Shown here: one piece after another, positions 1 to 64,000 of the stretch
Numbering within the stretch: position 1 is the first letter of the stretch
Layout: each line of letters starts with the position of its first letter
Assembly (NCBI RefSeq): GCF_013694245.2
Contig: NZ_CP059322.2
Span: 2,166,001 to 2,230,000, forward strand
DNA: 64,000 nucleotides
Reading direction: 5' to 3'
From: Micromonospora ferruginea
Lineage (GTDB): Bacteria > Actinomycetota > Actinomycetes > Mycobacteriales > Micromonosporaceae
The notes under the pieces: model-generated
Seen by the model: only the letters and a program-made list of their open reading frames with translations
Told to the model about the DNA's origin: nothing
Databases searched by the model: none
Translations under genes and position numbers: made by a program

Positions 1-548
1 GCCTCGGCGTCACGCACCACCGCGCCGTCGTCCCAGCTCTCCTCCCACAGTCGGCGGGCGACCTCGACGTACTCGTCGGCGCGGTCGTAGCGCTCGTCGT
101 GGTCCAGGTGCGCGCCCAGCCCGTTCGCCGAGGCCGAGCGGAGGTACGAGGTGACGATGTTCCAGGCGACCCGGCCGCCGGTGAGGTGGTCCAGCGAGCT
201 GAACACCCGGGCGCACTCGTACGGGGCGTGGTACGTGGTCGAGTAGGTGACCGCGAGGCCGAGGTGGGAGGTGGTGGCCGCGACGGCCGGCAGCACCAGC
301 AGCGGGTCGATCGAGGGGATCTGCACCGCGTGCCGCACGGCCGCCCGCCAACTGCCCTGGTAGACGTCGTAGACGCCGTGCACGTCGGCGAAGAAGAGCG
401 CGTCCAGGCAGGCGGCCTCCAGCTTGCGGCCGAGGTCCACCCAGTAGCCGAGGTCGCGGTAGCCGGTGGCGCTGCGGTCGGCGGGATGCCGCCAGAAGCC
501 CTTGAACTGCGGGGACGGCGAGCACTGGGTGAACAGGTTCAGATGCAC
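1..548 (-). CDS. NtaA/SnaA/DszA-type flavin monooxygenase (5' part, runs off window)
   Basis: The reading frame opens with a GTG at 548; an in-frame TGA lies two codons upstream, so this is the earliest possible start. About 182 residues are visible before the left edge. The N-terminus reads HLNLFTQ and continues with LEAACLDALFFADVHGVYDVY, PSIDPLLVLPAVAATT and GGRVAWNIVTSYL, the standard pattern of FMN-dependent class C monooxygenases of the nitrilotriacetate/DszA group. These use reduced FMN from a partner reductase to oxidise small substrates. It is divergent from the O-methyltransferase at 608 and shares its promoter gap, so it is probably part of the biosynthetic cluster. The substrate cannot be told from the sequence. 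Confidence 0.85.
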   Translation of the reverse strand, partial: MHLNLFTQCSPSPQFKGFWRHPADRSATGYRDLGYWVDLGRKLEAACLDALFFADVHGVYDVYQGSWRAAVRHAVQIPSIDPLLVLPAVAATTSHLGLAVTYSTTYHAPYECARVFSSLDHLTGGRVAWNIVTSYLRSASANGLGAHLDHDERYDRADEYVEVARRLWEESWDDGAVVRDAE

Positions 549-607
549 GTATCAAGCATCTCGCATCGTATCTGGTATGGCAACGGTGGAGCGGATACCG
601 TGTCGTC
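549..607. promoter_or_regulatory. Divergent promoter gap with shared CGTATCTGG word
   Basis: This 59 bp gap separates the flavin monooxygenase from the O-methyltransferase and is AT-richer than its surroundings. It contains CGTATCTGG at 567-575 (reverse complement CCAGATACG) beside GTATCAAGCATC. The same CAGATAC core occurs in four other gaps of the cluster, so it is a candidate operator of an unseen pathway regulator or part of a shared promoter. Confidence 0.45.
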
Positions 608-1678
608 ATGCCCGTGACGCCCCGCATCGACCTCGCCTCGGTCACCCGGCTCACCGAGCTGGCCGACTACATCGTCCCGTTCACCATCCGGGTCATCTGC
701 GACCTCGCCGTCGCCGACCAGCTCACCGACGGCCCGCTGCCGGTGGGCGAGCTGGCCGCGCGCGTCGGCGCGGACCCCGGCGCGCTGACCCGCGGCCTGC
801 GCGCCCTGGCCGGGCGCGGCATCTTCACCGAGACCGAGCCCGAGGTCTTCGGGCTCACCCCGCTGGCCGAGCCGCTGCGCAGCGACCACCCGTTCTCGGT
901 ACGCGAGTGCTTCCCGCTCATGCCGCCGGACATCTACTCGTGGGCGCGGCTGACCCACAGCATCCGCACCGGCGAGACCGCGTTCGGCCACGTCCACGAC
1001 GGCGCGCGCTACTACGACCACTTCGCCGACCACCCGTACGAGTGCGTCCGGTTCGAGCGCTCGGCGGAGAGCGTCAACCCGTTCGTGCTGCGTACCGTGC
1101 TGCCGGTGCTCGACCTCGGCGACGCCGCGACCCTGGTGGACGTGGGCAGCGGGCACGGCACCTTCACCGCCGGCCTGCTCGCCCGGCACCGGGGACTGCG
1201 CGCGATCCTGGTCGACCTGCCGCACGTGGTGGCCGAGGCGCCGGCGGTGCTGGCCCGCGCCGGCGTCGCCGACCGGTGCGAGACCCGCGGCGGCAGCTTC
1301 TTCGACCCGCTGCCCGAGGGCGCCGACGTCTACCTGCTCAAGACGATCATCCACGACTGGCCCGACGCGCAGGCCGCGGCGATCCTGCGCGCGGTGCGCG
1401 CCGCCGTGCGCCCGGACAGCCGGGTGGTGATCGTCGAGTCGGTCAGCAGGTACGGCAACCACGACGACACCGGCAAGGTGATGGACGTCAAGGCCCTCGC
1501 GCTGTTCGGCGGGCACACCCGCACCGAGGACGAGTTCCGCGCGCTGCTCGCCGACGCCGGGTTCCGCCTCGCCCGCATCACGCCGACCTCGTCGATGTCC
1601 GTCCTGGAGGCGGTGCCGGCGGATTCGCCCACCGACGACGCCCCGGCCGCCGCCGCGTCGGCCGGCCGGGCGAGCTGA
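608..1678 (+). CDS. SAM-dependent O-methyltransferase (Methyltransf_2 family)
   Basis: A 356-residue protein of the plant/actinomycete O-methyltransferase family, close to the usual length of 340-360. The N-terminal half is a winged-helix dimerisation region (ELAARVGADPGALTRGLRAL). The SAM-binding motif LVDVGSGHGTF lies near residue 178 and the catalytic-base region KTIIHDWPDAQ near residue 245. A DVKALALFGG helix and a typical C-terminal lid follow, then an alanine/proline-rich tail. It starts at ATG 608 just downstream of the AT-rich divergent promoter and is followed by a VOC gene after 10 bp. It probably methylates a hydroxyl of the pathway product or a precursor. Confidence 0.88.
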   Translation: MPVTPRIDLASVTRLTELADYIVPFTIRVICDLAVADQLTDGPLPVGELAARVGADPGALTRGLRALAGRGIFTETEPEVFGLTPLAEPLRSDHPFSVRECFPLMPPDIYSWARLTHSIRTGETAFGHVHDGARYYDHFADHPYECVRFERSAESVNPFVLRTVLPVLDLGDAATLVDVGSGHGTFTAGLLARHRGLRAILVDLPHVVAEAPAVLARAGVADRCETRGGSFFDPLPEGADVYLLKTIIHDWPDAQAAAILRAVRAAVRPDSRVVIVESVSRYGNHDDTGKVMDVKALALFGGHTRTEDEFRALLADAGFRLARITPTSSMSVLEAVPADSPTDDAPAAAASAGRAS

Positions 1679-1688
1679 GGAGGATCCG

Positions 1689-2165
1689 ATGCCCCGCCTG
1701 GACGGCCGCAACCACATCAACCTCACCGTGGTGGACCTCGACCGCAGCACCGAGTTCTACCGGACGGTCTTCGAGATGGTGGTGGTCAACGACGTCACCC
1801 CGCCCGAGTCCGGGTTCCGGTTCCGCACCCTGGTGCACCCCGGCTCGTTCGCCTCGGTGGTGCTCGGCCGGGCCGAACCGCCCGGCGACCCGAGCGTGCC
1901 GGACCGCTTCGACGAGCGCCGCCCCGGCCTGCACCACCTCGCCTACCACGTGCCGGAGCGGGCCGACCTGGACGACTGGGTCACCCACCTGGACGCCCTC
2001 GGCGTGACCCACTCCGGCGTCACCACCTCGAAGCACGAGGCGGGTTCGCAGATCTGGCTGCGCGACCCGGACCACATCTGGCTGGAGTTCTACTGGGTCA
2101 ACCGCGACTTCTTCGTGGACCGGCTGCGGCAGGTGTGGCGAGAGCGGCGGCGCGGCGCGGCCTGA
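1689..2165 (+). CDS. VOC-family (glyoxalase/dioxygenase fold) protein
   Basis: A 158-residue vicinal-oxygen-chelate protein with paired beta-alpha-beta-beta-beta modules. Likely metal ligands are the His in NHINLTVVDLD, the His pair in LHHLAYHV and the Glu in HIWLEFYW. The start is fixed by the strong ribosome binding site GAGGAGG, six bases before ATG 1689. It follows the O-methyltransferase by 10 bp, so the two form one transcription unit ending at the hairpin at 2167. VOC proteins include ring-cleavage dioxygenases, isomerases and drug-binding resistance proteins; the sequence does not choose among them. A tailoring or self-protection role is an inference from position. Confidence 0.8.
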   Translation: MPRLDGRNHINLTVVDLDRSTEFYRTVFEMVVVNDVTPPESGFRFRTLVHPGSFASVVLGRAEPPGDPSVPDRFDERRPGLHHLAYHVPERADLDDWVTHLDALGVTHSGVTTSKHEAGSQIWLRDPDHIWLEFYWVNRDFFVDRLRQVWRERRRGAA

Positions 2166-2166
2166 G

Positions 2167-2191
2167 GGCGGGCCGGGTTTCCCGGCCCGCC
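2167..2191. terminator. Bidirectional hairpin terminator
   Basis: A perfect 11 bp stem (GGCGGGCCGGG at 2167-2177 with CCCGGCCCGCC at 2181-2191) closes a TTT loop between the convergent ends of the VOC gene (2165) and the carbamoyltransferase (2200). No U-tract follows, as is common in high-GC actinobacteria. Confidence 0.75.
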
Positions 2192-2199
2192 CCACCCGC

Positions 2200-3888
2200 T
2201 CAGGCCGGCAGGTCGTCCTCGCCGCGGGTCACCACCGTGTCGCCGAGCACCAGCAGGTCGATCTCCTTGGCCCGGGTGAACGTGTCCACCGCGTCCGTGG
2301 CCGAGTCCACGATCGGGTCCCCGGCCAGGTTGAACGACGTGTTGACCACCGCCGGCACGCCGGTGAGCTGCCGGAACTGCTCGATCAGCGCCCAGTAGCC
2401 GGGGTTCGTGTCGCGGTGCACCGTCTGCGGGCGTGCCGAACCGTCGACGTGCGTCACCGCCGGGATCCGCCGCCGGGCGTCCGGACGCACCGACGCGGCG
2501 GCCAGCATGAACCGGGACGGGTCGTCGAGCCGGCCCTCGATCAGCTCGTGCGCGTGCTCGGCGAGCATGCTCGGCGCCACCGGCCGCCACATCTCCCGCC
2601 CCTTGAGCACGTTGAGCCGCTCCAGGCTGCGCCGGTCGCGCGGGTCGGCGAGCAGGCTGCGGGCGCCCAACGCGCGCTGCCCGATCTCCCCGCGACCCCG
2701 GGCCCAGCCGACGATGCGTCCCCGGGCGATCTCCCCGGCCACGAACCGGGCCAGCGCGTCGTCGCCGAGACGGCGGTGCGCCAGGCCGGCCCGGGCGGCG
2801 GCCGACTCCCCCGCCTCCGTGGTCACCGGCCGACCCCAGTACGCGTGGTCGATGCGGGTCGGCGTGAACGGTCCGCACTCGCGCGCGGAGACCAGCGCGG
2901 CGCCCAGCGACACCCCGGCGTCGGTGGGCACCGGCGGCACGTAGACCCGGTCGAACAGCCCGCTGCGCACCAGCACCCCGATCATGGTGCAGTTCATCGC
3001 CACGCCCCCGGCCAGCGCCAGCACCGGCGTGTCCACCCGCCGGCGCAGCTCGGTGGCCAGCGACAGCACCGCCTCCTCCAGCCCCTGCTGGACGGTGGCG
3101 GCGAAGTCCGCGTACGCGATCGGCTCCTCGGCCTCGCGCGGCGCGTACGGGAAGAACGCCCCGAAGCCCGGCCGTAGCGACTCGGCCACCGCCGGGTAGT
3201 AGGCCATCAGCGGGCCGAGCGACGCGATCCGGCGGGCCGGCACCTGCGCGGCGGGCGCCCGGACCAGCTCGTATCCGCCCGGCACGGCCCGCACCGGCGC
3301 GCCCGACGCCGCCCGCCCGTACGCGGCGAGGCCCATCAGCTTGCCGGTGCCCCAGTAGCCCAGTCCGGCCCACTCGGCGGCGGCGTTGTAGTAGAAGCCC
3401 AGCGACTCCTCGACCGGCCACTCCCGCAGGATCTCCACCTCGCCGTCGGCGAAGCGGCCGATCGACGTCGACTGGGTCTCGCCGGCGCCGTCGACCACCA
3501 GCACCGCGGCCTCGTCGGTGTCGCAACTGAACGCGGCGCTGGCGGCGTGCGCGACGTGGTGCGGCACCCAGCGCACCGCCGGCATGACCAGGTCCTCCTG
3601 GTCGGGGAAGAGCATCGCGCGCAGCCCGTCGGTGGTGAACCGGCGGTTGCGGCCCAGCGGGATCTGCCGGAAGTCCCAGCCGATCGCCAGGGTGTCCACG
3701 TCCGCCGGCCCGATGCCGGCCATCGCCAGGCAGGCGGCGACCGCCTCCGCGGGCGGCTGCCCCACCGCGTGCTTGCGCCGGCTGACCCGCTCCTGCTCGA
3801 CCAGCGCGCACAGCGCGCCGTCGCGCAGCAGCGCCGCGCTGGAGTCGTGGAAGCCGATGTTCACCCCGAGTACGTAGCGTGCCGACAT
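2200..3888 (-). CDS. Carbamoyltransferase (NodU/CmcH/TobZ family)
   Basis: A 562-residue O-carbamoyltransferase, which transfers a carbamoyl group from carbamoyl phosphate, through carbamoyl-adenylate, to a hydroxyl of a small molecule. The N-terminal Kae1-like domain begins [19 protein letters not shown] with conserved His14 and Asp15, and has the metal-site stretch HHVAHAASA. The YrdC-like C-terminal part includes [20 protein letters not shown] and [14 protein letters not shown]. Start ATG 3888 has GAAGGGAG upstream. It is the last gene of the leftward NRPS operon, 28 bp after the 2Fe-2S subunit. It predicts a carbamate on the final product, which is not a feature of pyochelin or yersiniabactin. 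Confidence 0.9.
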
Positions 3889-3916
3889 CGTCGGTCTCCC
3901 TTCCGGTTTCTGGCGT

Positions 3917-4416
<500 letters not shown>

Positions 4417-4420
<4 letters not shown>

Positions 4421-5238
4421 GGTCGCTCCCGGTTGCGGTCGGCCAGCGCCCGGGCCACCAGGACCCGGCTCAGGTGCCGGCGGTAGTCGGCGGACCCCCG
4501 TACGTCGTCGGGGGGCGCGCAGCCCTGGTCCGCGTACGCCGCCGCGTCGGCCGGTCCGGCGCCCTCGGCGAGCGCCGCCTCCACGGCCGTGGCGCGCCGG
4601 ATCGTGTCGTCCATGCCGGCCAGCGCGACCCGGCCGTCGGCCACCGCGACGGCGACCAGCGACCACTCCAGCGCCGGCCGGGCGAACGTGCGGTAGCTCC
4701 ACCGGCGCGGGCCGGGTAGCGGCACCCGCACCTCGGTGAGCAGCTCGTCGGGCCGGCACACGGTGACGCCCGGCGCGACGGCCAGCTCGGCGACGGGCAC
4801 CAGCCGGGCACCGTCCACGCTGGTCAGGACCGCGGTGGCGGCCAGCGCCACCAGGGCGGTCGGCACGTCCGCGGCCGGGTCGGCCTGGGCCAGCGCGCCG
4901 CCGACCGTGCCGGCGTGGCGCACCTGCGGGTCGCCGACCGACGCGGCGGCCGCCGCCAGGATCGGGGCGTGCCGCTCGACCAGCGGGTCGGTGAGCAGCA
5001 GGTGGTAGCGGGTCAGCGCGCCGATCGCGAGGTGGTCGCCGCGCGCCGCCACGTACGACAGCTCGGTGAGGCGGCCCAGGTCCAGCAGCGTGTCGACGGC
5101 GTCGCGGCGCAGCTTCAGCGCCGGCAGCAGGGACTGCCCGCCGGCCAGCGGCCGCAGCAGGTCACCGTGCTCGCGCCGCAGCCGCAGCGCCTCGGTCAGG
5201 TCGCCGGCGCGGTGGTAGCGCAGGTGGGCCGGGATCAC
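4417..5238 (-). CDS. FAD-binding subunit of xanthine dehydrogenase/CO dehydrogenase family
   Basis: A 273-residue CoxM/XdhB-like medium subunit, near the usual 270-290 residues. The two FAD pyrophosphate-binding loops are visible: [13 protein letters not shown] near the N-terminus and [16 protein letters not shown] in the middle, followed by a CoxM C-terminal domain. The GTG start at 5238 overlaps the stop of the type II thioesterase gene, and its own stop overlaps the ATG of the 2Fe-2S gene, so the three are translationally coupled. With the 2Fe-2S protein it would make a flavin/iron-sulfur redox pair lacking the molybdenum subunit. It may oxidise a heterocycle, act as an electron carrier, or recruit a large subunit encoded elsewhere. 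Confidence 0.9.
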
Positions 5239-6008
5239 GGGCCGGCCGCCGACCAGGTGGGCACCGGGCTGCGGTGCGTGGCGCGCAGGATCGTCTCGAC
5301 GAGCCGGTGCCGGTGGGCGAGCAGATAGAAGTGCCCGCCTCCGAAGGTGTGCAGGGTGAACCGGCCCCGGGTCCGGGCCGCCCAGGCGTTCGCCTCGTCC
5401 ACGGTCACCTCGGGGTCGTCCGCGCCGATGCAGGCCAGCACCGGCGCGCGCAACGGCACCGGTGGCTCCGGCCGCCAGGTCTCGGCGATCCGGTAGTCGG
5501 CGCGCAGCACCGGCAGGGCCACCGCCTTCACCCCGTCGTGTTCCAGCGTCTCCCGGCCGGTCCCGCCGAGGCGGCCGGTCTCGGCCCAGAGCGTGTCGTC
5601 GTCGGCCAGGTGCACGCGGGTGTCGCGCAGCCGGTCCGGGGCCGGGCGGCCGGAGACCACCAGCGCCCGCAGCCCACCGCCCGGCCCGTCCAGGCGGCGG
5701 GCCGTCTCGTACGCCACCGACGCGCCGAGGCTGTGCCCGAAAAGGACCACCGGGACGTCGCCGGGCAGCGCGCGCAGCGCGGACGCGACACCGGCGGCCA
5801 GGCTCGGCAGGTCGGCGGCGAACGGCTCCCCGGTGCGGTCCATCCGGCCCGGGTACTGCACGGCGTGCAGCTCGACGTCGTCGGGCAGGTGCGCCGCCCA
5901 GGGCCGGTAGAACGCCGCGTTGCCGCCGGCGTGCGGGAAGCAGACCAGGCGCAGCGCCGGCCAGCGCAGCGGCCGGGGGCAGCGCAGCCAGGTCCGGGCG
6001 GCGGTCAC
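5235..6008 (-). CDS. Type II thioesterase (alpha/beta hydrolase)
   Basis: A 257-residue stand-alone thioesterase of the kind that clears mis-loaded or stalled carrier proteins in NRPS and PKS systems. It carries the N-terminal CFPHAGGNAAFYRPWA motif, the nucleophile elbow GHSLG with Ser93, a conserved Asp in CIGADDPEVT and the catalytic His in the GGGHFYL motif. The GTG start at 6008 overlaps the stop of the imine reductase. Because the TE-like domain at the end of the second NRPS lacks its serine, this intact enzyme could also take part in product release, though editing is the usual role. Confidence 0.92.
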   Translation of the reverse strand: MTAARTWLRCPRPLRWPALRLVCFPHAGGNAAFYRPWAAHLPDDVELHAVQYPGRMDRTGEPFAADLPSLAAGVASALRALPGDVPVVLFGHSLGASVAYETARRLDGPGGGLRALVVSGRPAPDRLRDTRVHLADDDTLWAETGRLGGTGRETLEHDGVKAVALPVLRADYRIAETWRPEPPVPLRAPVLACIGADDPEVTVDEANAWAARTRGRFTLHTFGGGHFYLLAHRHRLVETILRATHRSPVPTWSAAGP

Positions 6009-7168
6009 CGGCGCGCCCCGATCGGCTCCGGCTCGACCGCATGGGCGGCGGCGTCGGCCAGCTCGGCCACGTCGGCGGGCAGCAGCATCCGCGGCGGCGT
6101 GGAGTGCAGCAGCTCGGGCGGTCCGAGCCGGGCGGTGACGTCCTGCCACAGCCGGCACAGGGTCAGGTGGTACTGGCCGTGGCGGACCGGCTTCTCGCCG
6201 GCCTGCGCCGCGCGGTGCAGCTCGCCCAGCGCGTGTCCCACGCCGGCCGGCCAGACCCGCTCGAACACCTCGCGGTAGCTGGGCGCGGTCGGCTCGTCCA
6301 GCGGCTGCGCGCTCGGCACGTCCAGGTGGTCCGGCTCGTCGTCGCCGGAGCCGGCGAAGTGCGGGCGGCCCACCCCCCGGTCCTGCACCTGCTGCGGGAA
6401 GTCCGGCCGGGGGCTCCAGACGGTCGGCCCGTGCGTGCCGAGCAGGGTCAGGTTGCCGGCCTCGGTGCCGATGGTGACCCGGTGCAGCAGGTGCGCGTAG
6501 TTGTCCGGGTCCGCCGGGTCCATCTGGTTCTGCACCCGCAGGGTCAGCGGCACCCCGGCGAGCACCCCGTCGACGCTGCGGAACGGCACGTCCACCGGGG
6601 ACAGCCGGCGCACCTGCTCGGGCAGCTCCGCCGGGGCGGCCAGCCCCCACGGGCGGACCCCGCCGAGCGCCTGGCCGAGGATGTCCAGCAGCGCGTACGC
6701 GACCTGGAAGCCGCACGCCGCGTCGACGTAGCGGGCCGGCCGGCGGGCCAGCAGGGCGCGTGCCGCCGCGACGAACCGACGCACCGGCGCGGTGTGCACG
6801 TAGAACGAGTTGAGGTGGTAGACCACCCCGGCCCGCCCGGCGGTGCGCAGGCACTCGACCAGCTCGTCGTGGTGCAGCGGATGCTCCTGCAGCACGTGCA
6901 TGCCGCGTTCCATCAGCGCGCGGGCCACCTCCCCGCCGGGCCCGCCGAGCAGGCCGCCGCGGATCACCACACAGGCCAGCGTCACGTCCTCGGGCACCTG
7001 CGACACGTCGGTGAACAGCGGCACCCCGTAGTGCCGGGCGCAGGCCACCGAGCGGGCACTGCCGCCGGCCAGGATCCCGGCCAGCTCGAACGGGAAGTCG
7101 GGCTGCCGGAACGCCTGCAGGTAGACCTGGCCGAACTTGGTACCGGCGACGAGCACCCTCGGTCTCAC
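6005..7168 (-). CDS. Thiazolinyl imine reductase (PchG/Irp3-like, Gfo/Idh/MocA fold)
   Basis: A 387-residue oxidoreductase. The N-terminal Rossmann segment RVLVAGTKFGQVYLQAF is typical of thiazolinyl imide reductases of pyochelin and yersiniabactin pathways, and the EHPLHHDE and YHLNSFYVHT stretches match their C-terminal half. The family reduces a carrier-bound thiazoline C=N bond to a thiazolidine with NADPH. The GTG start at 7168 overlaps the preceding stop and has GGAGGGGGTGG upstream. Its presence implies that at least one of the rings made by the Cy domains is reduced, which would free its nitrogen for the methyltransferase embedded in the second NRPS. Confidence 0.88.
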   Translation of the reverse strand: MRPRVLVAGTKFGQVYLQAFRQPDFPFELAGILAGGSARSVACARHYGVPLFTDVSQVPEDVTLACVVIRGGLLGGPGGEVARALMERGMHVLQEHPLHHDELVECLRTAGRAGVVYHLNSFYVHTAPVRRFVAAARALLARRPARYVDAACGFQVAYALLDILGQALGGVRPWGLAAPAELPEQVRRLSPVDVPFRSVDGVLAGVPLTLRVQNQMDPADPDNYAHLLHRVTIGTEAGNLTLLGTHGPTVWSPRPDFPQQVQDRGVGRPHFAGSGDDEPDHLDVPSAQPLDEPTAPSYREVFERVWPAGVGHALGELHRAAQAGEKPVRHGQYHLTLCRLWQDVTARLGPPELLHSTPPRMLLPADVAELADAAAHAVEPEPIGARR

Positions 7169-8268
7169 GCCACCCCCTCCTCGATCGGTTCGTGCCGGGA
7201 CAGCGGGCCGTCCTCGACGTGCAGCGCGGTCACCGCCGGGCTGACCCGCAGCCGGTCCACCGCCCACACCGGGTCGACCACCTCGGCGAGGTGGTGCACG
7301 CCGGGCGGCAGGTCACCGGCGGCGGCGGCCACCGCGCCGAGCGCCACCGCGGCGCCGGTGAGCGCGTTCGCGCCGACGCCCCGGCAGACCAGCACCCGGC
7401 TGCCGCCCGGGCCGGCCAGCTCCACGAGCAGCACCTGGTAGCGGGGCCGCCCGAAGGCGTCCAGCTCGGCCGCCCGGCACAGCGCGTCCGCCGCCTCGGC
7501 CAGCTCCGCCGGACCGCCGGTGGCACGCCGCGCGCCGTCGGCCAGTGCGGCCGGCACCCGCCCGCCGGCGAACGCCGACCACCAGTCCACGTCGGCCAGG
7601 CCCAACCGGGCGGCCAGCCGCTCGGTCTCGGTGCTCAGGTACGGCTGCAGCAGCACCGGTTCGTCGAAGAACGGCACCACCGCGCCGGCCCGCGCGGCCA
7701 GCGCCCGCGCGCGCCGGGCCCCGTCGCGCCAGGCGGCCAGCGGCTCGCCGTACCCGCCGTCGCCGACGGCGAGGAAGTCCCGCGCCGCGCCCGGGGTGAA
7801 CCCGTCGCGCCCGCCCACCCAGCCGGACATCCGGCGGGCGTCCGGCAGGTGCGCGGCCAGGTAGGCGGGGAGCAGCCCGGACAGGCCCGGCATCATCCCG
7901 GCGGAGATCACCGCGACCCGGTCGGCGGAGCCGGGCAGCGCGGAGACGGCCCGGTGCAGCCCGTCGTCGCCGGCGGCGTCCACGTAGGCGGCGCCGACGC
8001 GGGCCGCCGCGCGGGCCACCGTGTCGCCGACCGTGACGGCCGGGCCGGCGCAGTTGACCACCGTGTGGCAGCCCGCGCAGAACGCGTCCAGGCCGTCGGG
8101 GTCGGTCAGGTCCACCGGGTACGCCTGGACCCGCGCGTCGCCGCCCGGCAGCCGCCCCGGGTCGCGGCCGCCCGCGCGGACGGTGTCCACGGTCCACGCC
8201 AGCAGGTGCGCCAACGCGTGCCGGCCCACCCCGCCGGCCGCGCCCACCAGCGCGATCGTGCCGGGCAC
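7165..8268 (-). CDS. Saccharopine dehydrogenase-like NAD(P)-binding protein
   Basis: A 367-residue protein with a clear N-terminal dinucleotide fold (IALVGAAGGVGRHALAHLLA) and the saccharopine-dehydrogenase-like TVVNCAGPAV and AAYVDAAGDD segments. The GTG start at 8268 lies directly after the stop of the second NRPS. Trans-acting enoyl reductases and imine-handling enzymes belong to this superfamily, but the exact substrate is not evident. Its place between the NRPS and the imine reductase suggests it acts on a carrier-bound or released heterocyclic intermediate. Confidence 0.8.
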   Translation of the reverse strand: MPGTIALVGAAGGVGRHALAHLLAWTVDTVRAGGRDPGRLPGGDARVQAYPVDLTDPDGLDAFCAGCHTVVNCAGPAVTVGDTVARAAARVGAAYVDAAGDDGLHRAVSALPGSADRVAVISAGMMPGLSGLLPAYLAAHLPDARRMSGWVGGRDGFTPGAARDFLAVGDGGYGEPLAAWRDGARRARALAARAGAVVPFFDEPVLLQPYLSTETERLAARLGLADVDWWSAFAGGRVPAALADGARRATGGPAELAEAADALCRAAELDAFGRPRYQVLLVELAGPGGSRVLVCRGVGANALTGAAVALGAVAAAAGDLPPGVHHLAEVVDPVWAVDRLRVSPAVTALHVEDGPLSRHEPIEEGVA

Positions 8269-8269
8269 G

Positions 8270-11200
8270 TCAGCCCCGCCCGGCGATCGCGTCGGCCCAG
8301 CCGGCCGGGTCGTCGGGCACCCGGGTCACGGTCAGCTCGCCGAGGCACACCTCGCCCCACCAGGCCACACCTTCCGGGTCCGGCTCGCCCGGGCAGAGCA
8401 GCGTCACGTCCCCGGCGTACGGCGAGCTGGCGTACGCGTCGCCGGGGACCGGGTCGGCGACCGCCAGCCCGGTCACGTCCACCCCGGACTCGGTGAGCTG
8501 CCGGGCCAGCTCCAGCGCCAGCGCACCGGCCTCGCCCCGGCCCACCACGGTCAGCGGAGCCCCGGACCGGTGCCCGGCCAGCTCGGCGGCGTAGTCGGCG
8601 GCGAGCCGCTGCACCAGCGGCGCCGGGTCCAGGCCGGTGTAGCGGTGCAGCGCGCCGTCGGCCACCCCCCACACCGCGCCGTCAACGGCCAGCCCGGCCG
8701 GCAGGGCGGCGTACCCGTCGAGTCGGCCGCTGCCGTCGTGCACCAGCAGGTAGCGGGGCGGGCCGTCGCCCGCGAGCGGGGTCACCTCCACCGCGCCGGC
8801 GTCCGGCTCGTCGTCCGGGGCGGCGGGTCCGGCCGTGGCGGCGAGCCGTTCGGCGAGCGCGCCGACGGTGGGGTGTTCCAGGATGGTGCGCAGCAGCTCG
8901 TCGAAGAAGACCCCGGACGCGGCCGGCACCCGCTCGGCGAGCTGGCCGGCGAGCTTCGCGGCGAGCAGCGAATCCCCGCCGAGGGCGAAGAAGTCGGCGT
9001 CGCGGCCGACCCGCTCGACCCGCAGCACGTCCGCCCAGACGGCGGCGATCTCCTCCTCCAGCCCGGCGCTCGGCGCGGCGCCGCCGGTCTCCGGACCGGC
9101 CGTGCCGGCCGCCAACAACCGGCGCACCTCGGCGCGGTCCAGCTTGCCGTTGGCGGTCCGGGGCAGCTCGTCGACCACCTGCAACACGCTCGGCGCCATG
9201 TAGTCGGGCAGCCGCTCGGCCAGGTGCGCCCGCAGCTCGTCGGGCACCACCCGCCGCCGGTCCGCCTTTACCCGGGCCGCGACGATCCGCATCCCGAGCC
9301 CGGCCATCGGGTCCTCGGGCGCGGGCAGGTCGAGCACCGGCGCGGCGCCCGCGCCGGTGAGCAGGCCCCGCCACTCGTCCGCGTCGAGGAACGTCCGGTC
9401 GGTGCCGCGCCGCAGGTCGGCGAAGTCCCCCAGCTCGTCGTCGAGGCGCACCAGCAGCTCCAGCGACGTCATGATCTGGTAGTGCTCCCGGGTCATCTCC
9501 AGCAGCACCAGGTGCCCGCCCGGGGCGAGGACGCCGCGCAGCCGGGCCAGCGTCGCCGGCACGTCCCGGGTGGCGTGCAGCACGTCGCCGGCGATCACCA
9601 GGTCGACGCTGTTCGGGGCGAGACCCTGCCCGGCCGGGTCGGCGTCCAGGTCCAGCGTGGCGAAGCGCAGGCCGGGCCGGTCGCCGAAGCGCTGCCGGCC
9701 GGCCTCGACGAAGAACCCGGACAGGTCGGTGTAGAGGTAGTCGACGTCCAGCCCGTCGAGCGCGTCGAGGACGGCCGCCGTGGTGCCGCCCGAACCGGCG
9801 CCGACCTCGACGATCCGCACCGGTCCGGGCAGTCGTTCGGCGAGCGCCCGCACCGTCGACGCGGCGACCGCGTTGGCCCAGCGGTTGAACAGGGCGCCGG
9901 CGTAGAGGTTGTCCGACACGGCCAGCTCACCGGCCGGGAAGAGCAGCGCCAGCGGGTCCTCGTCGTCGCGCAGCAGCGCCGGCAGCGCCGCGGCGCTGCC
10001 CTGGAAGTAGCGCACCAGCTCCGGCGCCTCCCCCACCTCCGCCGCCCGCCGGGCCGCCGCGTCCCACGCCCGCGCCGCCGGGGACAGCGTCTCCACCAGC
10101 CGGTACGCGTCGTCGTCGCGTCGCAGCACGCCGGCGTCGGTGAGCGCCCGCAGCCAGCGCCGCAGCAGCCGGCGGTGCCGGGGCGCGACGCCGGTGCCCG
10201 CGTACACCTCGGCCAGCGGGTGCGGGCGGTCGTCCAGGAACAGGCCGGCCGCGCGCAGCGTGTCCAGCATGGCGGCCAGGCCGAGGCGGTCCAGGTCGTG
10301 CAGGTAGTCCGCGTACCCGTCCAGGTCGGTGCCGGCGACCACGGCGGCGCCGGCGGCGGTGGGGCCGGCCGGGTCGACGGTGGTGGCCGGGCCGGGTTCG
10401 ACCGCGGCGGGCTGGACCACGGCGGCCAGCCTGCGCTCCAACGGGCGGTCCCCGTCCACCACGGCGACCGCCGCGCCGACCGCCGGATGGGCGAGCAGCG
10501 CGGCCTCCACCTCGGCCAGCTCGATCCGGTGCCCGCGCACCTTGACCTGGTGGTCCTCCCGGCCGAGGAACTCGATCACCCCGTCGGGCCGGTAGCGGCC
10601 CAGGTCGCCGGTGCGGTACAGCCGCTGCCCGGTGGCCGGGTCGGTGACGAACCGTTCGGCGGTGCGCTCCGGGTCGCCGAGGTAGCCCGACGCCAGCCCG
10701 GCGCCGCCGATGTACAGCTCGCCGGTCACCCAGTCCGGGCGGTCCCGCAGGCCGCCGTCGCGCACGTGCCAGCTCTGGTTGGCCAGCGGCACGCCGTACG
10801 GGATGCTGCGCCACGCCGGGTCGACCGCGCCGACCGGATGGATGATCGACCAGATCGCCGCCTCGGTCGCGCCGCCCAGGCTGACCACGGCCAGGCCGGG
10901 CACCAGGGCGCGGATCTCGTCCGGCAGGGTGACCGGGATCCAGTCGCCGCTGAGCAGCGCCAGCCGCAGCGACGGCGTGCGCACCGTCGGCGCGGCCGAC
11001 AGATAGTCGGCGAGCATCTGCATCTGCGCCGGCACCGAGTTCCAGAGCGTCACCTCGTGGCCGGTGACCAGGTCCGCCCAGTGGGTCGGGTCGCCGCGCC
11101 GCTCGGGCGCGGGCAGCACCAGGGCGGCGCCCACGGCGGGCGGGCCGAACAGGTCGTAGACGGACAGGTCGAACCCGAGGCCGGCCAGGCCGAGGATCCG

Positions 11201-13315
11201 GTCGTCGGCGGTCACGTCGAAGCGGGTGTTGATGTCGACCACCGTGTTCAACGCCGCCCGGTGCGTGACCATCACGCCCTTCGGGGTGCCGGTGGAGCCG
11301 GACGTGTGGATGACGTACGCGAGGTCGTCGGGGCCGGCCTGGCGCGGCGGCAGCGCGGTCGGCGCGGGACCGTCGCAGTCGTCCACGGCGATCACCTCGA
11401 CCGGGTCCGGCCAGTCGCCGTCCACGCGGTCCGCCTCGGTGAGCACGTGCCGCACGCCCGCCCCGGCGAGGATCAGGTCCCGCCGCGCCGGCGGCTGGTT
11501 GGTGTCGACCGGCACGTACGCGGCGCCGGCGAGCAGCGCGCCGAACACCGCGACGACCTGCCGCCAGCCCTTGTCGGCGACCACCGCGACCAGGTCGCCG
11601 GGGCGGCAGCCGGCCTCGGCGAGCCGGGCGGCCACCGCGCCCGCCCGCCCGGTGAGCTGCCGGTAGGTGAGGCTCGCGTCCGGCGCCACCACGGCGACCC
11701 GGTCCGGGGTGCGCAACGCCTGCGCGAGCACGCCCTCGTGCAGCAGCCCGTCGGGCAGCGGCGCGGCGGTGTCGTTGACCTCGGCCCGCCGGCGGGCGCT
11801 GGCCGCCGGCAGCGCGACCGGGGCGAGTTCCTCCCACGCCTCGTCGGTGCCGGCCAGCCGGCGCAGCAGCGCCGTGTACGCGGCGAACATCTCGTCCACG
11901 ACGCCGTCTGCGAAGACGCCCTCGCGCACGTCCCAGTTGGTGGCGAGCCCGCCGGCGCGTTCGATGTTCTGGCAGTCGATCCAGACCTGCGGCGTCTGGC
12001 TGATGCCGTAGCCCAGCTCGCCGAAGCCCTCCACACCGGTGTCGCCGCCGAGCCCGATCGCGCTGGTGAACACCACAGGCATGAGCGCCGCGTCGGGTCC
12101 CCGCCGCCGGGCCACCTCGCGCAGCACGTCGACGCCGGAGAACCGGCGGTGGTCCAGGTCGGACCAGAGCTGCGCCTGCAGGCGCTTGGCCCGTTCCTGC
12201 ACCGGGGCGTCCGGGTCCTGTTCGACGGCGAGCAGGCTGACCGAGGTGAAGTCGCCGACGATCCGGTCCACCTGCGGGTGCGTCGGCACCCGGTCGAGCA
12301 GGGTCACGTCGACGCAGAACCGCGGGTGGGTGCTCCAGGCGGCGATCACCTCGGCGTACGCGGCGAGCACCGCGCCGGACGGGGTGACGCCGTGCCGCCC
12401 GGCGCGCTGGCGCAGCCCGGCCCACTCGGCCGCGTCGAGGCGCAGGTCGAGGCGGCGGAACCGGGGCGGGGCGGCGAGCGCGTCGGGGCGCAACGGCAGC
12501 TCCGGCGCGGGCGGCAGGTCGTCCAGGCGGGCCAGCCACCAGTCCCGGTCGGCGTCGCGGCGCGGCCCGTCGCGCAGTGGCGCGGTGGCCAGCAGGTGGT
12601 CGCGGAAGGTCAGCTCCAGGTCCTCGCCGGGCGGGTCACCGGCGTAGCGGCGGCCCAGCTCGTCCAGGAGCAGGTTGATGCTGACGAAGTCGCAGACCAG
12701 GAAGTCGATCGAGAAGTGCAGCACGCTGCGCCGCGGGCCGCGGGTCACCCGCAGCGTGAACAGCGGCCACTGCCGCGGGTCGTAGCGGCGGTGGTCCAGT
12801 TCCGCGCGGGTGGCGGCGACCGCGTCGGCGAAGCCGTCCGCGTCGGCGAAGCCGTCCGCGTCGGCGTCGCGGACCTCGATCCGGTACGGCGGGACGTCGG
12901 CGCGGACCTGCTGGGAGCCGTCGCGGTCGACGACGGCTCGGAGCATGTCGTGCCGGGCGACCACCTCCCGCCAGGCGTGTTCGAGCCGGTCCACGTCGAG
13001 GTCGGCGAAGCCCAGCTCGCCGTAGCCGTGGCAGCCGACCCCGCCGTAGGCGAACGTGTCGCCGCGCCCGAGCAGGTAGGCGCTCTGCACGTCGGTGAGC
13101 GGGAACGGCTCGTACCGCTGCTCGGGGTGCGGCACGGCGGCGGGGACGGCGGCGTCGCGCACCGCGGCCAGCACCTCCTCGCGGTGCTGGCGCAGCGCGG
13201 CCCGCCGCTGGTCGGTGAGGACGCCGGCCGGGGCGCGGAAGCGGAGCTGGCCGTTCTCCTCCCAGAGTCGGACACCGAGTTGCGCCAGTTCGGCGACCAG
13301 GTCCTGCCCGTTCAT
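8270..13315 (-). CDS. NRPS: docking-Cy-A(MT)-PCP-TE-like, cysteine module
   Basis: A 1681-residue protein. Residues 1-55 are a TubC-type docking domain. A Cy domain (about 70-500) has an intact DxxxxDxxS motif (Asp204, Asp209, Ser212). The A domain (about 520-940, closing at Lys1391) has a pocket that reads by eye DLYNLSLIWK, the textbook cysteine code. A SAM methyltransferase is embedded after A8 (about 1000-1345, VEVGAGSGGTT near 1170). A PCP (Ser1449 in FFALGGDSLL) and a C-terminal TE-like domain (about 1515-1681) follow. In the last, the expected GxSxG reads GRGEAG (1592-1597), so the nucleophile is missing. ATG 13315 overlaps the first NRPS stop. The module adds and cyclises a cysteine and probably methylates it, as PchF does. 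The release step is unclear. Confidence 0.93.
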   Translation of the reverse strand: MNGQDLVAELAQLGVRLWEENGQLRFRAPAGVLTDQRRAALRQHREEVLAAVRDAAVPAAVPHPEQRYEPFPLTDVQSAYLLGRGDTFAYGGVGCHGYGELGFADLDVDRLEHAWREVVARHDMLRAVVDRDGSQQVRADVPPYRIEVRDADADGFADADGFADAVAATRAELDHRRYDPRQWPLFTLRVTRGPRRSVLHFSIDFLVCDFVSINLLLDELGRRYAGDPPGEDLELTFRDHLLATAPLRDGPRRDADRDWWLARLDDLPPAPELPLRPDALAAPPRFRRLDLRLDAAEWAGLRQRAGRHGVTPSGAVLAAYAEVIAAWSTHPRFCVDVTLLDRVPTHPQVDRIVGDFTSVSLLAVEQDPDAPVQERAKRLQAQLWSDLDHRRFSGVDVLREVARRRGPDAALMPVVFTSAIGLGGDTGVEGFGELGYGISQTPQVWIDCQNIERAGGLATNWDVREGVFADGVVDEMFAAYTALLRRLAGTDEAWEELAPVALPAASARRRAEVNDTAAPLPDGLLHEGVLAQALRTPDRVAVVAPDASLTYRQLTGRAGAVAARLAEAGCRPGDLVAVVADKGWRQVVAVFGALLAGAAYVPVDTNQPPARRDLILAGAGVRHVLTEADRVDGDWPDPVEVIAVDDCDGPAPTALPPRQAGPDDLAYVIHTSGSTGTPKGVMVTHRAALNTVVDINTRFDVTADDRILGLAGLGFDLSVYDLFGPPAVGAALVLPAPERRGDPTHWADLVTGHEVTLWNSVPAQMQMLADYLSAAPTVRTPSLRLALLSGDWIPVTLPDEIRALVPGLAVVSLGGATEAAIWSIIHPVGAVDPAWRSIPYGVPLANQSWHVRDGGLRDRPDWVTGELYIGGAGLASGYLGDPERTAERFVTDPATGQRLYRTGDLGRYRPDGVIEFLGREDHQVKVRGHRIELAEVEAALLAHPAVGAAVAVVDGDRPLERRLAAVVQPAAVEPGPATTVDPAGPTAAGAAVVAGTDLDGYADYLHDLDRLGLAAMLDTLRAAGLFLDDRPHPLAEVYAGTGVAPRHRRLLRRWLRALTDAGVLRRDDDAYRLVETLSPAARAWDAAARRAAEVGEAPELVRYFQGSAAALPALLRDDEDPLALLFPAGELAVSDNLYAGALFNRWANAVAASTVRALAERLPGPVRIVEVGAGSGGTTAAVLDALDGLDVDYLYTDLSGFFVEAGRQRFGDRPGLRFATLDLDADPAGQGLAPNSVDLVIAGDVLHATRDVPATLARLRGVLAPGGHLVLLEMTREHYQIMTSLELLVRLDDELGDFADLRRGTDRTFLDADEWRGLLTGAGAAPVLDLPAPEDPMAGLGMRIVAARVKADRRRVVPDELRAHLAERLPDYMAPSVLQVVDELPRTANGKLDRAEVRRLLAAGTAGPETGGAAPSAGLEEEIAAVWADVLRVERVGRDADFFALGGDSLLAAKLAGQLAERVPAASGVFFDELLRTILEHPTVGALAERLAATAGPAAPDDEPDAGAVEVTPLAGDGPPRYLLVHDGSGRLDGYAALPAGLAVDGAVWGVADGALHRYTGLDPAPLVQRLAADYAAELAGHRSGAPLTVVGRGEAGALALELARQLTESGVDVTGLAVADPVPGDAYASSPYAGDVTLLCPGEPDPEGVAWWGEVCLGELTVTRVPDDPAGWADAIAGRG
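12822..12857. repeat. 18 bp tandem repeat inside the Cy domain
   Basis: Two exact copies of GCGTCGGCGAAGCCGTCC follow each other and a third begins. On the coding strand they give a doubled DGFADA segment near residues 154-164 of the second NRPS, in a variable surface stretch before the catalytic motif. It looks like a recent slippage duplication and keeps the frame. Confidence 0.8.
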
Positions 13316-16300
13316 ATCGCCCCTTCCTCGTACGCGCCGGCGGCGTCCTGCACGGCGGTGGCCAGGTCCGCGATGGTGGGTCGGTCGAACAGTCCCCGCA
13401 TCGGCAGGTCGACGCCGTAGCGGTCGCGCAGCACGGCCAACAGGCGGGTGGCGAGCAGGCTGTCGCCGCCGAGGGCGAAGAAGTTGCGGGTGCGGCCGGG
13501 TGTCGGGCAGGCCAGCAGTTCGGCCCAGAGCGCGCCGATCTCGGTCTCCAACCCGGGCCGGGGTGGTTCGTCGGGCGGCGCGCCGTCGCCGGTGGCGAGC
13601 AGCCGGGCCACCGCGGTCCGGTCGACCTTGCCGTTGCCGCTGAGCGGCAGCGCGTCGAGGACCGCGAGATGCTCGGGGATCATGTAGGCGGGCAGCCGGT
13701 CGGTGAGGGAGACACGCAGGTCGTCGGCGTCGACGGGCTGGTGGACGGTGACGGCGGCGGCGAGCCGGCGGGTGCTGGCGCCGACCGCGACGGCGACGGC
13801 GTCCCGCACGGCCGGGTGGTGCAGCAGCGCGGCCTCGATCTCGCCCAGTTCGATGCGGTGGCCGCGGATCTTGACCTGGTGGTCGGTGCGGCCGAGGAAT
13901 TCCAGCGTGCCGTCGGGCCAGTACCGCCCGAGGTCCCCGGTGCGGTACCACCGGACCCCCTCGTGGGTGACGAACCGTTCGGCGGTGCGCTCGGGGTCGC
14001 CGCGGTAGCCCTCGGCCACGCCGGCCCCGCCGATCCACAGCTCGCCGGGCACCCAGTCCGGGCAGTCCCGCCCGCGTCCGTCCACCACCCGGTACCGCTG
14101 GTTGGGCAGCGGATGGCCGTAGGGGATGGACCGCCAGTGCGCCGGCACCTCGCCCACCTCGAACGCGTTGGACCAGATCGCCGCCTCGGTGGCGCCGCCG
14201 AGCGCGACGAGCCGCGCGCCGGGACGGGCGGCCACCAACCGGTCCCGCAGGTCGAGGCCCACCCAGTCGCCGGAGACCAGCGCGAGCCGCAGCGCTCCCG
14301 GTGGTTCGTCGCCGGCGGCGGTGAGCAGCATGTCGAGCAGGGCCGGCACGGTGTTCCAGACGGTGACGTGGTGGTCGGTGGCGAGGCGCAGCCAGGCGCG
14401 GGCGTCACGGCGCTGGTCCTCGCCGACGACGACGAGGGCGCCGCCGGCGCCGAGCAGGCCGAAGACGTCGAAGACGGACAGGTCGAAGTCCAACGCGGAC
14501 ACCGCCAGCACCCGGTCGCCGGAGCCGATGTCGTAGCGGCGGCGGATCGCCTCGATGGTGTTCATCGCCGCCGCATGCGACACCTCCACGCCCTTGGGCT
14601 CCCCCGTCGACCCCGACGTGAAGATCACGTAGGCCAGGGCGGCCGGGTCGACGTCCACCGGCCGCTCCAGCGCCGGCCCACCGTCACCGTCGGGCCCGAT
14701 GCCCCCGGCCTCGCCGTCCCGGCCGGAACGGTCGGCGCGGACCAGCACCTTCGCCCCGGCCCGGCCGAGGATCCGCTCCCGCCGCGCGGCCGGCTGATCC
14801 ACGCCGACCGGCACGTACACACCGCCGGCGGCCAGCACCGCGAGGACCGCGACGACCTGCTCCACACCCTTGGGCAGACACACCCCCACCGCGTCACCGA
14901 CATTGACGCCGGCGCGCACCAGCGCCCCGGCCAACCGCAACGACCGCCCGGCCAACTCCCCGTAGGACACCGACAGCCCGTCACCCAGCACCGCCGCACG
15001 ATCCGGCTCCCGCGCCGCCCACCCGAAGAACCCCTCGTGCAACAGCCCCGCCGGCAAGACGGTCGCCGTGTCGTTCACCCGCTCCCGCACCGCGCGCTGT
15101 GCCGGCGGCAACCCGACCGGCGCCGGCCGCGACCAGTCGCCGGACGCCAGCCCGCGCAGCACGTCCAGGTAGGCGGCGAACATCGCCTCCGACACCCCGG
15201 GCGGGAACAACTCCGCCACCAGGTCCCAGTTCACCAGCAGGCCGCCGTCGCGTTCCATGACCTGGTTGTCCAGCCACACCTGCGGGGTCTGCGAGGCGCC
15301 CCAGATCTGCTCGCCGAACGGCAGGTCCATGCTGACCAGCTCGTCGCTGATGCCGAGCGCGCTGGTGAAGACCACCGGCATGGTCGCCGCCGCCGCCCCG
15401 GCGCGGCGGGCGATCTCCCGCAGCACCCAGATCGCGGACACGCCGTGGTGCTCCATGCCGTCCCACATCCGCTCCTGCAGGCGACGCACCAGGCTCAGGA
15501 AGTCGTCGCCGGCGGCCGGCCGGTGCGGCACGAGCAGCAGCGAGGTGAAGTCGCCCAACACGTGGTCGATGTCCGAGTGGACCTCGCGGCGGTCGAACAG
15601 GGTCAGGTTGAGCGTGAGGTCACTCCGGCCGCTCCAGGCCGAGAGCACCTCGGCGTACGCGGTGGCCAGCACCGCGGCCGGGCTCACGCCGTGGGTACGG
15701 GCGGCAGCCACCAGGGCGGACCACCGCTCGGGGTCGAGGCGTCCCTCGTGGCGGACGAAGCGGGGCGCGCGGACCCGGTCCGGGTCGACGGCCAGCGGCA
15801 GGTGCGGCGCGGGTGGCAGCTCGGCCGCCTGCGCCGACCAGTAGCGCCGGTCCTCGGCGACGGTGGCCTCGTCGGGCCCGGCGTGCAGCACGTAGTCCCG
15901 GAAGGACACCCCGATCGGGCGCAGCGGCGCGTCGAGGTCGGTGTAGAGCGCGGACAGCTCGGCGAAGACGGTGACGATGCTCAGCGCGTCGAGCACGATG
16001 TAGTCGAAGCTGAACGCCAGCCGGACCCGGTTGTCGCCGTGCCGGGCGGCCTCGATCGCCACCAGCGGCCACCGGGTCGGGTCGGCCACCCGGTGCGACA
16101 GCCGGTCGCGCAGTTCGGCCGGCGCGGCCTCGCCCTCGGTGACCGCAATGGCGACGTCGGGCACCTCGGGCAGGATGCGTTGCCGCCCGTCGGGGTCGAT
16201 GACCGCGCGCAGCATCTCGTGCCGGCGCACCAGCCGGTTCCAGGCGGTGGCGAGCCGGTCGAGGTCCACGTCCGCGCCGTCGAACTCCCAGTACCAGTGC

Positions 16301-19300
16301 GAGCCCACCTCGCCGAGCGCGAAGTCGCCGGTGCGCCCGATCCAGTAGGCGCGCTGCACGTCGGTGAGGGGGAACGGGTCGTGCCGGTGCGCGAGGTCCG
16401 CGGCGAGCGTCGCGGCCGGGCCGGCGTCCCGCTCCAGCCGCAGGCCGGCGGCGAACGCGCGCAGCGTGGGCGTGGCGAAGAGTTGCCGGAGTTGCCCGCC
16501 GGCCAGCCCGGCCGCCCGCATCCGGCCGAGCAGTCGGGTGGCGAGCAGGCTGTCCCCGCCGAGGGCGAAGAAGCTGTCGGCGCGTCCGACGGCCGGCACG
16601 TCGAGCAGTTCGGCCCAGACCGCGGCCAGCGCGGTTTCCACCGGGCCGACCGGCGGCCGGCTCTCGGTGGGCCGGTCGGCCCGGTCGGCCAGGCGATCGG
16701 CCAGCGCCCGCCGGTCGATCTTGCCGTTGCCGCTGAGCGGCAGCGCGTCGAGGACCGCGACGTGCTCGGGAACCATGTACCCGGGCAGCCGGTCGGTCAA
16801 AAAGGCGCGCAGGTCGTCGGCGTCGACGTGCTGGTGGACGGTGACGGCGGCGGCGAGCCGGCGGGTGGTGGCGCCGACCGCGACGGTGACCGCGTCGCGC
16901 ACCGCGGGATGCTGATGCAGCGCGGTGTCGATCTCGCCGAGTTCGATGCGGTGGCCGCGGATCTTGACCTGGTGGTCGGTGCGGCCGAGGAATTCCAGGG
17001 TGCCGTCGGGCCAGTACCGGCCGAGGTCGCCGGTGCGGTACCACCGGGCGCCCACGTGGGTGACGAACCGTTCGGCGGTGCGCTGCGGGTCGCCCCGGTA
17101 ACCGGCCGCCACGCCGGCCCCGCCGATCCACAGCTCACCGGGCACCCAGTCCGGGCAGTCCCGCCCGCGTCCGTCCACCACCCGGCAACGCTGGTTGGGC
17201 AGCGGCCGCCCGTACGGGATGGACCGCCAGTCCGCCGGCACCTCGCCGACGTCGAGGACGGTGGAGTGGATCGCCGTCTCGGTGGTGCCGCCGAGGGCGA
17301 CCAGCCGGGCGTGCGGGCGCAGCGCGGTCAGCCGCCCCGGCAGGTCCAGGCCGACCCAGTCGCCGCCGAGCAGCGCGAGCCGCAGGTCGGTGGTCGTCCC
17401 GTCCGCCTCGGCGGCGGTGAGCAGCATGTCCAGCAGCGCCGGCACCGACTGCCAGACGGTGACGTGGTGCTCGGTGGCGAGGCGCAGCCAGGCGCGGGCG
17501 TCGCGCCGCTGGTCCTCGCCGACGACGACGAGGGCGCCGCCGGCGCCGAGCAGGCCGAAGACGTCGAAGACGGACAGGTCGAAGTCCAGCGCGGACACCG
17601 CCAGCACCCGGTCGCCGGAGCCGATGTCGTAGCGGCGGCGGATCGCCTCGATGGTGTTCATCGCGGCGGCGTGCGACACCTCGACGCCCTTGGGCTCCCC
17701 GGTCGACCCGGACGTGAAGATCACGTAGGCCAGGGCGCCCGGGTCGACGTCCACCGGCCGCTCCAGCGCCGGCCCACCGTCACCGTCGGGCCCCACTCCG
17801 TCGACCGCCGGGCCGAGCGCAGCGGGCGCGCCGCCGTTCGGCCCCGCTTCGTCGGCGGCCGGTCCGCCGCGGTCGGCGCGGATCAGCACCTTGGCCCCGG
17901 CCCGGCCGAGGATCCGCTCCCGCCGCGCGGCCGGCTGATCCACGCCGACCGGCACGTACACGCCACCGGCGGCCAGCACCGCGAGGACCGCGACGACTTG
18001 CTCCACACCCTTGGGCAGACACACCCCCACCGCGTCACCGACATTGACGCCGGCGCGCACCAGCGCCCCGGCCAACCGCAACGACCGCCCGGCCAACTCC
18101 CCGTAGGACACCGACAACCCGTCACCCAGAACCGCCGGGCGGCCCGGCTCCCGCGCCGCCCACCCGAAGAACCCCTCGTGCAACAGCCCCGCCGGCAAGA
18201 CGGTCGCCGTGTCGTTCACCCGCTCCCGCACCGCGCGCTGCGTCGCCGGCAGGTCCACCGCCGCCGGCGCCGACCAGTCACCGTCCACCAGCCCGCGCAA
18301 CAGCGACACGTACGCGGCGAACATCGCCTCCGACACCCCGGCCGGGAACAACTCCGCCACCACGTCCCAGTTCAGGTACAGGCCGCCCTCCCGCTCGGTG
18401 ACCTGGTTGTCCAGCCACACCTGCGGAGTCTGCGAGCTGGTCCACACCGGGTCGCCGAAGCACGTACGCACGTCCGCGCCGAACAGTTCGCCGAGGCTCA
18501 GCGCGCTGGTGAAGACCACCGGCGCGAGCACCGCCCGCTCCGCCCGGTGGCGGGCCAGGTCGCGCAGCACGTCCACCCCGGAGTACGCGCTGTGCGTGAC
18601 GTCGCGGGTGAACTGCTCGTGCAGCCGGCGGGCCCGGTCCACGAACGACGCCTCGTCGGTCGCGTCGACCTCCAGCAGCAGCAGGTTGGTGAAGTCGCCG
18701 CTGAGCAGCGGCACGTCCGGGTGGTACGGCGTGCGGTCGTACAGCGGCAGGTTGAGCAGGAAGCGTTGCCGGCTGCTCCAGGCGGCCAGCACCTCGGCGA
18801 ACGCGGTCAGGAACACCATCGGCAGGGTGACGCCGTGCTCGCGGGCGCGGGCGGCGAGGCGGTCCCGGTCGGCGCCGGGCAGCCAGTGGTGGTGGCGGGT
18901 CACCCGGTGTCCGCGCACCCGCTCCGGCGCCACCGCGACCGGCAGCTCGGGTCCGCCGGGCAGCTCCGGCAGCCGCTCCCGCCAGTAGGCCGACGCGGCC
19001 TGCCGGGCGGCCTCCCGGCGGCGGGCGTGCACGGCCAGGTACTGCGGATAGCTGTAGCCGATCGCCGGCAGCGGCGCGTCCGGGCGGTCGTAGAGGGCGG
19101 CCAGGTCGGCCAGGAGGACCCGGAAGCTGTGCGCGTCGGCGACCAGCATCTCGATCTCGACGTGGATCCGGGTGGCGCCCTCGGGCAGCAGGGAGAGCTG
19201 GATGTCGAACACCTCGCCCCGGTCCACCCGCAGGCTGCGGTGCGACAGCGTGTCGCGCAGCTCGGCGAGGCGCCGGTCCCGGTCGGCCGGGGTGAGGTCG

Positions 19301-19827
19301 CGCAGGTCGTGCACGGTCAGGCCGGGCCACGCCCCGTCCGGGCCGATCTGCTGGCGGCCGTCGTCGAGGAACGTCGCCCGCAGCATGTCGTGCCGGCGCA
19401 CCAGCGCGCGCACGGCCCGCTCCAGCCGCGCCGGGTCCACGTGCCGGCCGTCGAACTCGTTGTAGAAGTGCGCGCCGACGCCGCCGAGCGCCTGGTCCCC
19501 GGCCCGTCCGACCCAGTACGCGTGCTGCATGGTGGCCAGCGCGAACGGCGCCTGCGGGTCGACCGCCTCGTCGTCGGCCGGCGCGGGCGTCGCGTCGCCG
19601 CCGGCCGCGTGCGCCAGGGCGTGCCACTGCCGCACCGTGCGGTGCTCGATGAGCTGGCCGAAGGTGAGGTCCGCGCCGGCGGCCGACCACTGCGCCGCCA
19701 GCCGCATCAGGCCGATCGAGTCGAGACCGCGCTCCAGCAGGTCGTCGTCGGGCGACACCGGCTCGTCGAGCAGCCCGGCGACGTCGCCGCACATGCCGTC
19801 CAGGGTCAGCGTGGTCAGCACTGGCAT
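13312..19827 (-). CDS. NRPS: carrier-Cy-A-PCP-Cy-A-PCP
   Basis: A 2171-residue protein that starts with a carrier domain (Ser37 in ERGLDSIGLMRL) resembling the aryl carrier of HMWP2/PchE. Cy1 (about 95-525) has the heterocyclisation motif with Glu226 in place of the first Asp (E226..D231..S234). A1 (about 545-1040, Lys1036) has a pocket reading DLFQLGLIHK, which departs from cysteine at three positions. PCP1 carries Ser1093. Cy2 (about 1150-1580) has an intact motif (Asp1275, Asp1280, Ser1283). A2 (about 1590-2080) reads DLFNVSLIWK, close to cysteine. PCP2 carries Ser2123. ATG 19827 is chosen because homology begins there. The carrier should hold a starter acid, aryl or acyl; no loading ligase is in the window. 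It hands a bis-heterocycle to the second NRPS. Confidence 0.93.
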   Translation of the reverse strand: MPVLTTLTLDGMCGDVAGLLDEPVSPDDDLLERGLDSIGLMRLAAQWSAAGADLTFGQLIEHRTVRQWHALAHAAGGDATPAPADDEAVDPQAPFALATMQHAYWVGRAGDQALGGVGAHFYNEFDGRHVDPARLERAVRALVRRHDMLRATFLDDGRQQIGPDGAWPGLTVHDLRDLTPADRDRRLAELRDTLSHRSLRVDRGEVFDIQLSLLPEGATRIHVEIEMLVADAHSFRVLLADLAALYDRPDAPLPAIGYSYPQYLAVHARRREAARQAASAYWRERLPELPGGPELPVAVAPERVRGHRVTRHHHWLPGADRDRLAARAREHGVTLPMVFLTAFAEVLAAWSSRQRFLLNLPLYDRTPYHPDVPLLSGDFTNLLLLEVDATDEASFVDRARRLHEQFTRDVTHSAYSGVDVLRDLARHRAERAVLAPVVFTSALSLGELFGADVRTCFGDPVWTSSQTPQVWLDNQVTEREGGLYLNWDVVAELFPAGVSEAMFAAYVSLLRGLVDGDWSAPAAVDLPATQRAVRERVNDTATVLPAGLLHEGFFGWAAREPGRPAVLGDGLSVSYGELAGRSLRLAGALVRAGVNVGDAVGVCLPKGVEQVVAVLAVLAAGGVYVPVGVDQPAARRERILGRAGAKVLIRADRGGPAADEAGPNGGAPAALGPAVDGVGPDGDGGPALERPVDVDPGALAYVIFTSGSTGEPKGVEVSHAAAMNTIEAIRRRYDIGSGDRVLAVSALDFDLSVFDVFGLLGAGGALVVVGEDQRRDARAWLRLATEHHVTVWQSVPALLDMLLTAAEADGTTTDLRLALLGGDWVGLDLPGRLTALRPHARLVALGGTTETAIHSTVLDVGEVPADWRSIPYGRPLPNQRCRVVDGRGRDCPDWVPGELWIGGAGVAAGYRGDPQRTAERFVTHVGARWYRTGDLGRYWPDGTLEFLGRTDHQVKIRGHRIELGEIDTALHQHPAVRDAVTVAVGATTRRLAAAVTVHQHVDADDLRAFLTDRLPGYMVPEHVAVLDALPLSGNGKIDRRALADRLADRADRPTESRPPVGPVETALAAVWAELLDVPAVGRADSFFALGGDSLLATRLLGRMRAAGLAGGQLRQLFATPTLRAFAAGLRLERDAGPAATLAADLAHRHDPFPLTDVQRAYWIGRTGDFALGEVGSHWYWEFDGADVDLDRLATAWNRLVRRHEMLRAVIDPDGRQRILPEVPDVAIAVTEGEAAPAELRDRLSHRVADPTRWPLVAIEAARHGDNRVRLAFSFDYIVLDALSIVTVFAELSALYTDLDAPLRPIGVSFRDYVLHAGPDEATVAEDRRYWSAQAAELPPAPHLPLAVDPDRVRAPRFVRHEGRLDPERWSALVAAARTHGVSPAAVLATAYAEVLSAWSGRSDLTLNLTLFDRREVHSDIDHVLGDFTSLLLVPHRPAAGDDFLSLVRRLQERMWDGMEHHGVSAIWVLREIARRAGAAAATMPVVFTSALGISDELVSMDLPFGEQIWGASQTPQVWLDNQVMERDGGLLVNWDLVAELFPPGVSEAMFAAYLDVLRGLASGDWSRPAPVGLPPAQRAVRERVNDTATVLPAGLLHEGFFGWAAREPDRAAVLGDGLSVSYGELAGRSLRLAGALVRAGVNVGDAVGVCLPKGVEQVVAVLAVLAAGGVYVPVGVDQPAARRERILGRAGAKVLVRADRSGRDGEAGGIGPDGDGGPALERPVDVDPAALAYVIFTSGSTGEPKGVEVSHAAAMNTIEAIRRRYDIGSGDRVLAVSALDFDLSVFDVFGLLGAGGALVVVGEDQRRDARAWLRLATDHHVTVWNTVPALLDMLLTAAGDEPPGALRLALVSGDWVGLDLRDRLVAARPGARLVALGGATEAAIWSNAFEVGEVPAHWRSIPYGHPLPNQRYRVVDGRGRDCPDWVPGELWIGGAGVAEGYRGDPERTAERFVTHEGVRWYRTGDLGRYWPDGTLEFLGRTDHQVKIRGHRIELGEIEAALLHHPAVRDAVAVAVGASTRRLAAAVTVHQPVDADDLRVSLTDRLPAYMIPEHLAVLDALPLSGNGKVDRTAVARLLATGDGAPPDEPPRPGLETEIGALWAELLACPTPGRTRNFFALGGDSLLATRLLAVLRDRYGVDLPMRGLFDRPTIADLATAVQDAAGAYEEGAI

Positions 19828-19838
19828 GTCCACTCCGG

Positions 19839-20807
19839 TCAGGCGCGAGGTAGGCGGATCGAGCGGTCGGCGAAGCCGATGAGGTCGAGGCGTTCCAGCC
19901 CCGAGCGGACCCGGGGGGTCAGCAGCCCGATGTTGGCCAGGGCGGTGACCACCCGGGCGAAGATGGCCTGCCGATACTTGATCATCAGCTCGTTGTGCGC
20001 GGCGAAGTCGACGCCCTCGTCGCGGTCGACCTCGATGCGGTCCCACACGTCCTCGAGCAGGAACCGGCGGCGCATCAGGCTCGCCGACTCCAGCACCATC
20101 TCCTCCCGGTCGGCCCGCTCCGCGCTGGTCATCTCGGCGTAGATGCCCTCCAGCGACAGCACGCCGAAGGAGACGTGCCGGGCCTCATCGCGGGCCACCA
20201 GCCGGGTGATGTCGCAGATGAGCCGGTCGTGGAAGGTGCTGTTGGCGAGCCGGAACGCGGCCATCGCCAGCGCCTCGACGATGATCTGCATGCCCAGCGC
20301 GGTGATGTCCCACCGGGCGTCGGAGAGCAGGTCCTCCAGCAGTTCGGCCAGCGCCGGGTTGATCGGGTACGGCTCGGGCACCTTCTCCCGCAGGTAGCGG
20401 GAGAACGCCTCGACGTGGCGTGCCTCGTCGGCGGCCTGGCTGGCCGCGTAGTACTTGCTGTCCAGGTCGGGCACCACCTCGACCAGGCGGGCGGCCACCA
20501 CCAGCGCGCCCTGCTCGCCGTGCAGGAACTGGCTGACCATCCAGGACTGCAGCTCCCAGCGGAACGTGTCCCACATCGGGCGGCCGCGCGCGGCCAGCGG
20601 GGACGCCTCGAACGAGGCCATCGCGAACGCCGAGTCGTCGGGCAGCGGCTCACCGAACGGCACCGGGATGGACCAGTCCACGTCCGTGGTGGCGTTCCAC
20701 TGCGCGCTCTTGGCCCGCTCGTAGAGGGCGAGCACCCGAGGCATCTCGGACTCGTACCGCCACGTCAGCCGAGCCGGCACGGGCGTGGTGACCGACAGAC
20801 CAGACAT
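19839..20807 (-). CDS. Ferritin-like di-iron oxygenase
   Basis: A 322-residue helical protein with two complete iron-ligand sets: Glu98 with Glu128/His131, and Glu178 with Glu208/His211, the second member of each in a DEARH motif and each pair separated by 29 residues. That is the signature of ferritin-like di-iron oxygenases, which hydroxylate or desaturate substrates or oxidise amines. ATG 20807 fits the start of homology. It ends 11 bp before the first NRPS and is probably the first gene of that operon. A tailoring role (hydroxylation, N-oxygenation or desaturation of the starter or product) is inferred. Confidence 0.85.
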   Translation of the reverse strand: MSGLSVTTPVPARLTWRYESEMPRVLALYERAKSAQWNATTDVDWSIPVPFGEPLPDDSAFAMASFEASPLAARGRPMWDTFRWELQSWMVSQFLHGEQGALVVAARLVEVVPDLDSKYYAASQAADEARHVEAFSRYLREKVPEPYPINPALAELLEDLLSDARWDITALGMQIIVEALAMAAFRLANSTFHDRLICDITRLVARDEARHVSFGVLSLEGIYAEMTSAERADREEMVLESASLMRRRFLLEDVWDRIEVDRDEGVDFAAHNELMIKYRQAIFARVVTALANIGLLTPRVRSGLERLDLIGFADRSIRLPRA

Positions 20808-20862
20808 GCGCCCAAGGTACCGACAGACAACACAAGATGCCAGACCCTTGATGACAGATACG
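20808..20862. promoter_or_regulatory. Divergent promoter of the NRPS operon and the C-domain gene
   Basis: This AT-richer gap contains CAAGATGC (20833-20840), CCTTGATG and CAGATACG (20855-20862). The arrangement CGTATCTG...CATCTTGTGT on the reverse strand nearly matches CGTATCTG...TATCTTGTGT at 26466-26496. It should drive the leftward di-iron/NRPS operon and the rightward condensation gene. The word overlaps the first codons of the ATG 20851 start, so the condensation protein may in fact begin at GTG 20887. Confidence 0.5.
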
Positions 20863-22173
20863 CGCGCGGCCGGGTACCGTCGCAGCGTGGCGCCCCGACC
20901 CGTACCGGCCTCCGTCGGCCAGCGACTGCTCGGCATCATCGACCACTACCGCGCCGACCACGGGGCGCTGAACTGCCCGCTGCTGTGCCGGGTCACCGGC
21001 ACGGTCGACCTCGACGCGCTGGCCGCGGCGCTGACCGCGCTGACCGCCCGGCACGAGGCGCTGCGCACCACGTTCACCGGCCGCGGCCCCCGCCTGGCCC
21101 AACTCGTGCAGGACCCGCGACCGGTGCCGCTGTCGGTGCTGGACCTGCGCGACGCCCCCGACCCGCGCGCCGCGGCGGACGCGGCCGTCGCCACCGAGCT
21201 GTCCACCCGGGTCGACGTCGGCGCCTGGCCCACCCGGGCCACCGCCTGGCGGGTGGCCGACGACGAGGTGGTCCTCTGCTTCACCATGCACCACCTGGTC
21301 ACCGACGCCTGGTCGTGCGGGCTGCTCTTCGAGGAGTTGCGCGCGCTCTACGACGCGCACCCGGGCCGCCCCGCCGCACTGCCCCCGATCCGCTGGCAGT
21401 ACGGCCAGTTCGTCGCCTGGCAGGAGGCCCGGCTGGCCGGCGACGAGCTGAACCGGCAGCGGGAGTTCTGGCGCGCCCAGCTCACCGGGCTGCGACTGCC
21501 CCGGCTGCCCTACCGCGACCCGCCGCCGGACGCCACGCCGGGCGTACGCGGCCGGGACCTCGACGCCACCGTGGCCGGCGGGCTGCGGGAGCTGGCCCGG
21601 CAGCACCGCACCACGCTGTTCAGCGTCACCCTGGCGATCTACTACGCGGTGCTGCACCGCGTCACCGGCCAGGGCGACCTCGCCGTGGCCTCGCTGTTCG
21701 CCAACCGCAGCCACCCGGACAGCCGGCGCACCGTGGGCTTCTGCGCCAACATGGTGGTGCTGCGCACCAAGCTGCCGCCGTTCGCCACGTTCCCGGCGCT
21801 GCTGGCCGCCACCCACGCGACCGCCACCGCCGCCTTCGCCAACCAGGAGCAGCCCTACCAGGCGGTCGCCACCGGCAGCGCCAACCTGGGCGGCCGGGTC
21901 GACGACGTGGTGTTCCAGATGATGGCCGAACTCGACCACCGGGTCCCGGCCGCCGACGCCGAGTTCGAGCTGCTGCTGCCCGAGGCGATCGGCAGCCGCT
22001 TCGGCACCGAGCTGGCGATCGCGCCGCGCGGGTCGGGGCTGCGGGCGGTGCTGTTCCACACCCCCCGGCTGGCGCCCGCCGACGCCGAACGGCTGCTCGA
22101 CGGCTACGTCACCGTCGCGCGCGCGGTGGTGGCCGACCCGGCCACTCCCCTGTCGAGCCTGCTGCGCCGCTGA
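20851..22173 (+). CDS. Free-standing condensation-domain protein
   Basis: A single NRPS condensation domain of 440 residues (428 from the alternative GTG at 20887), with the catalytic HHxxxDxW motif as HHLVTDAW (His147, His148, Asp152), an N-terminal QRLLGIIDHY start, and a C-terminal latch (VGFCANMVVLRTKL). No adenylation or carrier domain is attached. Stand-alone C domains form an amide or ester between a carrier-bound chain and a free amine or alcohol, or transfer chains between carriers. It is divergent from the NRPS operon. Since the TE-like domain of the last module lacks its serine, this protein is a candidate for chain release. Confidence 0.88.
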   Translation: MTDTRAAGYRRSVAPRPVPASVGQRLLGIIDHYRADHGALNCPLLCRVTGTVDLDALAAALTALTARHEALRTTFTGRGPRLAQLVQDPRPVPLSVLDLRDAPDPRAAADAAVATELSTRVDVGAWPTRATAWRVADDEVVLCFTMHHLVTDAWSCGLLFEELRALYDAHPGRPAALPPIRWQYGQFVAWQEARLAGDELNRQREFWRAQLTGLRLPRLPYRDPPPDATPGVRGRDLDATVAGGLRELARQHRTTLFSVTLAIYYAVLHRVTGQGDLAVASLFANRSHPDSRRTVGFCANMVVLRTKLPPFATFPALLAATHATATAAFANQEQPYQAVATGSANLGGRVDDVVFQMMAELDHRVPAADAEFELLLPEAIGSRFGTELAIAPRGSGLRAVLFHTPRLAPADAERLLDGYVTVARAVVADPATPLSSLLRR

Positions 22174-22193
22174 CCCGGGCGCCCGGCGGGTCA
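22171..22193. terminator. Possible terminator hairpin between convergent genes
   Basis: TGACCCG (22171-22177) pairs with CGGGTCA (22187-22193), and the palindrome CCGGGCGCCCGG lies within. It begins at the stop codon of the C-domain gene and faces the GMC gene ending at 22213. Confidence 0.45.
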
Positions 22194-22212
22194 CGTCGCG
22201 AACCGGGCGGGC

Positions 22213-23739
22213 TCAGCCCCGGATCAGCTCGGCGCCGCGCTCCCCGATCATGATGCTGGTCAGCGCCGCCGGCGCCCGCAGCGGCACCGGCACCACGGAG
22301 GCGTCCACCACCCGCAGGCCGGGCACGCCGTGCACCCGACAGTGCCCGTCGACCACCGCGCCGGGGTCGTCCGACGTGCCCATCCGCGCGCCGCCGACCA
22401 GGTTGAGCCGGCTGTAGGTGGTGTTGCGCAGCACCTGGTCGAGCTGCTCGTCGTCGCCCACCACCGCGTCGTCCACCAGCGCGAACCGGGCCACGGTCTT
22501 GGTGAACGCCGCCTGGTTGGCGATCTCCCACGCGTGCCGGTAGGCGTCGCGCATCCGGGCGAGGTCACCGTCGGCGGAGTAGAAGTCGAGGTCGACCGCG
22601 GGCGGCGCGGCGGGGTCGGCCGAGCGCAGGCCGACCCGGCCCCGGGAGGCCATCGCCATGTCGCCGATCATCACCGTGTTGATCAGGTCGGTGCCGACCA
22701 GCCGGTCCAGGCCCGCGCCCGCGCCGCGGGTGGTGCTCATCCCGGTGAACAGGCTCAGATAGAACGCCTGGTCGGCGGCGTGCCCCGGGATGCCCGCGAG
22801 CCGCCCGATGAGCTGGGTGCGCGGCCAGTCGGTGCCGACCGCCTCCCGCTCGGGCACCACCAGGATGATCGCACCCGGCTGGTCGATCACGTCGGCGCCC
22901 ACGCCGGGCAGGTCGACCAGCGGGGTGACACCGGCGGCCCGCAGCTCGTCGGCCGGGCCGATGCCCGAGCGCAGCAGCAGCGCCGGACTGTAGGGGCTGC
23001 CCGCGCAGAGGACCACCTCACCCGCGCCGATCGTCTCGCCGCCGACGCGCACCCCCACCGCCCGGCCGTCGGTCAGCAGCACCCGCTCGACCTCCGCGTC
23101 GCCCCGCACCGTCAGGTTGGGCCGGGACCGGGCCGGGTCGAGGTGGGTCTGCGCGGTGGACATGCGCAGCCGGTCGCGCCGGTTCTGTGGATACATCCCG
23201 ATGCCGACCGCGTCCGGGGCGTTCATGTCCTCCTGGTAGTCGTGCCCGAGCGCGAGCACCGCCTCCAGGAAACCGTCCATCGCCGGGGTCAACTGCCCGC
23301 GCGACCAGCGGGTGATCGGCACCGGACCGTCGGCGCCGTGGTGGTCGCGATCGCCGAACTGCGCGTCGCTCTCCAGCCGGCGGAACGCGGGCAGCACCGC
23401 CGGCCAGTCCCACTCCGGCAGGCCACGACCCCAGGCGGCGAAGTCGGCAGCCGGCGCGCGCATCGCGCCCCGGTCGTTGATCCGGGTCGAGCCGCCCACC
23501 ACCCGGCCGCGCCGCAGCGGCGCCTCGCGCCCGGCGACCACGGTGGCGCGCAGGTCCCAGTCGAAGCCGTCCTCCGCCTCCACCGAGCCGGTGCGCAACA
23601 CCTCCGGCCCGGCGTCACCGGCCAGGTCGGGACCGGCCTCCAGCAGCAGCACCGAACGCCCGGCATCCTCGCTCAACCGCGCGGCCAGCACCGCGCCGGC
23701 CGCACCCGCGCCGACGATGACGTAGTCGTAGCGAAGCAT
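22213..23739 (-). CDS. GMC-family FAD oxidoreductase with altered active site
   Basis: A 508-residue glucose-methanol-choline-type flavoprotein. The FAD-binding motif is DYVIVGAGAAGAVLAARLSED, then LLLEAGP, the GGSTRIN signature and the C-terminal GxPGLRVVDASVVP. Where family members have the catalytic pair (His in HPVGTCRMG, then Asn or His in GNTNAP), this protein reads LNLVGGARMG and RAPAALTS, so both positions seem replaced. The FAD domain looks intact. ATG 23739 has no strong ribosome binding site. It is divergent from a VOC gene. It may oxidise by another mechanism or act as a lyase-like flavoprotein; the substrate is unknown. Confidence 0.85.
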   Translation of the reverse strand: MLRYDYVIVGAGAAGAVLAARLSEDAGRSVLLLEAGPDLAGDAGPEVLRTGSVEAEDGFDWDLRATVVAGREAPLRRGRVVGGSTRINDRGAMRAPAADFAAWGRGLPEWDWPAVLPAFRRLESDAQFGDRDHHGADGPVPITRWSRGQLTPAMDGFLEAVLALGHDYQEDMNAPDAVGIGMYPQNRRDRLRMSTAQTHLDPARSRPNLTVRGDAEVERVLLTDGRAVGVRVGGETIGAGEVVLCAGSPYSPALLLRSGIGPADELRAAGVTPLVDLPGVGADVIDQPGAIILVVPEREAVGTDWPRTQLIGRLAGIPGHAADQAFYLSLFTGMSTTRGAGAGLDRLVGTDLINTVMIGDMAMASRGRVGLRSADPAAPPAVDLDFYSADGDLARMRDAYRHAWEIANQAAFTKTVARFALVDDAVVGDDEQLDQVLRNTTYSRLNLVGGARMGTSDDPGAVVDGHCRVHGVPGLRVVDASVVPVPLRAPAALTSIMIGERGAELIRG

Positions 23740-23763
23740 GGGCACAGCGTAGCCGAAGATCCG

Positions 23764-23785
23764 ACATGCCATGCGCGACGCATGT
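23764..23785. promoter_or_regulatory. Inverted repeat in GMC/VOC divergent promoter
   Basis: ACATGC (23764-23769) and GCATGT (23780-23785) form a perfect inverted repeat with a 10 bp spacer in the 78 bp gap between the GMC and VOC genes. It is a plausible dimer-binding operator. The CAGATAC word found in other gaps of the cluster is absent here. Confidence 0.4.
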
Positions 23786-23817
23786 GCTATCCGCGATTCT
23801 TCATTAGACTCTCCGGC

Positions 23818-24213
23818 ATGAGCGCAGGCCCGGAAATCATCCCCACGCTTCGCTACCGCGACGCGCCGGCCGCCGTCCGCTGGCTGGTCGACGTCGTCGG
23901 CTTCCGCGAGGCCCTGGTCGTCCCCGGTCCGGACGGCACCATCAGCCACGCCCAACTGACCTGGGGCAACGGCATGGTCATGCTCTCCTCCGAGACCGAC
24001 GGCGGCGACGGGCGGCTGGTGCTGGAGACCGGCCCCGGCGCGACCTACGTGGTCCTCGACGACGTGGCCGCGCACTACGACCGGCTCGTCGCGGCCGGCG
24101 CCGAGATCGTGCAGAAGCTGCGCGACGAGGACTACGGCGGGCAGGGCTACTCGGTGCGCGACTCCGAGGGCAACATCTGGAGCTTCGGCTCCTACCGCCC
24201 CGGGGCGTCCTGA
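23818..24213 (+). CDS. VOC-family glyoxalase-like protein
   Basis: A 131-residue protein with the glyoxalase/bleomycin-resistance fold: IIPTLRYRDAPAAVRWLVDVVGF, then LETGPGATYVVLDDV and SVRDSEGNIWSFGSY. This resembles the PhnB/YwnC-like subgroup, whose members often bind rather than transform ligands. ATG 23818 lies just downstream of a short AT-rich stretch. Its last 22 bases overlap the 3' end of the convergent acyl-CoA dehydrogenase gene. A self-resistance or tailoring role is possible but not shown. Confidence 0.78.
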   Translation: MSAGPEIIPTLRYRDAPAAVRWLVDVVGFREALVVPGPDGTISHAQLTWGNGMVMLSSETDGGDGRLVLETGPGATYVVLDDVAAHYDRLVAAGAEIVQKLRDEDYGGQGYSVRDSEGNIWSFGSYRPGAS

Positions 24214-25268
24214 CCGGACGCCCCGTCCAGCAGCGACGCGGCCAGTTCGGCGCGCAGGTCGGCGACCGTGCCGTCGAACGTGGCCAGCCACCATGCCCGC
24301 CGATACCAGTGGTGCAGCGGCTGTTCCCAGGTGAAGCCGCTGCCCCCGTACGTCTGGATGGCGGTCTCGCAGGCGGCGGTCGCGGCCTCGCGCCCGGCCA
24401 CCGCGGCGGCCGCGACGGCCCGGTCCGCGACCGGGCCCGGCTCCGCGTCGACCGACCAGGCGGCCCGGTAGGCCAGTGAGCGGGCGGTCTCGACCTGGCC
24501 GTAGAGATCGGCGAGGGGGTGGGCCACCGCCTGGTTCGCGCCGATCGGCCGGCCGAACTGGGTCCGCGTGGTGGCGTACCCGACGGCCCAGGCCAGCGCG
24601 CGCGTCGCCACGCCGACGGCCTCGGCGGCGAGCAGGGCCAGCGTGCGCCGCCGGATCGCCGCGAGCACGTCGCCGCTCGCGTCCGCCGCGACCAGCGGCG
24701 TCGAGGCCACCCCGGACAGCTCCACCGTGCCGGCCGGCCGGGTCGGGTCCAGACCCGCCGGCCCGGCGTCGGTGGGCGCCGGGCGCAGCGCCGACGCGTC
24801 GACCAGGCGCAGCTCCACGCCGTCCGGGCCGGCGACGGCCACCACCAGGTCGACCGCCTCCGCCGCGTGCGGGACCGCGACCTTGCGCCCGCGCACGGTC
24901 CCGTCGGCGGCGACCGTGCAGCTCATCCCCCCGCCGGGGCGGTGCGGCGCCAGCAGGGCGGCGAGCGTGCCGGGGCCGGCCTCCTCGGCCCAGGCCAGCG
25001 TGGCCGGCCGGCGCGGCTCGCGCCCGGCGGCCCGCAACGCCGGCCCGGCCAGGCCGATCGTCGACCACCAGGGCAGCGGGCTGCGCGCGTGGCCGAGCTG
25101 CTCGGCGAGCAGGGCCAGTTCGACGGTGCCCAGCTCGGAATCCAGCCAGCCGAGGCCGGTGACGTCGGCCCACGTCCGGTCGCTGTCGCCGGCCGCGCGC
25201 TCGTCGGCGAGGTACTTCGCCGCGGTGTCGCGCCACGTCTCCTGCTCGCCGGTCAGTGCGAAGTCCAT
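24192..25268 (-). CDS. Acyl-CoA dehydrogenase family protein (probable non-catalytic partner)
   Basis: A 358-residue flavin acyl-CoA dehydrogenase-like protein. It starts MDFALTGEQETWRDTAAKYL and has the C-terminal R-rich segment TTRTQFGRPIGANQAVAHPLAD and TYGGSGFTWEQPLHHWYRRA. It lacks the TIEGGTSQ-type catalytic glutamate region found in its neighbour at 25293. Paired genes of this kind in actinobacteria often encode hetero-tetramers in which one subunit supplies the base. It follows the neighbour by 24 bp, so the two are co-transcribed. They would desaturate an acyl-CoA or an acyl-carrier substrate. Confidence 0.85.
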   Translation of the reverse strand: MDFALTGEQETWRDTAAKYLADERAAGDSDRTWADVTGLGWLDSELGTVELALLAEQLGHARSPLPWWSTIGLAGPALRAAGREPRRPATLAWAEEAGPGTLAALLAPHRPGGGMSCTVAADGTVRGRKVAVPHAAEAVDLVVAVAGPDGVELRLVDASALRPAPTDAGPAGLDPTRPAGTVELSGVASTPLVAADASGDVLAAIRRRTLALLAAEAVGVATRALAWAVGYATTRTQFGRPIGANQAVAHPLADLYGQVETARSLAYRAAWSVDAEPGPVADRAVAAAAVAGREAATAACETAIQTYGGSGFTWEQPLHHWYRRAWWLATFDGTVADLRAELAASLLDGASGQDAPGR

Positions 25269-25292
25269 GCTGCGGTCCTCTCCGGACGGGCG

Positions 25293-26459
25293 TCAGTACG
25301 ACCTGGGCAGGCCGAGCACCCGCTCGGCGATCACGTTGCGCAGCACCTGCGAGGTGCCGCCCTCGATGGTGTTGGCGCGACTGCGCAGCATCTCGCGCCG
25401 CCAGTAGCGGTCCCACCCGTCCGGCCGGCCGTCGGCGGTGAGCAGCACGGCCAGCGCGGTCAGCCGCTGGTGCGCCTGCGACCAGCGCAGCTTCACCACC
25501 GACGTCTCCGGGCCGGGCGTGCCGGTGCGCCGCAGCTCGGCCAGGGCACGCCGGTTGGTCCAGCGCAGCCCCTCCAGCTCGACGTAGCGGGCGGCGATCT
25601 GGTCGCGGACCAGCGGGTCGGTGTCACGGCCGCGGGCCCGCGCGGTCGCCACCAGCCGGCGGAACGCCACCTCCAACCGGGCGGTGAGCGTGAAGCCGAA
25701 GGTGCCGCGCTCGTGGGCCAGCGTGGTCATCGCCACCCGCCAGCCGTCGCCGATCTCGCCGACCACCGCGTCGAGCGGCACCCGCACCTCGTCGAACTCG
25801 ATCTCGGCGAACTCGGCCTCGCCGGTCATCTGCCGGATCGGGCGCACCGTCACCCCGGGCGTGCGCAGGTCGACCAGCAGGCACGACAGGCCACGGTGGC
25901 GGGTCGCGTCCGGGTCGGTGCGGGCGAGCAGCAGGCAGTGGTCGGCCAGGTGCGCGTAGGAGGACCAGACCTTGCGCCCGGTCACCACCAGCTCGTCGCC
26001 GTCGCGGCGGGCGAGCGTCCGCACGGCGGACAGGTCGCTGCCGGCCTCCGGCTCGGAGAAGCCCTGGCAGAAGATGATCTCGCCGGTGAGGATCCGGGGC
26101 AGGTACCAGGCCCGCTGGGCCGGTGAGCCGCAGGCGATGACGGTGGGACCGACCATGCCCAGGCCGATCACGCCGATGTGCTCGCCGGCCTCGGCACGGG
26201 CGCTCTCCTCCAGGTAGATCGCCTGGTGCACCGGGGACAGGCCGCGCCCGCCGTACTCCACCGGCCAGGTGAGCCCGGCGTAGCCGGCCTCGTGCAGCGC
26301 GGCGCTGAAGGACCGCACCGCGTCCACGTCGTCCCACCGTCCCCGCGCCGGCGCGCCGGCCGTCCCGGTGGTCACCGGCACGGACCGGGCCAGCCAGTCA
26401 CGCAGCCCGGCGCGGAACGCGGCCTCCTCGGCGCTGTCACGCAGATCCATGCGCCGCAT
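25293..26459 (-). CDS. Acyl-CoA dehydrogenase
   Basis: A 388-residue acyl-CoA dehydrogenase with FAD-binding QGFSEPEAGSDLSAVRT, the KVWSSYAHLADHCLLLART strand and the C-terminal RANTIEGGTSQVLRNVIAERVLGLP, which contains the likely catalytic Glu. The start may be ATG 26459 or ATG 26450 (MDLRDSAEEA); neither has a clear ribosome binding site. It forms an operon with the second dehydrogenase at 24192 and is divergent from a hotdog thioesterase. It probably desaturates an acyl precursor for the NRPS starter. Confidence 0.9.
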   Translation of the reverse strand: MRRMDLRDSAEEAAFRAGLRDWLARSVPVTTGTAGAPARGRWDDVDAVRSFSAALHEAGYAGLTWPVEYGGRGLSPVHQAIYLEESARAEAGEHIGVIGLGMVGPTVIACGSPAQRAWYLPRILTGEIIFCQGFSEPEAGSDLSAVRTLARRDGDELVVTGRKVWSSYAHLADHCLLLARTDPDATRHRGLSCLLVDLRTPGVTVRPIRQMTGEAEFAEIEFDEVRVPLDAVVGEIGDGWRVAMTTLAHERGTFGFTLTARLEVAFRRLVATARARGRDTDPLVRDQIAARYVELEGLRWTNRRALAELRRTGTPGPETSVVKLRWSQAHQRLTALAVLLTADGRPDGWDRYWRREMLRSRANTIEGGTSQVLRNVIAERVLGLPRSY

Positions 26460-26527
26460 CGTACTCGTATCTGCTTTTGCTGTGCAGTATCTTGTGTCGA
26501 CGGATGGTGCGTGGAGGGGGAGGTCCG
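26460..26527. promoter_or_regulatory. Divergent promoter gap with CGTATCTG and GTATCTTG
   Basis: This AT-rich gap between the dehydrogenase and the thioesterase holds CGTATCTG at 26466-26473 and GTATCTTG at 26487-26494. The pair closely parallels the arrangement upstream of the NRPS operon at 20833-20862, which suggests a common regulator or promoter type. Confidence 0.5.
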
Positions 26528-27367
26528 ATGGCCAGTCTCGCGGACGACGCCGCGGTCGAGCGGACCGCGCCCGGTCACTACCGGGCCAGCCTGGCCGAGG
26601 ACTGGTCGGTGTGGGGACCCAACGGCGGCTACCTGGCCGCGGTCGCGCTGCGCGCCGCCGGCGACGCCGCCGGCGGGATGCTGCCGGTGAGCCTGAGCTG
26701 CCAGTTCCTCGCCCCGGCCCGCTACGGCGAGGCGGAGCTCACGGTGGAGCGGGTGCACGGCACCCGGCGCGCCGCCGCGTTCCACGTCACGCTGCGCCAG
26801 CGCAACCGCACCGTGCTCGCCGCGCACGTGTGGACCGTCGCGGACGGTCTGGTCGGCCCGGAGCGCCGCTGGATGCCGGCGCCGGAGCTGCCCGGGCCCG
26901 ACGAGCTGCCGGCGCTCGTCGACCTGATGCGCCGCGACGGCCTGCCGGTGCTGCCGATCTGGGAACGCTGCTACGAGGTACGCCTGTCCGGCTGGCCGGC
27001 CGGCGGCTGGTCACCGCAACGCGACGGCGTGCCGACCGTACGCGGCTGGCTGCGGCTGCACGAACCGCTGCCGGCCGGCGCCGACCCGTGGCTGGCCGCC
27101 GCCCGGCTGGTGTTCGCCGTCGACGTGGTGCAGTTCCCGGCCATCGTGCAGGCATTCGAGCAGACCACGTTCATGGCCCCGAGCATGGATCTCTACGTGG
27201 GCTTCCAGGCCGGCGGCGACGCCGGCGAGTGGCTGCTGGTCGAGGGCGAGGCCGCCTCGGCAAACGGCGGCACCCTGGGTGCCCGCGCCCGGGTCTGGTC
27301 CGACGGCGGGCATCTGCTGGCCACCGGCGGCCAGCAGATGCTCTACCGGATGGCCAGCCCGGTCTGA
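26528..27367 (+). CDS. Acyl-CoA thioesterase (double hotdog, TesB/4HBT_3-like)
   Basis: A 279-residue protein with two hotdog repeats: an N-terminal SVWGPNGGYLAAVALRAAGDAAG and a second half with TTFMAPSMDLYVGFQ and ANGGTLGARARVWSDGG. Such proteins hydrolyse acyl-CoA thioesters. ATG 26528 is set by GGAGGGGGAGG upstream. It is divergent from the dehydrogenase pair and shares its promoter gap, so it probably handles the same acyl chain, releasing or editing an acyl-CoA on the way to the starter unit. Confidence 0.82.
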   Translation: MASLADDAAVERTAPGHYRASLAEDWSVWGPNGGYLAAVALRAAGDAAGGMLPVSLSCQFLAPARYGEAELTVERVHGTRRAAAFHVTLRQRNRTVLAAHVWTVADGLVGPERRWMPAPELPGPDELPALVDLMRRDGLPVLPIWERCYEVRLSGWPAGGWSPQRDGVPTVRGWLRLHEPLPAGADPWLAAARLVFAVDVVQFPAIVQAFEQTTFMAPSMDLYVGFQAGGDAGEWLLVEGEAASANGGTLGARARVWSDGGHLLATGGQQMLYRMASPV

Positions 27368-27383
27368 CCGGCCCGCCCGGTCA
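27365..27383. terminator. Short hairpin covering both convergent stop codons
   Basis: TGACCGG (27365-27371) pairs with CCGGTCA (27377-27383) around a five-base loop. The stop codons of the thioesterase and of the convergent ABC permease form the two feet of the stem. Confidence 0.5.
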
Positions 27384-28145
27384 GGCGGCGGTGCGGCGGC
27401 CGAAGCGGCGCACCGCCACCAGCAGGCAGATCCCGCCCAGCCCCAGCACCCAGGCGAGGGTCTGCAGCACCGGCGCCAGGACCGGCCCGCCCGAGGAGAG
27501 CCCGACCAACGCCTCGGTGGCCACCGAGAACGGGTTGGCCCGCACCAACGGCTGCACCACCGACGGGAACGCCGACACCGGCACGAACCCCGACGAGAAG
27601 ATGAACAGCAGCGTCGCCGGGCCGGTCAGCGACGGCGGCAACGACTCCTCGTCGCCGGGCCCCGAGCCGCGCCACAGCGCGATCGCCGCCCACATCACCC
27701 CGAACAGCGCGAGCACCGCGAAGAAACCCACCACGGCCACCGCGCCCTGCCGGAACCGGAACCCGAGCAGCAGCGCCACCGCGGTGGTGAGCACGCCGAT
27801 CAGCACGATGCGCAGCACGTCACCGGCGACCCGCCCGGCCAGCAGCGCCCCCGGCCGCACCGGCATCGCCCGCAGCCGGTCGACCAGCCCGCCCTTGAGG
27901 TCGCGCAGGAAACCGACCGCGCTCGACGGCGACCCGAACGCGGCGGTGGAGAGCACCACCAGCGGCGCGAGCCGCTCCAGGTAGTGCTGGCGGTCGCCGT
28001 CGCCGACGATGCGGCCGAAGACCGCGTACTGGGTGAGCAGGAGCAGCACCGGGAACGCGAACGAGTAGATCAGCGCCGGCGGGGCGCGGAAGAACCGGCG
28101 CAGGTTGCGCCCGGCGAACAGCGACGCCTGGGTGACAGTGCTCAT
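27381..28145 (-). CDS. ABC-2 type transporter permease (DrrB-like)
   Basis: A 254-residue integral membrane protein with about six hydrophobic segments and the ABC-2 features LKGGLVDRLRAMPVRP, SSGFVPVSAFP and VRANPFS. It overlaps the preceding permease gene (ATG within GTGAGCAC next to that stop). With the ATPase at 28912 and the permease at 28142 it forms a daunorubicin-type exporter. It most likely exports the cluster product or gives self-resistance. Confidence 0.9.
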   Translation of the reverse strand: MSTVTQASLFAGRNLRRFFRAPPALIYSFAFPVLLLLTQYAVFGRIVGDGDRQHYLERLAPLVVLSTAAFGSPSSAVGFLRDLKGGLVDRLRAMPVRPGALLAGRVAGDVLRIVLIGVLTTAVALLLGFRFRQGAVAVVGFFAVLALFGVMWAAIALWRGSGPGDEESLPPSLTGPATLLFIFSSGFVPVSAFPSVVQPLVRANPFSVATEALVGLSSGGPVLAPVLQTLAWVLGLGGICLLVAVRRFGRRTAA

Positions 28146-28915
28146 CGGGTCCTCCGGAACGAACGGGCGGCGGCGAAGCCGAACAGCAGCCCCAGCACCA
28201 CCAACCAGACCAGCGCCGGCCAGACCCGCTGGTCGGCGCCCTCGGTGGACAGCGCCCGCAGCGCGTCGACCTGGGCGGAGAACGGCGACACCCGCACCAG
28301 CGGCTGCAACCAGCCCGGGAACGCGTCGACCGGCACGAACGCGGTGGACACCGTGGTCAACACCAGATAGGGCAGGGTGAGCGCGGAGTAGACGTGCTCC
28401 GGGTCACGGGCGCCCAGGCCCAGCGCGGCGCACCCGGCCGCCAGCACGACCGCGAAGCCGACCGCCAGCAGCACGAAACCCACCGCGCCGGCCGCGCCCG
28501 CGGTGAACCGGAAACCGACCACGACGGCCGCGACGAGGATCACCGCCACCGCGACGGCGGCCCGCGCCGCGTCCACCACCAGCCGGGCGGCGGGCACCAC
28601 GGCGGCGCCCATCGGCAGCGTGCGGTAGCGGGCGATCAGCCCGCTGCGGGCGTCACCGGCGACCATGTAGCACGCCGACATGGCCACCAGCACGGTGGTC
28701 TGCACGACGATCGCCGGCGGCAGGAACTGCTCGTAGGCGATGCCGTAGTCGGACATCAACCGGTGGAACACCACCATGAAGCCGGCGAAGAACGTCAGCG
28801 GGAACACCACGGTCAGGCCGACCGACCGGCCGGCGCGCGCCTGGCGCAGGTTGCGCGCGGCCAGCACGGCGAACTGCCGCGCCGGCCCGGCGGCCGGCGG
28901 GCTCGCGACGGTCAC
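28142..28915 (-). CDS. ABC-2 type transporter permease
   Basis: A 257-residue membrane protein and paralogue of the next permease, with VVFPLTFFAGFMVVFHRLM, SGLIARYRTLPMGAAVVPAARL and TAFVPVDAFPGWLQPLVRVSPFS. The GTG start at 28915 overlaps the ATPase stop. Two different permeases for one ATPase suggest a heterodimeric channel. Confidence 0.9.
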   Translation of the reverse strand: MTVASPPAAGPARQFAVLAARNLRQARAGRSVGLTVVFPLTFFAGFMVVFHRLMSDYGIAYEQFLPPAIVVQTTVLVAMSACYMVAGDARSGLIARYRTLPMGAAVVPAARLVVDAARAAVAVAVILVAAVVVGFRFTAGAAGAVGFVLLAVGFAVVLAAGCAALGLGARDPEHVYSALTLPYLVLTTVSTAFVPVDAFPGWLQPLVRVSPFSAQVDALRALSTEGADQRVWPALVWLVVLGLLFGFAAARSFRRTR

Positions 28916-29868
28916 CGCCCGGCTCCCGCCACGTCGGGCACGCCGGCGGCCGACCCGGTCAGCGACAGGAACACCTCGTCCAGGGTGGGCCGGCGGACCG
29001 TCACGTCGTCGGCCTCCACGCCGGCGGCCTCCAACCGGCGCACCACCTCGGTCAGCGTGCCCGCCCCGGCGGCGACGCGCAGCACGTCGTCGTCCTCGGT
29101 CAGCTCCGGGAACGCCTCGCGCAGCCGCGCGGCGGCCGTCTCCCGGGCCCGCGGATCCTCCACCCGCACCTCGCAGACCGTGCCGCCGAGACGGCCCTTC
29201 AGCTCGTCCGGGGTGCCCTCGGCGACGACCCGGCCGTGGTCGACCAGCAGCACCCGGTCGGCGAGCTGGTCCGCCTCCTCCAGGTACTGCGTGGTCAGCA
29301 GCACGGTGGTGCCGTCGGCGCGCAACTGCCGGACCACCTCCCACAACGCCCGCCGGCTGCGCGGGTCGAGGCCGGTGGTCGGCTCGTCGAGGAACAGCAC
29401 CGGCCGGTCGACCACCAGGCTCGCGGCCAGGTCGGCGCGGCGGCGCAGGCCACCGGAGTAGGTGCGGACCGCCTTGCCGGCCACCTCCCCCAGGTCGAAG
29501 CGCTCCACCAGCTCGTCGGCACGCGTGGCGGCGGCCCGCCGGTCCAGGCCGAGCAGGCGGCCGAACAGCACCAGGTTCTCCCGGCCGGTGAGCAGCTCGT
29601 CGAGCGCCGCGAACTGGCCGGTGACGGCGATGCTGCGGCGCACCTGGGCGGCCTGGTCGACCACGTCGAAGCCGGCGACGCGGGCGCTGCCCGAATCCGG
29701 CTTCAGCAGTGTGGTGAGACAGTGGATCGTGGTGGTCTTGCCGGCGCCGTTCGGGCCGAGCAGGCCGACCACCTCGCCGGCGGCCACCTCGAATCCGACC
29801 CCGTCGACCGCGGTCGTCGCGCCGAACGACCGGCGCAGATCGTGGACCTGGATCATCTGCTCTGACAT
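28912..29868 (-). CDS. ABC transporter ATP-binding protein, drug-resistance (DrrA) type
   Basis: A 318-residue ATPase with Walker A GPNGAGKT (residues 38-45), Q-loop VTGQFAALDELLTGRENL, signature TYSGGLRRR, Walker B VLFLDEPTTGLDP and a DrrA-type C-terminal domain ending in RRPTLDEVFLSLTG. It is the first gene of a three-gene export operon. ATG 29868 lies behind a GGGTGAGGGTGG stretch. The operon promoter carries the CAGATAC word shared with other cluster promoters, linking export to the pathway. Confidence 0.93.
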   Translation of the reverse strand: MSEQMIQVHDLRRSFGATTAVDGVGFEVAAGEVVGLLGPNGAGKTTTIHCLTTLLKPDSGSARVAGFDVVDQAAQVRRSIAVTGQFAALDELLTGRENLVLFGRLLGLDRRAAATRADELVERFDLGEVAGKAVRTYSGGLRRRADLAASLVVDRPVLFLDEPTTGLDPRSRRALWEVVRQLRADGTTVLLTTQYLEEADQLADRVLLVDHGRVVAEGTPDELKGRLGGTVCEVRVEDPRARETAAARLREAFPELTEDDDVLRVAAGAGTLTEVVRRLEAAGVEADDVTVRRPTLDEVFLSLTGSAAGVPDVAGAGR

Positions 29869-29946
29869 CGCACCACCCTCACCCCAGGAGTCCCCGGCAC
29901 CATATCAACGCTCGTATGTGGAAAACCAGATACAAGAACGACTCAG
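29869..29946 (-). promoter_or_regulatory. Promoter of the exporter operon with near-perfect inverted repeat
   Basis: TATGTGG (29915-29921) and CCAGATA (29926-29932) form a 7 bp inverted repeat with one mismatch around AAAA. The right arm continues as CCAGATACAAG, matching the word in other cluster gaps. It lies between the PlsX-like gene and the ATPase. Confidence 0.5.
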
Positions 29947-30987
29947 TCATCCGTCGACGGCGATGCGCCGCACCGCCCGGCGTCGACGCGACGAGGCCGC
30001 GAAGGCGACGCCGGTCCGGTCGACCACCCCGGAGCGCACGCACTCGACCGCGATGTCCACCCCGGCCGCCACGTCGGCCGCGCCGGCCGCGCCGTGGCAG
30101 ACCACGCACACCCCGCGTACGCCCAGCAGCGCGCCACCCGCCTCGGCGGCCAGCCCCCGGCGCACCGCCGCGGTGACCCGCCGCTCCCGGTCCCGGGCCA
30201 GCGCGCCGATCGGCGAGAACGCCCGTACCGCCGCCAGCGCCAGCCCCACGGTGGCGTCCAGCGTGCGCTCGTACATCTTCAACGCCACGTCGCCGGTGAA
30301 CCCGTCGGTCACCGCCACGTCCACCCGGCCGCCCAGCACGTCGTACGCCTCGATCTGGCCCACGTAGCCGGGCATCGCGGCCAGCAGCAGGTGCGCGTCG
30401 CGGCGCACCGGGCCGCCCTTGACCGACTCGTGCCCGTTGGACAGCAGGCCGATCCGGGGCCGGTCGACGCCGAGGCGGCAGCGGGCGTACTCGGCGCCGA
30501 GCACCGCGAACTCGACCAGCCACTCCGGCTGCGCGGTCGCCGTCGCGCCGATGTCGAGCAGCACGGTCGGCCCGGCGTCCGGCACCGGCAGCACCGTCGC
30601 CAGCGCCGGGTTGGTCACCCCGGGCACCCGTCCCAGCCGGGCCGCCGCCGCCAGCACGGCGGCACCGGTGTTGCCCGGGGTCACCATGGCGTCGGCCCGG
30701 CCCGCCGCCACCTCCGCCGCGGCGACCAGCAGCGACGAGCGCCGCTTGGCGTACGTGGCGGCCACCGGGTCGTCGGCCATGCCCACCACGTCCGGGGCGT
30801 CGAGCAGGCGTACTCCGGGTGGTGGCACGCCGCCGGGCAGCAGCGCCCGGACGCGCTCGCGCGGGCCGACCAGCACCACGTCCGCGCTCTCGGCGGCGGC
30901 CAGCGCCCCGGCGACCACCGGTTGCGGCCCGAGGTCCGCGCCCGCGACGTCGACGGCGATCCGGGGTCGACGGCCGGCGGCGTTCAC
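29947..30987 (-). CDS. PlsX-like phosphate acyltransferase
   Basis: A 346-residue protein of the PlsX family, which converts acyl-ACP plus phosphate to acyl-phosphate. Visible signatures are VDVAGADLGPQPVVAGAL, VTPGNTGAAVLAAAARLGRVPGV, the GLLSNGHESVKGG segment and the C-terminal VAVTDGFTGDVALKMYERTLDATVG. The N-terminal MGGD-type motif is altered to VAGADLGP. The GTG at 30987 overlaps the stop of the large dehydrogenase gene. A second PlsX in a secondary-metabolite locus is unusual; it may supply an acyl-phosphate for a starter or acylation step. The housekeeping PlsX normally lies with rpmF and acpP, which are absent here. Confidence 0.85.
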   Translation of the reverse strand: MNAAGRRPRIAVDVAGADLGPQPVVAGALAAAESADVVLVGPRERVRALLPGGVPPPGVRLLDAPDVVGMADDPVAATYAKRRSSLLVAAAEVAAGRADAMVTPGNTGAAVLAAAARLGRVPGVTNPALATVLPVPDAGPTVLLDIGATATAQPEWLVEFAVLGAEYARCRLGVDRPRIGLLSNGHESVKGGPVRRDAHLLLAAMPGYVGQIEAYDVLGGRVDVAVTDGFTGDVALKMYERTLDATVGLALAAVRAFSPIGALARDRERRVTAAVRRGLAAEAGGALLGVRGVCVVCHGAAGAADVAAGVDIAVECVRSGVVDRTGVAFAASSRRRRAVRRIAVDG

Positions 30988-32870
30988 CGCGCCGCCCCGG
31001 CGGCCGACCGGTCCGCCGCACCGGCGGTGCCCGGCGCGGAACCCGGACGCCGCGTCGGCCGGTCCGGTGTGGAAGCAGGCGCGTCGGGCACGGCGGCCGG
31101 ACCGGGGCGCGACGGGCCGGCGGGCGTCGAGGTCAGCCAGCGCCGCAGCGCCGCGCGCGCCGGCGCCCGTTCGCCCGCGAACGCCGCGCGCACATCGTCC
31201 GTCCCCGCCGGATCGTCCGTCTCGACCGCCGTGGACGGGTCGTCGGTCCCGGGCCGGCCGTCGGCCGCCAGGTCGGCGGCGAGCTCGTCGACCTGGGCGG
31301 CGAGCCCGACGCCACGCCAGCCGAGCGCGTAGCCGAGCGCCGCCTCGTCGACCTCCCCGGCCCGGCCGGGCAGGCCGAGCAGCGCCCGGGCGCACGGGTC
31401 GACCAGCTCGACGGCGGCCAGCAGCGCCTCCGCCTCCGCGAGGATCCCGGCACCGGCGAAGCGCCAGGCCTGGTCCGCCGCCCAGCGTCCGCTGCGACGG
31501 GCGCGACCGACCACGTCGAACAGCCGCCGCAGGAGCGTCGCCAGCGCGCCCACCGCCGGGCGGTCGGTCGCCGCGGCGAGCGTCGCGGCCCGCAGCGCCG
31601 GGTTCGGCGCGAACGGCCGCACCCGCAGCCGGGCGACGTCCACCAGGGGTTGCGGCGCGCTCGCGTACGCCTCGGCGAGCACCCGGTAGCCGTCGTCGCC
31701 CCGGGCCGGGCCGGCGGCGAAGCGCTCCAATCGCCACTGCAACTGGTCGAGCAGGATGTGGCTGGTGCCGTCGAAGACGCCGTAGAGCAGCACGTCGCGC
31801 ACCTGGGCGGCGTAGCCGAACTCCTCCACCAGGGCCCGGGAGCCGAGCACCGCGCGGCCCTCGGTGACGGCCTCCTCGGCCAACCGGCAGCAGGCGTACT
31901 TGGCCACCGCGGTGGCGTGCGCGGCGGCCGGCCCGAGTGTGTTGATCAGGAAGGTCGCCTTGACCGCGGCGGCCGCGACCAGCACGTCGAGGGCGGCGGC
32001 CCGGAACAGGTGCTCCGCTATCGCGCCCAGGTGCACGATCGGCTCGCCGTAGACGTCACGCTCGCGGGCGTAGCGCACCGCCTGGGCCAGCGCCCCGCTC
32101 GCGGCGCCCGAGGCCAGCGAGCCGATGCCGCCCCGGGACAGCGCTAGGGTCAGCCGCAGGACCGCCGCGCCGTCACCGGGCGCGCCGACCGGCTGCGCCG
32201 CGGTGCCGTCGAGGCGTACGCCGGAGATGTCCGCGGCGGCGGTGGGCAGCGTGCGCCAGGCGGGCAGGGCGTGGACCGTGCCGTCCCGCTCGGCGAGGAA
32301 CAGCCCGAGGTCGTCGCCGCCGTCGACGCGGGCCAGCGTCACCAGCAGGTCGTGTCGCCGGCCGCCGTTGATCAGGTGCTTCTCTCCGGTCAGCCGCCAA
32401 CCGTCGCCGTCCGGCACCGCCCGCGTGGCGATGCGGGCCAGGTTGCTGCCGTGCGCCAGCTCGGTGAGCAGCATGGCGGCGGAGCCGCCGGCCCGCAGTA
32501 CGGCGCCGACCCGGTCGCGTTGTGGCGGGGTGCCGGCGATGTAGAGCGGCAGCAGCGCCAGCGCGTTGACCCCGAGCGTGATCGCCAGGCTGCCGCTGTG
32601 TCGCGCGAGGACGGCGTTGAGCGCGTTGACGTGCACGGCGGTGGCGGTGGCCGGGTCGTACACCGCGGCGACGCCGAGGGACCGCAGCGCGGCCAGCACG
32701 TCGTCCGGGGGTGTACGGCTCGCGTCGGCCTCGGCCAGGAGCCGTCCGGCCTCGGGCCGGTCCAGGTGCTCGGCCAGCGCCGGCAGCGGAGCCAGCCGGT
32801 CCAGGGGCAGCGGGCTGAGCCGCCGCCACGCGGGCGCTTCGTCTGGTGTCACCCGGCACCTCACCGCCAT
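30984..32870 (-). CDS. Long acyl-CoA dehydrogenase-family flavoprotein
   Basis: A 628-residue protein whose first 400 residues show the acyl-CoA dehydrogenase fold: MLLTELAHGSNLARIATRA, GWRLTGEKHLINGG, LTLALSRGGIGSLASGAASGALAQAVRYARERDVYGEPI and FDGTSHILLDQLQWRLERF. The following 150 residues form an extra helical domain, and the last 60 are proline/alanine-rich. Starts possible are ATG 32870 or GTG 32852, the latter with GAGG at good spacing. It is coupled to the PlsX-like gene by a GTGA overlap and divergent from the MocA-like gene. It may desaturate or oxidise an acyl or aminoacyl group held on a carrier. Confidence 0.82.
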   Translation of the reverse strand: MAVRCRVTPDEAPAWRRLSPLPLDRLAPLPALAEHLDRPEAGRLLAEADASRTPPDDVLAALRSLGVAAVYDPATATAVHVNALNAVLARHSGSLAITLGVNALALLPLYIAGTPPQRDRVGAVLRAGGSAAMLLTELAHGSNLARIATRAVPDGDGWRLTGEKHLINGGRRHDLLVTLARVDGGDDLGLFLAERDGTVHALPAWRTLPTAAADISGVRLDGTAAQPVGAPGDGAAVLRLTLALSRGGIGSLASGAASGALAQAVRYARERDVYGEPIVHLGAIAEHLFRAAALDVLVAAAAVKATFLINTLGPAAAHATAVAKYACCRLAEEAVTEGRAVLGSRALVEEFGYAAQVRDVLLYGVFDGTSHILLDQLQWRLERFAAGPARGDDGYRVLAEAYASAPQPLVDVARLRVRPFAPNPALRAATLAAATDRPAVGALATLLRRLFDVVGRARRSGRWAADQAWRFAGAGILAEAEALLAAVELVDPCARALLGLPGRAGEVDEAALGYALGWRGVGLAAQVDELAADLAADGRPGTDDPSTAVETDDPAGTDDVRAAFAGERAPARAALRRWLTSTPAGPSRPGPAAVPDAPASTPDRPTRRPGSAPGTAGAADRSAAGAAR

Positions 32871-32956
32871 CCCGACAGCAAATACGAGATACATGCTAGG
32901 CGAGAAAGCTAGAAGCGAGGGATACCGGATCTCGGTTCTCCCGCTACGCTCGGGCC
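32871..32956. promoter_or_regulatory. Divergent promoter gap between dehydrogenase and MocA-like gene
   Basis: This AT-richer gap contains AATACGAGATACATGC (CGAGATAC at 32885-32892) and GAGGGATACCGG downstream. It is a weaker match to the CAGATACG word of the cluster promoters. Confidence 0.35.
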
Positions 32957-33535
32957 ATGGCCACGGCTGGACTGCTCCTCGCCGCCGGCGCCGGCCGCCG
33001 TTTCGGCATGCCGAAGGCGCTCCTAGCCCACCGGGGCGGCCTGCTGGTCGAGCACGCCGCCGGGATCCTCACCGCTGCCGGCTGCGACCCGGTCGTGGTG
33101 GTGCTCGGCGCGGCCGCCGACGAGGTGCGCGCCCGCGCCCGGCTGCCCGAGGTGGTCCACAACGAGGCATGGCCCACCGGCATGGGCTCGTCGCTGCGCG
33201 CCGGGCTGGCCGCGCTGGTGCCCACCCCTGTCGTGGCGGCCGTGGTCACCCTGGTCGACATGCCCGGCCTCACCCCCGCCGCGGTACGCCGGGTCGCGCG
33301 CGACGCCACCGCCGGCTCGCTCGCCGTGGCCGCCCACCGCGACGGTCGCCACGGGCATCCGGTGCTGCTCGGCCGCGACCACTGGGCGGGGGCGGCCCGG
33401 GTGGCGGTCGGCGACCGGGGCGCCCGCGACTACCTGCGCGCCCACCACGACCGGCTGCGGGTCGTGCCGTGCGCCGACGTGGCCGACGGGACCGACCTGG
33501 ACCGGCCCGGGCAGGCGGGACTGCTCGATGCGTGA
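32957..33535 (+). CDS. MocA-like molybdenum cofactor nucleotidyltransferase
   Basis: A 192-residue NTP transferase with the N-terminal LLLAAGAGRRFGMPKALLAHRG motif and the metal-binding LVDMPGLTPAAV. This family adds CMP (MocA) or GMP (MobA) to molybdopterin, or acts in F420 or sugar-nucleotide routes. Next to an XdhC-like gene the MocA role, making molybdopterin cytosine dinucleotide for a xanthine-dehydrogenase-type enzyme, is the best fit. Its end overlaps the next gene by 8 bp. It may serve the flavin/2Fe-2S pair at 3917-5238. Confidence 0.85.
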   Translation: MATAGLLLAAGAGRRFGMPKALLAHRGGLLVEHAAGILTAAGCDPVVVVLGAAADEVRARARLPEVVHNEAWPTGMGSSLRAGLAALVPTPVVAAVVTLVDMPGLTPAAVRRVARDATAGSLAVAAHRDGRHGHPVLLGRDHWAGAARVAVGDRGARDYLRAHHDRLRVVPCADVADGTDLDRPGQAGLLDA

Positions 33536-34661
33536 CCACCTCGCCGACCTGCTGCGATGGTGGGTAGCGAACCAACCGGTGGCCGCCGCGACGGTCACCG
33601 CCACCGCGGGCAGCGCCCCGCGGCCGGTCGGCGCGACCATGCTGGTCGGCCCGGACGGCGTGGTCCTGGGGAGCGTCTCGGGTGGCTGCGTGGAGGCGGC
33701 GGTGCACGCCGAGGCCGAGCAGGTACGCGACAGCGGGCCCGCCCGGGCGCTGCGCTACGGCGCCGGCCTGGAGGCGGCCACCGGCGTGGGGCTCACCTGC
33801 GGCGGCACGATCGACGTCTTCGTCGAGCGCCTCGATCGGGTCACCTTTCCCCGACTGGACGAGGTCGTCACCGCCGTGCGCGCCGGCCGGCCGGTGGCGG
33901 TGCTGACCTGCGTCGCCGGCCCCCGGCACCACCTGGGCCGGCGGATGCTGCTGGGCCCCTGGGGCGAGCACGGCTCGCTCGGCGACGCGCGCCTCGACGC
34001 GGCGGCCGTCCGCCACGCGGAGGTGTCGCTGGCCGCCGGCCGCACCGAGGTGCGCCGGCACACCGTCGACGGTGAGGGCATCGCGGTGCTGGTGACCGCG
34101 TTCCCGCCACCGCCCCGGATGATCCTGTTCGGCGCGACCGACCACGTCGCGGCGCTGGCGGCACTCGGTTCCCAGCTCGGCTACCGGGTGACCGTCTGCG
34201 ACGCCCGTCCCGCGTTCGCCACCCGTCGACGGTTTCCCGCTGCCGACGAGGTGGTGGTGGACTGGCCGCACCGCTACCTGGCGGCGGAGACCGCCGGCGC
34301 CCGGGTGGACGGGCGGACCGTGCTGATCGCCATGACCCACGACCCGAAGTTCGAACTGCCGCTGCTGGAGGTGGCCCTCGCCGGCCCGGCGGCGTACGTC
34401 GGCGCGGTCGGGTCCCGCCGCGCGCACGCCGAACGGCTCGCCCGGCTGCGGGCGGCCGGCGTCGACGAGGGCGCGCTGGCCCGGTTGGCCGGTCCGGCCG
34501 GGCTCGACCTGGGCGCGAGCACGCCCACCGAGACCGCGGTCAGCATCGCCGCCGAGGTGATCGCGGTACGCACCGGCCGGTCCGGCGGGCCGCTCGGGCC
34601 CGGTCACGAGCGGATCCACGTGTCTCCTGTCGCTCCTCCCGAGGTGCTGACCCGCCCGTGA
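33528..34661 (+). CDS. XdhC/CoxI family molybdenum-hydroxylase maturation protein
   Basis: A 377-residue protein with an N-terminal XdhC domain (TVTATAGSAPRPVGATMLV, GSVSGGCVEAAVHAEA, LTCGGTIDVFVE) and a C-terminal Rossmann-like domain (RMILFGATDHVAALAALGSQLGY; YVGAVGSRRAHAERL). The family binds the molybdenum cofactor, helps sulfurate it and inserts it into xanthine-dehydrogenase-type enzymes. Overlap with the MocA-like gene marks one operon. Its presence implies a molybdenum large subunit somewhere in the genome, although none is encoded in this window. Confidence 0.9.
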   Translation: MRDHLADLLRWWVANQPVAAATVTATAGSAPRPVGATMLVGPDGVVLGSVSGGCVEAAVHAEAEQVRDSGPARALRYGAGLEAATGVGLTCGGTIDVFVERLDRVTFPRLDEVVTAVRAGRPVAVLTCVAGPRHHLGRRMLLGPWGEHGSLGDARLDAAAVRHAEVSLAAGRTEVRRHTVDGEGIAVLVTAFPPPPRMILFGATDHVAALAALGSQLGYRVTVCDARPAFATRRRFPAADEVVVDWPHRYLAAETAGARVDGRTVLIAMTHDPKFELPLLEVALAGPAAYVGAVGSRRAHAERLARLRAAGVDEGALARLAGPAGLDLGASTPTETAVSIAAEVIAVRTGRSGGPLGPGHERIHVSPVAPPEVLTRP

Positions 34662-34796
34662 CCGGCGGCGTTCGTGCCGCCGCCTCATGCCGGGCGTCCA
34701 CGCCCGCCCTCGCCGCGCCTTGGGTCGTGCCCGGGCAGTCTCCGCGCCGGACTCGGACGTTCGGGCGTGTCGCCGCCCAGGCGAACAGACCGGTCA

Positions 34797-34846
34797 AGAG
34801 CGGTATGACCGAAAGTCATATTCATGCCTCACAGGCATACCGCTCT
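34797..34846. other. Nested inverted repeats forming a long stem or a three-way cloverleaf
   Basis: AGAGCGGTATG (34797-34807) is the exact reverse complement of CATACCGCTCT (34836-34846). Inside lie two further perfect hairpins: TATGAC/GTCATA (34804-34809, 34815-34820; loop CGAAA) and ATGCCT/AGGCAT (34824-34829, 34833-34838; loop CAC). The structure can form an 11 bp stem or a 7 bp stem with two side hairpins. It lies in the 275 bp gap (34662-34936) between the XdhC-like gene and a small gene; nothing else is recognised there. It could be a structured leader, a site-specific recombination or protein-binding site, or a terminator. Confidence 0.6.
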
Positions 34847-34936
34847 CATCGAAGGTGTTTCTTTCCGCCCTGCACGGCGTGGGCTCGGGCGGCCCTGCGC
34901 CGGTTTCCTTGTCTTGGGCGCCGGGAAGGCTCCGGC

Positions 34937-35245
34937 ATGGCCGAGATATTCGTGAGCGAAGACCTGAAGACGCTGCAGTCGATGGCGCGCGGGGCCGGGA
35001 TTCCGGATGCCGAGCGTCTGTCGCACGACGACCTGGTGGAGGTGTTGCGCCGGGCCGGGCTGGCCGACGGCACCCAGGACGACTGGCCGGACCAGCCGAT
35101 CGAGGATCCGGCGCACCTGGCCGGGCTGCCCCGCAGCTCCCTGCGGCAGGGCGACGAGAGCACCGGCGGCCGTGCCGCCGAGGAGGCGATCGGCGCCCGG
35201 CCCGGCGAGTCCGGCACCGAGATCGACGACCGCACCCAACGCTGA
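34937..35245 (+). CDS. Small protein with Rho N-terminal-like motif
   Basis: A 102-residue acidic protein. Residues 9-42 (LKTLQSMARGAGIPDAERLS, then DDLVEVLRRAG) have the helix-turn pattern of the Rho termination factor N-terminal/SAP-like fold, which often binds nucleic acid. The remainder is disordered and rich in charged residues. ATG 34937 has GGAAGG upstream. It stands alone between a structured intergenic element and an inverted-repeat terminator. The function is unknown. Confidence 0.65.
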   Translation: MAEIFVSEDLKTLQSMARGAGIPDAERLSHDDLVEVLRRAGLADGTQDDWPDQPIEDPAHLAGLPRSSLRQGDESTGGRAAEEAIGARPGESGTEIDDRTQR

Positions 35246-35254
35246 GCCTGGCGT

Positions 35255-35291
35255 GGTGGGCCACCCGCGGATGATTCGTGGGTGGCCCACC
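35255..35291. terminator. 12 bp perfect inverted repeat, probable terminator
   Basis: GGTGGGCCACCC (35255-35266) pairs exactly with GGGTGGCCCACC (35280-35291) around a 13-base loop, ten bases after the stop of the small gene. It also covers an in-frame GTG at 35278 that could start the HNH gene, which favours the later ATG 35320. Confidence 0.65.
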
Positions 35292-35319
35292 TGTCACAGG
35301 GGTCTCATATGCTCGGCCG

Positions 35320-35790
35320 ATGCTGTCCCAGGTTGCTGGCCTGTCCCGGCATTTCACTGAGAGCTCGCTGCGGGCATATCTTCTGGACCGCTCGGAGCGC
35401 GTGCCGTCGGGTTGCCTCATCGTGCGGGGCTACGGCCGGCAGCGCGGGATCTACCAGAAGCTCGCCGGACGAGCCTGGGCCCATGTCGCCGCGTATGCGG
35501 TCTTCGTCGGCGGCTATCGGCCTGACCTGGACGTCCACCACGATTGCGGGATCCCCGACTGCATCGAGCCGACCCATCTGCGACAGCTCAGCCACGCCGA
35601 CAACTGCCGAGAGCGTCAGCAGCAGCCGACCTGCCGCAACGGACATGACCGAGAGGTCGACTCGGCCACCGGGCGCCTCCGGAAGGTGTGCCGGCGCTGC
35701 AACAGCGACGCCCAGCGGCGTTGGCGTGAGCGACGCGCCGCCGAGGTGGCCGCAGCCCGAGCCGGCTACCGGCCCGCCAGCGACGGCTAA
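35320..35790 (+). CDS. HNH endonuclease family protein
   Basis: A 156-residue protein with an HNH_3-like core: DVHHDCGIPDCIEPTHL, then LSHADNCRERQ, supplying the two His, Asn and Cys positions. A second Cys cluster (CRNGHDRE and CRRCNSD) probably binds zinc. The basic C-terminus RRWRERRAAE may bind DNA. Such stand-alone HNH proteins are typical of phage and mobile DNA. The region is lower in GC than its flanks, with an AT-rich stretch after the gene. ATG 35320 is preferred over GTG 35278, which lies inside a hairpin. Confidence 0.8.
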   Translation: MLSQVAGLSRHFTESSLRAYLLDRSERVPSGCLIVRGYGRQRGIYQKLAGRAWAHVAAYAVFVGGYRPDLDVHHDCGIPDCIEPTHLRQLSHADNCRERQQQPTCRNGHDREVDSATGRLRKVCRRCNSDAQRRWRERRAAEVAAARAGYRPASDG

Positions 35791-36151
35791 CGAGCGCGAT
35801 ACACCATCCTAAACCATTACGCACACGAACTGTCATTATGATGTATGCACGGTTTGGGGCCTTTGTTCCGGCTAATTATCGGATTGTTGTAACCGGTAAT
35901 ACGGTAATGCGGGCAGATAACCGGTTGAGGTTCCTTCCCGGTCGTCCGTAGGTTGCCTGCGACACCGAGGAGAGAGGACACGAGCCGCATGACCCCGCCC
36001 GCTCTCCGGATCTGACACGTTCCACCGCTCACCGGTAGCCGACGCGTCCCGTCGGTTCCGCCGGGCTGCCCCGCGCGCCCGGTCATGCGGCGTTCGAGGT
36101 CGCGCGTAATCGGCCTCGTGTCAGGTCTAGAGAGATCAGGTCTCGGAACTC
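35791..36151. other. AT-rich intergenic region with short repeats
   Basis: This 361 bp stretch has no long gene. It starts AT-rich, then shows the tandem pair CGGTAATA/CGGTAATG (35894-35909) bounded by AACCGGT (35891-35897) and ACCGGTT (35920-35926). A possible leader peptide follows at 35989, a hairpin CCGACG/CGTCGG (36039-36044, 36050-36055), and the direct repeat TCAGGTCT at 36121-36128 and 36136-36143 just before the DUF1062 gene. It probably holds that gene's promoter and leader. Confidence 0.45.
35989..36015 (+). CDS. Possible 8-residue leader peptide
   Basis: The mini-ORF MTPPALRI has GGAGAGAGGA at good spacing upstream and is followed by a small hairpin at 36039-36055. Strong ribosome binding with a very short frame suggests a translated leader, but the content gives no clear amino-acid-based attenuation signal. 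Confidence 0.3.
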   Translation: MTPPALRI

Positions 36152-36712
36152 ATGTCCTCACCACCTCATATCGTGCTGCCCTGGGTCGTCCACCGGACCC
36201 GGCTGCCCCTGCTGTCCCGGCGGTGCGTGGACTGCCCGTCGGGCTCCGCCACCACCGGCGACGGGCGGTTCCGGGTCAACGCGAACGGCAAGCTGCTGGA
36301 CGTGTGGCTGCTCGTCCGCTGCGTACGCTGCGACCGGACCAGCAAGCTCACCGTCCACGAGCGCACGCCGGTCGCCTCGTTCGATCCGGCCGAACTGCAC
36401 GGCTACCACGTCAACGACGGCCGGCTGGTGGCGTCCACCCTGCTGGATCCGGCGCTGGCCCGACGTAACCGCTTCGCCCTCGACTGGACGGACGCCTGGC
36501 GGTTGGACGCCACGCCGGTGCCGCTCGGCGAGGCGTGGCCGATCCGGGTGGAGGTGGTCCTCCGCGATCCGATACCGGTACGCCCGGACCGGCTCGTCGC
36601 ACGCGGGCTCGGCCTCAGCCGGGCCGAAGTCGAGCGGCGGGTCAAGTGCGACGTGCCGATGCGGCGGTCCAGGATCGCCGGCTTCGCGTTCACGCTGATG
36701 TCCGTGCGGTAG
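36152..36712 (+). CDS. DUF1062 domain protein
   Basis: A 186-residue protein of the DUF1062 family. Two cysteine pairs (RRCVDCPSG and RCVRCDRTSK) suggest a small zinc-binding beta domain, followed by a helical region and the S4-like segment LVARGLGLSRAEVERRVKCDV, which may bind RNA. ATG 36152 follows the paired TCAGGTCT repeats. The function of the family is not known. Confidence 0.75.
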   Translation: MSSPPHIVLPWVVHRTRLPLLSRRCVDCPSGSATTGDGRFRVNANGKLLDVWLLVRCVRCDRTSKLTVHERTPVASFDPAELHGYHVNDGRLVASTLLDPALARRNRFALDWTDAWRLDATPVPLGEAWPIRVEVVLRDPIPVRPDRLVARGLGLSRAEVERRVKCDVPMRRSRIAGFAFTLMSVR

Positions 36713-36747
36713 CGGGCATGCGGTCGCCGGCCGGGCGGTCCGGGAGA

Positions 36748-37473
36748 TCACTCCGTCAGGGGCAGGCACTCGTCGAGCAGCGCGACGACGTCGCGCCAGG
36801 CGCGCTGCGCGTGCCGCGGGTGGTGGCCGACGCCGGGGACCACGGGGTGGTCGACCGGCGGGTGGTGGAAGGCGTGCAACGCGCCGCCGTAGACCACGAG
36901 GCGCCAGTCGACGCCCGCGGCCTGCATCTCCTCGGTGAACGCGTCCCGCTGCGCGGGCGGCATGATCGGGTCTTCCGATCCGACCCCGACCCACACCGGG
37001 CAGCGGATGCGCGCCGCCTCGCCCGGCCGGCCCGTGGTCAGTGCGTTGACGGTGCCGATCACGCGCAGGTCGACGCCGTCGCGCCCGAGTTCCAGCCCGA
37101 TCGCGCCCCCGGTGCCGTAGCCGACGGCGGCGATCCGCTCCGGGTCGGTCCGCGGTTCGGCGCGCAACACGTCGAGCGCCGCGTGGCCGATGCTCCGCAT
37201 CCGGTCGGGGTCGGCGAGCAGCGGCAGGCACCGGGCCAGCATCTCCTCGGGGTCGCCCAGGTAGCGCCCGCCGTGCAGGTCGAAGGCCAGCGCCACGTAT
37301 CCCCGTTCGGCGAGCGCATCGGCCCGGCGGCGCTCGACGTCGCTGAGCCCGGTGCCCTCCGGCCCGAGCAGCACCGCGGGTCGGCGGTCGACACCGGCCG
37401 GGAGCGCGAGGTGCCCGATCATCGTCAGGCCGTCGGCCGGGTACGCGACCGTGCGCGTGGTGATCGCCGTCAT
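36748..37473 (-). CDS. Dienelactone hydrolase-fold protein lacking the nucleophile
   Basis: A 241-residue alpha/beta-hydrolase of dienelactone-hydrolase type: LLGPEGTGLSDVERRRADALAE, FDLHGGRYLGD, VGVGSEDPIMPPAQRD and the His in GALHAFHHP. The nucleophile elbow, usually GYCFGG or GxSxG, reads GYGTGG, with glycine where Cys or Ser is expected, while the Asp and His seem present. It is either inactive as a hydrolase or works differently. It is divergent from a SnoaL-like gene. Confidence 0.82.
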   Translation of the reverse strand: MTAITTRTVAYPADGLTMIGHLALPAGVDRRPAVLLGPEGTGLSDVERRRADALAERGYVALAFDLHGGRYLGDPEEMLARCLPLLADPDRMRSIGHAALDVLRAEPRTDPERIAAVGYGTGGAIGLELGRDGVDLRVIGTVNALTTGRPGEAARIRCPVWVGVGSEDPIMPPAQRDAFTEEMQAAGVDWRLVVYGGALHAFHHPPVDHPVVPGVGHHPRHAQRAWRDVVALLDECLPLTE

Positions 37474-37594
37474 CGGACCGAGCGTAGTGACCGTCGCGCC
37501 CGGTCAGAACGGCTTTCGCCGCTGGCAGAACAGCGCGGAGGTGTGCCGGGCCACTACGGTGGCAGCAACAGCAGCGGTCCGATCGGGAGGCAGC

Positions 37595-38008
37595 ATGCCG
37601 GTGTCGTCGCGGGAGGCCGTCGAGCGGGTGCTGCGCGCCGGCCGGGAGCAGGACGTCGAGGCGTTCGTGGCGGTGATGGCCCCCCAGGGGTACATCGAGT
37701 GGCCGTTCCGTCCCGCGGGCGTGCCCGGCCGGGTGCAGGGGCACGCCGAGATCCGCCGGCACCTGACCGAGGCGGCGCACGCCCTGATCACCATCGACGA
37801 GCACCGTGACGTGGTGCTCCACGAGACCACCGACCCCGAGGTGGTGATCGTGGAGTACGAGGCACACGGAAACGTCGTGGCCACCGGCGCGCCGTTCGAG
37901 CAGACCGTGATCGCGGTGTTCCGGGTCCGCGACGGCCTCGTCGTGTCCTACCGCGACTACATCGACCCGCTGCGCCTGATCGCCGCGCTCGACGAGGGGA
38001 GCACCTGA
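37595..38008 (+). CDS. SnoaL-like/NTF2-fold protein
   Basis: A 137-residue protein with the NTF2-like pattern: AVERVLRAGREQDVEAFVAVMAPQGYIEWPF, VQGHAEIRRHL and VFRVRDGLVVSYRDYIDPL. The fold serves isomerases, cyclases and unknown ligand binders. ATG 37595 is set by GGGAGG upstream. It abuts the next methyltransferase (TGA then ATG), so the two are coupled. Confidence 0.8.
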   Translation: MPVSSREAVERVLRAGREQDVEAFVAVMAPQGYIEWPFRPAGVPGRVQGHAEIRRHLTEAAHALITIDEHRDVVLHETTDPEVVIVEYEAHGNVVATGAPFEQTVIAVFRVRDGLVVSYRDYIDPLRLIAALDEGST

Positions 38009-38788
38009 ATGGACCAGCACGAACGCGACCGGCACTCGTCCTCGTTCGGCGCGGCGGCCACCGCGTACGCCGAGCACCGCCCGGACTACGCGCGCGACGC
38101 GGTCCGGTGGGCGCTGGAGGCGGCGCCCGGCCGGCGGGTGCTCGACCTGGGCGCCGGCACCGGCAAGCTGACCGCCACGCTCGGCACGGTCGGCGCCGAC
38201 GTCACCGCCGTCGAGCCGGACCCGGCGATGCTGGCCGAGCTGCGCCGCGCCCTGCCCGACACGCGGGCGCTGCCGGGCAGCGCCGAGGCGATCCCGCTGC
38301 CGGACGCCACCGTCGACGCCGTGCTGGCCGGCAACGCCATGCACTGGTTCGACATGGCGGTGGCGGGTCCGGAGATCGCCCGGGTCCTCGCCCCCGGCGG
38401 CGTGCTGGCCGGGCTGTGGAACGTGCTGGACGACCGGGTCGACTGGGTCGCCGGGCTGGCCGAGGTCAGCGGCAGCGCGGCCGTCGGCCCGCGGGACACG
38501 CCGGCCGGTTGGCGGGTCGAGACGGCGCGGATGCACCTGCCGAGGAACGGCGCGCCGGCCCGGTTCGAGGGCCCGGAGCAGGCCGAGTTCCGGCACGGGC
38601 AGCGCCGCACCGCCGATTCCCTGGTGGCGACGTTGGCCACCCGGGCGGGGATGCTGGTCATGCCGGAGCCGGAGCGGGCGGCGGCGCTCGACCGGATCCG
38701 CGCGTTCCTGGCGAGCCGCCCGGAGACCGCGCACGGCGAGTTCACCCTGCCGATGCTGACCTGTGTGCTGCGCGTGCGGCGGCGGTGA
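38009..38788 (+). CDS. Class I SAM-dependent methyltransferase
   Basis: A 259-residue methyltransferase. It opens with DRHSSSFGAAATAYAEHRPDY, typical of the UbiE-like group, then SAM motif VLDLGAGTGKLTATL, acidic loop AVEPDPAML and motif AGNAMHWFDMAVAGPEIARVL. It is translationally coupled to the SnoaL-like gene. The substrate is not evident. Confidence 0.85.
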   Translation: MDQHERDRHSSSFGAAATAYAEHRPDYARDAVRWALEAAPGRRVLDLGAGTGKLTATLGTVGADVTAVEPDPAMLAELRRALPDTRALPGSAEAIPLPDATVDAVLAGNAMHWFDMAVAGPEIARVLAPGGVLAGLWNVLDDRVDWVAGLAEVSGSAAVGPRDTPAGWRVETARMHLPRNGAPARFEGPEQAEFRHGQRRTADSLVATLATRAGMLVMPEPERAAALDRIRAFLASRPETAHGEFTLPMLTCVLRVRRR

Positions 38789-38807
38789 ACGGCACCGACG
38801 TCCGCGC

Positions 38808-39041
38808 GGCTTCGCCGCGGTGGGCGTGGCGGAGATCCTGCTGCACACCCGCGACGTGGCGCGGGGCCTCGACCTGGCCTGGTCGCCGCCGGCCGAACTG
38901 TGCTCCGCGGTGGTGCGGCGGCTGTTTCCCGACGCGCCCGCCGGCGACCCGACGCCGGTGCTGCTCTGGCTGACCGGCCGGGCCCCGATGGGCGGGCGCC
39001 CGCGCCGGACCGCCTGGACCTGGCAGGCGGCACGTGGCTGA
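38808..39041 (+). pseudogene. C-terminal remnant of a mycothiol-dependent maleylpyruvate isomerase-like protein
   Basis: Translation gives VGVAEILLHTRDVARGLDL, SPPAELCSAVVRRLFPDAPAG and LLWLTGRAPM, the conserved C-terminal third of the DinB-fold maleylpyruvate-isomerase/TIGR03086-type proteins of actinobacteria. No N-terminal part is present: upstream the frame runs into the methyltransferase end. It appears to be a truncated leftover. Confidence 0.6.
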
Positions 39042-39064
39042 GCGTGCGCCCGCGGGGGCGGTGC

Positions 39065-39682
39065 TCAGACGTCGGCGGTCGGCCGCTGCCCGTGCGACGC
39101 CGGTCGCCGCCCGCGCACGCTGAGGATCCGACCGCAGCCCACCACTCCGGCCACCAGCAGCACCAGCCCACTGACGACGTCGGCGACCCGGTTCGGCCAG
39201 GGCAGGATCGCGGGGGTGGTGAACCGGCCGACGACGAACGGTTCGAGCACCGCGCCGAGGGGGACGACGAGACGGGCGGCCAGCCCCCACGGATCCGCCC
39301 GGTGAGCGATCGCGCCCACCAGGCCGAGCGGTCCGCCCAGCACCAGCGCGGCCAGGAGCCAGTGCAGGTTGGCCGCCCAGACGTCCCGGTCGAACATCCC
39401 GAACGCCGTCCCCACGCCGTAGTGGACGACGCAGGCGGTGAGCAGGGCGACGGCTCCCGCGGCGACGGCCGGGGCGGGTCGGCGGGCGAGCCACCCGGAC
39501 ACCACTGCCAGCCCGGCCCAGACCGTTCCCGCGTTGACGAGCTGGCTCACGGTCAACCGGCTGGCCAGGACGGTGTCCGCACTGCCGTCGAGCTGGCCCG
39601 GAGTCGTCACGTTCGAGGCGAGCGACACCAGAGCCAGCACACTCGCCCCGACGACGACCAGGCCCCATCCCCGTCGAGTCAT
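39065..39682 (-). CDS. Integral membrane protein of unknown function
   Basis: A 205-residue protein with about six predicted membrane helices, the first starting at GLVVVGASVLALVSLAS, and a charged C-terminal tail. The start ATG is at 39682. No family was recognised. Confidence 0.7.
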   Translation of the reverse strand: MTRRGWGLVVVGASVLALVSLASNVTTPGQLDGSADTVLASRLTVSQLVNAGTVWAGLAVVSGWLARRPAPAVAAGAVALLTACVVHYGVGTAFGMFDRDVWAANLHWLLAALVLGGPLGLVGAIAHRADPWGLAARLVVPLGAVLEPFVVGRFTTPAILPWPNRVADVVSGLVLLVAGVVGCGRILSVRGRRPASHGQRPTADV

Positions 39683-39746
39683 GGCCAGAGGGTACGCAGG
39701 CCCGGTGCGGCCCCCACCGCCCCCGCGCGTTCGGTGGACGTACGTC

Positions 39747-40187
39747 TCAGGTGAGTTGTTCGGCCAGGGCGAGGATGATCCCGCTCGGGCCGCGCAGGTA
39801 GCAGAGCAGGAAGCTGTCCTCGAAGCGCGTCACCTCGCCGACGAGTTCGCCGCCGAGCGGGCGCAGGCGGGCGAGCGTGGCCTCGATGTCGTCGACGGCG
39901 AACATGACGCGGTGCAGGCCCAGCGTGTTGGCCGGGGTGGGCGCCGGCTCGGGGGTGATCGACCGTGGGGCGTGGTAGGTCGCGAGTTCGAGCCGGCCCG
40001 GCGCGTCCGGGATGCGCATCATCGCGATCTCGCTACGCATGTCGGACAGCCCGACGACCCGTCCCGCCCAGTCACCCTCGATCGGCATCCGACCTTCCAG
40101 CTCCATGCCGAGCGCGGTGAAGAAGGCGACCGCGGCGTCGAGGTCGTCGACCACGATGCCGACGTTGTCCATCCGGTGAATCGTCAC
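39747..40187 (-). CDS. VOC-family glyoxalase-like protein
   Basis: A 146-residue vicinal-oxygen-chelate protein: MDNVGIVVDDLDAAVAFFTALG, HRVMFAVDDIEATLARLRPLGGELVG and YLRGPSGIILALAEQL. Metal-ligand candidates are the His in MTIHRMD and in GLHRVMF. It resembles lactoylglutathione-lyase-like proteins of actinobacteria with no assigned role. It appears monocistronic. Confidence 0.8.
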   Translation of the reverse strand: MTIHRMDNVGIVVDDLDAAVAFFTALGMELEGRMPIEGDWAGRVVGLSDMRSEIAMMRIPDAPGRLELATYHAPRSITPEPAPTPANTLGLHRVMFAVDDIEATLARLRPLGGELVGEVTRFEDSFLLCYLRGPSGIILALAEQLT

Positions 40188-40254
40188 GCCCCGAGGATAG
40201 GGCCGGGGCCCGACGTCGCCGGCCCGACGAGCCGCAGTGAGGGCGAGGGCGCGC

Positions 40255-40575
40255 CTACGCTCGCGGCCAGTCCGCGAAGGCCTTGCGTAGCCCTTCGAGG
40301 TCCCGGACGCGAAGCACCGGGTGGCGCTCCTCCCAGGCGCGGCGGACGCCCCGAGGCAGATACAGCGTCGACCAGAGTCGGATCAGCGTCGGCCCGTGCA
40401 GCCAGGTGCGCAGCTCGTCGTGGCGGACGGCTTCGGTCAGCACCGTCTCGTACATCCAGGGCAACAACCCTGGGCGGTCGAGGTCGACATGCCGGTCGGG
40501 CTGCCAGAACAGACGGTGGGGAAGCTCGACGACGCCGGTGGTGGGCCCGTGCAGTGCGCGAAGATCGTCCGCCAC
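40255..40575 (-). CDS. Conserved actinobacterial hypothetical protein
   Basis: A 106-residue protein beginning at GTG 40575 (VADDLRALHGPTTG), since no start codon lies upstream in frame before the conserved part. It carries the recurring pattern VVELPHRLFWQPDRHVDL, then YETVLTEAVRHDELRTWL, LYLPRGVRRAWEERHPVL. This family is widespread in actinobacteria without a known role. Confidence 0.7.
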   Translation of the reverse strand: MADDLRALHGPTTGVVELPHRLFWQPDRHVDLDRPGLLPWMYETVLTEAVRHDELRTWLHGPTLIRLWSTLYLPRGVRRAWEERHPVLRVRDLEGLRKAFADWPRA

Positions 40576-40685
40576 GACCGCCGGGCGCCCGGGACGGGCC
40601 GCGTGCGGTGTGCTGTGCTGACGCCTCGGACGGAGCCGGTCGGGTCCATGGGGCTCAGAATAACGCGGTTGACCTGCCGTCGGGT

Positions 40686-41168
40686 TCAGCGACGCCACCA
40701 ACGCCAGCGGCGGCGGGAGCGGGCGGGCCGCCCGGCCGTTGGCGGTGACGGCGCCGACGGGATCACCGCGGCGTGCCGGCGGTCGGCGCGCCACTGCCGT
40801 ACCGCCTCCTCCACGTTGACCGGGCGGACCACGACGCGTGGCCCGGTCGGCGCGCGCAGCCACGCCACCACCTCGGCGTTGAGCACCGCCACGGACGACC
40901 GGACGGCCTCCTCGGTGGGCAGGTCGCGCAGCTCGGCGGGAAGCTGTTCGATGCGGCGTCGAAGCTGCAGCGGGGTGGGCAGCATGAGGTCGGACGGGAT
41001 CTGCTCGCGTTCCATGAAGCCGCGGATCCACCAGCCCTCGTCGTAGGGCTCGTTGCGGCCCGGGATCGGCTTGCCGGCGCCCGGCAGGTTGTCGAACTCG
41101 CCGCGCTCCTGGGCGGAGCGGATCTGCGCCTCGACCGCGGCCTCCCAGCCGTACGTCATCGCCGTCAC
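40686..41168 (-). CDS. DUF1992 (DnaJ-associated domain) protein
   Basis: A 160-residue protein with the DUF1992 signature: QIRSAQERGEFDNLPGAGKPIP, DEGWWIRGFMEREQIPSDLMLPTP. The domain is seen in DnaJ-related proteins and may bind membranes or chaperones. The C-terminus is basic and tryptophan/arginine-rich (RRRWRWWRR). Starts at ATG 41168 or 41159 are both possible. It is divergent from the DUF1232 gene. Confidence 0.8.
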   Translation of the reverse strand: MTAMTYGWEAAVEAQIRSAQERGEFDNLPGAGKPIPGRNEPYDEGWWIRGFMEREQIPSDLMLPTPLQLRRRIEQLPAELRDLPTEEAVRSSVAVLNAEVVAWLRAPTGPRVVVRPVNVEEAVRQWRADRRHAAVIPSAPSPPTAGRPARSRRRWRWWRR

Positions 41169-41261
41169 CTCCGGTGTTCACCGTATCCGCCGGTTTCCGC
41201 CTATGGTCAGCGCCGGACGGTGCCGGGGTGTTCCCGGGCGCCCAGGGGAGGGAGCGGCGGC

Positions 41262-41651
41262 GTGCGGGACTGGCTGATCGGCCTCGGCGTGGGGATGGCC
41301 TGCCTGGTGGGGAGCTGGGCGCTGCTGGTGCTGCTGGCCCGGCGGCTGCCGCCGGGGATCCTGCGTGACCTGGCCGCTTTCGTGCCCGATTGTCTGACCA
41401 CGGTGCGGCGGCTGCGCCGTGATCCGCGGGTGCCGCGTCGGGCGCGGATCGCGATCGTGGTGGCGGGCGTCTGGCTGGCCAGCCCGATCGACCTGATCCC
41501 GGAGTTCCTGCCGGTGGTCGGCCCGCTGGACGACATCGTCGTGGTGGCGCTGGCGTTGCGCTACGCCGGGCGGCAGGTGCCCCGGCAGGTGCTGCTGGAC
41601 GCGTGGCCGGGCGAACCGAGGCTGCTGCTGCGCCTGCTGGGCGGGGCCTGA
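41262..41651 (+). CDS. DUF1232 (YkvA-like) membrane protein
   Basis: A 129-residue protein with an N-terminal membrane helix (GVGMACLVGSWALLVLLA) and the DUF1232 core VWLASPIDLIPEFLPVVGPLDDIVVVALALRY. The GTG start at 41262 is supported by GGGGAGGGAG upstream. The family is found in many bacteria with no firm function. Confidence 0.8.
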   Translation: MRDWLIGLGVGMACLVGSWALLVLLARRLPPGILRDLAAFVPDCLTTVRRLRRDPRVPRRARIAIVVAGVWLASPIDLIPEFLPVVGPLDDIVVVALALRYAGRQVPRQVLLDAWPGEPRLLLRLLGGA

Positions 41652-41655
41652 CGGC

Positions 41656-42204
41656 TCAGGGCCGTGGGCGTACGTGCCGGTGGCCGTCGCGTGGGAACGG
41701 CGGTCGGGCCGGCACCACCTCGGCGAACGCGTACCCGCTCTTCTCCGCCACCCGGCAGGAGGCCGGGTTGTCGATCTGGTGGAACAGTTCCATCCGGGTC
41801 AGGCCGGCGGCGGCGAAGCGGGCGAACGCCCACCCGGTGACCGCTTCGACGGCCCGGGGCGCGACGCCCCGCCCCCGGGCCGGCGCGGCGGTCCAGTAGC
41901 CGACCTCGGCTGCCGGCTGCCCGGGGTGGACCTCCTTGAGCACCACGCACGCCACCAGCCGCTCCCCCGCCGGCGTGTCCTCCAGCACGGCGAAGCTGAA
42001 CCGGCGGTCGGCCGCCCAGCCCTGCCGGCTGCGGCGCACGAAGGCCCGCGCCTCGCCACGGGTGGTCACCGGGTAGCGGGTCCAGGCGCGCAGCACCGGG
42101 TCCCGGTACGCCTCCAGCAGCGCGTCCCCGTCGCCGTCGCGGAACGGTCGCAGCAGCAGGCCGGGCGCGGACGGGGTGGCGGCGGCGGACAGCAGGACGG
42201 GCAT
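41656..42204 (-). CDS. GNAT N-acetyltransferase
   Basis: A 182-residue RimJ/RimL-type acetyltransferase: LLLRPFRDGDGDALLEAYRD, EVGYWTAAPARGRGVAPRAVEAV with the acetyl-CoA-binding pyrophosphate loop, and IDNPASCRVAEKSGY. ATG 42204 is chosen because homology starts there. It is convergent with the DUF1232 gene and divergent from the LysE-type exporter. Confidence 0.85.
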   Translation of the reverse strand: MPVLLSAAATPSAPGLLLRPFRDGDGDALLEAYRDPVLRAWTRYPVTTRGEARAFVRRSRQGWAADRRFSFAVLEDTPAGERLVACVVLKEVHPGQPAAEVGYWTAAPARGRGVAPRAVEAVTGWAFARFAAAGLTRMELFHQIDNPASCRVAEKSGYAFAEVVPARPPFPRDGHRHVRPRP

Positions 42205-42304
42205 CCCCCGAGTGTCGCGCGTCACCCCGCCCCGGCGCGAGCCCGGTCCTCCGCGCCGGGCCGGCCGGCGTAGGGTCCGGGCAGGGTCTACGGCGGGAGG
42301 CGGC

Positions 42305-42955
42305 ATGGTCACGCTCGGCGCGGTGGTGGGGATCGCCCTGGTGGCGCTCGGTCTGGTGCTCACGCCCGGCCCGAACATGGTCTACCTGGTGTCCCGCTCG
42401 GTCACCCAGGGGCGGCGGGCCGGCCTGGTGTCGCTGCTCGGCGTGGCGGTCGGCTTCCTGGTCTACCTGAGCGCCGCGGTGGCCGGCATCGCCACCGTGT
42501 TCGTGCTGGTCCCGCCGCTCTACACGGCGGTGAAGCTGGCCGGCGCGGCCTACCTGCTGTGGTTGGCGTGGCGCACGTTGCGCCCGGGCGGCCGGTCGGC
42601 GTTCACGCCGGCGCCGCTGCCGCCGGACCGGCCCCGGCGGCTGTTCACCATGGGCCTGGTGACCAACCTGCTGAACCCGAAGATCGCCATCCTCTACGTG
42701 TCGTTGCTGCCGCAGTTCGTCGACCCGGCGCGCGGGCACGTGGCGGTGCAGAGCCTGCTGCTGGGGTTGACCCAGATCGCCATCGCGTTGACCGTGAACG
42801 CGCTGATCGTGCTCAGCGCCGGTTCGGTGTCGGCGTTCCTCAGCCGCCGGCCGGGCTGGGCGCGCCTGCAGCGCTACGTGATGGGCACCGTGCTGGCCGG
42901 GCTCGCGGTGCGGATCGCCGCCGACCGCTCCCGCGCCGCCGTCGCCGCCGGCTGA
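42305..42955 (+). CDS. LysE/RhtB-family amino acid exporter
   Basis: A 216-residue membrane protein with six helices and the family signature LTPGPNMVYLVSRSVTQGRRAGLVSLLGV and FTMGLVTNLLNPKIAILYVSLLPQFVDP. ATG 42305 has GGGAGG upstream. It exports an amino acid or related small molecule. Confidence 0.88.
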   Translation: MVTLGAVVGIALVALGLVLTPGPNMVYLVSRSVTQGRRAGLVSLLGVAVGFLVYLSAAVAGIATVFVLVPPLYTAVKLAGAAYLLWLAWRTLRPGGRSAFTPAPLPPDRPRRLFTMGLVTNLLNPKIAILYVSLLPQFVDPARGHVAVQSLLLGLTQIAIALTVNALIVLSAGSVSAFLSRRPGWARLQRYVMGTVLAGLAVRIAADRSRAAVAAG

Positions 42956-42968
42956 TCCGGTACGCGGG

Positions 42969-44978
42969 TCAGCGCGGCGCCTCGCGCAGCACCGCCACGC
43001 CGCCGGGCGCGACGGTGACCCGGTCGTCGACCGCCTCGCCGGTGAGCAGTTCGTGCCCGGCGGCCGGCACCCGCTGCGGCCGGTCGGTGTGGTTGAGCAG
43101 GAACAGCCAGCTCCGGTCGCCGTCGACGCGGCGGACCGCCTCGACGCCCGGGGGCGCCGCCGGGCAGGTGGGGACGACGCCGGCGAGGCGGGCGGCGTCG
43201 GTGAGCACCCGGCGGTAGGTGTCGTCGTCGGGGCGGGTGGAGACGTACCAGGCGCGGGCGTCGCCGATCCGGTGCCGGGTGACCGCGGGCCGGCCGTCGA
43301 GCACCCCGCCGATATACGCGCTGATCTGCTCCGCCCCGGCCAGGTGCACGGTCTCCGACCAGATCCGGCCGAACCCACCGCTGGTCAGCGGCACCCGTTC
43401 GTCGTCGGCGAGCGGGTGGAACTCCTCAACCCGCACCCCGAGCAGGTCCCGGTACGCGCCCGGGTAGCCGCCGAGGCGGACGCGGGCGTGCTCGTCGGCG
43501 ACCCCGCTGAGCCAGGTGACCAGCAGGTGCCCGCCGGCGTGGACGTGCCGGCGTACCCAGTCGACCGTGGCGTCGGCGGCGAGGTAGAGCGCGGGCAGCA
43601 CGAGCAGCCGGTGCCCGTCGAGCGGGTCGCCGGGCGTGACCAGGTCGGTGGCGATGCCGGCGCGCCACAGGGCCCGGTGCGCGGCGGCCACCTCGCCCGG
43701 GTGGTCGAGGTCGGCGCGGGGCATCCCGGGGTGGCGCAGCGCCCAGCCGCTGGCCGCGTCGGAGGCGATGGCCACCCGGGCCGCCACCCGGCCCGCCTCG
43801 GTCCCGGCGAGGCGGTCGAGCGCCGCGCCGAGGCGGGCGGCCTCGCGGAACACCCGGGTGTCCGCGCCGCCGGCGTGCGACACCACGGCGGAGTGGAACC
43901 GTTCGGCGCCGCCGGCCGGGGCGCGCCACTGGAAGAACATCACCCCGGCGGAGCCGCGGGCGACGTGCGCGAGGCTGTGCCGGGTCATCCGTCCGGGTTC
44001 CTTGGTGTGCATCCGGCCGGCGGTGTGGATCTGGTTGGGCGCGCTCTCCGCCAGCAGCCACGGCGCGGGTCGGCCGGCGCCGTGGCGGGCCCAGCCGCGG
44101 GCGAGGTCGGCGGCGAGCGCGGTCTGCTCCTCGGCGGCGTCGACCCGGTCGGGGTAGTGGTCGACGGCGACCAGGTCCACCTCGCGCGCCCATCGGGCGT
44201 GGTCGACGGGCACCCAGTCGCCGAGCACGAAGTTGGTGGTGACCGGCACCGCCGGGTTCGCCGCCCGCAGCACGTCGCGCTGCTCGGTGTACGCGGACAG
44301 CAGCGTGTCGGACCAGAAGCGACGGAAGTCGAGGAGCTGGCCGGGGTTGGCCAGGTACTGGGTGGCGCGGGGCGCGCCGACATGTGCCCAGTCGGCGTAG
44401 TGCTGGCCCCAGAAGCTGGTGGCCCAGGCGTCGTTGAGCGTGTCCAGGTCGCCGTGCCGCTCGACCAGCCACCGGCGGAACGCTGTCTCGGTGTGCGGGC
44501 AGTGGCAGGTGGTGCCGTACTCGTTGTGCACGTGCCACAGCGCGAGCGCCGGGTGGTGGGCGTAGCGGGCGGCGAGCGTCTCGGCGATGCGACGGGCCGC
44601 GGCGCGGTAGGCGGGCGCGGCGGCGCAGTAGGTGTCCCGGCTGCCGTGGTGCAGCCGAATGCCGTCGGCGGTGACCGGCATGGCGTCCGGGTGGGCGTGG
44701 GTGAACCAGGGTGGCGGCGAGGCGGTCGGGGTGGCCAGCGCGGCCCGGATGCCGCCGTCGTGCAGCAGGTCCAGCACCCGGTCGAGCCAGTCGAAGGTGT
44801 GGCGGCCGGGGGCGGGTTCCAGCCGGGACCAGGCGAACACGCCGACGGTGACCAGGTTGACGCCGGCCTCGCGCATCAGGGCGATGTCCGCCGACCACAC
44901 CGGCGGGGGCCACTGTTCGGGGTTCCAGTCGCCGCCGTAGCTGAGCCGGCCGCCGCTCCACAGCGCTTTAGTTGTCAT
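42969..44978 (-). CDS. Beta-galactosidase, glycoside hydrolase family 42
   Basis: A 669-residue cytoplasmic beta-galactosidase. It has the GH42 start GGDWNPEQWP, acid/base Glu153 in WHVHNEYG, nucleophile Glu311 in LLAESAPNQ, then the trimerisation domain and a C-terminal beta domain. Of the zinc-site cysteines, Cys118, Cys158 and Cys160 are visible, while the last expected Cys is missing. ATG 44978 is preferred; an in-frame TTG lies three codons upstream. It shares a divergent promoter with the GH31 enzyme and probably removes galactose from imported oligosaccharides. Confidence 0.92.
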   Translation of the reverse strand: MTTKALWSGGRLSYGGDWNPEQWPPPVWSADIALMREAGVNLVTVGVFAWSRLEPAPGRHTFDWLDRVLDLLHDGGIRAALATPTASPPPWFTHAHPDAMPVTADGIRLHHGSRDTYCAAAPAYRAAARRIAETLAARYAHHPALALWHVHNEYGTTCHCPHTETAFRRWLVERHGDLDTLNDAWATSFWGQHYADWAHVGAPRATQYLANPGQLLDFRRFWSDTLLSAYTEQRDVLRAANPAVPVTTNFVLGDWVPVDHARWAREVDLVAVDHYPDRVDAAEEQTALAADLARGWARHGAGRPAPWLLAESAPNQIHTAGRMHTKEPGRMTRHSLAHVARGSAGVMFFQWRAPAGGAERFHSAVVSHAGGADTRVFREAARLGAALDRLAGTEAGRVAARVAIASDAASGWALRHPGMPRADLDHPGEVAAAHRALWRAGIATDLVTPGDPLDGHRLLVLPALYLAADATVDWVRRHVHAGGHLLVTWLSGVADEHARVRLGGYPGAYRDLLGVRVEEFHPLADDERVPLTSGGFGRIWSETVHLAGAEQISAYIGGVLDGRPAVTRHRIGDARAWYVSTRPDDDTYRRVLTDAARLAGVVPTCPAAPPGVEAVRRVDGDRSWLFLLNHTDRPQRVPAAGHELLTGEAVDDRVTVAPGGVAVLREAPR

Positions 44979-45010
44979 CCCGGCCAAAGTAGGAACAGGT
45001 GAGGCGGAAA

Positions 45011-45032
45011 GTCAATGCGGTGGATCATTGAC
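45011..45032. promoter_or_regulatory. Inverted repeat in the GH42/GH31 divergent promoter
   Basis: GTCAATG (45011-45017) and CATTGAC (45026-45032) make a perfect inverted repeat with an 8 bp spacer, midway between the two divergent glycosidase genes. It is a candidate regulator-binding site. Confidence 0.5.
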
Positions 45033-45034
45033 AG

Positions 45035-45059
45035 TTAGTTGTGGTTCCAAAGAAACTGG
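45035..45059. promoter_or_regulatory. XylR-like operator candidate
   Basis: The 25 bp element starts TTAGTT and ends AAACTGG, matching the half-sites and length I recall for XylR operators of Bacillus-type ROK repressors (TTAGTTT...AAACTAA). TTAGTT half-sites also occur at the GH42 start (44967-44973) and before the ROK gene (47456-47465). Confidence 0.45.
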
Positions 45060-45095
45060 CGGTGCCGCCGCCCGGGTCGCCGCGAGGAGACGCCC

Positions 45096-47465
45096 ATGCC
45101 GTACCGCCCGCCCCTGGTCCCGTACGAGACGTTCGTGGCCGACCCGCCCGACCTGCCGGTCCGTTCCCCCGGTGAGCAGGGCGCCGACGACGTGCTGCGG
45201 GCCGAGGTGGTCGGGACCGACCCGCACGGCGTCACGCTCCGCGCCACCTGCGCCTCCGGCCGCACGCTCGTCGCCCGCATCGAGGCCGCCGGCGACGGGA
45301 TCCTGCGGGTACGCCTCGCCGACGACCTGCGCGTGCGCAGCCGCTCGGCGCGCGCCACCACCCTGACCCGGCCGGCGCCGCACCCGGCCGAGGTCACCGT
45401 CGACGACGCGTACGCCCGGGTGGACGCCGGCGGGGCGGTCGCGGAGATCCGCCTCGACCCGTGGGGGCTGCGGTTCCTCGGCCCGGACGGCCGGCTGCTG
45501 GTGGCCACCGACGGCGGCACCCGGGACATCAGCGGCCGGCGACGCACGCTGCCGCTCGGCCGCTCCACCCTCGACGGTGAGCCGGTCGCCTGGCACGAGA
45601 GTTTCGTCGCGCCCGGTGACGAGCGTTTCGTCGGCTTCGGCGAGAAGTTCACCCCGCTGGACAAGCGCGGCCAGCGCCCGCTGATGTGGAACTTCGACGC
45701 GTTCGGCGGCGAGTCCGACCGGTCGCACAAGAACGTGCCGTTCTACCTGTCCGACCGCGGCTACGGGGTGCTGGTCGACAGCGGCCTGCCGGTGCAGTTC
45801 GACGTCTGCGCCAGCACCCACAGCAGCGTGCAGGTGCTGGTCCCGGACGACCTGCTCGACTACTACGTGCTGGCCGGGCCGACCCCGGCCGAGATCCTGG
45901 ACCGGCTCGACGCGCTGACCGGCCGGCCGTACCTGCCGCCGCGCTGGGCGTTCGGCGCCTGGATCTCCTCCGGGTTCTTCCCGGACAGCGAGCAACGCGT
46001 ACGGGAGCGGGCCCGGACGATCCGGGCGCGGGACATCCCCTGCGACGTGCTGCACCTGGACTGCTACTGGCAGGTCGCCGGGCGCTGGTCGGAGCTGCGC
46101 TGGGACGAGCGGGCGTTCCCGGACCCGGCCGGGATGCTCAAGGACCTCGCCGAGCAGGGCTTCCGGGTGTGCCTGTGGATGAACCCCTACCTGATGACCG
46201 ACAGTCCGCTCTACGCCGACGCCGAGGCCGCCGGCTACTTCCTGCGCCGCCCCGACGGCGGCACGTACGTGGCGGACACCTGGCACGGCAGCTATCCGGT
46301 CTGCGCCATCGTGGACCTCACCAACCCGGCGGCGGTGCGCTGGTTCCAGGGCCTGCTGCGGCCGCTGCTCGCCCAGGGCGTCGCGGTGTTCAAGACCGAC
46401 TTCGCCGAGGCGGTGCCCGCCGACGCGGTGGCGCACAACGGGATGACCGGCGTCGAGCTGCACAACGTCTACGCGCTGCTGTTCAACGACGTGGTCGCCG
46501 ACGTCACCGAGGAGGTGGCCGGGCACCGTACGGTGTGGGCGCGCTCGTCCTACCTGGGCGGGCAGCGGCACAGCGCGCAGTGGAGCGGCGACGTCAACGC
46601 CACCTGGCCGGGCATGGCCAGCACGCTGCGCGGCGGCCTGTCGCACGGGCTGTCCGGGGTGCCGTTCTGGAGCCACGACACCGGTGGGTTCCACGGCACC
46701 CCGGAGCCCGACCTCTACGTGCGCTGGACCCAGTTCGGCGCGCTGTCGCCGCTGGTCCGGCTGCACGGCACCACCAGCCGGCTGCCGTGGGACTTCCCGC
46801 CGGAGGCGGAACGCCACGCGGTCGCCGCGCTGCGGCTGCGCTACCGGCTGCTGCCGTACCTCTGGTCGGTGGCGGTGGACGCGGCCCGCACCGGCAGCCC
46901 GATGATGCGGGCGCTGCTGCTCGACACGCCCGGCGACCCGACCGCCTGGACCACCGACCTGCAGTACCGCCTGGGCGCGGACCTGCTGGTCGCGCCGGTG
47001 CTCGACCCGTCCGGGCAGCGCGCCGTCTACCTACCCGAGGGCGACGACTGGCTGGACGCGGCCACCGGGCACCGTCACGCCGGCGGCCGGCACCTGCGGG
47101 TGTCCGCGCCGCTCGACCGGCTGCCGTTGTACGTGCGGCACGGCGCGCTGGTGCCGGTGGTGGCGCCCGCGCCGACCGTCACCGAAGGACCGTTCCGTGA
47201 CGTCACGCTGGTGTCGTGGGGCGGGACCGACGCGGTGACGGTGGTGCGCGACCCCGACGGCGACACCACGGTCACCGCCGTCCGCGACGGCGACACGCTG
47301 CGGGTCCGGGTGGACGGGCCGCTGGACGTGCGCCGGGTCGCGGTGGTCGGCGACGACCCGCCGCGCCGGGTGGTCCTCGACGGCCAACCGGCGGCGGTGA
47401 GCCCGTTCGAGCCCTGGTTCGGCGACGGGGACGCGCCCGGCGGGGGCGTGGCCGATTTAGTTTAA
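45096..47465 (+). CDS. Alpha-xylosidase, glycoside hydrolase family 31 (YicI-like)
   Basis: A 789-residue enzyme. An N-terminal beta domain leads to FVGFGEKFTPLDKRGQ and WNFDAFGG, then the barrel with WISSGFFPDSEQRVRERA, VLHLDCYW, nucleophile Asp435 in FKTDFAE and acid/base Asp499 in WSGDVNATW. The KTDF(A/G)E form of the nucleophile motif is characteristic of YicI-type alpha-xylosidases rather than alpha-glucosidases. ATG 45096 follows GAGGAG. It releases alpha-linked xylose from the non-reducing end of oligosaccharides such as xyloglucan fragments. It is followed by the ROK regulator. Confidence 0.92.
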   Translation: MPYRPPLVPYETFVADPPDLPVRSPGEQGADDVLRAEVVGTDPHGVTLRATCASGRTLVARIEAAGDGILRVRLADDLRVRSRSARATTLTRPAPHPAEVTVDDAYARVDAGGAVAEIRLDPWGLRFLGPDGRLLVATDGGTRDISGRRRTLPLGRSTLDGEPVAWHESFVAPGDERFVGFGEKFTPLDKRGQRPLMWNFDAFGGESDRSHKNVPFYLSDRGYGVLVDSGLPVQFDVCASTHSSVQVLVPDDLLDYYVLAGPTPAEILDRLDALTGRPYLPPRWAFGAWISSGFFPDSEQRVRERARTIRARDIPCDVLHLDCYWQVAGRWSELRWDERAFPDPAGMLKDLAEQGFRVCLWMNPYLMTDSPLYADAEAAGYFLRRPDGGTYVADTWHGSYPVCAIVDLTNPAAVRWFQGLLRPLLAQGVAVFKTDFAEAVPADAVAHNGMTGVELHNVYALLFNDVVADVTEEVAGHRTVWARSSYLGGQRHSAQWSGDVNATWPGMASTLRGGLSHGLSGVPFWSHDTGGFHGTPEPDLYVRWTQFGALSPLVRLHGTTSRLPWDFPPEAERHAVAALRLRYRLLPYLWSVAVDAARTGSPMMRALLLDTPGDPTAWTTDLQYRLGADLLVAPVLDPSGQRAVYLPEGDDWLDAATGHRHAGGRHLRVSAPLDRLPLYVRHGALVPVVAPAPTVTEGPFRDVTLVSWGGTDAVTVVRDPDGDTTVTAVRDGDTLRVRVDGPLDVRRVAVVGDDPPRRVVLDGQPAAVSPFEPWFGDGDAPGGGVADLV

Positions 47466-47510
47466 GCTGTAGCCGAACCCGACGGCCGCGGCGCAGGAGG
47501 CGGGCACCAC
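47454..47510 (+). promoter_or_regulatory. Candidate ROK autoregulatory site
   Basis: The TTTAGTTTAA word at 47456-47465 overlaps the end of the GH31 gene and lies 45 bp before the ROK start. It repeats the TTAGTT half-site seen at the GH42/GH31 promoter, so the ROK protein may regulate itself. Confidence 0.4.
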
Positions 47511-48767
47511 GTGATCAGCATCGACCGGTCGTCGCAGACGGCCGACCTGGGCGACGTGCGGGTGGCCAACCGGGCCGTCGTGCTGCGCCACGTCCGCACG
47601 CACGCGCCCTGCTCGCGCGCCGACGTCGCCGCACGCACCGGGCTCAACAAGGCCACCGTGTCCAGCCTGGTCGGCGAGTTGATCGAGCACGGCCTGCTGC
47701 GCGAGACCGGGCTCACCGAGAACCGGGTCGGCCGGCCGGCCACCATGCTGGTCCTCGACGGTTCCCGCTATGTCGGGCTCGGCCTGCGGATCGGCGCCGA
47801 CGAGCTGGTCGTGGTCGCCGCCGACCTGGCCGGCGAGCGGCTGCTCACCTGGCGACGCGCGTTCGCCGCCGCCACCGCCGGCCCGCCGGAGACGGTACGC
47901 GCGCTCGCCGCGCTCACCCGCCGCGCGGTCACCCGGGTCACCGGGGCGGGCCGCACGGTGCTCGGCCTCACCGTGGGCGTGCCCGGGCTGGTCGACGCCG
48001 ACGGCGCCGTGCCGGCCGCGCCGGCGCTGGGCTGGCACGGTGTGCCGCTCGCCGCCGACCTGCGCCGCGCGCTGCGCGACCCGGGCTTCCCCGTCGGGGT
48101 CGACACCGACGCCAACCTCGCCGTCTCCGCCGAGCTGCGCCACGGCCCGTACGCCGGCACGGCCGACCTGGTGCACCTGAGCGGCGGGCTGACCGTCGGC
48201 GCCGGCCTGGTCAGCGGCGGTCGTCTGCTGCGCGGCGGCCGCGGCTTCGCCGGCGAGATCGCCCACCTCTTGGTGCACCCGGGCGGGCCGGCGTGCCACT
48301 GCGGGCGGCACGGCTGCCTCGCGGCGGTGGCCGGCGTGGACGCCGTGGTGCGCCGGCTGCTCCCCGACGTGGCGGCGGACGGCCCGGTCACCGACTACCT
48401 GCCGGAGATCGAGCGGATCCAGGCCCTCGCCCGCGCCGGTGACGCCCCGGTGCGCGACGGGCTCGCCGAGGTCGGCCGGCACCTCGGGTACGCGGTGTCC
48501 GTCCTGGTCGACCTGCTCGACCCGGAGGTGGTGGTGGTCGGCGGCCACCTGGCGGCGCTCGCGCCGTGGCTGCTGCCGGCCGCCCGCGACGAGATCGCCG
48601 CGCGCACGTCGGGACCGCCGGCGACGGTCCGGCTGGAGGCCAGCGCGCTGGGCTCGGCGGCCAGCGCGCTGGGCGGCGCCACCGCGGCACTGGCCACGGT
48701 GGAGGCCGGGCAACTGCCGGTCGCCTGCCCCCTTGACCGCACCGGCCCCGGGTGCCAACCTCGGTAG
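47511..48767 (+). CDS. ROK-family transcriptional regulator (NagC/XylR type)
   Basis: A 418-residue regulator. The N-terminal winged helix-turn-helix is CSRADVAARTGLNKATVSSLVGELIEHGLL, followed by ENRVGRPATML and a ROK sugar-kinase fold with LTVGVPGLVD, GRGFAGEIAH and the zinc site CHCGRHGC. The start codon is GTG 47511. It lies between the alpha-xylosidase and the GH3 gene and probably senses xylose or a xylose-containing sugar, repressing the divergent GH42/GH31 promoter. Confidence 0.9.
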   Translation: MISIDRSSQTADLGDVRVANRAVVLRHVRTHAPCSRADVAARTGLNKATVSSLVGELIEHGLLRETGLTENRVGRPATMLVLDGSRYVGLGLRIGADELVVVAADLAGERLLTWRRAFAAATAGPPETVRALAALTRRAVTRVTGAGRTVLGLTVGVPGLVDADGAVPAAPALGWHGVPLAADLRRALRDPGFPVGVDTDANLAVSAELRHGPYAGTADLVHLSGGLTVGAGLVSGGRLLRGGRGFAGEIAHLLVHPGGPACHCGRHGCLAAVAGVDAVVRRLLPDVAADGPVTDYLPEIERIQALARAGDAPVRDGLAEVGRHLGYAVSVLVDLLDPEVVVVGGHLAALAPWLLPAARDEIAARTSGPPATVRLEASALGSAASALGGATAALATVEAGQLPVACPLDRTGPGCQPR

Positions 48768-48818
48768 CGCCGCCCCCGGGCCGGGCAACCCGTGGCGGCG
48801 TGTTTTCCGGCGGTTGTC

Positions 48819-48828
48819 GAAGCGCTTC
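48819..48828. promoter_or_regulatory. LacI-type operator, distal site
   Basis: The palindromic core GAAGCGCTTC lies 147 bp before the GH3 start, within the 198 bp gap after the ROK gene. It shares its core with the stronger site at 48908, with centres 93 bp apart. Confidence 0.65.
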
Positions 48829-48907
48829 ACCAGCGCTCCGGGCCGACCCCGCCGGCCAACCACCACCCCTTGCACGCGCGTGCGCGCCGCCGTCTCAGCA
48901 GCGGGCC

Positions 48908-48925
48908 CGTCGAAGCGCTTCGACG
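48908..48925. promoter_or_regulatory. LacI-type operator, proximal site
   Basis: CGTCGAAGCGCTTCGACG is a perfect 18 bp palindrome with the central CG and AAGCGCTT core typical of LacI-family operators. It lies 40 bp before the GH3 start, whose operon includes a LacI regulator at 51383. Confidence 0.75.
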
Positions 48926-48965
48926 ACGCCTCCGGCGGCCCGCGCGCCGACCGGAGGCGCCCGCC

Positions 48966-51386
48966 ATGACCGACCGCACCCCCCACCGCCCCGACGACCT
49001 GCTGGCCCGCCTCACCATCGCGGAGAAGCTCGGCCTGCTGCACCAGTGGCAGGCACCGGTCCCCCGGCTCGGCCTGCCGGCGTTCCGCACCGGCACCGAG
49101 GCGCTGCACGGCGTCGCCTGGCTCGGCGAGGCCACCGTCTTCCCGCAGGCGCTCGGCCTGGCGGCGAGCTGGAACCCGCGGCTGATCCGGGCGGTCGGCG
49201 CCGCCGTCGGCGACGAGGTGCGCGCCAAGCACCGGGCCGACCCGGTACGCGTCGGCCTCAACGTGTGGGCGCCGGTGGTCAACCCGCTGCGCGACCCCCG
49301 CTGGGGCCGCAACGAGGAGGGCTGGTCCGAGGACCCCTGGCTCACCGGCCGGCTCGCCACCGCCTACGCCTTCGGGCTGCGCGGCGACCACCCCACCCGG
49401 CTGCGGACCGCGCCGACGCTCAAGCACTTCCTCGGTTACAACAACGAGACCGACCGGGCGACCACCTCCAGCGACCTGCCGCCGCGCGTGCTGCACGAGT
49501 ACGAGCTGCCGGCGTTCCGCGCGCCGCTGGCCGCCGGCGCGGCGGTCGCCGTGATGGCGTCGTACAACCTGATCGACGGCGTGCCGGCGCACCTGAGCCC
49601 GCTCCTCGACGGCGAGCTGCGCGGCTGGGCCGACGACGAGGTGATGGTGGTCGGCGACGCCGGCGCGGTCGGCAACATCGCCGGCGTGCAGGCGCACCTG
49701 CCCGACCACGTCGCCGGGTTCGCCGCCGCGCTGCGCGCCGGGGTGGACAGCTTCACCGAGGACGACGACGATCCCGGTCCCACCGTCGAGCGGCTCACCG
49801 AGGCGCTGGCCCGGGGGCTGATCGGCGAGTCCGACGTGGACCGGGCGGTCCGGCGGATCCTGTCGGTGCGGCTGCGCCTGGGCGACCTCGACCCGCCCGG
49901 GCACGACCCGTACGCCGACGTGCCGGCCGACGTCGTCGACTGCCCCGCGCACCGGGAACTCGCCCGCGAGGCCGCCCGCCAGTCGATGGTGCTGCTCGGC
50001 AACGACGGGCTGCTGCCGCTCTCGCCCGACCTGCGGGTCGCCGTGCTCGGCCCGCTCGCCGGCACCGTGCTCACCGACTGGTACAGCGGCACCCTGCCGT
50101 ACGCGGTCACCGCGTACGACGGGCTGCTCGGGCGGCTGCGCGAGGTCACCACCCACCCCGGCGCGGACCGGGTCACGTTGCGCGTCGGGCAGCGCGCGGT
50201 GCGCTGCGCCGACGGCGGGCCGCTGACCCTCGCCGACACGACGCCGGCCGAGTTCGACGTGGTCGACTGGGGCAACGGCGTGCTGGCGCTGCGCGCGGTC
50301 GACACCGGCGGCCACGTCGGCGCGGACGACACCGGCGCGCTGGTCGCCGATCGTCCGGGCCCGGGCGGTTGGGTGGTCCGCGAGACGTTCCGGGTGTGCC
50401 ACCGCCCCGACGGCACGGCGTGGCTGCACCACATCGCCACCGACCGGCACGTCGCCGTCGACGCCGGCGGCCGGCTCACCGTCGCCGCCGGCGAGCCCGC
50501 CGCGTTCGCCGTGGAGCTGCGGGCCGACGGCGCGGCCGAGGCCGCCGCGCTGGCCGCTACCGCCGACGTGGCCGTGGTGGTGCTCGGCAACCACCCGATG
50601 GTCAACGGCCGGGAGACCGAGGACCGCGTCGACCTGGCGCTGCCGGCCGGGCAGCTCGACCTGCTGCGTGCCGTGCACGCGGCGAACCCGCGCACCGTGC
50701 TGGTGCTGACCAGCAGCTACCCGTACGCGGTGGGCTGGGCGCGGGAGCACCTGCCGGCGGTGCTGTGGAGCGCGCACGGCGGGCAGGAGCACGGCAACGC
50801 GCTGGCCGACGTGCTGCTGGGCGCGGAGGACCCGGGCGGCCGGCTCACCCAGACCTGGTACGCCGACGCCGCCGAGCTGCCCGACCTGCTCGACTACGAC
50901 GTCATCGGCGCCGACGCCACCTACCTCTACCACCGGGGCGAGCCGCTGTACCCGTTCGGCCACGGGCTCAGCTACGCCGAGTTCGCCTACGCCGACCTCC
51001 GGTTGAGCACCGCCACGGCGCACGCCGGCGAGGAGGTGCGGGTGAGCGTCGAGGTCACCAACGCCGGCCGCCGGCCGGGCACCGAGGTGGTGCAGCTCTA
51101 CACCCGGCAGCGGCGCTCCCGGGTCAAGCAGCCGCTGCGGCAGTTGCGCGACTTCGCCCGGGTCACCCTGGAGCCGGGCTGCGCGGCCCGGGTCACGTTG
51201 CGGCTGCGTACCGCGGAGCTGGCCTGGTGGGACGAGACCCGGGCGGCCATGGTGACCGAGGACGCCACCCACTCGGTGCTGGTCGGCCGCTCCGCCCGCG
51301 ACGTCCGGCTGGCCGGCGCGCTCACCGTGACCGGCGGCGGCGCCGCGAGCACGCCCGACGCGCGGGGCTGCGGGGTGGCCCGGTGA
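48966..51386 (+). CDS. Glycoside hydrolase family 3 beta-glucosidase/xylosidase
   Basis: An 806-residue enzyme. The N-terminal barrel contains EALHGVAWLGEATVFPQALGLA, NVWAPVVNPLRDPRWGRNEEGWSEDP, LKHFLGYNNE and the nucleophile Asp231 in VVGDAGAVGN. The second domain begins REAARQSMVLLGNDGLLPL. It is interrupted by an inserted beta-rich segment of about 130 residues (roughly 395-530), then VVLGNHPMVNGRETEDR. A fibronectin-III-like domain closes it. No signal peptide is seen. ATG 48966 follows GGAGG. It likely removes beta-linked glucose or xylose after the GH31 and GH42 enzymes. Confidence 0.9.
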   Translation: MTDRTPHRPDDLLARLTIAEKLGLLHQWQAPVPRLGLPAFRTGTEALHGVAWLGEATVFPQALGLAASWNPRLIRAVGAAVGDEVRAKHRADPVRVGLNVWAPVVNPLRDPRWGRNEEGWSEDPWLTGRLATAYAFGLRGDHPTRLRTAPTLKHFLGYNNETDRATTSSDLPPRVLHEYELPAFRAPLAAGAAVAVMASYNLIDGVPAHLSPLLDGELRGWADDEVMVVGDAGAVGNIAGVQAHLPDHVAGFAAALRAGVDSFTEDDDDPGPTVERLTEALARGLIGESDVDRAVRRILSVRLRLGDLDPPGHDPYADVPADVVDCPAHRELAREAARQSMVLLGNDGLLPLSPDLRVAVLGPLAGTVLTDWYSGTLPYAVTAYDGLLGRLREVTTHPGADRVTLRVGQRAVRCADGGPLTLADTTPAEFDVVDWGNGVLALRAVDTGGHVGADDTGALVADRPGPGGWVVRETFRVCHRPDGTAWLHHIATDRHVAVDAGGRLTVAAGEPAAFAVELRADGAAEAAALAATADVAVVVLGNHPMVNGRETEDRVDLALPAGQLDLLRAVHAANPRTVLVLTSSYPYAVGWAREHLPAVLWSAHGGQEHGNALADVLLGAEDPGGRLTQTWYADAAELPDLLDYDVIGADATYLYHRGEPLYPFGHGLSYAEFAYADLRLSTATAHAGEEVRVSVEVTNAGRRPGTEVVQLYTRQRRSRVKQPLRQLRDFARVTLEPGCAARVTLRLRTAELAWWDETRAAMVTEDATHSVLVGRSARDVRLAGALTVTGGGAASTPDARGCGVAR

Positions 51387-52396
51387 CCGGCCGGGGCGCC
51401 GGTGAGCAGGTCACCATCGCCGACGTGGCCCGCCACGCCGGGGTGGCCGCGAGCACCGTGTCGTACGTGCTCAGCGGCAAGCGCGTCATCTCCGCCGGCA
51501 CCCGCACCCGGGTCCTGGCCAGCGTGCGCGCCCTGGGCTACCACCCGAACGCCGGCGCGCGCGCCCTGGCCAGCCGCAAGGCCAACGTGATCGCGCTGGT
51601 GCTGCCGCTGCGCACCGGCATGCAGGTGCCGGTGGTGATGCGCTTCGCCACCGCGGTGGTCACCACCGCCCGCCGCTTCGACCACGACGTGCTGCTGGTC
51701 ACCGCCGACGAGGGCCCGGCCGGGCTGCACCGCATCGCCGGCAGCGCGCTCGTCGACGGGGTGCTGCTGATGGACGTGGAGTTGGAGGACTCGCGGGTGC
51801 CGCTGCTGCGGGACCTGGCGCTGCCCGGCGTGCTGATCGGGCACCCGGCCGACAGCACCGGCCTGGCCTGCGTGGACCTCGACTTCCGGCGCGCCGGCGA
51901 GCTGTGCGTGGAGCACCTGGCCGCCGCCGGGCACCGCCGGATCGCGCTGCTCGGCGCCCCGGCCGCCGTCTACGACCGGGGCACCGGCTTCGCCCACCGC
52001 ACCCGCTCGGGCGTGCTCGCCGCGGCCGGCCGGCTGGGTGTCGACGCGGTGACCCGGCCCTGCGAGGAGGCCCCGGGGGCGGTGCGCCGGGACCTGGCGG
52101 CGCTGCTGGACGAGCAACCCGACGTGACCGGCCTGGTGGTGCAGAACGAGTCGGCGGTCGGGCCGGTGCTGTCCACCCTGCCCCTGCTGGACCGCCGGGT
52201 CCCGCAGGACGTCGCGGTGGTCGCGGTCTGCCCCGACGAGCTGGCCGAGCCGTCCGGCTTGACCTGCGTGCCGGTGCCCGCCGAGGAGGTGGGCCGGCAG
52301 GCGGTGACGCTGCTGATGCGGCGGCTGCGCGACGAGCCGGTGCCGGAGGTGACGCTGCTGGAACCCCGGCTGACCGTGCGCGACACCAGCCGGTGA
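51383..52396 (+). CDS. LacI-family transcriptional regulator
   Basis: A 337-residue repressor. The N-terminal helix-turn-helix reads VTIADVARHAGVAASTVSYVLSG, followed by the hinge GYHPNAGARALASRKANVI, then a periplasmic-binding-like ligand domain. The GTG start overlaps the GH3 stop, so it is coupled to the gene it probably represses through the two GAAGCGCTTC palindromes upstream of GH3. Confidence 0.92.
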   Translation: MTGRGAGEQVTIADVARHAGVAASTVSYVLSGKRVISAGTRTRVLASVRALGYHPNAGARALASRKANVIALVLPLRTGMQVPVVMRFATAVVTTARRFDHDVLLVTADEGPAGLHRIAGSALVDGVLLMDVELEDSRVPLLRDLALPGVLIGHPADSTGLACVDLDFRRAGELCVEHLAAAGHRRIALLGAPAAVYDRGTGFAHRTRSGVLAAAGRLGVDAVTRPCEEAPGAVRRDLAALLDEQPDVTGLVVQNESAVGPVLSTLPLLDRRVPQDVAVVAVCPDELAEPSGLTCVPVPAEEVGRQAVTLLMRRLRDEPVPEVTLLEPRLTVRDTSR

Positions 52397-52407
52397 CCCG
52401 GCCCGCG

Positions 52408-53100
52408 TCAGCCGCCCTGCAACAGCAGCAGGAACGGCGGGACGGGATCCGCCACGGTGCTCAGGTTGGCCGCCAGGACCACCAGCGCGGCCACCGCCGG
52501 CACGGCCGGGAGCAACCCGAGCCACCGACGCCGGCGCCAGGTCAGCACCGACAGGCCGGCCAGGACGGCGGCCAGCAGGCCGACCAGCGCGCCCTTCACC
52601 ACGTGCCACCGCACGTACTCGTCCAGCATCACGTCCAGGGCGGGTGACGTCGGGCCGTGCTCGGCCTGGTCGCGGACCTGGGCCAGGACGGCGGCCAGGT
52701 GGTCGTCGGCCGGGCCGGACGCCAGGGCCGGCAGCAGCGTGCCGAACGGGGACACCGCGCCCTGCACGGTGGCGATGAGCAGCACCGCCACGGCGAGCGC
52801 GAGCACCCCGATCGGCAGCCGCAGCCGCGGGAGCCGGTAGGCCGACGTCACCAGCACCCCGAGCAGCGGCAGGGCGATCGCCACGCGGGCCAGGTGAAGG
52901 CGGAACTGCTGGTCGACGAGCCGCTGGAGGTCGGGCGGGAAGCCCGGGCCGCCCGCGGACCAGTAGGCGACGAAGGCGCGCGGGACGTCGTCGGGCCGGA
53001 CGGCACCGACCAGCGGCGGGACGAGGAAGAACGCGACGGCCAGGACGACGGCCATGGTGAGGAGCCCGGCGGCGTGCCGCCGGGCGGTGGAGGTGGTCAA
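52408..53100 (-). CDS. Membrane protein linked to two-component system
   Basis: A 230-residue protein starting at TTG 53100, supported by AGGAG seven bases upstream; homology-like hydrophobic sequence begins soon after. Four or more membrane helices and an extracellular loop around residues 40-70 are predicted. No family was recognised. It lies 10 bp after the response regulator and is probably in its operon, perhaps as an effector or accessory sensor. Confidence 0.7.
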   Translation of the reverse strand: MTTSTARRHAAGLLTMAVVLAVAFFLVPPLVGAVRPDDVPRAFVAYWSAGGPGFPPDLQRLVDQQFRLHLARVAIALPLLGVLVTSAYRLPRLRLPIGVLALAVAVLLIATVQGAVSPFGTLLPALASGPADDHLAAVLAQVRDQAEHGPTSPALDVMLDEYVRWHVVKGALVGLLAAVLAGLSVLTWRRRRWLGLLPAVPAVAALVVLAANLSTVADPVPPFLLLLQGG

Positions 53101-53110
53101 CGAGGGGCTC

Positions 53111-53761
53111 CTAGTCGGATCGGCTGCGCAGGTAGGTGAGCACGGCGAGAACCCGCCGGTTGGTGTCGTCGCTGACCGGCAGGTCCAACTTGGCCAGGAC
53201 GTTGCCGATGTGCTTGGCGACACCGGCCTCGGTCAGGGAGAGGGTCCGGGCGACGGCCGCGTTCGAGTGCCCCTGCGCCACCAGCGCGAGGACCTCGCGT
53301 TCGCGCGGGGAGAGCTGCCGCAGCGGGTCCCGGTGGCGTTGCATGAGCTGCCGTACCACCTCCGGGTCGACCACCGTGGCGCCCCCGGCCACCCGGCGGA
53401 GCTGCCCGGCGAACTCGGTCACGTCGCCGATGCGGTCCTTGAGCAGGTAGCCGATGAACCGGCCGGAGCCCGAGGCGAGCAGGTCCGCGGCGTAGCTGTG
53501 CTGCACGTACTGGCTGAGGGCGACCACCGCGAGCTGCGGATCCTCGGCACGCAGCGCCACCGCGGCCCGCAGCCCCTCGTCGGTGTGCTCCGGCGGCATC
53601 CGCACGTCGGTGATCACGAGGTCCGGGCGGTGCTCGCGGACGGCGGCCAGCAACGCCGGCGCGTCACCGACGGCGGCGACGACCTCGATGCCGAACCGGG
53701 GCAGCATCGCGCTCAGCCCCTCCCGCAGCAGCACCGAGTCCTCGGCGATCACGACGCGCAC
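53111..53761 (-). CDS. NarL/LuxR-type response regulator
   Basis: A 216-residue regulator. The receiver domain has Asp52 in LVITDVRMP and a switch Lys in GYLLKDRI. The C-terminal LuxR helix-turn-helix is LSPREREVLALVAQGHSNAAVARTLSLTEAGVAKHI. The GTG start overlaps the sensor kinase stop by 13 bp. Its targets are not evident from the sequence. Confidence 0.92.
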   Translation of the reverse strand: MRVVIAEDSVLLREGLSAMLPRFGIEVVAAVGDAPALLAAVREHRPDLVITDVRMPPEHTDEGLRAAVALRAEDPQLAVVALSQYVQHSYAADLLASGSGRFIGYLLKDRIGDVTEFAGQLRRVAGGATVVDPEVVRQLMQRHRDPLRQLSPREREVLALVAQGHSNAAVARTLSLTEAGVAKHIGNVLAKLDLPVSDDTNRRVLAVLTYLRSRSD

Positions 53762-54990
53762 GGCAGCTCCACCCGCAGGACCGTCGGACCGCCGGGCGGG
53801 CTCGACATCAGCAGCCGTCCCCCGGCCGCGGCGGCGCGGTCGGCGAGCCCGGTCAGCCCGGATCCGCGCGCCGGGTCGGCGCCGCCGCCACCGCCGTCGC
53901 GGACCTCGACCAGGAGCCCGTCGGCCCCGCGGCGGGCGGTGACGGTGACCTCGGTGGCGCCGGCGTGCTTCGCGGCGTTGGCCAGGCCCTCGGAGACCAC
54001 CGCGTACGCGACGGACTCCACCTCGGCCGGGAACCGCGCCGAGGCGACGTCGACGCGGACGTCGAGGCCGCTCGCGGCGGCCAGCTCCTCGACCGCGGCG
54101 CGCAGGCCCAGCTCCCGCAGGGCGCGCGGGCTGATGCCGCGGATCAGGTCCCGCAGCTCGGCCATCAGCGTCATGGCCTGCCCGTGCGCGGCGGCCATCG
54201 CGGCGTCGGCCGGCGAGGCGGGCGGCAGGTCGAGCCGGGCCAGCCCGATCTGCATGGTCAGGGCGACCAGGCGCTGCTGGGCGATGTCGTGCAGGTCGCG
54301 TTCGATGCGTACCCGTTCGGCGTCGAACGCGTTCATCAGCCGGGTCCGGGACCGGGCCACCTCGATCAGGTCCTCGGACGGCTCGGGGCGCAGCAGCATC
54401 CGGGCCAGCGCGGCGTGCGCCCCGCCCAACAGCGCGGCCAGGTAGAGCAGCACCGGGATCAGCAGCAGCCCGCCACCGGCCCGCCCGACGACGCTGACCA
54501 GCGGGTCCGCCACCGAGATCCGGTGCTGCACCGCGACCGGCGTCGAGACGACGAGCAGCGCGACGACGGCGAGCACCCCGAGCCACAGCGGGCCGACGAC
54601 GCCGAGCAGCACCATGTAGGCGACCGCCCGCCAGGTGGCCGGGTCGGTGTAGAGGTCGCCCCGGCGCCCGGGCGACGGCGGGGCGTCGCCGACCAGCCGC
54701 AGCCGCCACCGTTCGGCGCGGGCCGTCGAGAGCGCCACCTGCGGGCCGAGCAGCCCGAGTAGGCCCACCCCGACCAGTCCGAGACCGGCCGCCACGACCA
54801 GGTGACCACCCGTATGCCCGGCGTGCAGCACCACGGCGGCCGACAGCAGCGGCGTCAGCGGCACCGCCAGCGCGAGCCACAGCAGGCCGGCGGCGACCGC
54901 GGTCGTGACGGCGTAGGCGAAGCCGCGCCACGGCCAGGTCGAGACCAGGAACTGTCGCCCGGTCACCGCCCGGAGCAGCGCTTCTGCCAT
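53749..54990 (-). CDS. NarL-type sensor histidine kinase
   Basis: A 413-residue kinase. About six membrane helices occupy residues 20-190, then a HisKA_3 domain with His234 in ERDLHDIAQQRLVAL, and a HATPase_c domain with the N-box VVSEGLANAAKHAGATEV and G-box GSGLTGLADR. No separate extracellular sensing domain is present, so it may detect membrane state or a membrane-associated ligand, as in LiaS/DesK-like systems. It heads an operon with the response regulator and a membrane protein. Confidence 0.92.
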   Translation of the reverse strand: MAEALLRAVTGRQFLVSTWPWRGFAYAVTTAVAAGLLWLALAVPLTPLLSAAVVLHAGHTGGHLVVAAGLGLVGVGLLGLLGPQVALSTARAERWRLRLVGDAPPSPGRRGDLYTDPATWRAVAYMVLLGVVGPLWLGVLAVVALLVVSTPVAVQHRISVADPLVSVVGRAGGGLLLIPVLLYLAALLGGAHAALARMLLRPEPSEDLIEVARSRTRLMNAFDAERVRIERDLHDIAQQRLVALTMQIGLARLDLPPASPADAAMAAAHGQAMTLMAELRDLIRGISPRALRELGLRAAVEELAAASGLDVRVDVASARFPAEVESVAYAVVSEGLANAAKHAGATEVTVTARRGADGLLVEVRDGGGGGADPARGSGLTGLADRAAAAGGRLLMSSPPGGPTVLRVELPCAS

Positions 54991-55101
54991 GTGCCCAGGT
55001 TAGGTGGGCGCTGACCGGCGCGGACAGCACGCTGGTGGGACACCTCGGGTAGACCTGGCACTACCCGTCACGGGACGCGCGACACGGGCATGGCGAGCAG
55101 G

Positions 55102-55926
55102 CTACCGCCGGGCGTCGCGGTGCCGCCGCACCATTCCGGCGGCCAGCACGGCCCGGTCCAGGTCACCGGCGGCGATGCGCTTGGCGACGGTACGCCGCAC
55201 CAGCCGGTCGGCCAGCGCCGGCGCGTGCCGGGCCAGCGCCAGCTCGACGCGTCCGCGCCGGGTGGTGGCCACGTCGCGGGGCGCGCGCCGGGTGGTGGCG
55301 GCGCGCAGGATCGCCGTCACCACCCCGTCGACCGGCTCCGGCCGGGACACGCCGTTCAGCGACAGCCCGGCCGCCACGGTGCTGTCGTGGATCGGCGAGT
55401 CGACCATGCTGGGGTAGACGACGCTGACCCCGACGTGCGTGCCGACCTCGTGGCGCAGCGCGTCGGCGTACGCGACCAGGGCGCGTTTGCTCACCCCGTA
55501 GGCGGCGGCCAGTGGCAGCGGCAGCACGGCCATCCGGCTGGCCACGAAGATCACCCGACCGTGGGCGGCCTCCAGGGCGGGCAGCGCCGCGGCCGTGGTC
55601 CGCCAGGCGGCGAGCAGGTTCACCTCCACCTGCCGGCGCACCACCTCGTCGGGGGCCAGCTCGGCCGGCGCGGGCCCGCCGACCCCGGCGTTGTTGATCA
55701 GCAGGTCCAGCCCGCCGAGGCGGTCGACGGCGGCGGCCACGGCCGCCGGCGTGGCCGCCGGGTCGGTCAGGTCGACGCCGAGCACCGGCGGCGTGGCGTC
55801 GGCGTCGGCGTGCAGGTCCAGCCCGAGCACGTGCGCGCCGGCGGCGCTCAGCGCGTCGCCGAGGCGCCGGCCGAAGGTGCCCCGCGCGCCGGTGACCAGC
55901 ACCCGCCGTCCGGCCAGCGCGCTCAC
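55102..55926 (-). CDS. Short-chain dehydrogenase/reductase
   Basis: A 274-residue SDR with cofactor motif VLVTGARGTFGRRLGDAL, NNAGVGG, catalytic Ser in IFVASRMAV and the Tyr/Lys pair in YGVSKRALV. An Asp in LGLDLH at the end of the second strand favours NAD. The GTG start overlaps the flavin monooxygenase stop. Together the two probably oxidise a ketone or alcohol substrate under control of the TetR regulator. Confidence 0.9.
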   Translation of the reverse strand: MSALAGRRVLVTGARGTFGRRLGDALSAAGAHVLGLDLHADADATPPVLGVDLTDPAATPAAVAAAVDRLGGLDLLINNAGVGGPAPAELAPDEVVRRQVEVNLLAAWRTTAAALPALEAAHGRVIFVASRMAVLPLPLAAAYGVSKRALVAYADALRHEVGTHVGVSVVYPSMVDSPIHDSTVAAGLSLNGVSRPEPVDGVVTAILRAATTRRAPRDVATTRRGRVELALARHAPALADRLVRRTVAKRIAAGDLDRAVLAAGMVRRHRDARR

Positions 55927-57233
55927 CGGGTCGCTCCGGCGCGTCGCCGGCCGGCGGTCAGCTCCCGGCGCAGCTCGGCCAGGTAGGCGTCGAAGTCGAC
56001 GCGCATGTGCGGGCGGCGTTGCCCCCACCGGGCGGTGGCGGCTCGCAGTTCGGCCCGGCAGGCGGCGGCCTGGCGGGCCGGCTCCGGGGCCGTCCAGGTG
56101 CCGGCCAGCCGGGCGGCGACCAGCCGGGCCTGCGCCTCCAGCAGCGGGAACGCCGCCCCGGTGGACTGCATCAGCCCGACGAACGCCAGCCCGGGGGCGT
56201 CCAGGTGGAACACGTGCCGGTACAGCGGCAGCCGCTCGGCGCCGTCGCCGAGCAGCTCCGGGTCGAGGAACGGCACCCGCACCCGGTAGCCGGTGCACCA
56301 GATGACCAGGTCGACCTCGTCGGCGCGGCCGTCGGTGAACTCGACCCGCCGCCCGTCGAAGCGGGCGATGCCGGGCCGGGGCGCGATGTCGCCGTGGGTG
56401 AGCCGCGACAGCAGCGCGTCGGAGAGCGTCGGGTGGTCCTGGAGGAAGCCGTGCGCCGGGGCGGGCAGCCCGTAGCGGGTGGGCGGGCCGACGGTGGCGG
56501 TGAGCATGCCCTGGCTGATCCGCTGGCGCAGCCGCCACGGCAGCCGGCGTGCCAGGGCCCCGTTGAGCGTGTCCGAGGGGCGTCCGAGCAGGTACTTGGG
56601 CACCACCCAGACGCCGCGGCGCAGCGACAGCAGCGTCCGCTCGGCGGCGTGCGAGGCGTCGACGGCGATGTCCATGGCCGAGTTGCCGCCGCCCACGACC
56701 AGCACCCGGCGCCCGGTGAGCTGCTCCGGCCCCCGGTAGTCGTGGCTGTGCATCTGCGCGGCCGCGCACTCGCCCGGGTAGGGCTCGGGCAGGTGGGGCG
56801 CCCGGTTGTGCCCGTTGGCGACCACCACGGCCTCGACGTCGACCTTGACCGGCCCGTCGGGGCCGGTGGCGTGCACCCGCCAGCCGTCGCCGGTGCGGGT
56901 GACCCGCTCGACGGTGTGCCGCAGCCGTACCGCCTCGCGCAGCGCGAACCGGTCGGCGTAGTCGTCGAGGTAGCCGGCGACGCGGGTGTGGTCGGGGTAG
57001 TCGGGCCAGTGCGCCGGCATCGGGTGGTCGGCGAACTCGGTGCGCCCCTTGCTGGTGTTGAGGTGCAGCGTCCGGTAGGCCGGCGAGTCGGGCGCGCCGT
57101 AGACCCACAGGCCGCCGGGCGTGTCGGCGCTCTCGAACGCCACCGCCGGCACCCCGGCGTCGGCGAGCGCCTTGAGCGTGGCCAGTCCGGCCGCGCCGGC
57201 ACCGACGACCGCGACCCTGGGTGGTGCCGCCAT
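55923..57233 (-). CDS. Flavin-containing monooxygenase (FMO/BVMO type)
   Basis: A 436-residue flavoprotein with the FAD motif VAVVGAGAAGLATLKAL, the NADPH motif VLVVGGGNSAMDIAVDAS, and a HFHLDAP-like FMO signature region given here by VFHLDAPGLAFVGL. It would add one oxygen atom to a heteroatom or ketone. It is the first gene of a two-gene operon with the SDR and has a TetR-type operator directly upstream at 57246-57267. Confidence 0.9.
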   Translation of the reverse strand: MAAPPRVAVVGAGAAGLATLKALADAGVPAVAFESADTPGGLWVYGAPDSPAYRTLHLNTSKGRTEFADHPMPAHWPDYPDHTRVAGYLDDYADRFALREAVRLRHTVERVTRTGDGWRVHATGPDGPVKVDVEAVVVANGHNRAPHLPEPYPGECAAAQMHSHDYRGPEQLTGRRVLVVGGGNSAMDIAVDASHAAERTLLSLRRGVWVVPKYLLGRPSDTLNGALARRLPWRLRQRISQGMLTATVGPPTRYGLPAPAHGFLQDHPTLSDALLSRLTHGDIAPRPGIARFDGRRVEFTDGRADEVDLVIWCTGYRVRVPFLDPELLGDGAERLPLYRHVFHLDAPGLAFVGLMQSTGAAFPLLEAQARLVAARLAGTWTAPEPARQAAACRAELRAATARWGQRRPHMRVDFDAYLAELRRELTAGRRRAGATR

Positions 57234-57245
57234 ACCCGCCCCCTT

Positions 57246-57267
57246 TTATCCAACGACCGCTGGATAA
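57246..57267. promoter_or_regulatory. TetR operator upstream of the monooxygenase
   Basis: TTATCCA (57246-57252) and TGGATAA (57261-57267) form a perfect inverted repeat with an 8 bp spacer, 13 bp before the monooxygenase start. It matches the operator at 57960-57981 in half-sites and spacing. Confidence 0.75.
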
Positions 57268-57289
57268 TCCCCGGTGGGCGGGGGCCCGG

Positions 57290-57940
57290 TCAAGGGGTGG
57301 CCGGCGGGTAGAGCCCGTCGAGCAACCGGTGCACGAACGCGCGGAACTCCCGCCGCTCCCGGGCCGCCGAGCCGGCGCGCGCGGCCAGCGCCACCACGTG
57401 CCCGTGCACCGCCCAGACCAGGCTGCGCACGGTGACGTGCGGGGCCGGCTCGGTCAGCGCCCCGGCCTCGGCCGCGGCGGCGAGCAGCCGCTCGACCTGC
57501 GCGTACAGCGGCGCGGCGTAGCGCTGGTCCAGCTCGGCGTGCCGCTGCGGCTCCAGCCAGCGACGCAGCCACAGCGCGGTCGTCTCCGGCCGGTCCTCCA
57601 GGAAGTCGACGAACACGTCGACCAGGTCGTGCAGGGCGCGCAGCGCGTCGGCCGGCCCGGCGGCCAGGGCGGCGCCCGCCCGTTCCCCGGCGGCCTCCAG
57701 CGCCTCCCGTTCGGCGGCGAACACCCGGGCGAAGCAGGCGTCGTAGAGCTGCGCCTTGGCGCCGGTGTGGTGCGCGACGGTGGCCACGTCGACGCCGGCG
57801 GCCGCCGCGACGTCCCGGACGCTGACCGCGTCGAAGCCCCGCTCGGCGAAGAGCGCGGTGGCGGCGGCGAGCACGAGGTCGCGGGTGGGCCGCTGGTCGT
57901 CACGGCGGGGCCGGCCCGGCCGGCGGCGAGGCATGGTCAT
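57290..57940 (-). CDS. TetR-family transcriptional regulator
   Basis: A 216-residue repressor. A basic N-terminus RRRPGRPRRDDQRPTRD leads to the helix-turn-helix LFAERGFDAVSVRDVAAAAGVDVATVAHHTGAKAQLYDACF, and a C-terminal ligand domain follows. The start is ATG 57940 or 57934. It is divergent from the MFS transporter, and matching operators flank its locus, so it probably controls itself, the transporter and the monooxygenase-SDR operon. Confidence 0.92.
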   Translation of the reverse strand: MTMPRRRPGRPRRDDQRPTRDLVLAAATALFAERGFDAVSVRDVAAAAGVDVATVAHHTGAKAQLYDACFARVFAAEREALEAAGERAGAALAAGPADALRALHDLVDVFVDFLEDRPETTALWLRRWLEPQRHAELDQRYAAPLYAQVERLLAAAAEAGALTEPAPHVTVRSLVWAVHGHVVALAARAGSAARERREFRAFVHRLLDGLYPPATP

Positions 57941-57959
57941 CCGGCCATTGTTCCCCCTA

Positions 57960-57981
57960 CAATCCAGCATCCGTTGGATTG
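57960..57981. promoter_or_regulatory. TetR operator in TetR/MFS divergent promoter
   Basis: CAATCCA (57960-57966) and TGGATTG (57975-57981) form a perfect inverted repeat with an 8 bp spacer, 8 bp before the MFS start. With the site at 57246 it defines the consensus ATCCA-N8-TGGAT. Confidence 0.75.
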
Positions 57982-57989
57982 GGGTGGCG

Positions 57990-59333
57990 ATGACCGGGGT
58001 GGACCAGCGACGCGAGGCCGTCGCCCTGCCGCGCGGCCCGCTGGTCGGGTTCGCCGCCGGCTCGCTCGGCATGGGCGTCTGGGTCACCGTGCCCGGCCTG
58101 CTGCTGCTCTACTTCCTCACCGACGTGCTCGCGGTCGCGCCGTGGCTGGCCGGGCTGACGCTGCTGCTGCCGAAGGTCGCCGACGTGCTGCTGCACCCGT
58201 GGATCGGGCACCGGTGCGACGTGGAGCAGGCCCGCCGGGGCCACCGCCGGCGGCTGCTGCTGGCCGGCTGCGCGCTGCCGGCGGCGTTCGCCGCGCTGTT
58301 CGCGGTGCCCGGTGGGCTGACCGGCGCGGGCGCGGCCGGCTGGGTGGCGGTGTTCTTCGTGGCCGGCAACCTGCTGTTCGCCGCCTACCAGGTGCCCTAC
58401 CTGGCGACCCCGGCGGACCTGCGGATCGGCTACCACGAGCGGACCCGGCTGATGGCGTTCCGGATGGTGGTGCTCACCCTGGGCATCCTGGCGTCCGGGC
58501 TGCTGGCGCCGCTGCTGGCCGGCGGCGACGACGCCACCCGCGCCGGCTACCTGCGGATGGCGGTGGCGCTGGCCGCCGGCATGCTCGTCGCGATGGCGGT
58601 CGGGGTGGCCGGGATCGGCCGGCTGCGGGGCGCCGCGGCCGACCCGGCGCCCGGTCACGGCCCGGGCGGGTGGCGGGCGCTGGCGGCGAGCCTGCGCGAC
58701 GCGCAGTTCCGCCGCCTCGCCGGCGCCTACCTGGCCATGTCGACCACCACCCATCTGGTCCTGGCCGGGGTGCCCTACTACGCCGAGTACGAGCTGGGCC
58801 GCGCCGGGCTGACCACCGTGCTGGTCGCCGCGTTCGTCGCGCCCGCGCTGCTGGTCACCCCGGCGTGGCTGGCGCTGGCCCGCCGCGTCGGCAAGCAGCG
58901 TGCCCTGCTCGGCGCGCAGGTCGCGTTCGCCGCCGGGTCGCTGGTGCTGGCGGTCGGCCGGCCCGCCGGGCTGCCGGTGCTGGTGGCCGCCGTGACGGTG
59001 CTCGGGGTGGCGTTCGCCGGCATGCAGTTGCTGCCGTTCTCGATGCTGCCCGACGTGATCCGCGCCGCCGGCACGGACCGGGCCGGCACCTACACCGGGG
59101 TGTGGACGGCCACCGAGGCCACCGGCGCGGCGCTCGGCCCCTACGCGTACGCGCTGTGCCTGGCCGCCGGTGGTTTCGTCGCGTCGAGCGCCGGGCAGGC
59201 CGTCACCCAGTCGCCCGACGCGCTCGCGGCGCTGCGCCTCGGCTTCGGTCTGCTGCCCGCCGCCGTGATGGTGCTCGCGGTGCTGGTGCAGCGCCGCTAC
59301 ACCCTGGACGCCGCCGCGCGCGGCGCGCACTAG
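57990..59333 (+). CDS. MFS transporter (MFS_2/glycoside-cation symporter-like)
   Basis: A 447-residue transporter with twelve predicted helices, starting at LVGFAAGSLGMGVWVTVPGLLLLYF. It carries the family features LPKVADVLLHPWIGHRCD, YQVPYLATPADLRIGYHERTRLMAFRM and SMLPDVIRAAGTDRAGTYTGVWT. Relatives move sugars or lipids with a cation. ATG 57990 follows GGGGTGG. It shares the TetR operator at 57960, which ties import or export to the oxidation operon. Confidence 0.88.
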   Translation: MTGVDQRREAVALPRGPLVGFAAGSLGMGVWVTVPGLLLLYFLTDVLAVAPWLAGLTLLLPKVADVLLHPWIGHRCDVEQARRGHRRRLLLAGCALPAAFAALFAVPGGLTGAGAAGWVAVFFVAGNLLFAAYQVPYLATPADLRIGYHERTRLMAFRMVVLTLGILASGLLAPLLAGGDDATRAGYLRMAVALAAGMLVAMAVGVAGIGRLRGAAADPAPGHGPGGWRALAASLRDAQFRRLAGAYLAMSTTTHLVLAGVPYYAEYELGRAGLTTVLVAAFVAPALLVTPAWLALARRVGKQRALLGAQVAFAAGSLVLAVGRPAGLPVLVAAVTVLGVAFAGMQLLPFSMLPDVIRAAGTDRAGTYTGVWTATEATGAALGPYAYALCLAAGGFVASSAGQAVTQSPDALAALRLGFGLLPAAVMVLAVLVQRRYTLDAAARGAH

Positions 59334-59345
59334 ACTTCGCCGGCG

Positions 59346-60509
59346 ATGGACGCCGAGCCCGCCACCGAGACCCGCCCCTGCGCCCACTGTGGACGTGAGG
59401 TGCCGCAGCGCGCCGGCGCCGGCCGCCCGTTCCGCTACTGCCGGGACAACGACGGCACCTGCCAGCGGGCCGCCCGCAACTCCCGGATGCGCCACCGCAA
59501 CTCCCCCGGCCTGCCCGGGCAGGTGGCGCGCACCTGGGAGGCGGTGGACCGGCTCGACCAGGTGGTGGAGACGCTGACCGAGGCGCTGCACGCCGAGCTG
59601 TCCCCGGCCGGGGTGGAGCGGCAGCTCGCCGAGCTGCGCGCCGAGACGTCCGCGCAGGTCGCCGCCGCGCACGCCGAACGCGACGAGGCCCGCCGCGACG
59701 CCGAGGACGCGACCGCCGCGGCCGCCCGCGACCGGCGCGACGCCCGGGCCGCGCGCGACGAGCGCGACGCCGCCGGCCAACGGGCCGACCGGGCGCAGGC
59801 GTCCGCCGCCACGGCCGCCGAACGCGCCGTCGCCGCCGAGTCGGCCCGCGACGCCGCGCGCGCCGAGGCGGGCGCGGCGCAGGCGTTGCGGGCGCAGGCC
59901 GACCGGGACCGCGACGCCGCCCGCGTCGAGCTGCGCTCGGTGCGGGGCGAACGCGACGCCGAGCGGCAGCGGGTCGCCGAGCTGACCGCCGAGCGGGACA
60001 CCGCCCGCGCCGACGCCGAGCGGGCCACCCGCTCCGCCGCCGAGGCCGTGCAGCGGGCGCGGGACCTGCGCGTCGAGGCCGACGCGGCGCGCGCCGACGC
60101 GCAGGCCGCCCGGGCGCAGGCGGCCGAGGAGCGCCGCGCGGCGCGGGCCGCCGCCGAACGGGCCGACGCCGAGGCCGCCGCCGCGCGGCAGGCCGCCGCG
60201 GAGCGGGACCGGGCCGAGGCCGCCCGCGCCGACGCCGCGACGGCCGCCGGCGCGGCCCGCGCCGAGGCGGCCGAGGCGGTACGCGTGGAGGTGGCGGCCC
60301 GGACCGCCGAACGGGAGTCGCTGCGCGCCGAGCTGGCCGAGGCCCGGCGTAGCGCCGTGGCGGCGCAGGCGCGCGCGGCCGACCTGGCGGCGCGCCTGAG
60401 CGCGGCGGAAACCGACCGGGACACCGCCGCCCGGCGCGCCGGGCAGCTCGCCGACCAGGTCAGCGACCTGGCCGGGGCGCTGGCCGCGCTCGGTTCGCGG
60501 GCCGGCTGA
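59346..60509 (+). CDS. Zinc-ribbon protein with long coiled coil
   Basis: A 387-residue protein. Residues 12-39 hold CAHCGREVPQR and CRDNDGTC, a likely zinc-binding element that resembles replication- or plasmid-associated ribbons, followed by a basic RMRHRNSP segment. Residues 60-375 are an almost unbroken alanine/arginine/glutamate-rich heptad pattern, predicting a very long helix. ATG 59346 is 13 bp after the MFS stop. It may be a scaffold or DNA-associated protein; no function is known. Confidence 0.7.
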   Translation: MDAEPATETRPCAHCGREVPQRAGAGRPFRYCRDNDGTCQRAARNSRMRHRNSPGLPGQVARTWEAVDRLDQVVETLTEALHAELSPAGVERQLAELRAETSAQVAAAHAERDEARRDAEDATAAAARDRRDARAARDERDAAGQRADRAQASAATAAERAVAAESARDAARAEAGAAQALRAQADRDRDAARVELRSVRGERDAERQRVAELTAERDTARADAERATRSAAEAVQRARDLRVEADAARADAQAARAQAAEERRAARAAAERADAEAAAARQAAAERDRAEAARADAATAAGAARAEAAEAVRVEVAARTAERESLRAELAEARRSAVAAQARAADLAARLSAAETDRDTAARRAGQLADQVSDLAGALAALGSRAG

Positions 60510-60569
60510 GGCGGCCACGGAGCGGGACGGGGGCAGCGCGCGACCGCCCGTGCGGCGAGGATCGACGGC

Positions 60570-61154
60570 ATGGGAAAGACGTACGAGCGCATCGACGGCC
60601 GGTTGCGGGAGTTCATCGAGGCGCAACCGATGTTCTTCGTGGCCACCGCGCCGCTGTCCGGCGACGGCACCGTCAACCTGTCCCCGAAGGGTCTGCGCGG
60701 CACCCTGGCGGTGCTCGACGAGCACACGGTGGCCTACCTCGACTTCGCCGGCAGCAACGCCGAGACCGTCGCCCACCTGCGGGAGAACGGCCGCGTCACG
60801 CTGATGTGGTGCGCGTTCGACGGCCCGCCGAACATCGTGCGGGTGCACGGGCGCGGCGAGCCGGTGTTCCGCGACGACAGGCGCTGGCCGGACCTGCTGC
60901 GGCACTTCGACGTCGACCCGACACCGCACGGGCTGCGGGCGGTGATCGTGGTGCGCGCCCAGCTCATCCGCGACACCTGCGGCTACGCGGTGCCGCTGAT
61001 GAGCTACGACACCGACCGTGACCTGCACGCGCGGCGGTTCGCCCGGGAGGACGACGCGTCACTGTCGGCCTACTTCGCCGGTAAGGAGCACGTGGCGAGC
61101 AGCATCGACGGGCTGCCCGGCCTGCCGTTGCCGTTGCCGCCCACCCCGCACTGA
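60570..61154 (+). CDS. Pyridoxamine 5'-phosphate oxidase-like protein
   Basis: A 194-residue split-barrel flavin-fold protein with FIEAQPMFFVATAPLSGDGTVNLSPKG, YLDFAGSNAETVAHLRENGRVTLMW and a conserved C-terminal segment. Such proteins bind FMN, F420 or heme and act as reductases or peroxidase-like enzymes. It is convergent with the POT transporter; a short hairpin (CACTGA/TCAGTG at 61149-61168) covers both stop codons. Confidence 0.82.
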   Translation: MGKTYERIDGRLREFIEAQPMFFVATAPLSGDGTVNLSPKGLRGTLAVLDEHTVAYLDFAGSNAETVAHLRENGRVTLMWCAFDGPPNIVRVHGRGEPVFRDDRRWPDLLRHFDVDPTPHGLRAVIVVRAQLIRDTCGYAVPLMSYDTDRDLHARRFAREDDASLSAYFAGKEHVASSIDGLPGLPLPLPPTPH

Positions 61155-61162
61155 GCCCCGGG

Positions 61163-62644
61163 TCAGTGGATGCCGGCCATCAGTCCCCGGATCTGGCGGG
61201 TGAACATCACCGCGGCCAGGCCCAGCACCACCGAGGCCAGGCCGAAGGTGAGGAAGTAGGTCGACTGCGACCAGCTCTCCGCCAGCCGGGCCACCTGCCC
61301 GCCGATGGCGTCGCCGACGGCGGTGGCGAGGAACCACAGGCCGAGCATCTGGCTGGCGTACTTCACCGGGGCCAGTTTCGTGGTGGCCGACAGGCCCACC
61401 GGGCTCAGCGACAGCTCACCGGCGACCTGGATGGCGTAGACCGCGACCAGCCACCACGGTGAGACCAGGTCGCCGCCGACGGCGGCGCGCGCGGCGGCGG
61501 CCATCAGCACGAACGACAGGCCGTTGAGCACCAGGCCGACGGCGAACTTCGTCGGCGTGGACACCCGGTGGCCCAGTCTGAGCCACAGCCACGCGGCCAG
61601 CGGCGCGCCGATGATGATCAGGATCGGGTTCACCGACTGCAGCCAGGACGCCGGGAAGGTGAACCCCGCCACGTTCCGGTCGGTGCGGTCGGCGGCGAAG
61701 ATGTTCAGCACCGACCCGGCCTGGTCGTAGATCAGCCAGAACGCGGCGGCGAAGACGAACAGCCACACGTACGCCTTCATCCGGCTGCGTTCGGTGTCGC
61801 TGATCTCCCGGTCGGTGAGGATCCGGGCGAAGTAGCCGACGGTCACCAGCACGGTGACCACGGCGAGCAGGTTGACCACCGTGTCGACGGTGAACCAGCC
61901 GGCCAGCAGCAGCACCAGCAGGGCCAGCAGCAGCACGCCGACGGCGATGCCGGCGCGGGTCAGCGCCCGACGCCGGTCGGCGCCGAGCAGCGGGTCGGCG
62001 GGGCGGGCGCCGGCGTCGCCGAGGTTGCGCCGGCCCGCGACGTACTGCAGCACGCCGAAGGTCATGCCGACCGCGGCCGCCCCGAACCCCAGATGCCAGT
62101 TGACCTTCTCACCGAGGAAGCCGGTGACCAGCGGGGCGATGAACGCGCCCAGGTTGATGCCCATGTAGAAGATGGAGAACCCGGCGTCGCGGCGCGGCGA
62201 GTCACGCTCGTACAGGTCACCGACCATGGTGGAGATGTTGGGTTTGAGCAGGCCGGTGCCGAGCACGATCAGCGTCATACCGGCGAACACGCTCCACCCG
62301 GTGGGGATCGCCATCACGTAGTGCCCGGCGGCGATCACCACGCCGCCCCACAGCACGCTGCGCCGCGCCCCGATCAGCCGGTCGGCGACCCACCCGCCGG
62401 GCAGCGCCATCAGGTAGACCATGGCGTTGTAACTGCCGTAGACGGCGTTGGCGGTGGACTCGCCGATGCCCAGGCCGCCGTCGGCGACCGTGGCGGTCAG
62501 GTACAGCACCAGGATGGCCCGCATGCCGTAGAAGCTGAACCGCTCCCACATCTCGGTGAGGAACAGGGTCGACAGCGCCCGCGGGTGGCCGAAGAACGTC
62601 TTCCCGGCGGGCGGTCGGGCCCCGACCGGCGCGTCACTGCTCAT
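61163..62644 (-). CDS. Proton-dependent peptide transporter (POT/PTR family)
   Basis: A 493-residue MFS transporter with 12-14 helices and the POT motifs EMWERFSFYGMRAILVLYL, the GTGLLKPNIS motif and FSIFYMGINLGAFIAPLVTGFLGE. The ExxERFxYY proton-coupling element is conserved with Phe in one position. ATG 62644 has GGAGGTGAC upstream, a very strong ribosome binding site. It imports di- and tripeptides. Confidence 0.92.
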   Translation of the reverse strand: MSSDAPVGARPPAGKTFFGHPRALSTLFLTEMWERFSFYGMRAILVLYLTATVADGGLGIGESTANAVYGSYNAMVYLMALPGGWVADRLIGARRSVLWGGVVIAAGHYVMAIPTGWSVFAGMTLIVLGTGLLKPNISTMVGDLYERDSPRRDAGFSIFYMGINLGAFIAPLVTGFLGEKVNWHLGFGAAAVGMTFGVLQYVAGRRNLGDAGARPADPLLGADRRRALTRAGIAVGVLLLALLVLLLAGWFTVDTVVNLLAVVTVLVTVGYFARILTDREISDTERSRMKAYVWLFVFAAAFWLIYDQAGSVLNIFAADRTDRNVAGFTFPASWLQSVNPILIIIGAPLAAWLWLRLGHRVSTPTKFAVGLVLNGLSFVLMAAAARAAVGGDLVSPWWLVAVYAIQVAGELSLSPVGLSATTKLAPVKYASQMLGLWFLATAVGDAIGGQVARLAESWSQSTYFLTFGLASVVLGLAAVMFTRQIRGLMAGIH

Positions 62645-62774
62645 TGTCACCTCCGGCGCACGTGGTGGGTAACATCCCCGGTGCGGGGCGAAACACTCCA
62701 CCGATTCGGCCGGCTGTCGCGGCCGGTTACCCTTGAGCTTCCCGACCCGCGTACGGCCCGGCCGGCGCGGCCGG

Positions 62775-62801
62775 GGAATGGGCGGGCGGTGACCGGCCGT
62801 T
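62775..62801 (+). promoter_or_regulatory. SigR-like promoter of rbpA
   Basis: GGAAT (62775-62779) and GTT (62799-62801) are separated by 19 bases, close to the SigR consensus GGAAT-N18/19-GTT known from Streptomyces, where rbpA is induced by thiol-oxidative stress. The element lies 41 bp before the rbpA start. Confidence 0.55.
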
Positions 62802-62841
62802 ACACCTGAGGACCAGCACCACGAACGAGGGGAAGTCGATC

Positions 62842-63183
62842 ATGGGCGAGCGTATGCTGCGCGGTAGCCGGCTGGGCGCGGTCAGCTACGAATCCGACCG
62901 CAACACGGAGCTCGCGCCGCGTCAGACCCGCGAGTACCTGTGCGCCAAGGGCCACCAGTTCGAGGTGCCGTTCGCCGTCGACGCCGAGGTCCCCGCGACC
63001 TGGGAGTGCAAGTTCGACGGCAGCGTCGCCCGGCTGGTCGACGGCACCGAGCCGGAGCAGAAGAAGGCCAAGCCGCCGCGTACCCACTGGGACATGCTGC
63101 TGGAGCGGCGCTCGATCGCCGAGCTGGAGGACATCCTGGCCGAGCGGCTGCAGGAGGTCCGCACCCGCCGCGGTCGCGCCTGA
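62842..63183 (+). CDS. rbpA: RNA polymerase-binding protein RbpA
   Basis: A 113-residue protein with the unmistakable start MLRGSRLGAVSYESDRNTELAPR, the core zinc-like fold (EYLCAKGHQFEVPF and TWECKFDG) and the C-terminal sigma-interacting segment PPRTHWDMLLERRSIAELEDIL. It binds RNA polymerase and the principal sigma factor, stabilising the open complex. ATG 62842 or the methionine four codons downstream could start it. It is transcribed alone and ends in a strong terminator. Confidence 0.97.
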   Translation: MGERMLRGSRLGAVSYESDRNTELAPRQTREYLCAKGHQFEVPFAVDAEVPATWECKFDGSVARLVDGTEPEQKKAKPPRTHWDMLLERRSIAELEDILAERLQEVRTRRGRA

Positions 63184-63188
63184 GCACC

Positions 63189-63235
63189 ACGTGACGAAGC
63201 GCCCCCGGGATCACCCCGGGGGCGCTTCGTCACGT
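63189..63235. terminator. Strong bidirectional hairpin terminator
   Basis: A 21 bp perfect stem (63189-63209 with 63215-63235) closes a five-base loop, between the convergent ends of rbpA and fxsA. The arms begin ACGTGACGAAGCGC and end GCGCTTCGTCACGT. Confidence 0.9.
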
Positions 63236-63249
63236 CTGGGCGGTTTCCC

Positions 63250-63768
63250 TCAGCGGTCCACGATCTCACCCTCGATGGCCGGGCCCGGCTGCGGCGGCTC
63301 CGCCGGCCGCTGCGCGGTGGGGGTGGGCGCCGGTTGCGGCGCGCCCGGGTAGACCCGCACCCGGCGGGGGCCGAACAGGTCACCGGCGACCATCGACGAC
63401 ACCCGCCGCTCGGTGGCCCGGCGCACCCCGCCACCGGCGAGGCGGCGCAGCGGCGGCACCAGCAGCAGCAGGCCCACCGCGCCGCTGACCAGGCCGGGCA
63501 GCGCCAGCAGCAGCGCCCCGGCCAACCCGACCAGCCCGTCGGTGACCTGCGGCCCCGGCGGCTGGCCGGCCTGCGCGGCGGACCGGAAGCCCCGCCACGC
63601 CCGCATGCCTTCGCGGCGCAGCAGCACCAGACCCAGCAGCGACGCGGCGAACACCAGCAGCAGCGCCGCACCGAACCCGACGGCCCGCCCGACCAGCACG
63701 AAAACGGCCAGCTCCAGCAGCGTCAGCAGCAGCAGAGCCGGTGGTACGAATCTGAGTCCTCGGCGCAT
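63250..63768 (-). CDS. fxsA: FxsA family membrane protein
   Basis: A 172-residue protein from ATG 63768 (GGTGAG upstream; a start at 63810 is also possible). Helices at PPALLLLTLLELAVFVLVG and AALLLVFAASLLGLVLLRREGMRAWR, the LPGLVSGAVGLLLLVPPLRRL segment and a proline-rich cytoplasmic tail match FxsA, a cytoplasmic membrane protein named for suppressing F exclusion of phage T7. It lies next to the mannosyltransferase and rbpA, an order common in actinobacteria. Confidence 0.88.
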   Translation of the reverse strand: MRRGLRFVPPALLLLTLLELAVFVLVGRAVGFGAALLLVFAASLLGLVLLRREGMRAWRGFRSAAQAGQPPGPQVTDGLVGLAGALLLALPGLVSGAVGLLLLVPPLRRLAGGGVRRATERRVSSMVAGDLFGPRRVRVYPGAPQPAPTPTAQRPAEPPQPGPAIEGEIVDR

Positions 63769-63823
63769 CTCACCCCATCCGCCCGGTGTGTCCTCACGCC
63801 CCTCCAGCATGACACGCCCGCGC

Positions 63824-64000
63824 TCACGGCCACCGGGCCAACGCCCGCGGGCGGCCCCGCACCGCCGCGCGCCGGTCCCGCACCCCCCACCGGGTGACCC
63901 GCCACAACGCCTCCGCCACGATCAGCGGGCTCATCTTGCTGTCGCCGTGCTCCCGCTCGGCGAACGTGATCGGCACCTCGACGATGCGCACCCCGGCCCG
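63824..64000 (-). CDS. Polyprenol-phosphate mannosyltransferase, C-terminal part (runs off window)
   Basis: The last 58 codons of a glycosyltransferase read RIVEVPITFAEREHGDSKMS and LIVAEALWRVTRWGVRDR, the conserved end of dolichol/polyprenol-phosphate mannose synthases (Ppm1 family), which move mannose from GDP-mannose to a lipid carrier for cell-envelope glycans and protein mannosylation. The 5' part lies beyond the right edge. In many actinobacteria this gene follows an apolipoprotein N-acyltransferase gene. Confidence 0.85.
   Translation of the reverse strand, partial: RAGVRIVEVPITFAEREHGDSKMSPLIVAEALWRVTRWGVRDRRAAVRGRPRALARWP

What the first reader, a model, noticed from the sequence alone, without database searches (positions are those of the whole stretch)
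2200..32870. Thiazoline-type NRPS cluster with an unusual set of partners
The order carrier-Cy-A-PCP-Cy-A-PCP then Cy-A(MT)-PCP with a PchG-like imine reductase is pyochelin/yersiniabactin/coelibactin logic. Here it is joined with a carbamoyltransferase, a di-iron oxygenase, an NtaA-type monooxygenase, a GMC protein, three acyl-CoA dehydrogenases, a PlsX-like acyltransferase, a free C domain and a DrrAB-type exporter. No salicylate synthase or aryl-AMP ligase is in the window. The product is probably a tris-heterocycle bearing a carbamate and an aryl or acyl starter, and may not be a known siderophore.
Basis: partly seen in the sequence, partly recalled or inferred. Interest (0 to 1): 0.78.

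Follow-up and report, generated by a model that had tools for sequence, protein, structure and literature searches.

The report
Type II PKS-fed coelibactin-like gene cluster
A chromosome of Micromonospora type carries a roughly 65-kb gene cluster that joins a coelibactin/sorangibactin-type heterocycle assembly line to a set of polyketide genes that probably build its starter acid; it looks like an uncharacterised sister branch of the metal-binding coelibactin family that lacks the family's zinc switch and its usual release enzyme.

Summary
The NRPS pair (ArCP-Cy-A-PCP-Cy-A-PCP, then Cy-A-MT-PCP-TE-like) with its two reductases and a thioesterase is the coelibactin/sorangibactin core, not a pyochelin/yersiniabactin one. 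The 'missing' aryl-AMP ligase lies 5.3-6.9 kb left of the window. Further left lies a type II PKS operon (two ketosynthase pairs, one AmcF/AmcG-like). That operon, two P450s and a FAAL/ACP pair recur near the NRPS in 6-7 of 7 wide relatives. PKS-linked NRPSs form one side of a 100-supported branch (20 of 38 rows, unrooted) and differ from the others: ligase residue 236 is Ala in 11 of 11 (Phe in 20 of 20); the TE nucleophile is gone in 19 of 19 readable rows (Cys in 16 of 16); a Zur-like box before the NRPS is found in 1 of 19 loci (16 of 17 coelibactin-type). The A1 code is not the Cys code, so the first ring is probably an oxazoline. Carbamoyltransferase, Mo-hydroxylase, GMC, Drr exporter and PlsX reach 40% identity only in the closest species. 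Product unknown. Verdict: new variant of a known kind, probably not a zincophore.

The parts
1..548 (-). NtaA/DmoA-type flavin monooxygenase, C-terminal part (whole gene -825..548)
608..1678 (+). O-methyltransferase (PF00891)
   Evidence: at least 40% in 5 of 7 wide relatives
1689..2165 (+). glyoxalase/VOC-fold protein, named from sequence (SrbJ of sorangibactin is VOC-fold)
   Evidence: no NCBIfam match, Pfam not run; 55-64% in 4 of 7 wide relatives
2200..3888 (-). NodU/CmcH-type carbamoyltransferase, last gene of the probable NRPS operon
   Evidence: PF16861, PF02543; 3 of 3 close relatives, 0 of 7 wide relatives at 40%; 35-39% copies in 2 of 7
3917..4420 (-). [2Fe-2S] subunit of a xanthine-dehydrogenase-family Mo-hydroxylase
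4417..5238 (-). FAD subunit of the same Mo-hydroxylase (Mo subunit at -11548..-9305)
5235..6008 (-). stand-alone thioesterase with intact GHSLG
   Evidence: motif GHS[LM]G in 30 of 30 homologues listed
6005..7156 (-). thiazolinyl imine reductase (Irp3/PchG/SrbI type)
   Evidence: TIGR01761 347.5 bits
7165..8268 (-). saccharopine-reductase-fold oxidoreductase (SrbE-like), possible second imine reductase
   Evidence: AlphaFold pLDDT 91; best PDB match carboxyspermidine dehydrogenase, E 3.6e-15
8270..13315 (-). NRPS 2: TubC docking-Cy3-A3(MT)-PCP3-TE-like domain without nucleophile (GRGEAG)
13312..19821 (-). NRPS 1: ArCP-Cy1-A1-PCP1-Cy2-A2-PCP2
19839..20735 (-). ferritin-like di-metal protein (AurF-like), first gene of the probable NRPS operon
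   Evidence: PF11583, 35 bits, cut-off 29.6; EARH motifs at 104 and 184; weak R2-like fold matches
20887..22173 (+). free-standing condensation domain, HHLVTD
22213..23739 (-). GMC oxidoreductase, MftG-like (337 bits, cut-off 387)
   Evidence: 0 of 7 wide relatives
23818..24213 (+). glyoxalase/VOC-fold protein
24192..26459 (-). acyl-CoA dehydrogenase pair (small- and large-subunit like)
   Evidence: each at least 40% in 4 of 7 wide relatives
26528..27367 (+). TesB-like acyl-CoA thioesterase
27381..29868 (-). DrrABC-type exporter (two permeases, one ATPase)
   Evidence: 0 of 7 wide relatives at 40% (the ATPase finds 31-39% ABC proteins in 6 of 7)
29947..30987 (-). PlsX-like protein
   Evidence: TIGR00182 226 bits, just under cut-off 243
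30984..32852 (-). acyl-CoA dehydrogenase-like, 622 aa
   Evidence: 0 of 7 wide relatives
32957..34661 (+). MobA-like NTP transferase and XdhC/CoxI, possible maturation factors of the Mo-hydroxylase; inferred right edge
   Evidence: collinearity with M. globbae and M. lupini breaks here, XdhC not found in the M. lupini region

Best explanation
This is one hybrid biosynthetic cluster, about window -32.3 kb to +32.9 or +34.7 kb (genome about 2,133,700-2,200,700). Its core is a coelibactin/sorangibactin-type NRPS. Inferred mechanism: the left operon builds an acid on the ACP (-19751..-19497) with two ketosynthase pairs. A KS/CLF-like pair (-20960..-19755 and -22009..-20957), a ketoreductase and two hot-dog dehydratase-like proteins extend the chain; an AmcF/AmcG-like pair (-23099..-22095 and -24133..-23096) adds a last unit and closes a ring. 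P450s, an HsaA-like oxygenase and O-methyltransferases tailor the ring. The acid is released by thioesterases, adenylated by the remodelled EntE-like ligase (-6892..-5300) and loaded on the ArCP. Module 1 adds a Ser/Thr-type residue (oxazoline). Modules 2 and 3 add Cys and cyclise to thiazolines, the last one methylated; the Irp3-type and the saccharopine-reductase-type enzymes reduce thiazolines. Because the terminal TE domain lacks its nucleophile and no fourth module like that of the relatives is found here, release must use another enzyme: the stand-alone thioesterase or the free C domain. The lineage-specific carbamoyltransferase, Mo-hydroxylase and PlsX/ACAD genes then decorate the product and Drr exports it. 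Shown by sequence: gene content, synteny, clade, pocket and TE changes, Zur-box contrast. Inferred: substrate identities, order of steps, product, function.
For: Domain order and partners match the description of SrbC/SrbD/SrbE/SrbI/SrbK of sorangibactin (PMC10127202). EntE-like ligase beside the window, 575 bits. PKS operon annotated; AmcF-like 168 bits, AmcG-like 37 bits, AmcE-like 69.5 bits. Cys-His-His motifs intact in both catalytic KSs of query and 10 of 10 relatives; both His motifs missing in the partner proteins (10 of 10 and 9 of 9 found). PKS genes g41-g50 (-24.1..-15.4 kb) recur at 40% or more in 6-7 of 7 wide relatives. An AmcF-like KS at 58% or more is in 13 of 15 PKS-type genomes and 0 of 17 coelibactin-type genomes. 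PKS-type NRPSs are one side of a branch, SH-aLRT 100, 20 of 38 rows. Ligase pocket Ala236 in 11/11 against Phe in 20/20. TE nucleophile absent in 19/19 readable PKS-type rows, Cys in 16/16 readable coelibactin-type rows. Zur-like box 1/19 against 16/17. No chorismate enzyme of the genome reaches the salicylate- or isochorismate-synthase cut-off.
Against: No product is known and no expression data exist. That the PKS acid is the starter, and not a second acyl chain loaded by the FAAL/ACP pair, rests on co-occurrence and the ligase pocket only. AmcF/AmcG/AmcE matches are all below their curated cut-offs (168/325, 37/80, 69.5/140), and FabZ scores slightly higher (77) than AmcE for that protein; the AmcG-like protein of the query keeps a Cys. 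The ligase was found in 11 of 13 PKS-type regions: Actinokineospora (L029) has none within the 100 kb read (a ligase-family gene lies on the same contig about 67 kb from its NRPS), the partial MAG region none either. PKS-type L031 has only a 41% KS match and the 2.3-Mb MAG (L026) none. The branch is unrooted: outgroup rows were long and gave an open fork. A1 specificity is read against recalled codes and varies in the family (L034 A1 is Cys-like).
Confidence: 0.6

Rival explanations
1. The starter is an ordinary chorismate-derived hydroxybenzoate, and the PKS operon makes a separate acyl chain. The FAAL and its ACP load that chain and the free C domain attaches it to the NRPS product.
For: FAAL and ACP are found in 7 of 7 wide relatives and the free C domain in 5 of 7. 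Asn235 of the ligase, present in all DHB/salicylate-type rows aligned, is kept. Acyl-CoA dehydrogenases and thioesterases are present.
Against: No salicylate or isochorismate synthase above cut-off in the genome. The ligase pocket differs from every non-PKS relative compared, 11/11 against 20/20. An HsaA-like oxygenase (below cut-off) and three O-methyltransferases fit ring tailoring.
Confidence: 0.25
2. It is a zincophore or siderophore pathway like coelibactin; the extra genes only modify the metal ligand.
For: Same core as coelibactin and sorangibactin. Published annotations name a relative's reductase under siderophores (M. lupini, PMC4182475) or call a relative a putative zincophore pathway (S. 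tropica, PMC3430247).
Against: Zur-like box in front of the NRPS in 16/17 coelibactin-type loci but 1/19 PKS-type loci and not in the query. The motif with 2 mismatches sits about 20 bp before a znuA-like gene (named from sequence) of this genome, one of three such sites; with at most 1 mismatch the genome has none, so the local motif is looser. No IdeR box within 5 mismatches in the 71-kb region (also none in 15 of 16 control loci). No siderophore-uptake gene among the genes annotated.
Confidence: 0.2
3. Two or three independent clusters happen to be adjacent.
For: Several transcription units on both strands; many genes at the right end occur only in close relatives.
Against: Collinear in 3 of 3 close relatives. 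PKS, P450s, FAAL and NRPS recur together, rearranged, within 87-100 kb in 7 of 7 wide relatives from Micromonosporaceae and Pseudonocardiaceae, the ligase in 6.
Confidence: 0.08

Closest known systems
Sorangibactin (srb) cluster, Sorangiineae MSr11367 (PMC10127202)
   Same: Seven-domain plus five-domain NRPS pair, stand-alone aryl ligase, saccharopine-dehydrogenase-like enzyme, thiazolinyl imine reductase, P450, VOC-fold protein (from the paper's text)
   Different: srb has a salicylate synthase and an essential Cys-nucleophile TE; here neither, but a type II PKS operon, FAAL/ACP, O-methyltransferases, carbamoyltransferase and Mo-hydroxylase. The srb sequences themselves were not compared here.
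Coelibactin cluster of Streptomyces coelicolor (product never isolated; PMC3430247) and the coelibactin-type loci
   Same: Where found in the 17 coelibactin-type loci: NRPS 1 and 2, ligase, both reductases and thioesterase at 38-57% identity
   Different: 16 of 17 carry a Zur-like box, 16 of 16 readable a Cys TE, 16 of 16 compared a Phe236 ligase; none of the 17 genomes holds an AmcF-like KS at 50% or more (best 46%). S. coelicolor itself was not compared.
Salinispora tropica sid4 / putative zincophore region (PMC7888443, PMC3430247) and Micromonospora lupini cluster 6 (MiLup_43546-43581, PMC4182475)
   Same: M. lupini Lupac 08 carries this cluster (L007, collinear); that it is the paper's cluster 6 is inferred from its type and its thiazolinyl reductase, locus tags were not mapped. 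S. fenicalii has NRPS+PKS of this type.
   Different: S. fenicalii has an extra gene read by eye as Cy-A-PCP-TE and, at 40% identity, no carbamoyltransferase, Mo-hydroxylase, Drr or PlsX within 100 kb. The link to S. tropica sid4 was not tested.
Cispentacin/coronafacic acid type II PKS (AmcF-AmcG KS-CYF; PMC10698177)
   Same: A KS with Cys-His-His and a partner without histidine motifs, ACP, AmcE-like hot-dog protein
   Different: A second KS/CLF-like pair, KR and DH are present; matches are below curated cut-offs; no AmcH equivalent was identified

Membership tests
coelibactin/sorangibactin-type NRPS cluster | ArCP-Cy-A-PCP-Cy-A-PCP plus Cy-A-MT-PCP NRPS pair | tested here: met
coelibactin/sorangibactin-type NRPS cluster | trans thiazolinyl imine reductase and saccharopine-dehydrogenase-like protein | tested here: met
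coelibactin/sorangibactin-type NRPS cluster | TE domain with active-site Cys (GYCLGG) | tested here: not met
   GRGEAG in query; 0 of 19 readable PKS-type rows have Ser or Cys, 16 of 16 readable coelibactin-type rows have Cys
coelibactin/sorangibactin-type NRPS cluster | salicylate starter made by salicylate synthase and a salicylate-type ligase | tested here: not met
   no chorismate enzyme over cut-off; ligase pocket Ala236. Substrate itself not tested. Among coelibactin-type loci only 3 of 17 show a chorismate enzyme within the flanks read.
zincophore (Zur-controlled) | Zur box in front of the NRPS | tested here: not met
   query best match 5 mismatches; PKS-type 1/19, coelibactin-type 16/17. 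Motif recalled; control at a znuA-like gene with 2 mismatches, none in the genome with 0-1.
siderophore | IdeR/DmdR box or ferric-siderophore uptake genes | tested here: inconclusive
   no IdeR box within 5 mismatches, but also none in 15 of 16 control loci; uptake genes not seen among the genes annotated, no dedicated search made
pyochelin/yersiniabactin type | salicylate starter, Cys-only modules and active TE | tested here: not met
   A1 code DLFQLGLIH is not the recalled Cys code; TE nucleophile lost; no salicylate synthase over cut-off
AmcF-AmcG (KS-CYF) type II PKS | AmcF- and AmcG-family proteins over curated cut-off | tested here: not met
   168.3 of 325 and 37.2 of 80 bits: relatives, not members
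AmcF-AmcG (KS-CYF) type II PKS | ring closure by the KS-CYF pair | not testable with these tools
   needs in vitro reconstitution

The most novel reading that the evidence does not exclude
A coelibactin-type assembly line in which a ring-forming type II PKS (tandem KS/CLF and AmcF/AmcG-like pairs) has replaced salicylate synthase and makes a substituted 2-hydroxyaryl starter de novo. The same lineage lacks zinc control and a working terminal thioesterase, which would have turned a zincophore pathway into one for a different, exported, carbamoylated molecule.
Probability: 0.35. Interest if true: 0.78.

Novelty: new variant of a known kind. Interest (0 to 1): 0.6.

Why it matters
If right, the sister branch shows how a metal-scavenging pathway is rebuilt: starter supply, release and regulation change together while the heterocycle core stays. 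It gives a concrete prediction (PKS-derived aryl acid, oxazoline first, release without the terminal TE) for an orphan family in Micromonosporaceae and Pseudonocardiaceae: a 68% or better match to the di-iron gene is in 25 of 151 genomes sampled from the window's genus, the window's own included. It also warns that orphan clusters called siderophore-like or zincophore-like in Micromonospora and Salinispora may be neither.

Tried and rejected
Rejected: pyochelin/yersiniabactin membership (A1 code, TE, no salicylate synthase over cut-off). Rejected: 'no aryl-AMP ligase' for the cluster as a whole. Rejected: that the ACAD-fold protein at -1983..-832 is a fatty-acyl dehydrogenase; its best NCBIfam match is HsaA, 171 bits, under the 450 cut-off. 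Considered: an in-trans copy of the fourth module elsewhere in the genome; the Cy part of the Salinispora module finds only the three Cy domains of this cluster and one 28% match.

Led nowhere: Rfam and tRNA scans (none). Literature searches for a product (ten searches of an open-licence library) gave no characterised product of this branch; this is not proof that none is in print. Rooting the NRPS tree failed: of six outgroup loci asked for only two gave a usable row, both on very long branches. The model of the di-iron protein (pLDDT 75) gives only weak R2-like matches. IdeR boxes were not informative, because control loci lack them too. A plasmid search gave only <60% relatives.

Results against my reading, repeated: AmcF/G/E below cut-offs; one Zur-like site with 3 mismatches at 34810, between genes at the right edge; L011 (PKS-type) has a 3-mismatch Zur-like site 114 bp before the NRPS; no Zur motif with 0-1 mismatch in this genome; L029 lacks the ligase within 100 kb. 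The coelibactin-type flanks read were only 10 kb, so PKS absence there rests on the genome-wide KS search. PKS-type labels for the tree were set by me from gene content before the tree; for L026 and L031 no orthologous KS was confirmed, and L009 is a 23-kb contig labelled by its near-identity to M. lupini. Rows dropped: L039 and L043 from both trees, L026 and L031 from the second; only 39 of 76 loci were aligned. The wide-relative table counts a gene only if one matching piece covers half of it (this filter was not applied to the ligase-P450 fusion).


Full report
Observation. Gene models were made by a codon-usage caller and extended 60 kb to the left with DNA of the same single-contig 6.7-Mb genome, where the window is 2,166,001-2,230,000. 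The probable NRPS operon runs from the di-iron gene (20735) down to the carbamoyltransferase (2200): nine genes with gaps of -4 to 28 bp. The carbamoyltransferase, two Mo-hydroxylase subunits, thioesterase and both reductases are therefore probably co-transcribed with the NRPS.

Extent. The block from about -35 kb to +33 kb is collinear in M. humi, M. lupini and M. globbae (one gene of M. humi missed by the caller there is found by tblastn). Left of the window lie, in order towards it: a LuxR-type regulator (named from sequence, -35263); FMN reductase and SsuD-like monooxygenase; an AMP-ligase/P450 fusion; aldolase-II, DsbA-fold, hot-dog thioesterase and alpha/beta-hydrolase proteins; four ketosynthase-fold genes (the one at -20960..-19755 named from its motifs); ACP, two dehydratase-like proteins, FabG; CaiB-type CoA-transferase, thiolase; three P450s; the Mo subunit; a ferredoxin-like protein (named from sequence); two O-methyltransferases; the EntE-like ligase; a methyltransferase, an ACP, a FAAL; an HsaA-like oxygenase and the NtaA-type gene. 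The left edge is inferred: collinearity goes on leftwards with gaps, but the regulator and the gene before it have no match in 7 wide relatives, while the FMN reductase and SsuD-like gene have. On the right, MobA-like and XdhC genes (32957-34661) fit maturation of the Mo-hydroxylase; beyond them collinearity breaks in M. globbae and M. lupini, in the latter partly resuming from about 38.8 kb, and XdhC is not found in the M. lupini region.

What is shared and what is not. In seven 87-100-kb relative regions, the NRPS pair, both reductases, the thioesterase, two P450s, FAAL and its ACP are present at 40% identity or more in 7 of 7, the PKS genes g41-g50 each in 6 or 7. The ligase is present in 6, O-methyltransferases, NtaA-type gene, di-iron gene and free C domain in 5, the acyl-CoA dehydrogenase pair in 4. 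The carbamoyltransferase, Mo-hydroxylase, GMC, Drr, PlsX and 622-aa ACAD genes are in 0 of 7 at 40%, but in 3 of 3 close relatives; two of the seven have 35-39% carbamoyltransferases.

NRPS anatomy. Specificity residues read by alignment: A1 DLFQLGLIH, A2 DLFNVSLIW, A3 DLYNLSLIW. Against recalled codes (Cys DLYNLSLIWK, Thr DFWNIGMVHK), A3 is Cys, A2 near Cys, A1 Thr/Ser-like. In sorangibactin antiSMASH called A1 cysteine but labelled serine was incorporated and the first ring is an oxazole (PMC10127202; abstract and passages, section 7 whole). The Cy motifs are E....D..S, D....D..S and D....D..S. The C-terminal TE-like domain has lost its nucleophile. Five of the seven wide regions have an extra NRPS gene of 1305-1330 aa; the S. 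fenicalii one, read by eye, is Cy-A(Cys)-PCP-TE with GWSLG. This genome has no comparable extra Cy domain.

Two branches. A tree of NRPS 1 (38 rows) separates 20 PKS-linked rows from 18 others with SH-aLRT 100 and a single label change (0 of 500 shuffles as low); the root is not resolved. Besides the PKS itself, three characters follow the split. (i) DhbE position 236 of the ligase: Ala in 11 of 11 (found in 11 of 13 PKS-type regions) against Phe in 20 of 20 (16 coelibactin-type, 4 Nocardia), with Trp/Phe at 329 instead of Val. (ii) TE nucleophile: none in 19 of 19 readable rows (1 gapped) against Cys in 16 of 16 (1 gapped). (iii) Zur-like box within 1.5 kb before NRPS 1: 1 of 19 against 16 of 17; 0 of 40 other loci. 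The motif is usable here only loosely: three sites with 2 mismatches in the genome, one of them about 20 bp before a znuA-like gene followed by an ABC ATPase, both named from sequence; none with 0-1 mismatch. The PKS label itself was checked genome-wide: an AmcF-like KS at 58% or more in 13 of 15 PKS-type genomes tested against 0 of 17, best 46%.

Starter. The genome has three chorismate-binding enzymes at E 0.001: TrpE (820 bits, over cut-off), a PabB-like protein and a fused TrpE/G-like protein; none reaches the salicylate synthase (325) or isochorismate synthase (225) cut-off. The PKS operon offers another source. Its two catalytic KSs keep Cys-His-His in query and 10 of 10 relatives; the two partner proteins lack both His motifs in query and in 10 of 10 and 9 of 9 relatives where found. 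AmcG is described as lacking functional motifs; with AmcF it adds one C2 unit and closes a ring (PMC10698177; passages, section 9 whole). The matches to AmcF, AmcG and AmcE are below cut-offs, so I call them relatives only. An HsaA-like oxygenase and three O-methyltransferases fit a hydroxylated, methoxylated ring. That the PKS acid is the starter is inference.

Reductases. The saccharopine-type protein models well (pLDDT 91) and its nearest solved folds are carboxyspermidine dehydrogenases, L-lysine dehydrogenase and saccharopine reductases, the first and last imine-reducing enzymes by general knowledge. A second thiazoline reduction, as the tandem thiazolidines of sorangibactin would need, is a reasonable but untested role.

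In print. M. lupini cluster 6 'NRPS+PKS' (MiLup_43546-43581) is listed as conserved in Verrucosispora maris and S. tropica, and the reductase MiLup_43551, inside that range, is described under siderophores (PMC4182475, section 27 read). S. tropica has a putative zincophore pathway with two P450s (PMC3430247, passages), and its sid3/sid4 are listed as orphan NRPS clusters (PMC7888443, passages). So the cluster family has been seen before but, in what I could search, not characterised.

Noticed in passing
L014/G007 tile (L128-L132, about 32.2-36 kb) and L029/G013 tile (L110-L114, about 12.2-16.2 kb): A deeper branch of the family carries two carbamoyltransferase genes (35-39% to the window's) around a FAAL-type ACP gene, next to PKS genes; the arrangement differs from the window's.
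   Followed up: no
G008:C22:129622 and G016:C75:47023: Two genomes hold a second AmcF-like KS at 60-61% on another contig, so a second related PKS locus may exist.
   Followed up: no
window 34810: A Zur-like site with 3 mismatches lies just right of the XdhC gene; probably chance or belongs to the next gene.
   Followed up: partly
genome C1 1.07-1.16, 1.30-1.38, 2.81-2.83 and 3.44-3.47 Mb: Several further large NRPS regions, one with a 5466-aa frame.
   Followed up: no
window 42969-47465: GH42 beta-galactosidase and divergent GH31 glycosidase, outside the cluster.
   Followed up: no
-31219..-30092 and -31770..-31216 (outside window): An SsuD-like alkanesulfonate-monooxygenase relative (427 bits, under the 510 cut-off) is in 7 of 7 wide relatives and an FMN reductase in 5 of 7; role in a sulfur-rich product unclear.
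   Followed up: partly
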